Source: Diprion similis
Taxonomy: Eukaryota; Arthropoda; Insecta; Hymenoptera; Diprionidae
Direction: 5' to 3'
Assembly (NCBI RefSeq): GCF_021155765.1
Contig: NC_060112.1
Location: forward strand, 10,230,001 to 10,294,000
DNA: 64,000 nucleotides
The position numbers and the translations under genes were made by a program. Below the pieces are notes generated by a model. That model was not told the DNA's origin and did not search any database. It saw only the letters and a list, made by a program, of their open reading frames with translations. Position 1 is the stretch's first letter; every line of letters begins with the position of its first letter. Below, in pieces: positions 1 through 64,000 of this stretch.

Positions 1-2334
1 TACGAATAAAATCATATTTTTGAAAAAGCAGCATAGAATTTGATATTTATTAACTTTTCTTTACCTATAAACTTAAATTCTTTTTAAATGACAAATTAGT
101 ATTGAGCAAATATATCCTGGTAAAGAACCAGTCCCGTCTAAGGATTCGGCTGTCACAAAAATCAAATGGTAACTTACCGACATCAACGATCAGAGCAGAT
201 CAGTACGTGATCTGTTGTGCCCTAGTAAGGCTGACGTACTGACAAAAATGTTCTGCCTCATTCTATTCGACGTGTTAAAAAGAGACACTGAATCTGCTTT
301 CATAATCCGGACACGCTTAGAAAAAACACTGCTAATTATATGAACACCGATCGATACTTAGCCTAGTTGGCCTGTTTAAGCTGCAGAAAATTTTCCCCAG
401 GACTGGCCCTCTTTAAGGGGACTTTCTAGTAACTCGCCTTGCAAAAACACTATTTTTGTTAATTTTTTTTATGACATTTTTGATAAAAAATATTGGTGTA
501 GGGCTTGTTAGGCTTAATAAATACTCTTGAAATACGTAACAAAAAACTTCTTGATTGTATTTCAAGACTGTATTTATTAAGCCTAACAAACCCTACATTG
601 ATATCTTTATCAATAATGTCGTAAAAAAAATGTCAGTGACACGCCGAATCCTGTGAAGAATCTTAGCATATCAAAGTCATGTTATAGTCAATCTTGTGAC
701 TATTTCGACGTAGAAACTAAGTGAAAAAAGTACCGACGAATTGAAGTAGCGGAAACAATTACGCATATTGTTTTTATAGTTTTCTTCTGAGCTAACACAC
801 ATTACCAGCAGAGTACGTTACTGCCATATCATTATTCGATAAAAGCCATTTATTGTGGGCATTTATTTCTTAGCTTGTCCGTTGACTGTTCTGTGAAATT
901 ATCAACCGAAAGGCTATGTAGTCCACCTGATTACAAAAGATTCCATAAAGTTTCAATTTGACGCGATATCTTCGGATTTCATGCAAATTTTCACTGACAT
1001 ATTTCCAAATGTACAGCTTCGGAATATTTCAAATTTTAGTATTTTTAACCATATTTCATTCGATTACAGGTTTCAAAGCGCAAAATTTTCCGCTTCTGCT
1101 TGCGCAACGAAATTCAAAGGTCGCTATTGTATACTCATCGCCCACGATTTCACCGCTGTGGTTTTAAATTCCTGACGACTTCTCTGCAGGTATGACTACG
1201 AATTTATACTAAGTACAATTACAATAGGTGAAACGAAAATAACAATGGTTTAAAACGATAGCCACATCAATTAGTAACCCTGATCGATTCCAACGAATTA
1301 TAACAGAATACGACTCATAGACGTCTATCAGGTATCTTTTAGCCCCAACTATGATCTAAGTTGTTTTACATGATCTGGAGAAGCCCATTTCAATGGCACG
1401 CTCAGATACTGAGTTGTTAAATAGAGGAATCGACAACAAGAAACGTGGCTGTGGGTCAAAATTCCAAATGGTCAGAATTCCGGTCGATGACTACGTTGCA
1501 TCGTACCATTTCGAACGGTCAAAATACCGGACAATTAAAAAAATTCCTGTGCATCAATATTTTTACTAGTTCGAATTGTCGAGCGTTCACACATTTAAAT
1601 GCTTGTAGCCAAGTAAGTGTTCAACAAATTTATCATTCTTCATATTGATCCTCCTGTAGATTATTCATGCCATAGAGTGGAAATTCTGACTTTCCGGAAC
1701 GTGTTTACATCGTTCATAATTATGTTTAGAATAGTTCGAAATTACGAGATTGATAAAAATAAAGTCAATCCAAGCATTGATCTATTCCGCAATACGAGTC
1801 CAAGCGCAGGAAATGTTTCATAAAACATGAAAATTGCCATGGAAAAGTCAGTGGACAATGTAGTTGTAGTTATTCATCCGATTCCTTAGCTTGGAATATA
1901 GTACATATATCTACTAACGTATGTTGCACCGGCCCTGAAATACGAGGAACCTCGCAGCGTCCACGTGCAGAGCAAACATGAGATAAGAAGCGCATATATG
2001 TACTATACAGCTATCGCGATCACGGTGCAGGCTGGTAGATAACACGAGTATCGCACCTTGGTGCCTCGGCGAGTTCCTAAACGCACGATCGTAGATCTTC
2101 CCCCGGGCGATACGGCCCAGCAGCTTTAGTGTTTAGTGCCTCCGTGTCTTCCCTGAGATTCGTCACGTCACGTGAGCTAAGCTGCTTGTCGCGCTGTTAC
2201 GAGTCAATTTACGCGCAACCTGTCAAAACACGCTGTACGCACGTCCGAGGTGAATTAGTTTCCGGATCGTTAACTCCGGCCCTGATTGCTCCTACGTCGC
2301 AACTGCTCTCACGTGCGCAGCCAAGCGAATCGCA
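1..2334. other. Non-coding 5' flank of the window
   Basis: No convincing gene is seen here. Open frames are short and have neither codon bias nor a signal peptide. The stretch holds a long foldback at 471-623 (listed separately). From about 1920 to 2334 the sequence becomes GC-richer, with several CACGTG/ACGTG motifs; this is probably the promoter and 5' UTR of the gene starting at 2335. Confidence 0.5.
471..623. repeat. Long imperfect inverted repeat (foldback element)
   Basis: The left arm at about 471-535 and the right arm at about 557-623 are near reverse complements over roughly 65 bp. Both contain the core TGTTAGGCTTAATAAATAC, or its complement, and a CTTGAAATAC inner end. The loop is only about 20 bp. 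Such a structure fits a foldback MITE or, less likely, a long hairpin RNA precursor. No coding capacity is seen. Confidence 0.75.
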
Positions 2335-2964
2335 ATGTCTAACAACGTCCCGGCTGTCGTTCTAATTGTAAGAACCGTAATTTTGCTCGGCCTTTTGCTT
2401 CCACCTGCAGCCTCAAGGGCCGTGGAATTTCCGTCAAGCTCTGCGTCGTCGGTCGAAAAGGGCTCGATACCCGCCAATCACAGACGGGCGTCCAGAGAGC
2501 TCGACGAAAGCGCCATCGCCGCTTTGTCCAGGCTCGCCAACCTCCGACTTTCGAGTGCTGAAACGGGCCGCTCTTTAGACCCGGGAGAAATGCCGCCACC
2601 GGAAATGGGGATTAACTTGCATGAAATATCGCCGATTACCGACTTTCCGGACGAGATTCGGCGGGTCGATTTCAAACGGACGAAATTCCACTGTCACCCG
2701 ATCGAGGACATCTTCATTCCGGCGGTTGGTAAGAATGTCCCGGCGTACATCTGCAGGCTCCAATCTCGCCAGTTCATCCTCTCGAGCGAGAGGTTTGCTC
2801 AGGACTGCAGGAACTACCTCGAAGTTGATGTCGACGAGATGACCTTTCACCGGCTCCTGGCACACGCTGACACAAACGGCACTGGAAACTCTGGCGCTAA
2901 TGTCATTCCAGTTACCCTGACGCAGCGATTGGGCGAGCAGTTTTACGGGATTATAAAGAGCTAG
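2335..2964 (+). CDS. Intronless secreted protein, 209 aa, unknown family
   Basis: A single open frame begins MSNNVPAVVLIVRTVILLG, a good signal peptide with probable cleavage after the Ala-Ala-Ser-Arg-Ala region near residue 29. The mature part is not low-complexity. It has a Leu/Ala-rich helix-like segment at about 55-75, a Pro-rich linker near 85-90, and a compact C-terminal half with three cysteines (in FHCHP, YICRL and QDCRN) and the segment EDIFIPAVGKNVPAYICRL. The frame is GC-rich compared with its flanks, which supports real coding. It differs from the neighbouring cluster genes because it lacks a separate signal-peptide exon. I do not recognise the family. The first ATG is chosen because it starts the signal peptide directly. 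Confidence 0.72.
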   Translation: MSNNVPAVVLIVRTVILLGLLLPPAASRAVEFPSSSASSVEKGSIPANHRRASRELDESAIAALSRLANLRLSSAETGRSLDPGEMPPPEMGINLHEISPITDFPDEIRRVDFKRTKFHCHPIEDIFIPAVGKNVPAYICRLQSRQFILSSERFAQDCRNYLEVDVDEMTFHRLLAHADTNGTGNSGANVIPVTLTQRLGEQFYGIIKS

Positions 2965-4570
2965 GAAAAGCCAGAGGAACTTCGTACTCGTTAGGATGTT
3001 TTAGATGTCTTTAGGTGGTTAATTAATGACTCCGGGGAACTCCAGTGCCAGTTTAGAAATTCGGTGTGTCGTTATTACCCGGAAAAAATTACATTATACG
3101 GATCTACGTACAACAATAGAATATTCTCACTTTTTTTGTCAATGTGTAGACGTCGGTTTCCGGTACTAAACTTACGCCGATTTATGCGATAAGAGACACT
3201 CGAACTCGGGTGTTAATTTGAGACTGTCCTGTAGGTACTACCTCATAGACATATATCTGCATATACTAGCTATAGTAGGTATCGTAAAATGTGTACTCCT
3301 TACTCTTTCTGTATCGAAGGAAGAATATTTTTACCTTTATTTTAATACTGTGTTGAAAATTGACTGATAATGTAACGTATCGTATGAATAACGAAAGTAA
3401 ACACATTAAATAAATAAGAAATAGAAGTTTATTGACGTGAATAATTTGCGATCCGATCATCGCCACGTGTGTCGTGATAATGATCATGCAGCGTTTGACG
3501 TCATTCTTAATGCCCCACGGCATTTGAAAATCAGTCATCGTACCCACGATTTTTTATACACTTTCCAAGTATGAGTAACGAATGCAGTTGAATGCGGATA
3601 GAAATTATTCAAGCACAGAATACCGAAATGTCTAAATAAAGTGAGACGATGCTGTGCGTTGAACTGTTATATATACATAATTTGAATACAGAAAAAACTA
3701 CATTAGATCTGCACCTTACGTTCCATTGACACCATTTTTTCATCATTTTGTCCAATTTTTTGTGTCCTCTTGTACTTCAAAATAATTACCCCAACTGGAA
3801 TGGTAAACGGATATAAGGAATGAATGATCAGTACGCGTGTAATATAGCAGAGGCCTGGCACCGCGCGCACGTTGAATAATATTGAAAGGTAGCTTCTACC
3901 GTGATTCTTACACACAGGTGCTAACTTGATTATTACAATTCATCGATGACGTCACGTGCAAGGTTGTTTAGAATTATTCCTAACTGCTAACACAAACCTG
4001 GCTCAGACCATACTTGATGAGTTCTACAATAACAGAATCAGGAAAGATGTTTTTTTCAACGATTCGAAAACTATCGGTGATTTGTTTTCAAGAATAACAT
4101 CATCGTTGTATCGACGATACTATAATATAGGCGTGGAAATTTTGCAAATTTTTTAAATAAGGTATCAATAATTTTGGCAAGTTTCTGCAATAATTACTGG
4201 TAGAAAATACGTCACAGTTTTATAAATATGATTTAATAACTTTTTTTGTTTCTTTCTTTCTTTTTTTTTTTTTGTATAAAAGTCCGTCTTAGAAATAACA
4301 ATGTAGCATTGAAATTTTATCGTGTTTTTCTTTTCTGCGTTTTCCTTTCGTCCAAAATGTATAACACTATAACAATTCATTATTTGCAATTACTGATAAA
4401 TTTCAATTAATCGGATTCCCTCGCAGCCGACTTCACAGCGTTTTATAATCAGCTACACCGTCACGCGTTAAGTTAATCAATCAAGCTTCATTTCGGCAAT
4501 TTGGCTCTTTCTTGCATTCTTCGCTACACCTTTACACTGGGTTACGTTACGTTAACTTAACAAATCCAAT
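2965..4570. other. Non-coding gap between convergent genes
   Basis: This lies between the 3' end of the gene at 2335-2964 (+) and the 3' end of the gene at 4571-7885 (-). It is AT-rich, with a T-tract near 4250-4275. It must contain both 3' UTRs. No further coding sequence is seen. Confidence 0.5.
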
Positions 4571-7500
4571 TCAGTCGAATACGTTAGCCGCGGAATCATC
4601 GGACGAACTGCCGCTGCTCTCAAAGCTATCTTTGTCTTCGTTTGACAAGCTCGAAGAATGCTCGTTCTCTGATTCTGCGCTATCGATTTCCTCCATGACG
4701 ATCATCGGCGAGTTAGCTTCCGGATGACCCTCAGTCGGTGTTCCAAAATCCTGACTGTTGTGCTGTTGCGGTATTTCCGCCGGCAGCTCCGGGTAATTCG
4801 GATTCAAATCGGCAGTGTCGTTCGGCTTGATCTGATCCGACTTCTCGTCAGATTCAAGCTTGTCCGAGTCCTCCGTTTCCTTGGCTGGGACGTTGCTCAG
4901 CTGGAAAAATAAGGTACCGGTTCCATTGTTTATGAGCTTAATTACGGGGGCCGTTTTGAAAAATTTGCACGCGTTATTCCGAAAACAGAACAAATCGTGA
5001 ACTGGTACAGACAGAGAAAATATTTGTTCAATTTACTAACTATCATGTGTAAATGTGGCGACGGAAACGTTTTGCTGATTTAAACAAATGTTATTTGTCT
5101 TAAGAAAATATTGAGCAGACTGATGATTTGGACTGTTAAGCGAGACAGCGTTTTATGAATCAGGGAAACGTTTCTTTCTCGTAGTTTCGTCGGCATATTT
5201 AGTAAATTCAAGTTTTTTCTCCTGTGTGTAGACACGACTCCGTCAACTTGTGGTTCTTGTACTTTCTAACAATAATGAATTCTCTCCGATTCTAGTTGAT
5301 TCAATATCGCTTTTGAGCATAACTGTACGTCTCACATACATCGTATGTATACATTTTTTTGAATTCCTGAAAAATCGTCATGTTCTTCAATATTCATCCT
5401 ATAAGTAATAATACCGCATTTATTCTTAGAAGGATTCGAAAAAAATGGTCTTCTAGTGCTATAAACTAGAGATTTAACCTTGTAAGTCCATGCATCATTG
5501 TAGCTAAAAATACATTTAAGGGGCTGCCCTGGTCGAATTTAACGTTGTCGTACATGTCTTCAGATATCAAAATCCACGTATTTTAAACGCAAAAAGGGTT
5601 TAGCAGCCCCATTCTATACACAATTTTGAACAAAAAGATTCAAATACATTTTTATTTGTTACAACAATAAAGAAATGGCACGGAAACTCCAAAATCGCAA
5701 TAGTAAATTCGTATGGTTACCAATTGGACGCATCACGTTCTCTTCTATTTCTGTTGCATGTACAATGTAATTATCACAGTTTTGTTTTTAGATACCAATG
5801 ATTTCTAGGAACGTGTTTACTTTTAAGTTGTGGAGTCTTTTATCATTAAGTTGATGATGATAGTTATTAAGTCGGTATCCGTTATATGTGTTGGGTTGAA
5901 AAAAAAAAAAAAAAAAAAAAAAAAATGACCAGTGATGCACGTAATTGTACGATTGTTATAGAAATTGTAAGGTGTAGACGTACAGGAAATAATATAAACC
6001 ACAATGAAATTGAATAATTGGCTGTTGAGACACAAATTGCAAAAAAAAAAAAACAAAAAAAAATCATCCACTTTTTCAGCCATCTTATACTTCTCCATAC
6101 CCCTACAATTGTAGGACCGTTCGAGTGTTACTTCAAGTCTAATTACCTCTTCTTCTTTCTCGTAATATTAAATTCGTTTCATGCCAGAATCCACTAAAAA
6201 AGCGTCCTGCGAAGTATCTACCTGATTTGTAGTCTCCTCGGAGAAGGAAATCGGCGGCTGTTTTTCCGTCTCGAAGGTCTGTCCATCCTCGTGTTCCTGG
6301 GCAGTGAGAAGCTGCGGTATTCTGGACCTGTTCACCTCCAGCGTGACCGCCTCGGATTTTTTTTCATCGTCCGATCGGTTCGTCTCCCGGCGTTGCATCG
6401 GCGTTGGCGCCGGCTCGTCGAGGCTCAAGACCTCGGCATTCGCATCGTCCTTTTTCTGCTCAGCACCTAATCCGTTGAGCTCAAACGTGCTTGGTGTGCT
6501 TTTTTCGACCTTATCCACACCGTTCGAAACCTGCTCGTAGTCAACCGGCTGCAGAACATCCAACGCGATCGGAGATTGCTTCAGGTTCTGTTCAGGGTAT
6601 AGCGTGTAAATAAGGGTGCAAAAACTTGGCTTATGTGCATGTATGTCGGAGGGCTTTCGAGAATTATAGGCACACAAGAAGTCCCTTCATGCCCTCTGCG
6701 ATCACGTCTCACTACACGTCCTCGCGGACCTGGATCGTAGTCAGTGCTGCAGTTCTCGTATGCAATAAATACACAAAGAACTATGCATTCACTGAACTTA
6801 GGAACGGGGCGTGTAAGCGTTATAGGTAGGTACCTACCTTAGACGATGAGTGCTCAGCGAAGGCCTCGGCGAGCGCGAGGTTAATATCCTCCAAGGGTTC
6901 ATCGCCGTTTCGGATGTAGACCGGAACGTACCCAGGAATTGACGGCAAGTATTGCAGAGGTAGGGTGTCTGTGTGCAAAATTAAAAAAAAAGAACATCGT
7001 TATAATGTGTTTTTAACAACCTTTTATTTCTCATTAAACTTGTCAAGCAATTATCGCTATTTTTTTTTTACGCGGTGTTCTGTATGTATATATACATATA
7101 TATAGTGTGAACTAGAAATATTTTTTTCTAAAATCGATTTAGATTCAACTGAAACTCTACACATTCGACGATTCTACTGCTATAAATATGAAGTGCAATT
7201 TTTGGTCAGGTTCAAGGTTTTACTACAAAAACCTACTTATATATACTTTATACTTTATACCAGCATTACTGTAACTTCAACCTTGTAATTTTTGTCCAAA
7301 TTTAAGTAATAATGTACAAAATTTTGCTCAATATTAATCTTGAAATTTGACCAAAACTCGAGAAAGTACAATTGTACCGTAAGATGGATTTTGGCGAATG
7401 AAAGCAATGCGTTTTGCGAGGAAAAACTACTAATAATTGAAAATAGGTGTTTTAACGCAAGAACATCAATATACACCGTCTCACTCAGGAATATGCTCAT

Positions 7501-7885
7501 ATTCGTAAGTTAACACGAGTCACATTCTCTTGAATGACAAATGTCTCGTTTCTCTGATCCTGCGTGCACCGCGGGATTCACGCGAGGTGTGTCTTCGATC
7601 AAATTTCACTTCACAATTCCACTATTTTTTTTTTTTTTTACGAAAATGCGCAAGCAACAGATCACTTGTGCGGGTTCACTTCGATAGACAATTTACAATT
7701 AGATGATAGTAAATTGTGCGATTCGAGCATGCGTGATTATTGTTATTGTTGATAAGACAAAGATGCAGATCTTTGTCGAGGTACGTGCGTACGACCTGGT
7801 CAAGAAATATCCGGTACTCACTGGCGTAGGTAATGATAAGGAAGACGAGAATGAACCCCGACCGCAGCATCCCAACGGCTCGCAT
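4571..7885 (-). CDS. Acidic Ser/Glu-rich secreted protein, 296 aa, four exons
   Basis: Exons are 7885-7822, 6968-6838, 6587-6222 and 4900-4571, all with AG/GT borders and consistent phases 1, 0, 0. Exon 1 encodes a signal peptide (MRAVGMLRSGFILVFLIITYA). Exon 2 gives a short ordered-looking segment (LPSIPGYVPVYIRNGDEP). Exons 3 and 4 are hydrophilic and strongly acidic, ending in a Ser/Glu/Asp tail (SSSLSNEDKDSFESSGSSSD) and VFD-stop. Cysteine is absent from the mature part. Exon 3 can also run past its CAG|GTAGAT donor to a stop at 6168, giving a 204-aa protein that ends GMKRI. Exon 2 could also splice directly to exon 4 because both borders are phase 0, so isoforms are possible. I recognise no family. 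Many acidic and Ser residues suggest ion binding or phosphorylation, which is inference. Confidence 0.62.
5518..5612. repeat. Short element with inverted GGGGCTGC termini
   Basis: Within the last intron of the acidic-protein gene, AAGGGGCTGCCCTGG at the left end faces its partial reverse complement GGGTTTAGCAGCCCCATT at the right end, about 95 bp in total. This resembles a tiny MITE. It is non-coding. Confidence 0.4.
5899..5925 (+). repeat. Poly-A tract
   Basis: An uninterrupted A run of about 27 bases lies in an intron, with a second interrupted run near 6042-6062. These could be simple-repeat slippage or tails of old retrocopies. No adjacent retroelement is recognised. Confidence 0.8.
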
Positions 7886-10800
7886 CTTTGAACGATACTG
7901 GGCCCCCCGCCCAGGGGGCTCTCTAATATATATGTACGCCCCTCTCCTCCCTCCAGTGCGAACTGCTCGGCCCTCCCAGGATTCCATCCCGTTAATATCA
8001 GAGAACGAAGAGAAAAATGACGAGAGACTAAAAGAAGAGGATAGAAAAATGAGAAAGAAGTAAAAAAGGAATAAAAATAGGGGCACTCGGTGTATCACGC
8101 GAGCTGGATGAATTACCCGGTTGGAAACGTGGCCATTCGACCAGCAATCTGCACGCACGCATCATCGGCATGTTTTAATCACGAAAATCCGCAATATCGT
8201 GACGCGTGAAAAATATTGTCGAATCTTTTCTCTTCTTCGGATAGAATACTTACAGGTATAACAGTGTGACTGGAACTACAGAAATGCAGAGTTGTAACTT
8301 ATTACGCGTTGTTGGTCGAGACTCTCGGAATCGTCGAAAGCCGCTGGAGACAGGTCCAACCTGTTGCAGAAGCGAGTTACAAAGCGAGAGATTGCAACCT
8401 TGAGCCTCATCTTCCTGGTCCAAGATCTACCGGTGTACAGTCGTCGTTGAGTTACAATCGGGCTCCTAGGAAAGATGAAAAATACGAGGAAGGTCAGACG
8501 TTAAGGGTCACCTTCCTAAATCCACTCGCAGGAGTTATTTGACAATAATAAAAAAAGGCTCGGTGCTCTGCACAATTCAAAGAAATAAGTTACACCGATT
8601 GTCAAGAGGTACGAATGAGTAATTAAAGTAATAAATAAATTCGATTGTACAAGCCGTACAAAATCGAAAATTAAATTTCACGACAGTACTGAACTTTTGT
8701 TTGGATTGGTGTGAGTTTTTCAACTATTCGTACCGTAGGAATAAGCAATTATTTTTTTTACTTTTATACAGCAAATTTAAGGGATGTTAGTTTGCGTTTA
8801 TTATTTTAGTAGTTTTATAAAAATTTCTCTTTAAAACCGTTCTAGAAAACTACCCAGAATTTGTCGGGATATTGAGACTGCGTTTCTTAATGTATTTGAA
8901 AATTATTAGTCCAAAAGTGACTAACATAGTCGAAAAAAGTACTTCATGTCCTTTTGTATAGGAAAATAGGAATGTTTTCAAAAAATCCTTACGTTTCACA
9001 GTATTATTTCAGTAGTTCATATTAATATATACTCGTGATTGTTGGATCGATTACTTTTGGTTAAAAATCGTCAAGTCATGGATTCTTAAAAAACTCTACT
9101 GAGGTAGCTATCTCACTTCTAATGCTAGAAATATTCAATATTATCAATTGAGACACGACAAATGCTAGTTTTATCGTAAACTATGAGTAAAAAAAAAACC
9201 TTGATCAATTTGGAAATGAAACCTTCTGTAAATCTATGTGATCTGAATTGTCCGAAACGTAACAATTTTTTCGCATTCGTTAGAGACTTGGACAGGCAAC
9301 GAGTAGACGTTAGAACCGTTAGACATTTGACTAACTTTTTTTATTTCAATTTAAGACATATTTTTTCCCAAGCACACTGTAGTCAGCCTCAACTAAGTTA
9401 ATTTCAGAATCGTTTATTCGTTCCTGCGATTACACATTAATTGGTAAATTTGAACACAGTTACATCGTTCAAGGATTAATCAGCCCCGTCTTCCTTGCTA
9501 TAGGTATGATCGAATGATATTAATGAGTAACGTTGATGCGTTAATAATAGACCATGTAGTACCTACTCCAGTGAGTAATGCTAAAGGCTGGATAAACAGA
9601 CAGACGGATAAACATCTTCGCTTCGTTAAATCGCCGCACGATTCGTGCGACGATACGTACACTTACACTTTCAACTGTCAGAAGATAGATGATTTTGTGT
9701 AAATTTTGCAAAATTCTAATTAAACGATCTTTGCCGGCATGAGATCAAATCTATTGTTACTTACAATTATCTCTCATTAAAATATAAAATATTGTTCTAC
9801 TGGTGAAAAACAAAACAAAGTCTCTGAAGGTGTTAAAAAATGAAATTCCACCATAAATCCATCAGGCACAAAAATCGTGTTCACCAGGTTTACGTTGCAG
9901 GTAGAAGACGCCGCCGCGGGCTGAAACCTCGAGGCTTATCAGCTGCAGAAAACTTCGTGTTATTACTGGTATAATATTATTAGCGCGAAGAGTCGAATCG
10001 CCCTCGAGCGACAGGGAGAGCTTACTCAAGGTCGTAGATATAAATTATATGCAAATTTTATCCCGTGACATTTAACGAACGTAATCAATTTCCGAGACAT
10101 AAATATATGCCGATTCGCAGTTTAATAGGAAAGTGGGATAAGCTACCTGCTCTGCGCGATGAAATCCACTCCTTCGGGATTTTTTTTCCCATTCAAAAGA
10201 TCCTCTACGTTGCTCCAGACTAATGATAATACGAGTTTAACCGCCATACTCGTTCTCAATCTCTCGAGGTAATTCTATAGTCGATATGGGGTGATTATAT
10301 ATCTCACTTCTGACGTGGCATCTTCTCACATCCTGCATACATCGCGGAATTTGTATTCTTACGGTCGAGTTCTATTTTTTAATGGCTTTTTTTTTTAGTT
10401 ACTTTAAAAACTTTTATTTGTAACTTACTCGATCGACTTGCTTCGAGATTTATTTTTTCTTTTCTCACTCTATTCTCGAAGAGCTAAATCAGGATCCCTT
10501 GGAACATCGAAAGGGAGGCAACGACGAGAACAGACCGTTATGTTGATGCTTCAATCCGATTTTTATATTACGTAAATAGAGAGGCAAGGCGGTCCAGCTC
10601 TAGATTCAACGCTTAAGGCTTTTTCCAACTCGACTTACACGCTAGTAAAAGGAACAAATAATTTCGTCATTTTTATAACGGTCTACTGAAATTGCTCGAC
10701 CCAAAGCACGCGACTTCTTGATACAATATCCAGGTCTAGATATTACTTGAAATAGTTTGATACTGATAAATGTGTTCAGCGTCCAAATTGCCTTCTGAAA

Positions 10801-13800
10801 ATACTATTTTTACGTCAAATTTGAAAAGGAAAATCTATGTTAATTACAGTTTATAATGTTGCTAAGTTTTTAATGATTTTTTTTCACCAGTTGAGCAATT
10901 CTATAGCGAATACATACCTTACAATGATCATCCGCGATTGTAAGTCGAATACGTTAAGCTTGTAATAAAAACATATTGTTATTCCTGCACGAAAGTAGTT
11001 CACATGTAACAATAATAACAAATAAATAAGAAAAATATCTGGTAGCTAGACGAATACGTATAATTTAATGGGGCTAAATAATGTAAAATGCTAATCGACG
11101 TATCACCGGTTTGTAGTATTAATTAACTATTACCTACCTGCTAACTATAACCAAATCTAGAATCTCTATAAAATTACACGCTTTATAAATACATTCGCAA
11201 AGCCGTTGAGTCAGCCATGTCTGACTGTATCAAGTTACGTGGAATTAAAACTGTAACTAATCCTCGGTTTCAAGTTCATCTTCAATTCTCCTGACAATTA
11301 TCAATCACAGGCTGACCACAATCGTTCGTAACTCGTAATCCAACTTTGACTACGATCTGCACTCGTCAGGCCCGCGGGCAATGGGCATCTCGATTAATAA
11401 TTACCTTCTTAAACGTCGAGTTTATAGCTCCGTAAATTACCCTGAGCTTCAACTGTATCGTTTCGACCTACAACAGCCGTAGGTTTGAGTTATGGCCAAG
11501 CCGGGGTCTGCGGGTTTGGCACAGCCACGTCACAAGCTGCGATAAATCCAGCTTCGCCAAAATAACGTCGAATCGAGGCTCCAGGGTCCAGACCACAAAC
11601 TGGATGAGACGAATATATATCCGTTGTCAAAACTTCTCCGAACCTTACGATCCTTCTCGGTATTTTTATCCGCATATACATATATATATACATGGCATGG
11701 CATGTGGCTGGAATTTCATTCCCTGATTATCGCCGGCCAATCGAATTAAGTTTGTCCGTCTAACGAGGCTCGTTGGTTAGCGTGTGTAATATTGTTGGAA
11801 GGCTACATATCCTGGGTCGTGGGTCAGGATCATCAGTCGTACGTCACCCATCTGTCAAGTACGCCGTCCACACTCGCTGGCAAATCTATCTACACACACC
11901 GTGTCTGATCAATTATTAACTCTGGCTTGGAGGCTCGCGAATATTGCGTCACTTTCGATTTTACACCTCATCATCAGTTAACCAGTCGTTTTTCCCTATC
12001 ATCCTGAAGTCATCGCCTGGTTTCGACGATGCTCATCTATAATTTGGGCATATTTTTCTAGGCACTCTTAATTCGCTGCCCATTAAACGATACTTTTCTC
12101 ATTAATTTTATTACGAGATACTCGTGTAACATTGAGAATTTGTAAAATTGTTTTGTTTGTAAGCTGTGAAGATGTCTTTGAAACTCGTTTTATTCAAATT
12201 GCTTCGAGAAGAAATGCAACTTCAGTAGATCCCTCCGATCTCACTTTCACGACGACTTTTTTTTATTCAGAAGGCTATTAATTTCTTTAAAGCCACAGAA
12301 ATGATCGACTTTTCTATGCACCAGTCAGTTCAATATTTTCTTTATTTGATCATGATCAATATTTGTGTAACGTGTAAAATTAAATATTTTACGATACTAA
12401 CGTACCCAATGGAAAAAATTTTTCACTCAATTTATCGAACAGGATCATCAGGGTTTTTAAGAATTTCGATGCAAATTGAAGCTAAACTTTTGATTATTAC
12501 ATTATTTCCTATTTTTTTTTATTTCTAAGAAGATCTTTGTAGGTTAACTATATCATAATTTGAAAATGATAAGGGGACGGTCAGCTATTTGTTCACTAAT
12601 TTGATAGTTTGAAGTGATTGACTGATAGGCCGTATCACGTTTCCCTCGAGGTCGTTGCCTTCTGTAGCTGATAATTATTCAATGGCTATTAATTTTATCG
12701 TCAGATGTGACACAGCTTTGTTATCATCCGAAGTGTGATTATCGATTGATCGAAGCCTGAGAGTTGAATGGTGAATCACATCGTGCAAGCCCGAACGTTA
12801 TCGAAACTAATTATGAGTTCCAATCGGTAATTAATACCCACATAGCTTGACTATATGAAAATTTTTAGTAGATACTGGAGTTGTGAGCAGGCTTTGAAGT
12901 GTAATTAAAAGATAAAATTAGTAACCAAGATTGATGCATTGAATGATGAGAATTGCAACTTTCAATATTTATTACCGGATTAACACAAATGTTATTAAAA
13001 ATAATATATTTTCTTCTTCTTCTTTGTCAGTATATTTATGCAGCTCAGATTGTGATGGCGCATAGTTGAAATATCGGTGTTGCAACCTTGCGGATGAATA
13101 TTTACGAAAACGCATTATCGTTACTCAAGAATATAATCTATCAAGTTTTATTTCCTAAGCCGATGGTTGTCAAGAGAAATAATTTCTTCTATCTTCAATT
13201 TATTCACAGGGTTGAATGACGATATTTTCTACTTGTTATTTATGTCCCATAGAAGGATTCACGTCACGATTGTAAAACATGATGGTTTTGCAAGAGCACG
13301 ATGTTTCTTTTAAAATTCGATTACGTCTGTTCTGTGTATAACCGATGTTTCGATTCGAAGAAAACCGTTGCAAAGTCTTCTTCCTGAGCTCGTCTAGCTT
13401 GTGAATAGCTTCCAGCCTCACTCCAAGCCACATAACGCGACTCTTACGATTCAATTGTACGGAGTTTCATTGGCAATTTGTCGCGGCCCAGATAGAAATA
13501 GGGCCATCCCGCGGTACCGGGATAACGAGTAAGTGAGTTTGTAAGTTAGAAACGGTAAGATCCGACTTGTAAATTCAATTCGATAAATCGAGCAATTACA
13601 AATTCGTTTCACGCTGTATTTATCTACGAGTGAATTTGATTTCATAGATCAACTGTATGAAGATGAACTTGAATGTTACAGCAATGGTACTAGTTTGCTG
13701 AAAATCAATATCTCCTTCATTTTTACATAGATAACTATCGTTAATATGTGACCAATAAAGTAGAATCAATTTCGAAAGCCTCTGAACGTCAATTAATTAG

Positions 13801-15207
13801 ACCAACAAGGGTTACAAAGGGACTTAGTTTCTAAATTTTCCTTCGTGTAAATTCAACTCCGAGAGGTCGATCACTATTGTAATCTTATGAAATTTTTGTC
13901 ACCTCCTGTAGTTTCATACAGTCCTTGTGAGTTTTGGAATCTGTTTTACTTCTTTCCAAACTTTTGTAATCCCTTTTGATTTTTTATGATGTCTTTGTAA
14001 TAACTTTGTAACGACTTAGAATCTTGGTAATCTTTTCGGATTATATTGAATTTTTGTAATCTTTCGTAATCTTTGCAAGTAATTATGATCTTCATGATCT
14101 GTGTAGCGATGAACTTGAAGTTTCTGACGTTAATATGCGTAACGAAATATGAACAAAAAAAAATATCACACCGTACAACAACTAGAACTTGGTCGGAAAT
14201 AAGTCAGACTGAGGAATACAATCCAAAATGGTTGACGCAGCGTATACAGTTTATTTTTATATTCATACCTACATTTCGATTCACCGTGAGCTAGCATAAA
14301 GTTGATACTGATTTGCCAGTGTTCCGAAATACTCTTATTTAATTATCAAAGCAGTTCCTAATCAGATCGTAGAATCTTATTGTAGTCCCCAAATTTTTAA
14401 CAATGTTCAGTTTCATGGAGTCAGTGTAGCTTGCACGTTACGAACTGTGACCTCATACTGTTCTTTACTCTAAGTAATAGCTATCTCTCGCTGTATTATT
14501 AGTCTTATCTAACGGCACACGATGCCGTTGGTGCAAGAGCTGACTGTAAAACGGTGTAAAATTGTATGAATTAAAAACATGCAGCACATTATTTTCTTTT
14601 ACTACACATGCATCTAGACTTGAATTCATTCCTTACACTGTACGGCTGTCAAGTTTCTAAGTCTTTCTTTTTTCTTACATCATAAATTACTTTTTTTATT
14701 GTCAATCTATTCCCCGTAAGTTCTTTGACTAATGTAATGTTAAGATTTTTTTTTATGATTTTCAAGAAACAACTAATTGCGCGTAAAGCTTTGCATAAGC
14801 ATTTGTAGAAATTAATAAACCTATTGTTTCATTAGCGATATGACGGGAGTAATAGAACAACAGTATTATTATAGTAATTAGATGGTAAAGATCGTTTTTC
14901 CTCCATCTTCTCTTTTCCAGCATATAATCTCAACTATCGCTATTTTTAATTTCGTTAAAACCTTTTTAGATGATACTAGTAGCATCCACTAATGTCTTTT
15001 GTTAAATTAGTTCACGAAATGACTTTTGAATTAAAGTTACCAAAAAATACAAAATCTACTTATACTACGATAATTATTCAGGATTAGTCTCACGACAGAA
15101 CCTTATAACTTGAATTATCTCAAGCGAAAAATTTGGATTCTGCAATCTCCGTAACCCCGCCTTTATCGACTTATGATCTCTATAATCGTAATCAGCGTAC
15201 ACTGTTT
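7886..15207. other. Long AT-rich intergenic region, no supported gene
   Basis: About 7.3 kb without a convincing gene. A 77-codon plus-strand frame at 8309-8542 has mildly coding-like composition (for example NLEPHLPGPRST), but it has no signal peptide, no splice context and sits in the upstream region of the 7885 gene. A TATA microsatellite-like stretch lies near 11680. Everything else is short AT-rich frames. Confidence 0.5.
7925..7934 (-). promoter_or_regulatory. TATA box candidate upstream of the 7885 start
   Basis: The reverse strand reads ACATATATATTAG about 40-50 bp upstream of the ATG at 7885. The spacing suits a short 5' UTR as in the other cluster genes, but the AT run is not a perfect TATAAA. 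Confidence 0.45.
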
Positions 15208-15660
15208 TTAATTAACAGTGATCAACCCTTCGATCAGTTCAATCGAGTCATCCGCATAAATTGTCAACTTGAATTGAACCAAACAAACCGAATGCACCTC
15301 GAATAATGCTTTGTTCTCGTAATTAGGAGTGCAGTATACTAGGAATTTCCCTTCCATCCCGACTAGATATTTTCCGAGCGCATTGACCTTAGCTGACGGT
15401 GGTGAGCGAACCTCTGGCAAAACTGGGCGAACCGGAGCCGCCCGTGCATGAGGAATAAAAAAAGTGATCCCAACTCGCTCCCGGTCTGCTTGATGAGGAC
15501 CACGTGTACTGTCGGCGAAATACTCTGCATGATCACCGACGCGAAGACACCGTGCACGAGGAGATTACCTTTGCGTCATCTCCCGACGAATTCGGTCCAT
15601 TGTCCTTCGTGGGCTGCTAGGCCGGTTTCGCGGGCCATTGTTATTCCTTGACGTATAGAC
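15208..15660 (-). pseudogene. GC-rich degenerate coding-like fragment, unidentified
   Basis: The reverse strand has a coding-like frame ending at 15208 that includes VNALGKYLVGMEGKFLVYC and YADDSIELIEGLITVN. Upstream in the same frame it passes a single TAA that coincides with a possible AAAG|GTAATC donor near 15560, preceded by MDRIRREMTQ. A second, overlapping frame (VFASVIMQSISPTVHVVLIK) is open over 15363-15557, so the true frame changes or the copy is frameshifted. The patch is visibly richer in GC than its surroundings. It could be a decayed retrocopy or an exon of an unmodelled gene. I cannot name the parent. Confidence 0.35.
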
Positions 15661-17664
15661 TATGCAAAGTGTTAAACTAGCCTGCGATTACAACGTCTCA
15701 TAAAGATTTTTTTTATCACAAGCCCGAGCCACTGTTTTGTTAAGAATTTTTTCGCCGCTGAATACAAAACTCTTTACGGAGTCCTGCTTTGGATTTAAAA
15801 CGTTTTATTATTTCTTTAAATCGGATGAAAAAAGTGTTTTGCGACAATCCATTGGGATGAAATTTTTAATGGCTTTGTTGCTGAATAAAAACAATTCATT
15901 CTTTTTGTACAGTGTCAGGAAACAGTTCACGGGCTGCCGGTTCTTCGTCTAAGGAAGGTGTTCGCAGGAGCAGAACGTTATGCGCAATTTGAATCCGCAT
16001 GCAATGACAGTCTGGGAGTTGAACCGATGAAAGCGGGATAAAAGGGAGGAGACGAATGAGACGGGTATAAAATATTTTTCGTTTGTTTGTTTAAGGCGTG
16101 TTGGGAACAGGACCTGGTCATGCGTGAGACGGCTCATTTCGGAGTATCCGATTCGTTCCAAGAGGAAGTCGAGGAAAATAAAGAATCGATGATGGTATAC
16201 CGTTAGCTTAACCCTGGAGCACTGCACAATCCAGCTGTAATTATACAGTGATGCGGAACGCCTCTCCCGCTTCCAAGGCACAGTATGCAGGCTGTACATC
16301 ATTCACTTCTTGGTGGGTACGTGCAACGTATTTATATAAACTTAATCAGAAGTCGTACGAATCGTAAAATAGATATCGTAACGAGTCCCTGCTCACCGAT
16401 TATGAATGGAATCGTCAGAGGACTTGTTTTCGACACTAGGATTGAATTGACTATTGGAATAGAGTTTTGGCCTCTAATGTCTTAAAACCTGATCATATAA
16501 AGATTCCTGTTGAACTTAGGACTTGAAAAAAGTTGTTGAAAAAATTCAAATGAAAAAGCACTTACTCACCGGTTGTACAAAAATGTTTCATTATGAAGAA
16601 AGCTTGTCACCGGTTTAAACTGCTTCAAAACCGAATAGTAAATGAGTTTTGATTCAACGATTTTACGTATTCGCAGATAATGGATTTTCTCATATTTCAT
16701 AGGAAGTCGCACATTCTACCAATGTATATAATTAAAAGTGAAAGTAAATAAGCGGTACCACGTCATTACGAAACGTTTAATATGTTCTTGGAAGACTGAA
16801 CTGTTTATGAAATGTATGAATAATCGAAGATATAAATAGATACGTGTTGCAATATTTTGCGACAGTTACAAAAGCACTTCGGTCATGAACGAATGTTCTT
16901 AATTTTTAATTCGATGAAAGTGTGATATCTAGAAACTTTCCCGAAAATCAATAATCATTTTATCATTTTAGGTACAACAAATGTATATTCTCGAACATTT
17001 CTATTTGACAGATCTGAGGCTTTATTCTAGGATTTTTAAAGGGTTCAACTAAAAAAACGTCAATCAGATTTCAAAAAGACAACATGGCCCCCATTTTTCA
17101 TTCAATTAAGCGTAATTATGATGATTTTAATCTATCTTGATGCTCTCTGAATACTTGTACGTAATCGTATTACACCATCTTTCAGTAGTGCGTGTTTATT
17201 ACTTAATTACATTGAGTAAAGTTATACTGTATATCACTAGCACGTCTTTCGCGCGAAACATGAAGGTCTTTGTTCATATATCAATAGCTATATTTCAGTA
17301 TAAATCGCAATGACAGTAATGTCTCAGAGCTATCGTGCATTGCAATTGCTAGTTATGACAGCACACTTAAAGTACTTTGTTTGATAAAATTGAAAAAAAA
17401 AACAAAAAAAAAAAAAAAACTGACTATTCACGTGAAAGATGGAACTTCCTGACGTATAGAAGTGGAGGATCTTAGTCACCCAAGGATTGAATACTTATTC
17501 AAAGACGGAACTTATTAAGTTTAGTGTCACAATGTTGATCAGATAGCTTAGCAAATTTTCGAACTCATTATCAGCTTCCATATAAAAGTGTTTGAATAGT
17601 CTTTTAATGACTAGCCGATGGCTACTAATTTTCCATATCCCTACCCTTGACTCCATCAAGTCGA
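15661..17664. other. Intergenic DNA upstream of the silk-like gene
   Basis: AT-rich sequence with no convincing gene. A short plus-strand frame at about 16120-16206 (MRETAHFGVSDSFQEEVEEN) has coding-like composition but no supporting signals. A poly-A tract broken by one C occurs at about 17393-17419. Confidence 0.45.
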
Positions 17665-17671
17665 TATATAA
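17665..17671 (+). promoter_or_regulatory. TATA box of the Ser/Asn/Gln-rich gene
   Basis: TATATAA lies 49-55 bp upstream of the ATG at 17720. This places a transcription start near 17695 and gives a 5' UTR of about 25 nt. Confidence 0.7.
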
Positions 17672-17719
17672 TGGATAGCTTCCAATGTCGTACAGTTCTC
17701 TTCAAGGTTTCATTGCAAG

Positions 17720-19452
17720 ATGTTAGTGTCGTCAATCGTTTTATTTTCGGTGGTTGGTGTAGCCATCTCTGCACCGGCGCCATCAGTGCCGTTCCAGGGA
17801 CTCAGGCTTGCAGGTAATTTATAACATTCAATTTATAATATTCACCCGGCATCGAACTGCCATACACAAAACTACAAATACGTTTGAGTACAAAGTTTTT
17901 TTTTCGACATTTCAATGATGTTTCACTGCTTCTTCAGACGATACACGACTTTTATCAGACCGTTATCCACGTGTCAAAGTAATTGTTTATGTTAGCCTCA
18001 TTATTTATCAGACACATTTTTCAGAAAATCAGTGTTAAAAGTCATTCAGATTTCGGTATGAAATACGGTGGCCTATCATCTCTTCAATCTTAATTACAGA
18101 ATACTTGATCAATCGATTCATGTGAGATAATTTATGCTCCAGAACTACCTGCCCATTCTTGGTTATTTACATTATTAGAATTTTTATCGCGATTAGTTTT
18201 TCCTGCTACCGCAGTCATATCAGAATTTTAAAAGTACAGTAAATCCTGTTTTTAGGTGGCAAGGTGGAGTCTTCGGCTTCGTCATCTAGTTCATCCTCCG
18301 CATCTTCATCGACGTCGTCATCCTCTTCTTCGTCGTCAAGTTTCTCTTCTGGGGATTCTTCGTCGGCCATATTGAAACCGACGTTTGCCCAAGGCCAAGG
18401 ATCCGAAAACGTATTTTCCGTCGGACAGGCGGGCGCAAATTCCCAATCCAATACAGCAAACTCTTATGGCAACGAGAACTTCAACGTCGACTCGCAAGGC
18501 CAATATTTTGGAAATGTTGGATCTTCCGCCGGACAGATCGGTTCGACTAATGCAAATACCAATTTTAATACCGGATTCTCAGACGCAAATACGAACCTGA
18601 ACTTGAACTCGCAATCCATCGGGCAAAGTGGCAGCCAGCATCAAGAACAACAGAACCTTAATGCTCAGCAATTTGCGAACGCTGGTATTCAGCGGGGAGA
18701 TTCCGCCGTGCAAGGTTCCGGAGCTGTTGCGAATGCTGGACAGAGCCAAAATCAGGGCTCGAACGAAAATAACGGAGCTGATAACTTGGGCGGAAAGATA
18801 AGTTACTACGCCCAAAGTGGACCCGTGGTACACATTGTGAGGGCTGACAATGACCTCGGCGTCACAGGATCAGGCAACAATCAAGGATCTGGATCCGTCA
18901 ATGCCGCTGGAGCCGTTGCCAATGCGGTATGAACAATCCTGTTTTTGCACATTCGTAATTAAGAATGCTAGTATGTATAGTATACAACATGGATATTTTA
19001 GATAATCGGTCTGAATAATCATATCAGACAAACGTCTTAGAAAATTTTTATCCTCATTATACATCTCAACTCTCTTTTTGATTGCAAAGCAATTCAACCG
19101 AAAAATATCGTTGCAGGGTCAAGTTGGCGGGCAATTTCTTCAGGGGGGTCAGAACATCGGATCTTATGCGAACGCTGCAAATCAACAGTTGGAACATGCA
19201 GAAGCCGATAAGGCAGATTTTGCAGGCACGCAGACCGGCTACAGTAATCTTGGCACCACCCTGACGGGAGAAGAGATCCTATTCGATGGAGCTTTTCGCG
19301 ATGAGGTTAAAATTGGTCAAGCCGGAGGACACCAGAGTTCTGCATTTGTTTCTGAAACTAGCTCAAGCGGAAGCTTCGGCGGTTCCGAATCTCAAAGCAG
19401 TAGCTCGTCAACCTTTAATGATAATTTTTACAACCATGGATTTCCACTCTAA
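17720..19452 (+). CDS. Silk-like Ser/Asn/Gln/Gly-rich secreted protein, 366 aa
   Basis: Three exons: 17720-17813, 18256-18926 and 19117-19452, with clean GT/AG borders and phases 1 and 0. Exon 1 encodes a signal peptide (MLVSSIVLFSVVGVAISA) plus a short APAPSVPFQG start. Exon 2 opens with a block of about 30 residues that is nearly all Ser, written with mixed serine codons. It continues with Asn/Gln/Gly/Ser-rich irregular repeats (NANTNFNTGF, DANTNLNLNS, QSIGQSGSQ). A less repetitive patch, ISYYAQSGPVVHIVRADND, lies at about residues 212-232. Exon 3 is again Gly/Ser/Gln-rich and ends in a Ser tract and NHGFPL. There are no cysteines. Composition resembles silk or other extracellular fibre or matrix proteins, but I cannot name a family. 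Decayed paralogues occur downstream near 28.4-29.3 kb. Confidence 0.82.
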
Positions 19453-19677
19453 TGCTTAACTATACTAACCGATTGTAGAACCTATCGCTATAAGATTCAT
19501 TGCCTCAATACTAATGTCAACTGCGGATTTCAGCCTTACCTCCATGTATATCAATTTACGACGTGTGACGAAGAGTTGCTGAAGTAAATTTGCAGTATTA
19601 TATAAATATTTTTATGCTTGGATAAACCCAGTTGCAAAGAAACCAAAATTAACCAAGCCGTTACAAAAGATACGATA

Positions 19678-19683
19678 AATAAA
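19678..19683 (+). terminator. Polyadenylation signal AATAAA
   Basis: AATAAA lies about 226 bp after the stop codon of the 17720 gene, on the same strand. Confidence 0.55.
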
Positions 19684-19879
19684 ATACTTGGAAGCGAGTT
19701 ACGTGCTGCATTTCTTATCACCTATATTATCACTGTCATCATTGATATAAAATCTTTGGACTGTGTCGCGTCTGCATGAATGTACTTTAATTGGTTCACC
19801 AGGTCGAAAGCATTTATTTTCGAGGAGTTTAAATGAGTTATTATTAGGGTGGTAAGTTTAGAAATCGTTGAGCTTTCAG

Positions 19880-20040
19880 GATACGCTGGAAATCCATTTC
19901 TTCATTTTCTGCGTTATTTTTTACCCGCATCTTCTGGAGCTACACATCGATTTGTGTCGACGGTCACCACATCCTTTCAGCAGCAGGTGGATAAGTCAAA
20001 AAGTGATGCGAATGCCACTAATCTCGACTTTAATTTTTAA
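19880..20040 (+). pseudogene. Exon-like fragment with GYAGNPFL motif
   Basis: Immediately after a good acceptor (GAGCTTTCAG), a phase-1-compatible frame reads GYAGNPFLHFLRYFLP and continues into a Ser/Thr/Gln/Asn-rich tail (DANATNLDFNF) before a TAA. A second exon-like piece (FTTDKTSNVEVGTF) follows an acceptor near 20070 and stops near 20173. These are either alternative 3' exons of the 17720 gene (exon 1 ends in phase 1 and could join them) or the remains of a duplicated neighbour. No separate signal-peptide exon was found. Confidence 0.35.
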
Positions 20041-20432
20041 CTGTAAACCCGAAATGAAAATTAATTTCAGCGCTTTCACTACTGATAAAACCTCCAATGT
20101 CGAAGTTGGTACATTTGAAGCAAAGTTTCATCAGAATAGCAGCTCTGACATCAAGCAAATCAGCATCTCATGACAGTGGCTTTTCAGTTTCAAGAAACAG
20201 CTTTTTCATTTGACACTTTGTACCCATCTTTAACCAGCAATTAGTTACAAAAAATTGTAATAATAACAACTGTCTCAAAACTTCATGTAGCGAAAGTCAC
20301 AAAATCATATACCTACAATGTTACTTAAATTTAGCAACGCAATTACAAAGTGCAAGGTGTCACATCGTTTTAAAATATAAATGGCCTACATGAACTCAAG
20401 ACAAAAAAATCAAACTCCTTTTGAAATTGCAG

Positions 20433-20545
20433 GATATTCTGGAAATCCTTTTCTTGATGATCAGCTGACATTGACATCGTCAACTTCGGTATTGGATTCA
20501 AAAACCACGGAAGACATCCACTTCTTAGGAATCAAAGACCAATGA
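20433..20545 (+). pseudogene. Second exon-like fragment with GYSGNPFL motif
   Basis: It follows an acceptor (GAAATTGCAG). The phase-1-compatible frame reads GYSGNPFLDDQLTLTSSTSV and ends GIKDQ-stop. The start matches the fragment at 19880 almost exactly and then diverges, so the two are duplicates of one exon. Function is unknown. Confidence 0.4.
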
Positions 20546-22757
20546 CAAGCGAATCTGTAAGTTAATTGACACGATTTGGAAAAATCGATATCGTAAGATT
20601 TGCAATATATAACATCCGACAAGTAGGCAATACTTTTAATTGTTTTAAATCAATCTCTATAAGCTATCTCGATTTGAAATCTTGGATGCAATTTGCTTTG
20701 CGGAAATAGAAAATAAATTCACTGAGAGATAATATATTGTAAAAATATAATCATTAGATTCGGCTTAGAGCTACTCAACTTACGATGTCATGGATCACGT
20801 GTTAAACCTAAGGTTTTACCAAAGATCCCACAACGTTTCGTACATCGAACAAGTTTCCTCTTCAGCGGATGTTACGTATCTGCGTGCACGCGATTTGAAT
20901 AATCCACTGGCATTAATTGAAGTTAAATCAGGCACTGAATTCGTCTCAGCAATTAATTCGGTACTTTTGAAAAGTTATTGACAGTTGTTTGCAGGTTCAA
21001 AATTTATACAGCAATAACTCTGAACTGTGTGTATTTTTAGACTGGTCTTTGGTTAAATTTTAGACAGAATAAGTTTTGCCTAGTATTAAATTATCATATA
21101 AGAGAACATTTGCTTCCATATCTATGACTCTTTTTTTCATTATTGTTTTTCTTATTAAACTTGGCATCCGGATTCCGTGATGCGAAGAACGAAAATAGTC
21201 GTCCAGCAAATCGTTCGTTTTTTAAGCAGTCCAAACCGAATAAGTTTACCATTAAAATTTATCAAAGAAACAGTTTGCAGCAATGAGTCATCGCGGCAAA
21301 TTCGCCGAACACAATGCTAGAGAAGCGATGATCGATTTCCACCCAGTCACGATCCTCGTGAGGATAGTCTTTACGGTGAACGTGAGATTTCAGACCAGTC
21401 AAATCGTCGAACGGTACAGGTGGATAGAATCAGTCTGTTACATTTGTATCGAGTCACGGCTCAACCGCACTTCGGAATTAGCAGAATGCCAACAGATCAA
21501 GTAGGCTTGGAAATTTTATATGGAAATAGTTTCAAAGGCTAGGCTGACAATAATAATAATAAAACAATATGCCTTTGAGCCGTACAAGACATCTGAAATT
21601 TCGATGAAAGTAGCGGAATTAGGTTTGCAAAGAAACATTTCATTCATGAGAAGGCTCCACGGTGAAAAGAAAAAGAGCAGACTTCACGCAAAACTGTAGG
21701 AAAGGGTTTTTGGTTATGGTTTTTGGTAAAAATACCCATGTCAACAATATATTTTTACTATAAATATAATAGTTTTCACTGATTCTACAGTGAATTCTGC
21801 GTTTTACGAAGTATATTTTATATTAGCAAAAAACCTGATGTGTCCCTTTTTTCCTGCAGTTATGAGCAAAATCTTTTCTTTTATTCTCTCCGTGTCCGTT
21901 GGGACGTCAGTAAAATTTCGTCTCGCATGAATCGCTCATCGGTTGGATTTTATTACAGTCACATATAGGAAAACGAGTCTAACATTTTATAGAAGCTCGT
22001 AAAGGTTCAATTACAAAACACACAGGAAGGCTATAATCGGTTACGCTTTATGGTCTGATCATGGGTCTAACACTCGTGAATGGAAATAACGTGTAATAAA
22101 AACAAAAGAGTGAAGTAAATAATGATTTATTGAATCTCTTAAGATTAGTACAGTGGGTATACGAAAAGATGCCAAGTTCAGGATTGTGAGAATTTCGAAA
22201 TTAAATTTGAAGTAATTGAGTAGACGCCTGTTAATTGGCTGAGAGGATACGTCAATCTATACTTTCAACAAGATTCTCCTCGAGATTGTGCATATACAAC
22301 ATATAATGTCTAAGTGTATACGCATAAAACAAGGAAAGAGTAGAATCCAAATGAGTTCATTACGCAGGAGCGATGACTCCCAAGTAACTTATACAGGACA
22401 GAATGTCACCTGTTGCAAAAACGTTGCGGAGTCCTCGCAGCGGGTATATGAGGTGAAAAATATCACGTTCATAATAAAAATTCTTGTTTTATTTCTTACG
22501 ATTTTTTAACTGACTGAAGCACTAATTAACATTAATTGGTCAATCTCGTTCACCGTTATTGCTGCTCTTCCGCTCTCGCCTTGAAACTGAAAATGCGAAA
22601 TAATTTGTTAATTTCTGCCACGATTTGCGATTACATAAAGCTTATATAGGCGAGCCGGTAAAACACGCCGCAGCCGTTTACTTTCAATTAACGCTTACCA
22701 GTAACTCTCCGTCACGCTCAAAGGCACGGTGAACTCGACTTCATTCTTCGGCCAATT
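20546..22757. other. Intergenic DNA with possible exon remnants
   Basis: No intact gene is seen. A plus-strand frame at 20790-20981 (VTYLRARDLNNPLALIEV) is coding-like and faintly recalls the ISYYA...VHIVRADND patch of the 17720 gene, but the similarity is too weak to call. A short AAT repeat lies near 21550. A good minus-strand acceptor near 22585 could serve a spliced 3' UTR. Confidence 0.4.
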
Positions 22758-22812
22758 TTACCAGCTGGATGACTGCGCTGAAGCTTGTGCCGAAGCCTGA
22801 GAGCCACCACCC
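22758..22812 (-). other. Candidate terminal exon, Gly/Ser/Ala/Gln-rich
   Basis: After an acceptor (GTGTTATTTCAG on the reverse strand), one frame reads GGGSQASAQASAQSSSW-stop, a composition typical of this cluster. A good donor (CTG|GTAAGC) follows the stop near 22700, and a further acceptor near 22585 suggests a spliced 3' UTR. The parent transcript is unclear. The nearest upstream gene on this strand (26351-23893) already has its own stop. Confidence 0.3.
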
Positions 22813-23892
22813 CTGAAATAACACAAGTCGTTTTATTCTTTTTCATGGTATTTAATACCTTCGGGACACACGCATTCTCGTGAAATATTGTTTTTCTAGA
22901 TTTTTAAATGGCTTTATGCAACACCTTGTGCAGAATGTTTTGGAGAATAGCTTGAATCATACGAGATTTGGTTGTGATTTTTCGTGGTAAATTTCGTAAC
23001 GAAGATCTATGTATTTTTTGTACTGTATTTCGACAAATTCATCTTTTTTTCTGTGTGTTTCACGTTGATCTATAAGTAGTAACTATAAACTTGAAATCGT
23101 ATAGTTTGGTTGACTTGCAGATAAAGTTTCCCATTTTTCTAACTAATTTTCAACATCTTGTGAGTAAAATATTATTCTCCAAATGATTTCAACATAGACG
23201 TGTGTGATATTTATAAACACTGAGATAAATTGGAACAATAGTTGTCAGATATAATTAACTGTTTGAATACTCATTGTCAGACAAATTACAAGATACAAAA
23301 AAATCCTTACTTAAAATTTCAGGCAGTAGATAACGAATTTAATATATGTTAGCATTCTCAGTAATTTTTTGGTGTACAAACAGTTGAAATTTGTTAAATG
23401 CAAAATTCATACCGAAAATAATGTCTACATACAAAATATACTTGCTGAAGTTCGTAATAATGTTGAAAAATACACAGAATGAAGAATTAGGTATTAAAAA
23501 ACAATTTAAAGTCTCTATTGAGAAATCCCAGATATTCATAGAGACTAATCATGAACATCAATCCGATTACTTTTCTTTCTAGCATTTCGATCGGATACTT
23601 TTGGAAAAAAACATTGTACCGATATTTTTTTTTAAAACAAAAAAAGTTTAACCGTTTTGCAGCTTCATTCAATCATACAAGAACTTCGATTTAGACGTTG
23701 TAAATTTCACCGGGTCTTTTTACTCCCTCCCCTCCCCCCCAATTTGAGCTCGTCTGCCAACAACTATTAGGCATTATTCATCTTTGACGATGTTTTCTAA
23801 GTCACGAACAGTTTTTTTTTTCATACAGAATTTAGTTTTGCTACCATCATTCCCATGAAATCGGTTTACACTGAGTTGATCTGATGAAATTA
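22813..23892. other. Non-coding stretch downstream of the Gly-rich gene
   Basis: AT-rich sequence with no supported gene. It contains the 3' flank of the 26351 gene. A donor-like site after that gene's stop (CTCAGT|GTAAAC, near 23870) allows a spliced 3' UTR. Confidence 0.4.
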
Positions 23893-26351
23893 TTATAAAG
23901 ATAGGACGAACCATCCGCCTCCTCCTTGGTTATAACCACCAAACTGTTGACCGTATCCACCACCTCCATGATATCCACCTCCGCCTCCGTAGTGTCCTTG
24001 GCCTCCACCTCTACCGCCGCCATACACGCCAACAGGCACAACAAATATGGGGACTGCAACAGCACCATATCCGCCACCTCCTGAAAATAAGGTTGCAATA
24101 TCTAGATTAATTTAGACTTACTCCCCCCGTTGCTTTGGTATCTATTCTGGTTTTTTCCGATCTGAATGGAACCTGTGCTTGCGGGATGATAAGAGAAATC
24201 GAATTTGAAACATGCTAGAGGTGACACACCAAAAAAATGGTGACACTTGTTAGCGAGCTAAATGACCGAGTGCGGAAAATAATTGAATTTTATTTGATAA
24301 TTATTAATAATATTTAGGGAAGTCAACTCAATCGAAACGATGCATCAGATGTCAAGCTCTCCCGCGTAGAGTGATAAATCGAAATTGTGTTGTTATTGTG
24401 ACTCGTGGTAGTCGTAAGGCAAACCGAAAATCTCGCGCATGCGCAATCGGACAATTTAGCTACGTAGTTTCACGATTTTCCCTCAGTCGGTGCTGAGAAC
24501 GCGGAAGAAGAAGAAGGAGATGCTGAGTGGATTTGGAGGATTATAGTGAGATTGAATGTCTGGAAGGTTACGATCGATTGACACTGATCGTGAGGGTGTG
24601 GATATCGAGATACTGGTGAAGCAAGTACACTTGGAAAAGATTCTGATTTCATATAGAGTGATTGTTTCCTATCTTCAAGGTAAAAATGCTCAAGATCAAG
24701 GTCACCACTTACCACCATAAGAACCTGAGGGGTATCCACCGTATCCGCCTCCACCTCCGCCTCCGCCTCCACAGGAGTAGCATTTTTTGAATGTTGTTCT
24801 CTTGCTACGGATCTTCTTTAGCTTTTTGGTTTTACCTACTGTGACATCGCGGTTCTCAGAGACAATAGCATCAGTTTCAATCTCCTTCGGGGTCTCCTTC
24901 GAATCGGTACTTTCATCCGTAGCATAGTCTTCTCCTAAATTCTTGGATAGGTTTTCCGAAGTGACTTTTTCATCGTCTTCTTCGTCAACAAGAAGAAGTA
25001 CAGAAGCTAAGGGTCCTGAAATTCAAGGTTTCCGCATATTGTATGTATTGAAAAACTATATCTCACTGACGGGTTATTTTTTTACTTGAAGCATTTGATG
25101 CTTTTTTTATTTCTAAATAGTAATGTATAAACCTAGTTAAGTTCCAGAAAATTATTGAAGAGACAGTCAACAGTTTTGGTTTCGATTTGTGGTCGGATGT
25201 AATCGTTGATCTAGTATAACATTTCGAAATTCAACTTTCAACTTATCACAATATTTTTGTGGGTTATAGCTCAAACGTAACTAACATTTAAAATTTGATC
25301 GGATCTGGCTTCATGGCAGTTTTTTTCTTTAGGGTTCTGATCGAATAATTTTTACACATTCCACTTTGAGACTCTTCAGAAAAACTAGCTCGATGTTCTA
25401 CTGATTTTCAATATTTTGTATATGCAATATAAGTTGACGTTACGTCATCAAACAATTCGAAACAATATTTAACTTCAATGCAAAAAAGTTAAATCACGTT
25501 TTAGTTTAATTTTATTACAATTTTCGGTAAATTCTACGACGACTTAGTTTTCCAAGCAGTCAGACCGTCTTCACGATAATATCCACGTACACGTAATAAA
25601 ATTTCAAAGTGTTGTCTTTCAACGTGTCTGTCCGTCGCGACGAAAATTCTGTGAGTATGTTTATCACATAGATTAATCGTTAAACACACCGATGATTTCC
25701 GGGCTGCTATCGGCCAGCGTATTTTCACCATTTTCATCGGAAGTGGCAGTAGTTTTGTTTCTGACGGCGAAGAGATTGACCAGGTAAACGATTCCATAGT
25801 GTTCACTCGCAGCCGGAAGTGGCGGAGGCTTGAGTTCGGTCGACAGTGTGACCACATCACCATTATTCGCAGCAGTTGTACCTTAGATAACAACAATAAT
25901 ATAATAATAAAACGAATCAAAAATTTTCATCACACATCCTGTTACAGAGGCTGATGCTCAAGTGCTTCTTGTTATCAGAGTACAAAAATGTTGTATTTGT
26001 GTAACTATACTCTGGGGCTTGTAAGTAGGATCTCTAACGGCTTTCTAAGCTTTTTGTTTTAGCTTTTGAAATTTTACTTCATCCAACAAATGAGATCGAT
26101 GCACAGATTGGATCAGGCAAAACACCGAATTAAAGACGATCGTTTGTTAGATGCTACACACTGAACTAAGCTATCGGTTTTACAGTATTGAAAAAAATTT
26201 GAGATACAGTGAAAATTGACTTTGATTTGACTGAATCTTGATGAATTAGGATTATTCAAAGTTTACCTTCCGTTTGGACTGATTCGCCGGAGACAAAGAG
26301 GACGCCACAGCATCCCAGCACCAAGAGACCCAGCACTTGAAGTTTCCACAT
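23893..26351 (-). CDS. Block-structured secreted protein with Gly-rich tail, 255 aa
   Basis: Exons are 26351-26267, 25881-25690, 25015-24713 and 24080-23893, all phase 1 at the junctions. Exon 1 encodes the signal peptide MWKLQVLGLLVLGCCGVLFVSG. Then come a short Pro-containing segment with YGIVYLVNLFAV, an acidic stretch at about residues 103-150 (VDEEDDEKV), a basic stretch at 154-170 (KTKKLKKIRSKR), a CYSC pair at 171-174, and a Gly/Tyr/His-rich tail with runs of Gly and GYHGGGGYGQQFGGYN. The tail contains a hydrophobic insert (AVAVPIFVVPVGVYGG). The donor of exon 2 is the weakest part of the model. An alternative upstream donor (AATG|GTGAAA) also preserves phase, and reading through gives a 98-aa protein ending IIGVFND. 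Gly/Tyr blocks are common in cuticle and glue proteins, so a structural role is inferred. Confidence 0.65.
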
Positions 26352-26412
26352 TCTGAAGTCTGTTCGATATGGGAACTAGAGATGAACTACGAGAGATCTT
26401 TTGATGTTATAG

Positions 26413-26420
26413 CTTTTATA
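26413..26420 (-). promoter_or_regulatory. TATA box of the Gly-rich tail gene
   Basis: On the reverse strand TATAAAAG lies about 62-69 bp upstream of the ATG at 26351, inside GCTATAAAAGC. This is a strong match to the TATA consensus. Confidence 0.72.
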
Positions 26421-28447
26421 GCTACTGTTCTGCAGGCTAATAATCCATTACAGTTACGTAATATTCTACTTCCAACGTGTGTGTATCGGGAATTTATTTA
26501 TTGTTTAGCCGCTTGCGATGTCGGCGCAGTGCCTAGTAATTAGGAATTTTTACAGATCTAGGGAATAACCGAACGTAGCCTTGTGCGGAGATTATCTATA
26601 TATGCTGTCTCATAATTATATCCAATACTCTCAAAATAAAAAAAGCCAAATTAGACGATTAAGTTTCTTTATGTGAGACAAGAAGCGAACGTTGATTCTA
26701 CCCGTTTCGGATTCCAGTTTTGCACGACCATACACCATAAATATTCCTTTGCGGTTTATGATTCCTTCGCCAACTTCCGGGATTAAAAAACTATTAAACT
26801 TTCAACCGATTTAGAACAGATTTTTTTGTGGATGAGGTAAAGTTTGCACGCTGCATCCATCCGGATTCACGTGGACCATTTCACCTTGACTTTACTGTCT
26901 CAGAGCCAGTTCAAACTATAGGACATTTTTTCGTTAGTTCATAGCAGTATGTATGATTTTTTGTGGATTTAGATTTGCATAGGTTTGGATGTTCCAAAAT
27001 CGTCACCGTCCGAGTTCGAGTCAGCATAAATAAAAAATAGTAGATCTAAAAAAACGTTGATACCGAAAAAATTTCAACTCCAAGTGAATTTTGCAGTCAG
27101 AATCTGCAAAACATTATGGCTACCTTTGGAGGTGAAAAAAAATCACACACCTTTGTTTGACAGGCTTTTCGGAAAAAAATTCTTTTTTTCGATAAAAATT
27201 TCTGAAAACACTCCTTCATTCGTATAGAAAATTGTTTATCAATTCTAATATGAGGCCGAATCCACTTCGCAAGTTATACCCTTGCTGAATTGTTTTCTAA
27301 AAAGCTAATGTCATAATTTTTCAGCTCACAAAGGGCACTTTGCGAACTCAGAGAAAACAAAGTAAACATTAAAAAATTCTGTTCATGCTGAAAAATTACG
27401 AAATATTTGGATATTTTCAAAATTTATTCAGTAAAGTATTCATAATTTCATAGTTTTTCTACGCTATCAGAGTTTTTGGGAAACCCGAAAAATTAAAATA
27501 TTTTTGATTTTTTATAAACTTCTAACGGCTGTTATATTGTTTTGTATACTATGATTTTGAAATCTATTCAAAACTGAAACGAATCTATAGAAATCAGACA
27601 CTCATATCCATATAATTCCAAAGTAACATTATGAAAAGCTTTGAGTTAATGCAGCTAAGATCTTATGATAGTAATTAGAAGAATTATTCATTCTCCCTAT
27701 TGTATTTCTCTACGTATGACGATTTTTTGATCACGCTAGCAATAAAATCTCACCAGCCTACTTGACACTCATGCAACTGGTCAGAATATCGCGTTACACC
27801 TTGAATTTTTTTTTTCTAGAATTTCTTTTCATCTCGAATTCACTTTTTAATTTTAAAAAATCTATAATCGTATCAGGTTAGTCAGGTTACCACTGAACTC
27901 TAGGTAAACGGTCCGTGCGAAAAATGTTTGAGAGATTGCTATTTATAACAGATTAAATTTTTCTTGCATTAATTCATCGCGTTTGTGTTCGTTCCAAGAA
28001 TGTACAGTTGTTTGATTTCGTTTTCAATATATCTATATTTAATTGTATTGCTAATATCATTGCTCGTGCTAAAAATCATCTTTATAAATTCTACTAATCG
28101 TCATAGCTGAATTCATCTGCCTGTTTACTCTAGGATTTTAATGACGCGTAACCTTCAATCTACCGTATTATAATCATGTTCTCTATGCGTTGTATAACAA
28201 TCGATGAGAAATCGATTGTAACATATTCAAAGTAAAGTAGACAGGTAAAATAATTATTTGATCTATCGACAAGCTTTTCACAACGTCTCAAGATAATCTT
28301 GAAATATCACTTCGATTCGAATTAGAGTATCTTCTAGACGTCAACAGACAATGCGGCCACCACAGATTGAAATCCTGAAATCCGGCTTTGGATATAAGAT
28401 GCAGGATTCGTAAACATAATCATTTCTTTTAAGAGGCAGTCTAACAG
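26421..28447. other. AT-rich intergenic DNA
   Basis: No gene or clear repeat family is seen. The sequence is A/T-rich with several short homopolymer runs. Confidence 0.45.
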
Positions 28448-29263
28448 ATGATCATCTTCTATCCAATTTTGTTTTTTGTCACGAAACACTTACTTGTGCT
28501 CGAGGCACTGGCAAAGTCTCGGATAATTAATCGCCGCTGCGACCTCAAGGTTGTGATGCCGGCAAGTTTACCAGATGGAAATAATAGTTATTTCAATCTT
28601 GAATTACCCTCACATTTAGCAAGTAACCGAGCTGAAAGTATCGATGATGTGTGAAATCTGATATTCATTTCCAGACATGGATTTTAATTTTCAATTCAAA
28701 TTTTAAGACGCAAATAAGCAATTTGATGCTGAAGATTCATCGCGTAGTTTGCAATCGCAGTCCCAGACACGCAGTTATTCAGGTCCAATCATCTCTTATT
28801 ACGCCGATTAGAATGCTGCCGTGTGGATCATCGTGCAAAATGAATTTGCGTACCTGCATGACGCAGAGTGCATTGGTAGCCTGAAATATCGGAACCAAAA
28901 AACAGGTAAATCGTTGAAATCAATTAAAGGAAAGGTAAGAAAGTCAAGAGACGAATGGTCGATTGAATTCAATGGCATCGACGTTAAAAGTGCTCGATCG
29001 GATCATAGATGATATCACATAACGCTGTAGGCAGAACGGTTTTCAACTTTGTAGGACTTTCTTCACCTTCATGCAGTGTAACTGTAAATGGTATAACAGA
29101 CAGCCGTAACGTAAGGTCGAGTGTAGTAAAAGGCTTAGTACAAAACACTGCAATTAACATTCCAAGAGGATCATTTGAGTACAGTAATTCAACTCTTTCC
29201 TGTGGATTAAGCAGCCGCACTTATAATGAGCGACAGGATTCCCGACTCCGGGGTAAATTTTGA
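28448..29263 (+). pseudogene. Decayed paralogue of the silk-like gene at 17720
   Basis: Pieces of reading frame lie in the same order as in the 17720 gene. They run from an Asn/Ser-rich stretch (NNSYFNLELP) through a segment whose DNA around GACGCAAATA matches the DANTNLN region, to SGPIISYYAD, then a stop, then NAAVWIIVQNE. The last part aligns with KISYYAQSGPVVHIVRAD of the live gene. A later frame (GSFEYSNSTLS) resembles the GTQTGYSNLGTT part of exon 3. Stops and frame changes interrupt it, and the poly-Ser block and a clear signal-peptide exon are missing. It is best read as a non-functional duplicate. Alignment was by eye. Confidence 0.55.
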
Positions 29264-30522
29264 AGCTTTATGGCAATAGAGAGAGCATTGAAAGAAGATA
29301 GAAAGAAGAGGCTTTGTTTCGTTATGCTGTTTGCAATTATACATACACCCTGGTGTCGGAGAACCGGCTTTTTTAACCAACTAAGGAGTCGGAATCCTCG
29401 AGAGATATCAATGTCTGGAGAAACTGGTATAAAAAGTGCATATGGAGTGGAAGTTTAGTGGCATTACTGTTCATCTGCAGGGTTTATAAATTGTGCAAAA
29501 CATTTCAGATACCAAGAAATCCAACTAAATTAGTATACTGGGTGTAGATTATGGGGTTTTTCACACCATAAACGTACGGAATATGCTAATGATTTGCTGC
29601 AAGAAAAATGAAACTTCTTTTTCTTAATTGAAATTTATCTTCCCATCGTCGATGTGATACATATCTGTGAATAGTTTTCATCATTCGATGTGTTGTTGTT
29701 TTTTCATATTTTCCACGTTACTTGCTAACATTATCGTTTATTCGCTACATCGATTCAGAGAGAAAAGATAAAGTAGCCGAAAACAATTAAAGAGGATAAT
29801 TAAAAAAGACCGTAAGTGCCGTTTTTTCTGATAATAAATTCTATTTGAAAAAAAACATGATGTTACAGACTTTTTTAATTCTCCCCTTCAATTAAAATCG
29901 TGAATTACCAATGACTCACTGGCACAGACAATGTAGTTTGATGGTGAATCTCCGAGTCATCGAGTAATTGTTGTACAATTTCCTGGCGAGATCTTTGTAC
30001 AATTGACTGCGGAGTATTCTGAGAAAAATTCGAACGCAAACATCACGTATTGAGTACCCATGAATTGAATGCAAGTAATTGGATATGATAAGTTTCCTCT
30101 CCAAGATAAGGCTGTGTAATGTTTAGTGAAGTTGATTTTCTCACCCAGCACAACAATCAATACGCTTTTACGGTGACGCCGGGATAAAAGAATCGAAATG
30201 ACATCATCTGATCTGATTTTATCCTAGATTAATAATGAAGTATCGTAACAATCGTGAATTTATTCTTTTGCCAAAAATTCGCGCCGTCAAATAAATCCCT
30301 TTTTTAATCACGTAATACTTTCATTTTTTTTTAACTTCTGTATATTGAGAGTTATTTGGTCAATTATCATCTCAAAATATTGAAAATTCAGTGAATTATG
30401 ATATTTAAAATTTTTTTCTACTAAAGATAACTAATTTTCCTTGAAATATTGTAGTTACAGAGTATCTCAGAATATTTTCAAGTTATTTGAATCGATATCT
30501 CCGTTTCTACGCTATGATTTTT
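29264..30522. other. AT-rich intergenic DNA
   Basis: Nothing supported as a gene. Short frames on both strands lack splice signals or signal peptides. Confidence 0.45.
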
Positions 30523-30551
30523 CATGTGGGGTCTCCAGCGACCCCAGCATG
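30523..30551. repeat. Small perfect hairpin
   Basis: CATG-TGGGGTC, a TCCAGC loop, then GACCCCA-G-CATG form a GC-rich stem of 7 bp extended by a 4-bp CATG stem. It stands out in AT-rich DNA. Function is unknown. Confidence 0.6.
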
Positions 30552-30848
30552 ACACCAATGTTATACACAAGGAAGTGTACAGTGTGAGGGTTAAATAAAA
30601 TAAAATGAAATTTAAATTATTTAAACATATTTAAAGCGGCAATCAATAACGTTATTAAATGGATGAACAATCTTTCAGGCACAATGCAACAAAAATAGCA
30701 TAAAAGTTCCATTTGAGTATTCTTGAGATATTTCTGAAGCGTTCGAATATCTTCAACTACTCACGAGATTGAAATTTTGATCTTCATCTCCATCGCCTCT
30801 TTCGGTAAGTTCAAATCTTCTGAGATCTTCTTTTGTTCCAAGTGACGG

Positions 30849-31061
30849 TTAGATCCAACACTTATTCACCTCAGTGGTAGGGATTAGTCTTATCGTCAAT
30901 GTCGATAAGTTACCGAAGACAGTTGCCGTCGTTTTCGCTTTGCCAGCGGACAAATTGAAAGACCTGTAGATGCCGCTACTAAATTTTTACTTCTTAGGAC
31001 ATTGACTTTTACCTTGAGGCTCGAAACCTTCACCCACTTTGAGGATTTCTCCGGCAACCTT
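30849..31061 (-). pseudogene. Decayed paralogue of the 35327 gene (exon 2 relic)
   Basis: After a possible acceptor (CTGTATAAAG), one reverse-strand frame reads ILKVGEGFEPQGKS, an in-frame TAA, then FSSGIYRSFNLSAGKAKTT and VFGNLST. This lines up with exon 2 of the 35327 gene (ESVGKSKVATADPQGRF, then FSASFSLSAGENN and LNVGANNG). The shared PQG and SFxLSAG motifs fall in the right order and spacing. The internal stop and the missing signal exon indicate a pseudogene. Confidence 0.5.
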
Positions 31062-32244
31062 TATACAGCTTAGCTATAATTGTAAACCGTATAGTTCTCG
31101 AAATACTGAAGATGATAATGGTTACTGAAGTTTTTCAGGCAGCCGTTGGTCGTCCGAAAATTGATCCTTTTTAAAATTTTGTTTCGACATGGTTGTACAT
31201 AGATATTGATTAATTGTTTCATTCGTAGAGCTACGAAGATCTCATAAAAATACAAAAATACGGAATACATGAATGATGAATAAAAGCTTAGCCTTGATAC
31301 TGCATTTCGAATCGCTTGAAAACGGTCAAGTATCCCGTAGATTCGTTCGATTTCGCTCTATGACGGCGCATTTTATCCAGAAAACTGTACTTGTTACAAA
31401 ATCATTGAGACAGGTTCTTTTCTTCTTCGGTATTCAATTCAACCTTTCCATTTGTTGGTCATGATAATCGATATCGTTATAACATTACAATCTTAAATAT
31501 TTCACTATGACAATATGATGAAAAAAAGTCTCAGTGAATGTGTGAATAACAGTTTCCTTACTGAAATCAATCACCGCAGAGTAAAGTCAAACCAATTAAT
31601 CTACCAGATCCACAGTCTAAGAATAAATATAACAGTCTGATAAATATTGAACATATGACTATTTCGTTATAAAATTAACAAAACGTACCTATCGGTTTTT
31701 GGCCGAGCAGATTCCTTAACGCATATTCGTTTGAAGATCAACGAGTGGTGTCAAAGTCTTAACATAATAATGAAATCGCGACCACAAATAGAAGATTAGT
31801 TTTGCATACAGAGCATTAACGATTCCGGTCAGGTTTTTGTTCGTAGCGAGAACAACAGGCTGCATATATAAGCGAGTAGGATTGTATCCTCAATAAAGAA
31901 TAAGTCATTCCAGAGTAATTATGGAGGAAAGTAGTTAATAATTCCGCGTAATTGGTTGAAAGAACTTTGTCTTGCTACGCGTTCACAGGATTGTTTTCAA
32001 CAAGCAGGCTAATGTGCGAAAAAACGGATGTGCAAAATGCGCCCACTGTCAGCGTCTGAATACACTCGATGATTCCACGTAATTTGGTAATTAGTGCTAA
32101 AATATGAAAAATCTGTTTATTTTTTTATTCGAATTTTTTTTCGACACGTCATAGAGTAATTGTGATAAAATTAGTCACCTTTTAAGTCACTGAATAAGAC
32201 TACACTTAATACACTTCGATTTTCTTCGAAATTTTGCGAGCATT
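31062..32244. other. Intergenic DNA with an isolated TATA motif
   Basis: No gene is supported. GCATATATAAGCG near 31864 looks like a core promoter element, but no signal-peptide exon follows it on either strand. It may belong to a dead paralogue. Confidence 0.4.
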
Positions 32245-32250
32245 TTATTA
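32245..32250 (-). terminator. Polyadenylation signal candidate
   Basis: AATAAA on the reverse strand, about 157 bp beyond the stop codon of the 35327 gene. Confidence 0.45.
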
Positions 32251-32406
32251 GACCCATTAATAACATAACATTCTTAAGAACCTAATCGTACGTGCCTACG
32301 TGAAATTGTGTAAAACCGTTCAAACTCTTTTTCATGAAAAATTATTTGCAGTAACTAGATAAAACGAAGTCACCACGGCTCATTAATCGCGCCTTAATTA
32401 CTTCGA

Positions 32407-35327
32407 TCAAATATCAAAGAGGTCCGCAACGGAGTCTGTAATCTCTGTGATGATGGTATCAACCGGATGTCTGCTTCTGTTGGCCTTGCGTCTGCGGTGA
32501 TCTTCCGATCGAGAAGTGGGCCGACTCCTGACAAACTCGCGGGGGATATTCTGGTCAGAGTCCTCCGGAAACCTGACGAAGCTGACGGAGCCAGCATTGG
32601 CAGTGCCCTGAACCGTTCCGTCTCCGTGAGTGTGCGAGTCGACCTGACCCACCGAGTGCTGCCCTCTATTGACTGAAACGGTGCTCCCGAAGGAGTTTCC
32701 GGTCCCCTGGGAGCTCCCGACGAGGGTCCCAGAGCCGAAGCTGGCTTCGGTTTGTCCGTTCGTCTGACCCACCGCGGCGGCGGAGCCCTGAGAGAAGCCC
32801 TGAGCGTTTCCGGACGTCTGAACCTTGTGGCTAGTCGAAGCGGAGGGTCCGTTGGGCCCCGAATTGCTCTGCGAGACGGACTGGCCAAAGGAGAATCCAT
32901 TTCCGGTTGAGGAAGCGCCGGAGCTTGCCGAGGCGGCTGAGATTTGTGTGGAGGGTTGGCGATTCGCACCGTCGACACTGTTGCCGCTTCCGCAGCCGCT
33001 GCTCGGGTTAAAGTAGTTTCCGGACCGGAAGTTGCCCCTGTGACGGTAGCCCCTGCAGCCGTTGTTCCGGTTCGGTTCCGTGTTTGGTCCAAAGTTTGTC
33101 CAAATCGGGCGACCCTGACGGTGACCTTGGTATTCGAAGGCCGAAGCCTCGCCGCCGGCCGAAGAGTGCCCGCCGCCGGCGCCGGAAGTCGCTCCTGAAG
33201 ACACGCCGCCCACGCTGGACTGCGCACCGGATGTTGCGTGTCCGTTGTTCGCGCCGCCGTGCGATGTTGCAGTCGCCTCGCCCAGGCTGAACGAATTGCT
33301 GTTGGCCTGCGAAGTCCCTCCGAAGATCGGGTGGTTCAGGTTGAACGCGTTTGAGTCTGACGCTGAGATACCCGTTAGACCCGCGGAGAAGGACGAAGAT
33401 TGACTCGCTGATAACCCGGGTCTGAGGAAGGACGAGAAATTTTGGGTCGCGTTAGTCGAGTGTGGATTATTTTTTGTGGAGAAGATTATTTTCGCTACGA
33501 GTCTTGAAACCGAGATTGGTGTTGTATGGTACGTATGTATGTACTCTGAAATGTGGGGTAAAAAAAGGTTTGAAAAGTGTGATTCTTGGTACAATTTTTT
33601 GAACACCGAATTTCAACTGTGAAAACCATTTTATTAACAACTTCACAGAAATCATATTATTTTCCTTTCTTTTACCGGATGATCGATTTAATCTCTAAAT
33701 AATGAATATACGACTGGAAAAAACCAGTGCATATGTACTGATGATTATTCTAGTCCAGTTTTAATGAAGAATATTTTATTTTGATCATAGATAAATGCGC
33801 TTTGAATCGTCAGTCGAAAATAATTTATTTTCACTGTTATCAAAGCCTACACATCACTGACCTGAAGCTGCTGTAATCAGTGCAATTCTCTATGCAATTC
33901 CGAATTCAAATATCCAAAAATGTTTTGCTTTGTTGAATTGAATTACTTCCACTTGTTGCACGAATACATATATATGTATTTTTAACATTTTTTTTTTGCA
34001 TGGGATGTTGAATTCCACAGACTGCGGCATTTCTATACCAGCGATGCGTAAGATTTGATAATAATCAAAATAAGTGACATTTTACTCTGTCAAAAAAGAC
34101 TGATTATAGCATTGTTGCAGGGACAAACTTTTCTACAAAAATAAGTACAACTCCAAGTGTTATCGTACGGCATTTCCAAATTGTGTAGAAACCTTTTGGA
34201 ATTGAAAAACCAGAAAAGCAATTTAGTTCCAATCATTGTATCAAACGCCGTCTTTGTAATAATTCAAATGTATATTTTTAATGAGAGTTACGTCATTTCC
34301 TGCACTTTTATGATGAGTCATGGATTATTGGTTTCCCAGTCAAGTGACTTCTCGTATAACAAAATACAATCTTGAACATTCATAATCAAAATACCAAACA
34401 TGGAGAAAAATACACATTACTCGAGAATTTATAGCCAAGAAATTCAAATATCAGCACAATAAGCAACCACGTGTCGATATCAAAGGGGTCGATATCTTCA
34501 AAGGATCAGTGAATTCTGCGAATGAAATTCTTTCGTGACACAATTTCCTTTTCACACCTCAGATCTCTTTCACAGTTCAATCACGTAAATTCAGGTGAGG
34601 ATGTCAGACAGCATAACTGATGCGGGTGACTGAAGCAATTTTGCTGCTTTGATTTCAAACTCTAACAATCTCCAATGGTGAACAAAATTTCTTTCTGGTA
34701 AAAAACTTACTTTTTACATACTTCAATCAATAATTTTACGGTGTCTTCAAACACTAGACTTTTATTCGATTAGATTTCTGAGCAATTATCAAATTCTTTT
34801 CAGACGGCGAAGATTCGTTCGAACTCATGACTGACTACTTATCTTCCCTATCGACACTGAATCGGTCCCAAAGTGTTCACCTGAAATAAGAGAATGGACG
34901 TACCCTTTACCGGCAAAAGAGCCAAAGCTGTCAGCCTGACTTGCACTTTGCGACAGACTGACTCCTCCATTATTCGCCCCGACGTTTAGTGAGTGAGCAT
35001 TATTCTCGCCTGCACTGAGGGAAAATGAGGCAGAAAACGGCAGGAATCTGCCCTGAGGATCTGCCGTTGCCACTTTAGATTTCCCAACTGATTCTGGTAT
35101 GAGTTCTGGCGGCGTGTTCCACCGGCGTTCGTCCTCCGCGTTGAAGAATATCCGGTCATCTGGAAGCAGTGCAAGTGTTACTTCAACGCACGTGGAGTTA
35201 AGTCAAGAGTTATTCGAATTAGAATTGAGGAAAATGGAGTGTAATTTGTATATTCATTACCTGCCGATGTCCCGGCGAAACAGAAGATCATGGCACTCAA
35301 AACCGCGATCGAAACGCACTTCGCCAT
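32407..35327 (-). CDS. Gly/Ser/Asn/Gln-rich silk-like secreted protein, 445 aa
   Basis: Exons are 35327-35261, 35159-34904 and 33421-32407, with phases 1 and 2. Exon 1 is a signal peptide (MAKCVSIAVLSAMIFCFAG). Exon 2 starts charged (DDRIFFNAEDERRW) and turns into Ser/Asn/Gly-rich sequence (SFSLSAGENNAHSLNVGANN). Exon 3 encodes 337 residues of irregular Gly/Ser/Ala/Gln/Asn repeats with recurring SFG/SFSLG-type units such as SNSFSLGEATATSHGGANNG. It ends with a basic patch (RPTSRSEDHRRRKANRSRH) and an amphipathic tail VDTIITEITDSVADLFDI. The exon 2 donor (AAAGG|GTACGT) is chosen because phase 2 matches exon 3. Reading through gives a 133-aa protein. Exon 3 is GC-rich compared with its flanks. 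The basic patch contains a candidate convertase site (RRRK). It is related to the relic at 30849-31061. A fibre or matrix role is inferred from composition. Confidence 0.8.
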
Positions 35328-36264
35328 GGTTGAATTGATTCTACTGTGTCCAGTTGGACGACTGCCCTTTTTTAACAAGTATAAACGACCTTAGATTACT
35401 GATTGAGATTCTATAAGCGTCGCGTACTGTGTAACAGCGGCGTCGTTATTGCCGCACAATCACGTAGTCATGTTGGAAGGAAGAGATGCACTGTTCGATC
35501 GGTCTGTTCAGGAAAAAATTCAAAGAACCCGTCCGAAGTAAAGTTTACTGAATGCGCACCTCGTGGTCCATAGGATGATGGTTCTAACGCCATGAAAATC
35601 TGTTCATTTAGAAAATTTGCAGGAACGATACGGACGGGCCTAGAATCGCGTCTACACACGTAGCCTTCGGACCTTGGGGATTACCGAATCATTAAAGCAT
35701 TGTCACTCATGCATTTGTGTGACGGGGCTGAGGCTATACACGGAGTTAAGTAACAATTATTCGGAACTAATAAACATAATCCTAGAACGTATGCGAACCA
35801 GCTTGTACGATGGATTACCCCGATGCAGCTTGGTGTTTCATTGTTACTCTTGGAAATACCTGGGACGAGATGTTTCACAGTGAAACGTTTTCTACATGAC
35901 AAGCTTAGTGTATGAAAATGATGACATACTTTCATACTATGTGGCAGCAATCAAGGAAAAACATCACCCGTGAAGACTGAATATGATGGATCGAAATATA
36001 TGGGCAGAAAAATACTGGCTTCAAAACACTTTATTAATCGTAAAAAATGTAATTCGGAAAAGTTCAGAGACTTATTGCCGTGTCCCCTTAACGCGAAATT
36101 TTTCTTAATTAAAATCTTATCTCCAGCATTCGTATCCATTAGACTATATGAGAAAAAAATTGACTATTAATTATCAAAATTCAAGTCGAAAATATCGTTC
36201 CAAATGACGAGAAAAAGATGCTACACAAGTTTTACCACTCAATGTTAATATTTAAATGTGGATC
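35328..36264. other. Upstream and intergenic DNA
   Basis: The first 100 bp probably hold the promoter of the 35327 gene; a weak GTTTATACTTG motif lies near 35380 on the reverse strand. Nothing else is recognised. Confidence 0.4.
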
Positions 36265-36520
36265 ATCGCAATTTTCTATTTCCTATTTAAACAACATGGG
36301 AAAATATTTTTTTAACCTTTGAAATTTTATAACTCGTTAGCCCATTAATGTCCTGTCAAGATCAGAACGTATTTTTGTAGGGAATCGAACACTCTACAAA
36401 AAAGGTCTGTTATCATTTTATGATAAATCTACTCTTCCGAAAGTTATTTAAGATCTTTTTTGGATGTCTTCATAGAAAATTTTCCCATTTTATTTAATCG
36501 GGAAATAGAAAATCCCGACG
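36265..36520. repeat. Foldback MITE-like element with about 45-bp inverted arms
   Basis: The left arm at 36265-36310 (ATTTTCTATTTCC then CATGGGAAAATAT) matches the reverse complement of the right arm at 36474-36520 (ATTTTCTATTTCCCG then AATGGGAAAATTT). Weaker pairing continues inward. The interior of about 165 bp is non-coding and has a smaller hairpin (TTTTTGTAGGG facing CTCTACAAAAAA). The structure suggests a non-autonomous foldback transposon. Confidence 0.65.
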
Positions 36521-37254
36521 ACGCACCTCTAAACATCAATATTAAAAGCTGAAACTTGGACAGGATCTTTTTTTCGTCACTTCGAACAATATTTTTGACT
36601 TAAACTGCAACACATATTTTTAAATTCGCATTGTCAATTCAGGCAGGTTCTTTCCGAAGTTAAACAATTACATATATTTTTTCATCGTCATTTTATGTTT
36701 ATCAGTACAGTATAGGGATACAAACAATTTGTTATTTTGTAAAAGTCTAAATATAAGTTCTAACCTAAACGAGTCTTATAATTCGGATAACTCTATATGG
36801 TCTTCTCAGAAACGGTTTATCCTCACCTCAACGTTAAGATAATTACTTATTCCGCATACCATGAAAGTACAAAGGAAAGTTTTTTCACGATATTCTTTGT
36901 ACAAATTTATAAATCTATGAAATCAGTCTTTGTTTGAAATCACGAAATGAAAAGTCTCAGTTCCCTTATCGTATAAACCTAACCGGTTATAAAATATTAA
37001 TATATTATTGCATTTCGGTTTATTACAGAAGAATATAGAATTTCTATGAATAAACACACTAATTAGTTAATTAATCCTCGATAACTGCAAATCCAGATTC
37101 TAATTTTCAAATGAAACCAATCATAGTCGCAGAGATAAAAAGTCGGATGTTTAGCGTAGCAATTGTATCTACAGAATTTTATTTTGTTGATGCCTAGATT
37201 TGCTTTGTTCATCGTAAATCAGACGGTACTAGGCCGGAGTTAGAAGCTCGAGAT
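36521..37254. other. 3' flank of the Pro/Lys-repeat gene
   Basis: AT-rich DNA. A reverse-strand AATAAA at 37178-37183, about 72 bp past the stop, is the likely polyadenylation signal of the gene at 37255-40386. Confidence 0.5.
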
Positions 37255-40200
37255 TCAGGGCGTTTCTATCGGGGCGACATCCGGATCTTTCGATTCCGTC
37301 TCGTCAGGAAACTTGGGTATACCCATTGGCTTAGGCTCTTCCGGGGTGGCTGAATCCTTGTCTGTCTTTGGCGGTTTCTCTTCGGTCACTGCCGGCGTTT
37401 CAGCGTCCTTGCCCGGCTTTGACGGTTTCTTTTCGGTCGTCGCAGGCTTTTCAGCGTCCCTCTCCGGCTTAGCCGGTTTAGAGGGTGCCACAGGCTTTTC
37501 TGAGTTTGCTTCCGAGTCCTTCGTGCACGGTGCGACCTCTACTCTGATGGTGTGAATCATAGGCGCTGGAGTCGGCGAGGCTTCCGGAGCTTCGTACCCC
37601 TTCGGAGGAGCATAATTCGCTGGAGCGGGATGAGCAGTTTGTCCTGATGATGGCCTGGTTACCGGATGCACGTAAGCTGGGTGATGGGCGTAAGACGGAG
37701 CACTTTGAGGAGCTGCGAGATTCACAATATTCGTATGTCAGCTGGAGTGTTGTTGATAACAATGCTTAGTATCAATTGATTCTGATGAAGAGTAATTTTA
37801 CGAAGTTCGATCTACATACTTTTGAATAAAGCAAATCCCAATCGAAATTTAAAATTGATGGTCGGAGTATAGTTCCAGATAAATTCACCCAGTTTTTTAG
37901 TCGTTTACTTGTATGATATACCCCCGTAAAGTAGAAGCCATACCATTCGGAAATGTGAGAATTGTTAAACGAGACAGAGAGAGAGAAAGAGAGGGGGGAG
38001 GAAAAGAGGGAGAATGAATAACCGACTGAATCAATGAAAGATGGTTTATTATGCCCAAGTCAAACTATAAGGCAAAAAGTGTATAAGCAACTTGATCACA
38101 ATTTTTAATAATAGCAAGAAAGGGAGAAAGAGAGAGAGAGAAAGAAGATGATGCCCTCCGAAGATGATAATGATTTGCTGCACGTGCGATGGCGGTTAGT
38201 TAAGTCCTGGTTGTCCTAAGCAATTTGGTCGCTTGGCGTCTCACCGGAATTTTTCTCTTTTAGCAGCTTCGCGATTTCATTTAGCTGGTTGGCGATATCC
38301 GTGAGCTTCTTATCGGTTTCTGAAGGCTTCTCGGGTTCCTCGTCATAGTATGAGGAGGCAAACCAGGATCTAGCGTTCCTGATGAGAGGGAGTAATTCTG
38401 CATTGATTTGCGTAGTTTCGGGTTTTCGTCGGCTTCCCAAGTAACCCACGTCCGGTGTTGCTGAAATGACAGTTTGTTAGTCGTGTCAGAATAAGTGACG
38501 TGCTCCAGTCGTGTCGTGACTATACATATTCACTCATTTCAACGAATAGAACTGCTGACTATTTTTACAGCTTTTAACACAAATGACGTACTGCAATCGT
38601 TATCACTGTATTATACTTCAGACATTCTTATAAATATGCTACACGTTGTAGAATGCAAAAATATTTTCACATTTCAGAAACGTGAAAAGGGATTGCGGCT
38701 TTTTAAGCGTGCATACCACACACGTAGAATTTGTTCATATTCGCGGAATGCCAGGCTCCGATAATACCGGAGGTCAACCAAGCTACACCTGTGCAAGCTG
38801 GATAGCCAGGTCTAAAAAATAACCATCATGATACAGTGTCGCGTTTTTTCATGACAAAAAGTTGAACGCTTCATCACATATTATGTTATAAGCCTTTTTT
38901 GTACTCGTATTAGGTATGTTTATTCTCGGGTAATGAAATGTGACTAATAATTTGCAAGCCCGTCAAATTTAGCTTTCGTGCAATACTCGTAACTGTGTAT
39001 TATTTCATTTTGCGCAGTCTTTGTACAGCGGTAAAGACTGCCTAGAAGTTTCCATGGAACGAATCGCAGGGAATGAAAGATGATGTATTTACAGATTTGA
39101 CAACGAAAACTCCCATTATCATGTTTGACAGGACTTGGAGACATCGTTTATTTTACTGTCAAATCAATCAATAATTTACCAGTTAAAATTCTTTTCACCA
39201 TAGATAAAACAATGTTTTTGGAATACTGCCAATGAAGAAGATTCTCGATTTAAATGACTTATTCTTGTTCGAATTTGTTGAAAAACTTATTTGATCGTAT
39301 AGCTGTTATTTTTTTTCACTTGAAATACATTTTTCGTATATGATGACATATCGGAAGATAATATAAAACATATATTCAAACGAATCATTTTCTCAGAACA
39401 TGAATAATACACTGTATAACCTGAGTCAGAATGTCAGTGCGATGCAAATGCGACAGAAATGAATCATTAAAAACATAATTCATATTTTACTCACTTCGTA
39501 AAGATTATTTTTATGCCGTTGTTGTCCGACTCAATAATCTGTCACGTCACGATTGACATCCGTGCATTCTCATTTGTAACAACATGCCCGTCGACGGTTT
39601 ACCTTTTTTTCCTAGCTACTGTTTCTTTGTACAGCAATAATGAGAGTTTAGTCAGATAATTCAAATTTATTTATAAATATTATTTATTTACAGTTACACG
39701 CTACACTATCTGACAAGTATCGCGATCATTCGTGTTACGTGATTATCCTGGCCTTAAATTCAAGATTTCACAATCGACGAATGATACCGTTCACTGAATA
39801 TTTATATTTTAACGCGATGTTAGTAGAAGTAAAGATTATTCAAATTCGAATGAAATGCGATATGAATTTCTCCATCTTGCATCATCAAATTAACCTAAAA
39901 AGTTTCAACTGCCAAGTTTATATTCGTGACAAAAAGAACATTTGTAAAATCGTTGTTGACGACTGTCTAAATATAGATTATAGATAAATAAATTGATTCC
40001 AGGTAATGCTACCTTAAAAAATTTCCTTTGGAAATTGTGAACGCTGTTTGTCTGTATTCAAGTATGTAACTTGAATCGGAATCTAATAGCAATGACTACA
40101 GGCCTGATCCTTACAACTGGGTTGTATCTTCTAATTATTTTTTTTCTTACAGTTTTATCTTGTTACAAGAACGCTCTCTGGCTTATTATCATTATATGAT

Positions 40201-40386
40201 CGTAACGAAACAGTTCTTTCGGTGAAATTATGTACATGATAATGAGACGATGCGTCAGAAACTAAATACGCACAGAATAACAATGTCAAAAAAAAATCTT
40301 AGACAAAGTGTGAAATTAATACCTTTGCTTTCAGCGTAACCGATGATGGCGATTGCCGCGAAGAGGAGGATAATTTTAAACGTCAT
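37255..40386 (-). CDS. Coiled-coil plus Pro/Lys-repeat secreted protein, 245 aa
   Basis: Exons are 40386-40323, 38460-38245 and 37712-37255, phase 1 at both junctions and summing to 246 codons. Exon 1 is a signal peptide (MTFKIILLFAAIAIIGYAES). Exon 2 holds basic and acidic stretches, then a helix with leucine/isoleucine heptad spacing (KLTDIANQLNEIAKLLKEKN) that could form a coiled coil. Exon 3 opens with a His/Tyr/Pro segment (YAHHPAYVHPVTRP). It then carries about three degenerate 16-residue Lys/Pro/Glu repeats (KPERDAEKPATTEKKP, KPGKDAETPAVTEEKP and a third diverged copy) and ends in an acidic tail. Exon 2 has a strong internal donor (TCCG|GTGAGA). Reading past it gives a 102-aa protein ending GETPSDQIA. 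One cysteine is present. No family is recognised. Such repeats suggest an unstructured polyampholyte. Confidence 0.72.
37976..38010. repeat. GA-rich microsatellite in an intron
   Basis: Interrupted (GA)n sequence, with a second run near 38122-38147. Both lie in the last intron of the Pro/Lys-repeat gene and show no coding function. Confidence 0.7.
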
Positions 40387-40458
40387 TTCACCCTCGGGAG
40401 GATCTGATTTTTTTCGACTGACCAAACCACACTGAGGGTCCGGTGTTTAAGGATCCGG

Positions 40459-40466
40459 TTTATATA
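40459..40466 (-). promoter_or_regulatory. TATA box of the Pro/Lys-repeat gene
   Basis: The reverse strand reads TATATAAA about 73-80 bp upstream of the ATG at 40386. It is a near-perfect TATA box. Confidence 0.72.
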
Positions 40467-40621
40467 CCATTCGAGCCTCACGTGTATTTAGGTCGACCAT
40501 TAAGATAGCGAAGGTCTATCTCAACCTATCTCTGTGAGATAAAGTCTAGTGCCGTTAGGCGTTACCTATATTTTTGTTAGCAGCCCTGAGAGGTCCCCTT
40601 GCATCCAGAAGCTAGCCTTAC

Positions 40622-40753
40622 CTGAAGATGAAAAGAAAATAAAGAACAGACTCAACAACCGGGGTCTAAGCTCATAATGGAATCTAGAGAGATTCCTTAA
40701 CTGGTCTATAGGCGGGGGTTGCTGACCCTCCGACGTGTAACGTCCATCCAATC
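40622..40753 (-). other. Candidate internal coding exon, 44 codons, parent unknown
   Basis: The segment is flanked by a good acceptor (TATTATTACAG) and a strong donor (CTTCAG|GTAAGG) on the reverse strand. Only one frame is open across it (phase 1 in and out), reading LDGRYTSEGQQPPPIDQL then SRFHYELRPRLLSLFF. It lies upstream of the TATA box of the 40386 gene, so it cannot be an ordinary exon of that transcript unless a second, more distal promoter exists. No signal-peptide exon was found upstream. Confidence 0.35.
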
Positions 40754-41499
40754 CTGTAATAATATTATGTTTTTTCATGCATAAACTTTCGAACCGTCAA
40801 ATCTTGGAGAATGCTCAAATCATCCGTCATCTCCTGGGTAAACGTTTCCTTTTTCTTTTTTATGTATAATCGAAAGATATCTTCTCGTTGTTTGTTTATC
40901 AAAATGTATCAATATTTTCGAAATAGGCTTGTAGTCAATCGTTATTAAACTGTTTTAGATTGAAGCAAATTTTTTCTCTTCGTTTTCACGAAAATAGGTT
41001 TAAAGGCTAGTTTTTGCACGACTAAATATTCTTCCGAATTATATAATTTTTAGCTCCAGTCTAAGAGGTGTTTCGTTGCATTTTTAATATAAATAATAAG
41101 GTTTTTTTCGTAGACCTTGAAAGGCCGTCTTCAGTCCACCATTTTGAACAAGAGTGCCAAAAAGTCTTGATTTATGCAATACTTATGTTCTGGTTGTTCT
41201 TACGTAAAAAAGGCTTACGTCATCTTCGAAGATAATTCAATTATTTATACCATTATATCCATACAAGACCGTATTGACTATTATTTTGCAAAAATTCCGC
41301 GAAGAAACTGGAAGAAACATGTCGTTCTAAATGTTATTTGAATAGAAAAAAGTCGCGTGGTGTGAGATATCTAGTAGAGATGAGCTAACGATTCTACATA
41401 CAGCGAGGATTCTCCGTACGGCAAGAACTAATCTCTAGACCTTGTTTCAGCGATAAAAATAACGAATGTTTTGCCTCAAATCAAAACAGAACTTGACGT

Positions 41500-41679
41500 C
41501 TATCGCCTAAGATGTTCTTGACAATCGAGGGAATGATTCGACCGTCTCGCAACTGCTGCAACGAAATTGCCGATGTAGGTAATTCCAAAAGTCAGGATTT
41601 TCGGCACTGTTTTAAGTTCATGTGCGAACAGCCAGTTGCAGATTTTCGTGATGGGATATAACGGAGCGTGATTTGTCAT
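41500..41679 (-). CDS. Small open frame, 59 aa, with one hydrophobic segment
   Basis: The frame starts MTNHAPLYPITKICNWLFAH and has a hydrophobic stretch ILTFGITYIGNFVAAVA at residues 28-44. This is followed by a basic, polar tail ending QEHLRR. The organisation would suit a one-pass membrane microprotein. It has no supporting splice sites or promoter, and a shorter frame on the opposite strand is also open, so it may be chance. Confidence 0.25.
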   Translation of the reverse strand: MTNHAPLYPITKICNWLFAHELKTVPKILTFGITYIGNFVAAVARRSNHSLDCQEHLRR

Positions 41680-44600
41680 AAATGAACCGGCTGACCCCGT
41701 AGAAGAAAAGTTGTAGGTAAGAAAGGTTGAACACCGTCGCCATGAGGCTCTCGAGAATTGAACATGGCGTATAATCTTCGGTCGGAAGGTAAGCGAGTTT
41801 TACCTGACATTCTCTTCGGGAATTTCCGAGCTTGCGTCACGCGGATGATCAGCTCAAGACAATACAATCTATCGTATAACATCATATTACGGCCATTCGT
41901 AGCTACTTACGCCATTTGTTTTTACCTTTTTTATTGTACGCCACTTCGCAGCATAAACAAAAATTTGGTACGAGTAGTTGTTTACTGTAATTATTTATTC
42001 ATTGAAACATTAAATATCGTTGTTTAATTAGTTAGATTTTTTCACACAATTAAGCCCTTGATATCAATTTGTTGTAGTAGGTACGAGTGACCATGATGGA
42101 AAAGATTAGTAACATGTATTAGATTTTATACTTACAGCCACAAAACTCATTTTTATTTTGCATCCATAACTACATATCTTGCTTATGGTGTAAAATGAAA
42201 ATCTTTAAAAACTGTATAGTAACTGCAGCTTGAAATTGTTTTTACGTATGGCGAATTATTGTTGGGTCTTTGACATTTTCACCACTCGGGTTAACGACCT
42301 GCGCCAATATTCGCTCGAAGCTGTACCATCATGGAGAAATATTCATCTTTTAGAAAGCTTTGAGATTCCAGAGGCCCACGCAATGCGGTTCTTAAATCTC
42401 ATTCAATCCTCGAAATGTGACGAATTTTTTCGCCTGGAATTATCACGTGTTTTATAATTTGTCTCTTCACATCGTATTAGTGTGAATTGTCTGGCATTAT
42501 GCGTATAACGAACGGTAAATTTAACGGTAATTCGCAAAATTTCAACACAATCAAACTTTAAAAAGACTGACTGATTGGGGCATATAATGTCGAGTGCTAG
42601 TTACATTCGACTTACATGCGACACAACGTATTAATAACTAGTCTAGCTACTAATTATCGTGTCTTAAAATGCGTTGAGATAACAGTTTTTTTTGGACTGA
42701 GATTACCGATAAATTCTAATATTTTGGGTCTCTGGAATCTCTTCTGACCTCATTCAGAACTTGTTTGGTATTTCATATTTTTCATGCATTCTTAGTGCAG
42801 ATGTGTAATATATCCAATTTTAAACATTATGCCATGGATGTTGTGTTCAGTTGGGATTATATCTGAATCTTTAGGCGCAGATTCAGACAGTATGTTTATA
42901 ATATTATTCATGTTCGTATAATAGTATTTATATTATTCGATATTATTATTTTTGATTCGATAATTTCAAATCTCAGCATCGTTACGACTCAAGTATTGCA
43001 TCCATGTGTATAATAGATTAAGGTAGATTTTTGAAAGGATATATTGGGGCGTGAAAACATGTTTACAACTCTCTTGTTTTTCCCAACAAAGTTATACCTA
43101 ACGACCGAAGAATAAACAAGTCAAAGTTCAATCGATTAACTAAGTTTGCAAATTATATACAGGTGAGGAAAAAAACTGAAATCTTCTTTTTTATTGCATC
43201 GAATTATCACGTCCACCGATAGATCACGGTCTACAAAACGATTACCTGTACCGTGAATTGATCGGGCATTGCAAGTGTTTCAGTGTAGCTGCAAATTATA
43301 AAATCAAACAATAATTAACGAGTATCGCTGTTTCTTCTTTCCCTGTTCCCCAGCTCTTTAACAGACAATCGGAAATTACATCTTATTAAATCTCGGCCTG
43401 TTAGTGAGAAGCATGCGCAGCTAATTTCTCACCAATCAACGAAACCAGGATGTTAGTTGAGTCCGATGCGCAAGGATGCTGCTTACAATAAAAAAGGCCA
43501 AGGCCGGTCTCCGGTAAGATGAACCAAGCTGTTCTCCATTCAAATTTTCGTTTTACACAACACTAACGAAGCGGTGAATATCTGTGCGTATCACAACGCG
43601 ATCACGATTTCGATCAATTAAATACACGCTTTACGAGTCACTATAGGACTTCGTTATCTGGCGCCGTTGAGGCTAACATTATACATAAACAATAAACATA
43701 TGGATGTATGAAAAGACAGACAAAGTTCACGTAACGTGGGACTTCTTCCACTTCCTTCGTTTCCACGAAGTTGTGCAAATCTTTCACGAACCGAGATCTA
43801 GCGGTTCACAGCAATCGGCCTTGGCCATGATCTTGGATCGATTGCCGCGGCACGAGACATCCATGCGTCGTTGTTGACATCAACTATTGCCGGCTTTGAA
43901 CAGTGCCTATTTCTTCTGGTGGTCGACTACGATCATCAGTTTCTGTTCCCGATGACCCTGACACGTAGACTTGCCCTCGAAGAGTAGAATTTGTAAAATC
44001 GGAATCACGATGTTCCGCTTTGTATTTTTTTTCTTCGCATTAACAATTTTACGCATGATTCAGACGGCAATTGTGAACGTCAGATTCAATTTGTTACACG
44101 TTTGATCGGCGAGAAAGAAGTTATTATTATTTTACATATACCGTAGGCGTAATCTAGGATCGCAAGTTAGCATGTACCAGATCTATAAATTCACAGATCA
44201 TGGTCAATGCAAAGAGATTCTTGCCCCGCGAGGCCAAGTACTGACCCCTGAAACTTCGGTATTCTCACGATTATTCCAATCAGTTTCGTATAGACTTATT
44301 GCGATGAGGAAAGTTAACAAAAGTATTTCTGTCTAATTGCCGGATTTGCGCCGCAGGTCCCGAGTCGCAATACTTCTGACGCAGGGGTCGGAATGGAAAT
44401 AAACGATACTTATAATGATGAATTTAAGGATGTACGGTACGTACAGTCCGATCGCTGATACGTCGAAAAAGTAACGTAATAAAGTTTGACAGGATGCGCC
44501 CGAAGCGCATTAAGTTAAATCTGATTAAAAGAGTACATGTTATTCGAAATTTTTTTTTTTCATGCATTAAATTTTTACTGTAAACACCTTGTTATTAACG

Positions 44601-45096
44601 TCAAGAAAAATTAACGTCGGTAAAGTTACTCAAGAATAAAATTAGCTAAACCATAATAGAAGAATATTAATAGAGTAATTTGTATGATGTAGTTAAAATA
44701 ATGAGGTGGTTATACTTTAAAATTGAGTGTTTGATAAGTTGTAATTCTATCACATGAATTTCTCCAATTGTCTGTAACTAGATCAGCTCAAGTGACATAC
44801 TGTTTACGATGATAAGGATTTATACAGCAACGATCAATTGCTGAAAAAATATTCTGCGATGGACTGTCGGAGGAAGTGGAAATCATCTCGATTCAATATT
44901 TGCGTGTTAACTAATTTGAAATTTCTTAAATACGAGATGATTCTTCTCCGAAAAGCCATATCAGTACAACAATGTCGGACATCGTGTTCCACCTGGACTC
45001 CTCGAATCGTGCAATTGAGAGCTCTGGCAAAGTATTGTTGCTTATTGCGACGAACGACGTCTGCAGAACTGAAGCGCAGACAGAGGTTACCGATAC
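41680..45096. other. Intergenic DNA
   Basis: No supported gene. Near 43800-44010 the DNA is less AT-rich, and two reverse-strand frames are open (for example GQVYVSGSSGTETDDRS). A short plus-strand hydrophobic frame starts at 44011. The conflicting frames prevent a call. Confidence 0.45.
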
Positions 45097-45104
45097 TATA
45101 TAAG
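45097..45104 (+). promoter_or_regulatory. TATA box of tandem gene copy A
   Basis: TATATAAG sits in a block of about 100 bp that is clearly duplicated upstream of copy B. Shared elements include GTTACCGAT just 5' of the TATA box and CCCAGTCATT or its variant CCGCAGTCATT about 20 bp 3' of it, near the expected transcription start. Confidence 0.75.
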
Positions 45105-45266
45105 TTGATGGGTGGCCAGTCCCCGCAGTCATTCGCATCAGCGTCCAGAGTGTAATAAGACCAGACCGGTTAACATTCGTATTAAAGTGCCTTAATATCG
45201 TAAAAGTTGAATAAGGAACCCAGCAAAGTTTCATTCTCTTCTCAACAGAACAAGTTCTCCTAAAAA

Positions 45267-48200
45267 ATGGGTGTCAACTGGATTTGCGCCCTTTTTTGCC
45301 TCCTAGCGATAGCGAATATTGCCATCGAGGCGACAGCTTCGAAGCCCGAAGCATCAAGTGAGTCGATGTCTTTTAATACGTTACGTAGTTTTCAGAGAGT
45401 TCTTAATTTGCTCTGTCGGAATTCTGTGATACCAAATTTGTTTTTCACTCCCGATTATTTCGACGCTGTGGTAATGACCGGGCGTCGGCTGTCCTACTGA
45501 GGAATTCACTTATCGCATATTTTAACGATTATAAAAGAAACGACGCATCAGTAAAACCTGGAATCGCTGATAATTATCGTTTTCCGATAACATCAGCTTC
45601 CGTTTTTATCAATGCCTGTAGGCACTATACTGATTGGAGTATTTTCCTCCTGAGTTTTGTTGCGATACTTTTTGCGGATATCCGTGATTCAATTAGTAAT
45701 TTTAGTATTTAAAAATAAACATCTAACGGAAGTGGGACGAGCCGGCGACGAAAAATTCCTACATATCTAGACGCTATTTTTTTGGCACAAATATGCACGA
45801 TGCGTCTCGTTGTGCAATCTTGCGTTTTACCAACATGGATATGCTACCTTGAACCCGATAACCCATTAACGCGCGATACAGATATTTTTAGAACAAGTTT
45901 GCGCTGCACCTTGCCTCATGCAGGCTTTATCTTTCAATTCGTGAATTCGATTTTTACCCTTCATTTTCGCAAGAAATAATAAGACGCTATGAGATCAATA
46001 TTTATAGCTATGCATTTCCAACAGAGTAGACGTAAGTAATGGGCATGTATTTGCCGAAAAATCTTGAATGAACTTGCGAAATATGTGGTTAGTTTATTGA
46101 CCAGTCAATGTTTGCGTCGATATATCAATATCCAAGCACATGCTGCCATATTGAATGGCTGATGTATGGCAATTAAGATATATATTTATGAATACACGAC
46201 GATCACCTGTTTTTCATTTATCGTCATACGTGAAACATACATTGGTTTTATATTTTACATGTATTTATTGGTTCTTCTTTCATGCCACGCGTCAATTTTT
46301 ACGTCTTGATAGTGCAGCAGTTTTATTGCGCCGGCATGCATGGGTTTTTACGATCTTTTCAGAAATGTCGTCAGAAAGTCATAATTCCGCTAATCGTTTA
46401 CATTAAGACATATCTGTACGTGTAGAAAACACGAAATCGCAGTTTTACCAGACTAAACCAGAATCCCTGGAAAAACATTCGTTTGTATTCGTGCAAGTAT
46501 CACGCATATGGATAAATTCAAAAACAATATATCGCGTTTCTAATGGCGTAAGGTCGTGACTGCCATTTTGCGACGTTTTTTTTTTTTTATTGAAAAAAGT
46601 AAAATGGCGTACACATATATATATATTTTTTTTTGATCGTATTTATGCTTAAAATATAAAAAATATGGTCAGAAACGTTAAAATTGAATAAAAGTTTAAT
46701 CAAAAGAAAAAGGTCGTATGTATTGATAGATACAACTTTTTACTACTGAATCAACCATAAAAACCTTTGTCGACTAATTCCATAAGATCGCATCTGCCAA
46801 AAATAATTTTTACCACTTTTCTTGAGCTCGAGAATCATCAAATTCATCAACTAAAAGACAAAGTTCGTATATGCTCGTAGATACGACCTTTTGATTCTGA
46901 TGAAAATTGAAAAAATAATCAACTATGATAATTGTGTAAGGGTGTATAACCGCCAAAAATTATTATTTCTATTCCGAAACGGAAAAAAATGTAATATAGA
47001 TTTTACATCTGTTGTTGTAATTATATGAACAGCATTATTTTCGAGTCAAATCTACACCAATTTTGGTGGACGTACCTAAGCATATTGTAACTCTAACTAT
47101 TGGTTTTGTTATTCTTATTATCAGATTTGCAAATCTTGCCACAATTAAAAAAACAAAGAAAAAAAATTGCGGTCATGACCCTTTGATTTTATCTTCGTAA
47201 ATTTTTTTCTAAGACTTTTGAATTTTCTTAGATCGTTGGCGAAAAAATTCTGTTACAATATTGTTTTTTCATGTATACTTATTAATGGAAAAAGGTTGTA
47301 TCTGCCTAACATAAGACCATTTGCATTTATATTTTAAAACACTTGATTTACGCAATATAATTTCAAATGCAATATAGTTATCCTGTTGTTGCAATGACGA
47401 CAAGAGCCAAGATTTCGTCAAACGTTTACAATTCGTATACATAGGAATTAGATTAATGGAAAAGTAAAGTATGCGACAAATATTGAGTATAAACTCTCGA
47501 GCTTATTGTTAGCCAAAATAATGTGCAGAACCTGAAATAGCAAAGGACTCTAAAAAGGACTCTTTACACGCGAGATCGATGATCTCATCGTCGTTTTGCT
47601 GTATCATTTTTCATCCAGTTGTAATATGACATTAGAAAATATTTTCTAAAGCTTCGTTTTCCGCGGCCGGTGACTAAGGAAAAGGAAAATATGTAGATAA
47701 ACATGTTTACTGTTTTCTTGAAACAATTTAAAATATTAACGTTGTGCCATGTCGTGAAAGGTTTATTCAGCTGCGTGATATTGCGGAAAACCGTTATTGA
47801 CATGCATATTTGTATCTATACGTTATACGGTGTTCACAAGAGATGTGCTGTATGACCTTGATACGGGTTACCATAAGAGACTGCCCCGCGTATAAACAAA
47901 AGCATCAGTTGAATAAATGCGTGTCTTTGTGATCGAATGAAATTTTCTTGACGGTGTCATTTTCTTCATATTTCAGTTAGAGAACGGCGAAGTCTCAACG
48001 AGTTGGACTCGGAAGCTGCTTCGATGGTCAGGAAGAAACGGGGATTTGCTTACACCAGTACTTCGAGCAATTTAGGTAATCAAAATCGAAAGAAGTTCAT
48101 AGATTATAGTCTTTCCGGAGCAGTTTGGATAGTCGTCGAAATGATATCACCGTTTTGAAATTAAAAAAAAAAAATTTTTTGGGAAGCTTTTCCCACTTTT

Positions 48201-50950
48201 TCGATCAGTTGAATATTTAACAATGACAAGATAGAAGATCGACACGTTGATTAACAATGAGTCAAGTTGGTCTGGTTTTTAATTAATTTCTACTATTTAG
48301 AGGAAATAATTCAAAGTTTCCGACAATAAGAAAAAATTTAATCTATCATATTTGTTTTGACATTTTTACGCCTGTGCATCCATACTAGTTTCGAAATTTT
48401 AGTGAATTTTGCTTCGACACAAATTGTTTGTAATACATAGTGACACTGAGCACTTTTCCCGTGAACAATGAAAAAAATATGAAACTGGCTTTCATTTGGA
48501 TATTTTATAGTAAACACTGCGATATGACAATTGTTAAATTTTTGTTCCTTCAAGCCCTTATCGTTTATGAACCAATTATGAATTGAACCTTGATGATTCT
48601 CATATCTTAGTTTACCCTTGAACATATCCAAATGGCTATCAGTCCAAGTTTTGACCCTCAGAGTTGGACGAAAGTCGATGGGTTAGCGCAAATGTAGTCT
48701 TACACTCGCCTGTAGTACTTTCAACGAATTTCTTCGTTTATGATGCTGTCGAATTTAATGAGCACTACTCAATTTCCGTAATTTCTACAGGAACCGGTGG
48801 AGGAACATCCCAGACCGTAACCAGCGGAGGCGGTACAGCGGTTGTTTCGAGCAGCTCTTCCGGTAACCCTTCAGCAGGAGGCTACTCTTACACGACAAGA
48901 TCTGATCCTGATAATCCAGGACAGGTTATATACACGTACACAGATTCTTCTGGAAAACAAGTTACCGGCCGTGCTCCAGCTGAAAGCATACAGTCCAACG
49001 TTGGTGGTTTACCTTTTTCTCCTTATCAGAATCAAATTCCTAATTTTGCGTTTAACTTGCAAGCTTTCGTTCAGGAATATATCCAAAGCATTCAAGCTCA
49101 GCAGCAGGCTATCCAAGCTCAGATCCAGAGTTTCTTGCCAAAGTAAGTTGAAACAAATTTTACTTTCACACTCATTGCGTAGTTTAGGTATTAAGCTTAC
49201 ATGTTACTAACGACAAGTGTGCATTGCATCAAGTAAACGTCCTTTTCAACAATGCTTCAAAACCTTACTTCCTGTTCCTTCAGTATCGTTCCGTGAACAC
49301 TATGGTGATGTTGGCCTTTGTAATTAGACGGTAATTGTTCCTTAAACAAGTACACAACCTTTGAACAACGTGTTCATTCACTCAAAGATCGCACTTATTT
49401 CTAACTTGCATGAAACCACTTGTATATTAATTTAACGACACAACAGTTTATATCCTTATATTTTGACAACTATGCATGGTGTCTGGTATTTCTATCTACT
49501 GCAGTGACGGGGGTTTTCGACCATTATTTATTTATTTCACACATCGGATCCAGTCATTTGCTTTTTAACTAACAAACATAATGTGAATCATGAATATCAC
49601 CTTTGCTTTGTGTATGCGAGTCAATATCAGGTTTACAAGCAGTTTTGCATCGACCAGTAAAACAGTGATAAGATATTTCCTGAGTAATCATACGTCGGTA
49701 CAATTAAAGCGGACCCTGTTTTATCGCATACTTTGAAGTAGATACGACCGATACGACGTACACAACGTGCTTCGGAAGTTTTCATTTCGTGTTAACTTTT
49801 CATCGATATATCACGAACGAGACTGTATGACCTATACGCTTTCAAGGAGGTTCAGCCCCTGTAAATTTCATTCGACCTAATCATCGCGAAGCTTTGTAAG
49901 ATTCATACAATATCAGCAACAGCTTTTTGTTGTTGAAGCTAATTAATATCGAATGAAATAAGTACAAAGAAGGCTAAACCCATTTGAGGCAACCTTTCTT
50001 CCCACCATTTCCTCGAGGTGCTTTTCACTTTCCTGCACCAAATTCTCTTGGTGTTGGTTCTTCGGCACTTCTTTCTTTTCTTACGCTCCCGTTCGAAGCC
50101 GGGATAAGCGTAACGGATACTCTTAGGCCCGTGGACAGGCATTCATGACGGGCCTTTCCGGGCTGGTCTTGGCCCAGGCCAAGAGCCTACTCTTACACTT
50201 GGGTATCCAGACCCAAGTTGACTATGGGAGAATCTAGAGGAGGTGCAAGTCATACCAGGCGGCAGCATGATGCGCCCAATTATCGGCGGTTTCAGAATCA
50301 TCAGAGGTGACGGTATCACCCAGAGGTGACAGGGTCAAGGGACTAGCGTGATGAAATGACATTAAACTCGAATACACATCGATCAAAGCCCTCCCGCTAT
50401 TTTCAACAAAGTGTTTTTTCTGTTAAACAATAATAGGTTCGGCGGTATGAATAATTTCCCGGGATTTGGAGTACCAAATTTTCTCCCAAATAATTTTCCC
50501 TTCGGCGGTAATAATGATGCCTCCCGCAATGGCATGAACCACGGACCCAATCCCGACGGTGGGGTTGTCTTTACCTCGACCACTGGCGGCGCAGCTACTG
50601 GAACCTCGCAGACGGTGAGATTTTAATTACAGCATATATATTCTCACAAAGGTGTCATCGGACAGTCTTTTTTAAATATTTTTGCGAATCAATACGTCAC
50701 ATTATTCACTTTTCTATGAGAGAAAAGTTGCTGATCAACGTTCTGTGTCATGTGAAATTGAAGCAGAAAATTTTTAACTGTTCAACAGAGTTCCGGTGGA
50801 GGTCAACCGGGAGGTAACTTCTATTCAACCTCCTCAAACTCCTACACATCCACGGTAATTGGTGCTGATGGTAAGCCTCACACTGTAAAAACAACCAGGA
50901 CCGTCATAAATGATAACGGAAAAATAACATCCAACGAGGTGACAGATTGA
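45267..50950 (+). CDS. Tandem copy A: secreted Gly/Ser/Asn/Gln-rich preproprotein, 293 aa
   Basis: Five exons: 45267-45357, 47977-48075, 48791-49142, 50437-50614 and 50789-50950, with phases 1, 1, 2, 0 and a total of 294 codons. Exon 1 is a signal peptide (MGVNWICALFCLLAIANIAI). Exon 2 contains two furin-type sites, RERR before SLNE and RKKR before GFAY, so a propeptide is probably removed. Exon 3 has a Gly/Ser-rich start, a motif SDPDNPGQVIYTYTDSSGK, and a Gln-rich helix-like end (QSIQAQQQAIQAQIQSF). Exon 4 is Asn/Phe/Pro/Gly-rich (PGFGVPNFLPNNFPFGG). Exon 5 ends with IGADGKPHTVKTTRTV and NDNGKITSNEVTD. The donor of exon 3 is a perfect GTAAGT that overlaps the stop seen if it is not used. 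The mature part lacks cysteine. Silk-like or matrix composition; no family recognised. Confidence 0.78.
46708..46890. repeat. Pair of related short hairpins in intron 1 of copy A
   Basis: At about 46708-46740 and 46861-46890 two imperfect hairpins share the pattern AAG-K-TCGTAT, about 10 bases, ATAC-R-AC-Y-TT. A half unit (AAAGGTTGTATCTGCC) recurs near 47291. They suggest that part of the 2.6-kb intron is repeat-derived, because the matching intron in copy B is only about 0.5 kb. Confidence 0.45.
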
Positions 50951-53900
50951 TTTGGGAAGAGCATATTATACGTCAAGTCTAATATTACACGGTAGCTTAA
51001 CGTAGTATATATCATGAGTATCGGATAATTAGATACGCCTAATGGTGCAAATTATTACGAAATGTGATATTCAATGTTGCTAAATTTTTATACCCGTGCA
51101 TATTTGCCAGAAAATCAATGATATGAGATGAATGTTACTTCTACCCTGATGAAATCTCGCTGAAGTTATTTCGAGTGACTTGAATTTTATCTGGCAAATT
51201 AGAAATTTCTGTTTTCACAGTTTTCTCAAAACATTGATAGGTGTACACATAAAAAGAAACATCTCAGCGGGGTATACTGATGAAATTTTTATTATTTTTA
51301 ATGTCGTTACTCATGTATAATTATTTATTTCGATCACTCTTGATCTGTAATTTAAATCTATTCTCGGCAATTATACCAACGTCGTGAAATTGCGCTCACT
51401 GTTATGAATAGATCAAGTTTTCACCTGTACTTTTGATAAGGAAAATCGAGTGACGAGAAATTATTAAAAAGTAGAGTAGATACAATAATTACTTATGAAG
51501 CTATAATTAATTAATACACTTGTTGTGCCTATGCGTATAAATCAAATTATTGGAAAAATTTTTGCAACGACTTTCTGGTGTGTAATGAATCTATAGACAC
51601 AGAAAAATAAAAATACATGTAAAAAGCATCATACATAGAATTTTTATGTACTCGCCATTGTCTAATTTGGAAACACGATGCTGCTGGCGGTTCTTGTTTC
51701 GCGGCATTGTATGCACAATGGGTATTATAATAGGCGTATACGGAGGAACGCAGTAGTTTCTTACAGGGCATTCCAAGGCCTTCTCCACATTCATCGCATC
51801 GTGCATTCAAGACCGTCTTTTTTGCGACTCAACTTTCTCCCGCACAATTTACCTCTGTATACACGTGTGTGCTCTTTGTGGGTTTGATCAGCATGCAAGT
51901 GGTGTAGCGAGAGTTAAAAAATAAATAGTGATTCACTAATCGTTAACGTGACACACGCTCATCCTCTCTTGATGAGACATCGTAATTAAATCAGACAAAA
52001 ACAGGCGGGTTTCAATTGTAACGAGTCCGCTAGTCAATCGTTTCTCGTTTTGCGTCAGATGATCTTCAGTCATCAGTTGCGATACAATGAGGGCAATATT
52101 CGTTACACATCTACAATTTCTGTTCAATTCAGAATCGTTACAGTACCTTGTTTTCTTAAAGTCTGAGCTTCAATCGGTTCTTTTGAAATTTGATACAAAC
52201 GATTTAGCCATTTTGAAATGAATTTAGTGAGGACAGAGGCTATAGGTTCATTCAAATTTACTTATCTCCTTAAAGCGAGAATAAGGAGGACTGCAAAGGA
52301 TGAAGCATTCGAAGTGTTAAAACAACGTTACTGTCGGGTAATCTAGCTCCACAGACAATCAATATACACAGATAATAATGTTTTTTTTTATTCTACCCAT
52401 AAAATCAGGATTATTGATTCTGTCACGTTTTTTCGTGTCTTATCCAACATGGAAGAAAATCTTGAGTCCATTAATCAAAGTTTCCTAAACGCGAAATCCC
52501 ACTTCGAAACTTATCAGCCAAAGTACCTAGCCATGTCCACCGGTATGAATCGGGAATGGACTATGATGGTTTCGTTGATGGATTTAGTAAAGTAATTTAT
52601 CTTTTATAAAGTATGACGTCTTGTTGATCACCAAGGCGAATGACATCACGGAGATCAATGCTCGTTGTGAAGGCTCATCGTATTTATGTCTAAAATGAAT
52701 TCAACAAAAAATGGGCGGGCTATTCGATGAAATGCGAAAAAATAAACTATTCGGATCACTCGAAAAAATTCTACGTCTTCGTCGTTCCTGCCTGTTATTC
52801 GGTTTCGTCTCTATCGGTGAAACCTCATCCGATATTCATTGGAACATTTGAATCCTCGATCCAAATTCAAGCAGTTGTCTTGAAAGATGTTTGGTGGCTG
52901 GAAATATACCAGAAGTCCACGTCATGTTTGCAAATTGGTATCTACACACCACAAAAAGTTCAGTCATCCATTATTCTGTGTGTACGACTGCTACAGCGTG
53001 ACGTAATTACTGGAATTGAATTTAATTGAAATCAACGTGTGCGGAAATGAAATCGGATTATGCAGTGAGCGAATTGTATACAGATAACGTTACGCCAGGT
53101 AATCCGTAATTATTTGAGAACGATCTCAATATCAGCACACTGATAATTAATTCGTGATGAAGTTCATTGTTTTTACTTGAGATTTAGAAGACGTTTTCAT
53201 CTCGTGCGTTCAGAATTGAGACACTCGATAAATAGTTATAATATATTCGTGTATTACGTGTAATTCTTTGGTCTGTTTAGTGATTCAGTTTATTTAACCA
53301 GCTGATAAGAAACGGTTGCGAGTTTGGAACACACAAAGAGAATAACACAGGACATAGATACATGTATTAAATATAATATGTATTCTTAATTAGTCACCTT
53401 ACTATTCGCATTTTCTGCGAAAGGCAATTTGTCAGAATGCGGACAAAATTAAGGCTTTCTCATAAAAACTCACCTGAATTAGCTTATTATCACCAATTTG
53501 CTGGTAGTCTTCGATACGAAGTACAGTTTCATAGCAGGATTAGTCAATGGCCTCTTGTAATTGGATTTTAGGTTGATCATTTTTAAACACTCATTGTACC
53601 CCTAGTATTTTCAGAAGAGATTCTTGCTCTCAATACAATCACATCTCCCGCGTAGAATTTTTTTCTTGACCAGCCCACTTGTCACAGTATTACCATATCA
53701 CATTATCATGGCTTTCGTATCACCAAACTATATTCAATTTCGAAGTTGATTAATAATCTAGTGCTTACTTAGCTTCAGTTGCCACCAATTTATTTCAACA
53801 GTATAACTATAGCAATAAATATCAAATACACAAAAATTTCAAGTTAACAGTATTACGTAAGATAAATCAATTTTCCGTTTACTAAAATATGACTGGTTGT

Positions 53901-55460
53901 TTATTAATGTTTACCAATGAACTGCGTACCGAGTTCTGTGTTCCATGGCTACGATGTACCTTAAAAAGAATATGTACAGTGACTTTAGTCTGTAGTCTGT
54001 ATTTGTAAGAGTAGACACACTCTCCAAATTTACATAGCGCCTACCTGGCCATTAACTCACAGTATCATACGGTTTTTACGTCGCCTCAGCTGCTACCATC
54101 AAATTGACCATTGACTAACAGTCCATTTTTTCACTGCATCCACGGTTTCAAATTTACATCATTAGCTTAGTTTTGAATAAAATGTTCCAAATCTTTCGCA
54201 CAAGTTTAGTGTTTGCGTTAGATGACAATGCCACTTGGCAATCAGTGGAGCCAAGTTCGACTTGTTATTTCCTCAATTCAATATGTGTCTGAATTCACCA
54301 TGTTAGATGCCTTGTAATACTGCCACTAGATGGAGTTTCTTCTCGAAAACAAAACTTCGCGATGACATGACTAATAAAAATGTTAACGACACGAGTAACG
54401 CTCGCTGATAGGTAGCGGCCAAAGTTTCATATTGAGTACTTACTGCGTGTAAGTTGTAACTTTGGTTACCTACATCTTGATGAGGCTCATTCGCGTTATT
54501 AACCTTCAAGACTTCGAGGGCTTCAAGGAATCTTCCTGGTATAACGCTGAATGTGAGCTAACATGGCTTGCAATTGGAGACATTGATGATAATAAGCAAA
54601 GCAGTTGGCGCTCGATGTCACCTTGGAGCGAGCTACTTTCATAAACTTCTTTTTTTTTTTAGTAAGAAAAAATCAGCTGTTCAACTATTTAACAAGTAAA
54701 AATGCCACGAACGTCAGAGCTGTTTCTAAGACGTGGCTGCTCAGTTTAAACAGGTGTAGCCTGGTTCATGTCCAACGTTTCAGGTTACTACGAGTATGCG
54801 TAATATTTCAAAAAAACAAATGGTATACGCGTGCTCGAAACTTTGCTATATAGTCCTTTCCAGGTTTTTTAAATGTGACAATATTTTTATACATCTCGGC
54901 GGGCATGTTTATATTAATGTCCAAGACGTACTATACTTGTAACGATTCCATTATGCCGTATGTTTCATTGGAATAAGTCAGCAGTAACTGATTCTGATAC
55001 AAGTAAAGTACTTTCGTTTCAGAAAAAAATTGTCTTTTGACTGTTAAGTAATTTGCAATTTCAGAACAAGTCTTTTCACTTTCAAAGGACGCATCCGAAG
55101 ATGGTTAACAACAATTAAATGGCATATTCGCAGTGATCATCGTTCTGGACAATAGTTAGTAATTTGCATTTCAGTGGATAATTTTTCTCCAATAAAGTAT
55201 AATAAATAATATCGAAGGAGTGTAAACTGGTATTTCATGTTCATTCGTAAGTTGGATTAGACAGTAGAATAAATAAAATGGTTCTGAGATCAAATCTTTT
55301 GGTTATTGTCGGTAAAACGCAAGTGGCGAAATTGTTCTAGTGATTTCAAGTACGCTCAAATCATTTGATTGAGAATTTTGACAAAGCTGGCAAAGTATTG
55401 AGCCTCGTTAAGCCAAACGGGCAGCTACAGACCTGAAGTGCAAACAGATGTTACCGATCC
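50951..55460. other. Intergenic DNA between the tandem copies
   Basis: The first 2.5 kb is the duplicated 3' flank of copy A. The rest is AT-rich with no supported gene. Open frames such as 52727-53029 lie in the duplicated flank but are not conserved as frames in the second copy, so they are probably chance. Confidence 0.5.
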
Positions 55461-55467
55461 TATATAA
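55461..55467 (+). promoter_or_regulatory. TATA box of tandem gene copy B
   Basis: TATATAA follows GTTACCGATCC as in copy A. The downstream CCCAGTCATTAGCATCAACGT block is also conserved. The core promoter therefore looks intact even though the gene shows damage. Confidence 0.72.
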
Positions 55468-55634
55468 CCTGATGAGTGGCTGCTTTCCCCAGTCATTAGC
55501 ATCAACGTTCAGAGTGTGATAAGACTACACTAGTTCGCAATATCATCAAAGTGTAGTCATATTGTATAAGTTAACGAAAAAAACCACTAAACCTTCTCCT
55601 TCCTTTTTAACACTACAAGTTTTTTTTGGCGAAA

Positions 55635-58133
55635 ATGGGCGTCAAGTGGACTTGCGCCCTTTATTGCCTTTTAGTGATAGTAAATATTGCCACTGAGGCG
55701 ATTCTCTTGCAGTCCGCTGGAGAAAAAGGTGCGTAAAATTTTTTAATATCATTTTAAATTGCCCCTACTTTTTTTTAACAGTTCTCATGTACGCTAACAA
55801 TGATGCCGATGTCTCCCAAGTCTCGACAAATTGGTAAAATGAGGGATCACGGAGTATTGCATTTTCGGTTTCTGATAACGTCTGGTTCCATTTCTGTCGA
55901 TACTCTCACATGATTTTATAAAATTTTTGCTAGCCTTGTATTGCGATATACTTCGCAACTTTTAGTGGCTCAATTTGCCTAATTTTTACTGATTTTCGGA
56001 GAACGAAGAAAAGAATGGAATTTGGAATTATCAGACAACGAAAAAGAGATGTGTAACCTTCTCTTAATATTCTTACGCGGTATAGGAAAATTCCAAATTC
56101 AATCTAAAATTTAAAGTATTTAATCCAAGATCTATGCTTTATTACTCAAACCCTGCCACTTCTTTTCTATTTGTCATCGACCCAAAACATCCATGGTCTC
56201 TATTCACGTGCAGTGAATTTTATAAATTTGCTTCAATTCTTTTGATGTTCGTAGTATCATCCCAGGAAGAATACAGCAGCTCAGATATGGACTTAACCGG
56301 GCAAACCAAGTCAACACGTAGTTCGTCAAGCAGGTCGTCCTCTCGTGGACCAGGAAACTCTTGGTCTTACAAAGCAGACACTGATTCTGAAAATCCTGGA
56401 ATGGTTAATTACTCCTACATCGATTCTACCGGAGAAACGGTCATCGGTACCGCGTCAGCGGAGGACTTTCAGGTCGAGATTCGTGCTTTTCTTTATTACT
56501 CCAATCAGTACGAAATTAATAACTTTCCGTCGTACGGCTTTAACTTTTGAGATTTCCTTCGGCAGAATGACAATCCTCTCAAAGAGCTGCAGGAATCCCA
56601 GGACTCCTTTCAACCGTAATTTAAAACAAATTTTACTTTTTTTTACAAATAAACCTAGTACATACGTGTGTATTGCAAGAATGCTTGTATCTAACTAACA
56701 ATCAACGCGCATGATACTGAAATGAACCTTTTTTTGGATTACGATTCATATTCGTATTTCCTGTTCCTTCAGTATCATTTTGTGCGTATGTATACTAGAT
56801 TAGAAACAAATTCTTTTGCAAATAAGTCTGCGTTGTTCAACCTACGCCTTAATTTAAGCGCCTGCAGAAATAAACCATGAATATCGTCACCCTTATTCTT
56901 AGACACGAATACGGTTACCTATTCATGTTACGACAAAACAACTCACTTTGTGTTTTGATCGTGAATCTTCACGATCTGAAATCTGAAAATGAACTTTCAC
57001 TTCGTGTTTTTTGGATGAGTACCTTTGGTGGTCCGATGAAAATTTTTGAACGTGATCAGACGAGGTTCGAATTTCGAAGATTCGCAAAACTTCAACAATG
57101 ACTTCTCATCTAATAAAACTAATCTAATCAAATTACAAAGCCTCACAAAGATGATGCTGGATCCAATTATTCTCGGTAATATCCTTTAATTTTCATATAT
57201 ATTTTTTTCCTGGTTGTGGTTCCTTCGGCACTATATTACTTTCATACTCTCATTTGAAACGACAAAAGAACTAGTAACTTGATATAAACCAGTAGAGCTG
57301 GACAGTCCCAATCAACTAAGACTTTCCGTGAACTGAATTTGTTAAAACATACCAAGGAGCGAAACTGTCTAGTATCAGATGCACTCTCACTTCACTCTTG
57401 GACCCATGGCTTTGTACTTGGGCATCCATTCTGAAATTGAGTATTATAGAATCTAGAGGTGGTGACGATATTCTGGTAACACTCCGAATTAACTAGCTTG
57501 ACATGACATTAAACTTGTACATCTCCAGATGAAAGTTCTACAATTATCTTCAACAGTATTATTTTGTGTCAAACAATAGGTCCTTTAATCAGAATAATCG
57601 CATGCGATATGGAGCTCCAGCCTTCGTCAACTTCCCAAACAATTTTGGACGTGGAAATAACAACATTTTCCGCAATGGCCATAGTTCCAATTTCAAGAAT
57701 CTAAACTCTGCTGGTAATACTGTGCAGAGTAGCGCCAGCGAAGGTCCAGGAATCAATTCGGTGAGCTTTTGAACGGCATAATGTGGTTTTGAAACAGCTT
57801 GATCGTGAGGTCACTTTTAGTCACTTTTCCTAATTAATACGTCACTTTGTTCGCTCTCCTAAATGTGAGGGAAGAGTTGTTAATCGACGCTCCATGTGAA
57901 GTGGAATTATATAATCAATAAAGTTTTCTATTTTTCTTTAGGCTTTACCCGGCGCCGATTCCAAATTCTCTCAAACAGCCTCCGGGTCGAAAAACAGCAA
58001 CAGTTACTCAACCTCCTCAAAATCCAACTCCGTATCGGGAATTGGTCCCGATGGCAAGCCCTACAGTCGCAAAGTATATGTCAACGAAGTAAATGATAAC
58101 GGAAAAGTGACTATCGAGAGGGTCGAAGAATAA
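55635..58133 (+). CDS. Tandem copy B: diverged, possibly truncated paralogue of copy A
   Basis: The signal exon 55635-55728 (MGVKWTCALYCLLVIVNIAT) ends in phase 1 as in copy A. The next usable exon starts at 55 bp positions after 56200, at 56255 (SSQEEYSSSDMDLTG), and carries SENPGMVNYSYIDSTGE, matching SDPDNPGQVIYTYTDSSG of copy A. A TGA at 56548-56550 interrupts the frame just before the counterpart of the Gln-rich end. Beyond it the frame continues and the old phase-2 donor (CAACC|GTAATT, after 56615) survives. A donor before the stop (AATCA|GTACGA, exon end 56507) would restore the frame. It joins exons 57580-57760 and 57942-58133, both open and phase-consistent, to give 239 aa. Without it the product is 129 aa. 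The furin-site exon is absent. Whether the gene works is undecided. Confidence 0.5.
56000..56053 (+). pseudogene. Relic of the furin-site exon in copy B
   Basis: GAGAACGAAGAAAAG, then GGAATT and TCAGACAACGAAAAAGAGATG, resemble exon 2 of copy A (GAGAACGGCGAAGTC, GGACTC, TCAGGAAGAAACGGGGAT). The acceptor AG is degraded and no donor follows, so the exon appears dead. Alignment was by eye. Confidence 0.45.
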
Positions 58134-60680
58134 CTTGACCGAATGCGAATACGTCGATGATAAATTTATGGCAGTTTATCCTAGTACGTACTGTTATTAT
58201 CCATTGAAGTCACGTGCGCATTTCGCAGCTTCAATAATTCCGTTCTCATTATCATCCTCAAAATTTCTTTATTATTAAATTGCTCGAATTTCCGTCCGAT
58301 TTTACCGCGCAGATAAGCCATTTAATATGGTACTCCATAATGCATCAATCCTACGTTATAAGTAAAGTTGAGCGACATGAAATTATAACGATAAAATAGA
58401 TCAGATTTAGGTACCTCAGGATGTAGAATCAGGTCATAATCTATCGTGCGTATGCATAGTATTCAATTCATTATTAAGAAATATGGGGTTAGCTTCTAAT
58501 GTTCGAAGATGACAACTTCGAAATCATAAATTTATGATTGTCTTCTTGTGTCAACGACCGCGACTTTCGAGTGCAGAATTCTGTACGATGAGCATGTTGT
58601 TATGAGATTTCTTATTCTAAGGACAATTTTTATACTTTCTCACGTATTGCCATTATTTATAAGTCTGATTAATAAGTCTCTTTAACTGAGACATACAATC
58701 GGAAATTTTTTCCGTCGATGTTGTTTCTATCACTTCATGTTCCAGCCTTTTCCACAGAATATACTTGTTCCTCCATTTTATTACTCTTCTTTATTACTAT
58801 ACATGTGAGCGATTTGTGAATTCATTATTAAGTATATATAATGCTGGATATTAATCAGATGTGTCGATGAATGACTTACGATTAGAATAAGTTCGCAGGT
58901 CGATCCCGGATCGTTCTGTCCTGAATAAAGATTGAGTTCAGTTGGTTATCACTCACCGAATTCGTACATTTAAAAAAATGTGATCGATTATTGAGTTACC
59001 ATTTGATTTGTAATCAAAACTGCGGAAAATGAAGAATCTGAAGTGTCAAATAGTGCCACTGTTTACCACTCAGATAAATAACACAAACAGGAAATGATCG
59101 CTTTAATATTCTGCATAAAATCGAAGACATTATTTCTGTCACAGATTTTCCATAACTAATCCAAAACCAAAAGAGAATTTTGCTTCATGCATCATTTGAA
59201 TATGAATATGAATTCCCACTTCCAAACTCATCAACCAAAGAATCTATCTAACGTATAACAGTAAGTCAAGTTACACAGGACTGGAGTGGAATATGGTTCG
59301 TTTTAGAGATCGGGTACGGCAATCAGATTTTTATTAAATATCATGTCTTATTGATTACCACACTGGAGTTGCAACGTGAACATTAATACTCACTATGCAG
59401 GTATTGTACCTACGTTGAGTATGAATAAAATGAAGAATGAGTAAGTCATTAAATGAAATGCTCAAAAATAGACATTTCTGATCACTTAGGAAAGTCTTCG
59501 TCAATCCCGTTCGTTGCTGGGTTTTGTTCTGCTGAGGGGTGGTTCGATTTTATCGTCAATAATCCCCCGATTTCCGGTCTCCGTCCACCCACGAGGGCCT
59601 TGCCTAGATCCGCGGGGCTCTTTGAAGCCCCGGTCTAAATTTCTCCCGTAATACCAAACGGGTCTAGCTCTCTGGAAAATGGGTTGTGGCTGGTGATACC
59701 AGGAGTCATCGTCCTGTCTGTGAATTGGTATCTGTAAGTGAGAAAAAGTTCAACAATCCGTTATTCTACCTTATAAAGCTGCCACAGTTTCACGTGATTA
59801 TCAGACTTGAATTTAATTAAAATCAACGCATATGGAAATGAATTCACATTATACAGGTCGGTGTGCTGTTAACGTTATACCGCATAACAATTAAGTCATT
59901 ATTTCAGACCGTTCTAGGATTTTTTACAAGAAGTAATTGTGGTTCGAGCGCTACACTAGCACGTTGATAATTCGTAATGAAGTTCAATATTTATGCTTGA
60001 GATGTAAAAGAGCGTTTCTTCCGTCCCATGCGTTCGAAGCTGAGACATTCGAAAAATTATTCTGATCAGCACGTGTAATTAATTGGTGTGATTAGTCATT
60101 CACCTTATTTTTCAGCGGTTTCACACTGAGAGCATTGTAAACTAACTTGACAAATAACGTAGACACATAGTACGTAGTACATAGTAGAAAATATATATTA
60201 GCAATTATCTGTCCTTAACATCCGCGTTTTTTGGAGAAAAGAAATTCATCAGACTGCGAGAAAAAAATCAGGTTTTCTCAGCGAAACTCACCTCATTTTA
60301 TTAATTATCATCAATTTTTTGATGTTATTTTATTGTATGAATTAACAAATAAACGTTTTTCAGCAAAATTACTCGATCGTAGAATTAAATTGGATTTCAA
60401 GTTCATCGTTTGTCTCAGCTTTCAATTTCTCAAATCTGTAATTTTTTTAGTGAAGGAGTTTGCTGTCATATAAATATAAAGATTCATCGATGTTATCCAT
60501 GATTCCGAAATTCTTTCTCGTACAGTTTGGCGAAAAATTGAAGAAAAATTGTAAGGAGTAATTGAAAAGCAAACAATGTTTCCATCGCCCATAAAAAACA
60601 AAACTGAGTTGAATATTGAGCTAACAACAAATTGACCGGAAGAAATAGTTAATTGAACAAGAAAAATAATGTTTCCTAAT
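58134..60680. other. 3' flank of copy B and intergenic DNA
   Basis: It includes the duplicated flank and a GC-rich patch at about 59518-59678 with a small hairpin (GGGGCTCTTTGAAGCCCC). No gene is supported. Confidence 0.5.
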
Positions 60681-60686
60681 TTTATT
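60681..60686 (-). terminator. Polyadenylation signal candidate of the 62287 gene
   Basis: AATAAA on the reverse strand, about 180-220 bp beyond the two possible stop codons of the gene that starts at 62287. Confidence 0.4.
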
Positions 60687-60862
60687 ACTTGATTCGCACC
60701 CTAAAATTTCGCTAGAGCATTTGAATGACAATATTTTTAAGTATTTCGTGACTCATAATTTTTGTCCTTTACTTCAAACACAATATTATACTTCTGACAA
60801 ATGAATACAAAATTATCTCGTGCAATTCTACAATAGATTTACATTAAATGAATTTGTTTCTT

Positions 60863-62287
60863 TTAAGTCGAGGTGTATAAATCATTCGAAAACTGAAATA
60901 CTAATACACATTAGCACGAAGTAATTTCATTCTAGAATGCAGATTTATTGTTGCGAAATTAGTTATTATTACCTGAGGAATGTTGTTGTCGAAGAAGGAG
61001 CCGGTGTGCCGAACATTTTGATCGACAAAATGGAACGCCGGGAGCTGATCAAAATCGGGACTTGTGAATCCCGCCGTTCCTTCAATCACAGGAACATCGC
61101 TAACCTGCACAAGCGGCTTATTCAACTTGGTGACGACGCTCAGGTGGACATTTGTTATCACGTTTCCCTCAGCGTCGGGTTTCGAGGAGACCCTGACGTC
61201 ACAGACGCCATTTTTGCAGCCGTTCACTCCAGGTCCGGAATCGTTGGCGTTTATTGTCACATGAATGTTGTTTATGATCGTTGGCCTAGCGTCAGACTCA
61301 GCTCCGTAAAAGCCCTGGACGAAATGTTGCAAGAAATAGAAAGAAAAATCTGCTGCTTAGTTGAATAATTGAAAATTTACCCTCAATATTTTATGAACTC
61401 TATAGTAAATTTTGATAGTAAGTAAAATGACATCTAAATCTCGTATCTCATTGTCAGTAGAAGAATGTACAAGCCAATGCGTATAAATAGGTACCGAATA
61501 CATGCATCACTTGTATTTCACGTATATTGGAGAATGTTATCACGATTTTTCATTAATTAATCATTTCTTCGTTATTGAACATCAGTTAAAAAGTTAAATA
61601 TTATTCGATCAAATGAGCTTAAGTTTCTTGATTTAATTTTCTCTTATTCAACTAACTGCAAATCGCACAAAGAGCAATTGTATGTACAACTTTGTGAAAG
61701 CTAAACCTCATAAAAATTCAGTTCAGCGAAAACAATGCTGACACTTTTGATTACTGAATAGATATCTCAATAAATTCATGGACGGCAATTAACGCAGACC
61801 AGTTAAAAAATTCACTTGGATAATCCCATGGAATAATAATAGCTAGTTCAAACGTATTCATGAGCGATTCGGAACAATCAGCAAGACTCTTCGGTCCTCT
61901 TACCTGCCGGTTGGCGGTGAGTGAGGCGGTCAAAGGGTTCTGATGAATTTGCTGCCTGTTTCCCTTGAACAGATCCTCGATGCTGACGAACTCATTCTCG
62001 TCGTCATCGTCCTCGCGGTTGTTGGCTGGCCTCCCTGCGGGTTGTCTAAATCCACCTGACGATGGCTGTTTCGCCGAGATTCGTTGGGGTTTGGGGCTGA
62101 GTCCTCCGCCCTGATTGATGTCCAGGTAAGCCTTCAGCACGGAGGTGCTCAATGTGGACGGCGGTGTGGTCAGCTCCTCGTCGAGGTCAATTTTCGACGA
62201 TATTTCAGCCCCGTGGATCGGATAAGTTACGAAAATAATGAGGCTGCAGGTAATTAGCAGGGAAACAATCCGTGTATGGGGAGCCAT
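60863..62287 (-). CDS. Secreted protein with Asp-rich linker and two-Cys domain, about 250-265 aa
   Basis: Exon 1 is 62287-61904 (128 codons, phase 0) and exon 2 starts at 61314. The signal peptide is MAPHTRIVSLLITCSLIIFV and more up to HGA. The first half is Ser/Thr/Pro/Gln-rich with an acidic run (REDDDDENEFVSIEDLFKG). Exon 2 is more ordered: INNIHVTINANDSGPG, two cysteines in GCKNGVCDV, and KPDAEGNVITNVHLSVVTKL, then a segment rich in Asp, Phe and Asn. Exon 2 either reads through to a stop at 60901 (265 aa, ending LLRANVY) or uses the donor CAG|GTAATA at 60973 and a small last exon 60892-60863 (FSNDLYTST, about 251 aa). The second needs an intron of about 80 nt. Unlike the cluster genes, exon 1 holds much mature sequence. 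No family recognised. Confidence 0.68.
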
Positions 62288-64000
62288 GCTGCCTACCTTC
62301 GGGAAGTCTTGAGCCACACTAAAACCGACTGCAATTGTGAATTCCAGATCTAGACTATAAGAATCATTTGAAGTTAAACAACGGAACAAGGCGAGGAACG
62401 AGCTACGGCACAAAAGGGGGGGATAATTGTCTTAGGATGTAATAATAATCTCAAGTAAATTGCGATGGCCTCCGCAGATCTGCGGTTGCGATAAAAATAT
62501 GAACAGTATACCTTATGCATGTTCCTCCGTCTAGTAGCCTCGTCTTCAGACTCCCTGCATTAGTTAGCCTCCGAAAATACCGTAAACCTTTAACTAACTA
62601 ATCACAAAATTTACACACATAGCTCGCACATTTCCTGTTCCAAATTATACACCGTTTCACTATTTCAATAACGTGATTTGGTACATTTTATTTCTTGTTT
62701 ATTCACGCGGTGCCGTTATACCTTATGGCCTTCTTTTTGTCCTTCGAGCATGGTTTCAACATCTCTATGTCTGTGTGAATCGGTTTTTGAGAAAAAAAGA
62801 TATCGTTCTGGTCAATTCCGTTCGAAGTCCCTAAAATTTATTTATCAGAATAATTAGAAGAAGTGTTTATATTTCAATAAAATATATTTAACTCAAAGGA
62901 CAAACGGTATTTTACAAAACTGCGTTGCAGATAACTCCACGACAATCTTGACTTTCTATCTTCATAGAACCCTCACAATGTTATTTTCTACGATATAATC
63001 AATGATTTTGGATATCAAATTGCAGGTTTTTCTAATGATAAAATATCTTACCATATAGTATAAGTACCACGATTTTTATTACAAAGATTAGATGCAATAC
63101 CACTCTTATCCCAAGGAATCCTTTCAATGAAACTTTTCTTTTGCGTTACATACACTTATTTGTGAAATTCTATTCATTATATTCCTATCATATTGATTAC
63201 AAATGACTTTTGTGCCATGAATGATAAAAATTTTGCTCCACTCACCATTAAATGGTCAATAACGTTCTAACTTCATATACATTTCAAAGTAAACATGAGT
63301 CATAAGAACAGATGCATTTGCACCTAGCCCATGGCAGAAAAAAATTAAAAAAAAGAAATAAAATAAGAATAAAAATGAAAATGATGAGGAGATATGCACC
63401 CTCTGGATAATTCGTTTCGGCAGCTATATAATTCTTTGGTGGCAATAAACTCGTCCCCTACTTTCGAAGATTGAAATGAACGGGCGTTGACCCTCTTTAT
63501 TGACACGAGGAGGGTGCGAGGCTGAATTCCACACCCTGCAGTAGCTCGTGGTTGTCACGAAGTGAAATTGCTATAGGGATGCGTGAAAAATACCAGCTCC
63601 CTAAAAACTTTTCCTATGGTGAGTACAACTCATAGTCGTTTTCCGCGAGCAGTAACCCTCCGAGGATTCGACCAAACTTTCCAACAAACAACGGGGGCCG
63701 AATTGTCGGTTCCATACAACGCCCCGCGTTACTTATTCAACCGCTCAAAGCTCATTGAAATTCATTAAAAATTTCGCAAGTTCAAATATTTACGCAACTC
63801 ACTCGCGAGATCAGGTTCTGGAGAATATTGACGTCTCAAGGCCTGATGAAAAACGGGATTCCAGATTGCCTGAACCTGGTGATCTCCTCTGCATATCGTA
63901 TCGTGTATTATACTCCTATGTATGTACCTACAAAAGTACGAGGAAAAAGAAGATTATTCATGCCGTGCACGCATGAGTCAGAGAGCCCAGATAATACAGG
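62288..64000. other. Upstream and intergenic DNA at the right end
   Basis: No supported gene. It should contain the promoter of the 62287 gene, but I see no clear TATA box. Open frames near 63583-63976 have no signal peptide or splice support. Confidence 0.45.

What the first reader, a model, noticed from the sequence alone, without database searches (positions are those of the whole stretch)
4571..58133. Cluster of secreted disordered-protein genes built on one modular plan
Seven gene models on both strands start with a 64-94-nt coding exon that carries little beyond a signal peptide and ends in phase 1. The following exons are acidic, Ser/Asn/Gln-rich, Gly-rich or Pro/Lys-rich. A shared phase-1 signal exon lets new low-complexity bodies be joined to a ready-made secretion leader, much as in known vertebrate and insect matrix or silk gene clusters. 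I recognise none of the families, so this may be an undescribed secretion or fibre gene cluster.
Basis: partly seen in the sequence, partly recalled or inferred. Interest (0 to 1): 0.85.

Follow-up and report, generated by a model that had tools for sequence, protein, structure and literature searches.

The report
Secreted low-complexity gene cluster, insect genome

Summary
The seven gene models hold up as predictions: first coding exons of 64, 94, 85, 67, 64, 91 and 94 nt, all phase 1, each little more than a signal peptide. G1-G5 have no relative in the genome, G6 only its tandem copy G7; no Pfam cut-off is reached.

The modular reading is only partly supported. Of 21 leader pairs only G6/G7 are clearly alike. 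Two of two JHBP genes examined on the same chromosome, unrelated and with a known domain, have 64- and 67-nt phase-1 signal exons. A phase-1 excess near signal-peptide ends is published (PMC1626468, PMC7259759; passages seen). Modular behaviour shows once: G6/G7 keep promoter and leader better than bodies and differ by one 1-1 exon with two furin-type sites.

Best reading: a local cluster of orphan, probably fast-evolving secreted proteins, likely structural or coat material, on ordinary secretory-gene architecture. Silk, cuticle, eggshell and gland roles cannot be separated without expression data.

The parts
4571..7885 (-). G1, 296 aa, acidic Glu/Ser/Asp-rich; exons 7885-7822 (signal, 64 nt, phase 1), 6968-6838, 6587-6222, 4900-4571; phases 1,0,0
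   Evidence: composition; no relative in own genome
17720..19452 (+). G2, 366 aa, Ser/Gly/Ala/Asn/Gln-rich; exons 17720-17813 (signal, 94 nt, phase 1), 18256-18926, 19117-19452; phases 1,0
   Evidence: no relative of the body in own genome; exon 2 alone modelled without order
23893..26351 (-). G3, 255 aa, Gly-rich C-terminal part, one furin-type site RSKR at residue 162; exons 26351-26267 (signal, 85 nt), 25881-25690, 25015-24713, 24080-23893; phases 1,1,1
   Evidence: middle 148 residues without relative in own genome
32407..35327 (-). G4, 445 aa, Ser/Gly/Ala/Asn-rich; exons 35327-35261 (signal, 67 nt), 35159-34904, 33421-32407; phases 1,2
   Evidence: no relative in own genome; exon 3 alone modelled without order except two short C-terminal helices of low confidence
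37255..40386 (-). G5, 245 aa, Pro/Ala/Glu/Lys-rich with a 51-bp tandem repeat; exons 40386-40323 (signal, 64 nt), 38460-38245, 37712-37255; phases 1,1
   Evidence: no relative in own genome
45267..50950 (+). G6, 293 aa, Gly/Ser/Thr-rich; exons 45267-45357 (signal, 91 nt), 47977-48075 (1-1 exon with RERR and RKKR), 48791-49142, 50437-50614, 50789-50950; phases 1,1,2,0
   Evidence: furin-type sites; only G7 alike in own genome
55635..58133 (+). G7, 247 aa, Ser/Asn-rich tandem copy of G6 without its exon 2; exons 55635-55728 (signal, 94 nt), 56255-56531, 57580-57760, 57942-58133; phases 1,2,0; donor 56531 is weak, stop at 56548-56550 if it is not used
44899..50923 (+). Block A of a segmental tandem duplication (promoter, leader and bodies of G6)
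   Evidence: 8 of 8 blastn pieces with E below 0.01 are collinear with block B
55036..58106 (+). Block B of the duplication (G7)

Best explanation
A local cluster of orphan, probably fast-evolving genes for secreted, low-complexity (probably largely disordered) extracellular proteins in a hymenopteran-like insect. Each gene has its own signal peptide on a short first coding exon; the signal peptide would send the chain into the ER, be removed, and the body be secreted to serve as structural or coat material (silk coat, cuticle, eggshell or gland secretion). The uniform phase 1 reflects the general tendency of introns to sit in phase 1 near the end of signal peptides rather than copying of one leader; the one clear family event is a segmental duplication that made G6 and G7. 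Shown here: gene structures as predictions, leader dissimilarity, the duplication, no Pfam family over its cut-off and no relative in the own genome for the parts searched. Inferred: secretion, disorder, fast evolution, material role.
For: 7 of 7 models with a hydrophobic leader and phase-1 first intron. 1 of 21 leader pairs clearly alike. 2 of 2 JHBP genes examined with 64/67-nt phase-1 signal exons and phase-1-compatible acceptors. Published phase-1 excess near the signal peptide cleavage site, also in arthropods and the Drosophila genome (PMC1626468, passages; PMC7259759, human genes, passages). Low complexity 0.62-0.90 in 6 of 7. TATA-like sequence (TATAWAW) within 180 nt upstream of the ATG in 6 of 7, against 16.9% of random 180-nt windows; within 100 nt 4 of 7 against 9.4%. 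dN below dS in 4 of 4 segments of G6/G7. Left neighbours are genes with SMC and Swi3 domains; on the right the first genes that I recognised are lipocalin-like, by eye, two of them with phase-0 first exons.
Against: No expression, proteomic or cross-species evidence. G1 is not low-complexity (0.19). The two lipocalin-like genes checked use phase 0, and 7 candidate signal exons at four odorant-binding-family loci were 4 in phase 0, 1 in phase 1 and 2 in phase 2 (not joined to domain exons), so 7 of 7 phase 1 is a stronger bias than my few local controls would give. Furin-type sites in G3 and G6 fit a pro-protein or peptide-precursor role as well as a structural one. The TATA distance of 180 nt was chosen after G6 and G7 had been seen.
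Confidence: 0.65

Rival explanations
1. A true modular gene factory: an ancestral promoter plus phase-1 signal exon was duplicated several times and joined to unrelated low-complexity bodies, and the older leaders have diverged beyond recognition.
For: 7 of 7 phase 1; promoter plus leader of G6/G7 align at 72.8% over 316 columns, leader 16 of 30 aa identical against 36 of 83, 22 of 52 and 22 of 53 in body segments; the copies differ by one 1-1 exon; symmetric 1-1 exons also in G3 and G5.
Against: 20 of 21 leader pairs are not clearly alike, with or without 300 nt of flank; the same plan stands in JHBP genes.
Confidence: 0.15
2. A silk or cocoon-coat gene cluster specific to this insect group, comparable in use to the caddisfly cadhesin (caz) clusters. 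(This is a special case of the best explanation.)
For: Short signal exon, long low-complexity exons, Ser/Gly/Asn-rich and Pro/Lys-rich bodies, clustering; most caz genes have a short first exon for part of the signal peptide and a long, often repetitive second exon, and lie in two clusters (PMC11092239, passages).
Against: No tissue data; G1 is acidic and not low-complexity; the sawfly silk of Nematus oligospilus is collagen-like (PMC12976744, passages); bodies are short and weakly repetitive (of four tandem-repeat rows in the window one lies in a coding exon).
Confidence: 0.25
3. Secreted precursors (peptide hormones, antimicrobial peptides or pro-proteins) rather than structural proteins, at least for G3 and G6.
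For: R-X-K/R-R sites: two in G6 and one in G3; 0 of 1000 and 4 of 1000 shuffles reach that.
Against: No such site in 5 of 7 genes; long low-complexity mature regions.
Confidence: 0.12

Closest known systems
Caddisfly cadhesin (caz) silk gene clusters, Limnephilus lunatus (PMC11092239, passages seen)
   Same: clustered, short first exon encoding part of the signal peptide, long low-complexity exons, little conserved sequence
   Different: two exons in most, Ser or Thr reaching over 40%, silk expression shown there; here three to five exons, mixed compositions and no expression data
Lepidopteran sericins and mucins, Yponomeuta cagnagella (PMC9684489, passages seen)
   Same: secreted, Ser/Gln/Asn-rich, strongly diverging, duplicated
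   Different: longer (sericins of 731-1595 aa in its table), repeats in tandem in sericins; the CXCY tail was not looked for here
Vertebrate SCPP matrix genes (recalled; only a search listing seen)
   Same: clustered, secreted, disordered; G1 is acidic and Ser-rich
   Different: SCPP introns are phase 0 as I recall; here the first intron is phase 1; S-x-E/D sites in G1 are not above shuffles (10 against a mean of 7.07; 163 of 1000 reach it)
JHBP family genes (PF06585), same chromosome
   Same: 64- and 67-nt phase-1 signal exons in the two examined
   Different: a known Pfam domain, not low-complexity (0.16 and 0.22)

Membership tests
   7 of 7 predicted models
   1 of 21 pairs clearly alike (G6/G7); old divergence cannot be excluded
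   2 of 2 JHBP genes examined share it; two lipocalin-like genes do not; few controls
Insect silk or coat proteins | expression in silk gland and presence in silk | not testable with these tools
   no RNA or protein data
Insect silk or coat proteins | secreted and low-complexity | tested here: met
   6 of 7 with low-complexity fraction 0.62 or more; secretion only predicted
Cuticular proteins with a chitin-binding (CPR) domain | Pfam chitin_bind_4 domain | tested here: not met
   not among the matches at E up to 1 of any of the seven
SCPP genes | phase-0 introns (recalled) | tested here: not met
   first intron phase 1 in 7 of 7
Sawfly collagen-like silk | Gly-X-Y collagen repeats | not tested
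   no search for such repeats was run

The most novel reading that the evidence does not exclude
An undescribed matrix or silk gene factory of this insect lineage, in which a conserved promoter-plus-signal-exon unit survives while bodies are replaced through symmetric phase-1 exons; G6/G7, caught with a better conserved leader, diverging bodies and a gained or lost 1-1 pro-peptide exon, would be its most recent product.
Probability: 0.15. Interest if true: 0.65.

Novelty: new member of a known kind. Interest (0 to 1): 0.35.

Why it matters
If expressed together, the cluster would be a candidate source of an insect material (cocoon coat, cuticle or eggshell) in a group for which my paper searches found few silk-gene studies, and G6/G7 would be a small test case of leader conservation against body turnover. 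As it stands, the striking regularity is largely explained by ordinary secretory-gene structure.

Tried and rejected
A separate gene downstream of G6 and G7 ('G8', 'G9' in my notes) was considered because no signal exon was found for it; rejected when the phase-2 donor of G6 at 49142 was seen to fit its acceptor. Functional-amyloid-like repeats in G2 and G4 were considered; only weak periodicities were seen and no Pfam match. AlphaFold of G2 exon 2 and G4 exon 3 gave mean pLDDT 41.4 and 38.8; without an alignment this says little, so no fold search was run. A random-region control for the density of phase-1 signal exons could not be fetched. PDB search with G6: no match at E up to 1. Paper searches for sawfly silk genes or a described cluster of this kind showed nothing direct in their listings; that is absence in those searches only. 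Species: 269 Mb, listed kinase matches on 14 contigs (a capped list), CpG o/e 1.24 and TTAGG repeats recall the sawfly Diprion similis; recalled, not tested. The TATA scan was replaced by the controlled count. The G7 protein and composition used a wrong exon end and are replaced. The whole-length identity figures for promoter and intron are not used, because unrelated pairs in the same call gave 65-100%; one exon there was cut two bases too long.

Full report
What was checked. The window is G000:C8:10230001-10294000 of a 269-Mb genome with CpG o/e 1.24, as in Hymenoptera by my recollection. I rebuilt the seven genes from splice sites and open frames. All seven start with a short coding exon (64-94 nt) that encodes a hydrophobic leader with few further residues and ends in phase 1. 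Leaders were judged by hydropathy, not by a dedicated predictor. Six of the seven appear in a mechanical scan; the seventh (G5) has a donor below its cut.

Corrections to the models. G6 first seemed to stop at 49146. A search with the exons near 57.6-58.1 kb found a second copy at 50.8 kb, and blastn showed 8 pieces with E below 0.01, all collinear, between 44.9-50.9 kb and 55.0-58.1 kb. A strong donor at 49142 joins G6 in phase 2 to exons 50437-50614 and 50789-50950, giving 293 aa. Between the copies dN was below dS in 4 of 4 segments (0.29/0.47, 0.61/1.02, 0.55/1.69, 0.58/0.90), which supports coding; the alignments were made on protein, which favours that result.

Are leaders shared? Signal exons were compared in all 21 pairs, alone and with 300 nt on each side, against 100 shuffles each. 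Only G6/G7 stood out, with no shuffle reaching the score. Of the other 40 comparisons the lowest were G1/G3 (exon only) and G2/G5 (with flanks), each reached by 2 of 100, and G3/G5 (with flanks) by 5 of 100, about what so many comparisons give. On protein level G6/G7 was reached by 0 of 500 shuffles; next were G2/G6 (15), G2/G5 (25) and G5/G6 (29 of 500). So one leader was not visibly passed around.

Is the plan special? In one 10-kb stretch of the JHBP cluster about 0.8 Mb away, both genes have 64- and 67-nt phase-1 signal exons with fitting acceptors. Two lipocalin-like genes (recognised by eye) about 65 and 82 kb to the right of the window have 111- and 114-nt phase-0 first exons; a third lipocalin-like place between them was not examined. 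At four odorant-binding-family loci 7 candidate signal exons were 4 in phase 0, 1 in phase 1 and 2 in phase 2, not joined to their domain exons. [quoted passage not shown] My local controls are too few to give a rate.

What the bodies are. None of the seven reaches a Pfam cut-off; the few weak matches are below it. G1, G2 (body), G3 (middle 148 residues), G4 and G5 matched only themselves in the genome, and G6 only itself and G7; that search scores only its best candidates. G2-G7 are rich in low-complexity sequence, G1 is acidic but not low-complexity. Single-sequence models of G2 exon 2 and G4 exon 3 show no helices or strands except two short C-terminal helices of low confidence in G4. G6 exon 2 is a symmetric 1-1 exon with two furin-type sites and has no counterpart in G7; G3 carries one such site.

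Setting. To the left lie genes with SMC domains (SMC5-like by recollection) and a Swi3 domain. In the window two further secreted-looking genes flank the cluster (near 2335-2964 and 62287-60901); by eye neither has a short phase-1 signal exon. TATA-like sequences (TATAWAW) stand within 180 nt of the ATG in 6 of 7, against 16.9% of random windows; within 100 nt in 4 of 7 against 9.4%. G6 and G7 count as one event there, and the 180-nt limit was chosen after seeing them.

Judgement. The interpretation takes a general property of secreted-protein genes for a special one, though the few controls leave room for a real local bias. What remains is a cluster of orphan secreted low-complexity genes, a known kind of thing in insects, with function open.

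Noticed in passing
window 2335-2964 (+): Secreted-looking gene in one open frame without Pfam match, near the Swi3-domain gene; no TATA-like sequence.
   Followed up: partly
window 62287-60901 (-): Secreted-looking gene, at least two exons with a phase-0 junction by eye, 3' end not resolved; no Pfam family over its cut-off.
   Followed up: partly
L026:9188-L027:210 (-): A 341-residue open frame very rich in Pro, Ala, Glu and Lys beside a lipocalin-like gene, possibly its low-complexity tail.
   Followed up: no
G000:C8:11028689-11120339: Dense cluster of JHBP-family exons on the same chromosome.
   Followed up: partly
window 47977-48075: G6 exon 2: 33-residue 1-1 exon bearing RERR and RKKR, without counterpart in the tandem copy G7.
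   Followed up: yes
window 56548-56550: In-frame TGA in G7 with alike codons behind it; a weak upstream donor may bypass it.
   Followed up: partly
window 37355-37479: 51-bp tandem repeat, 2.5 copies, in the Pro/Lys-rich exon of G5.
   Followed up: no
window 38244-38216 (-): G5 exon 2 stays open past its donor to a stop at 38216, so a shorter alternative product is possible.
   Followed up: no
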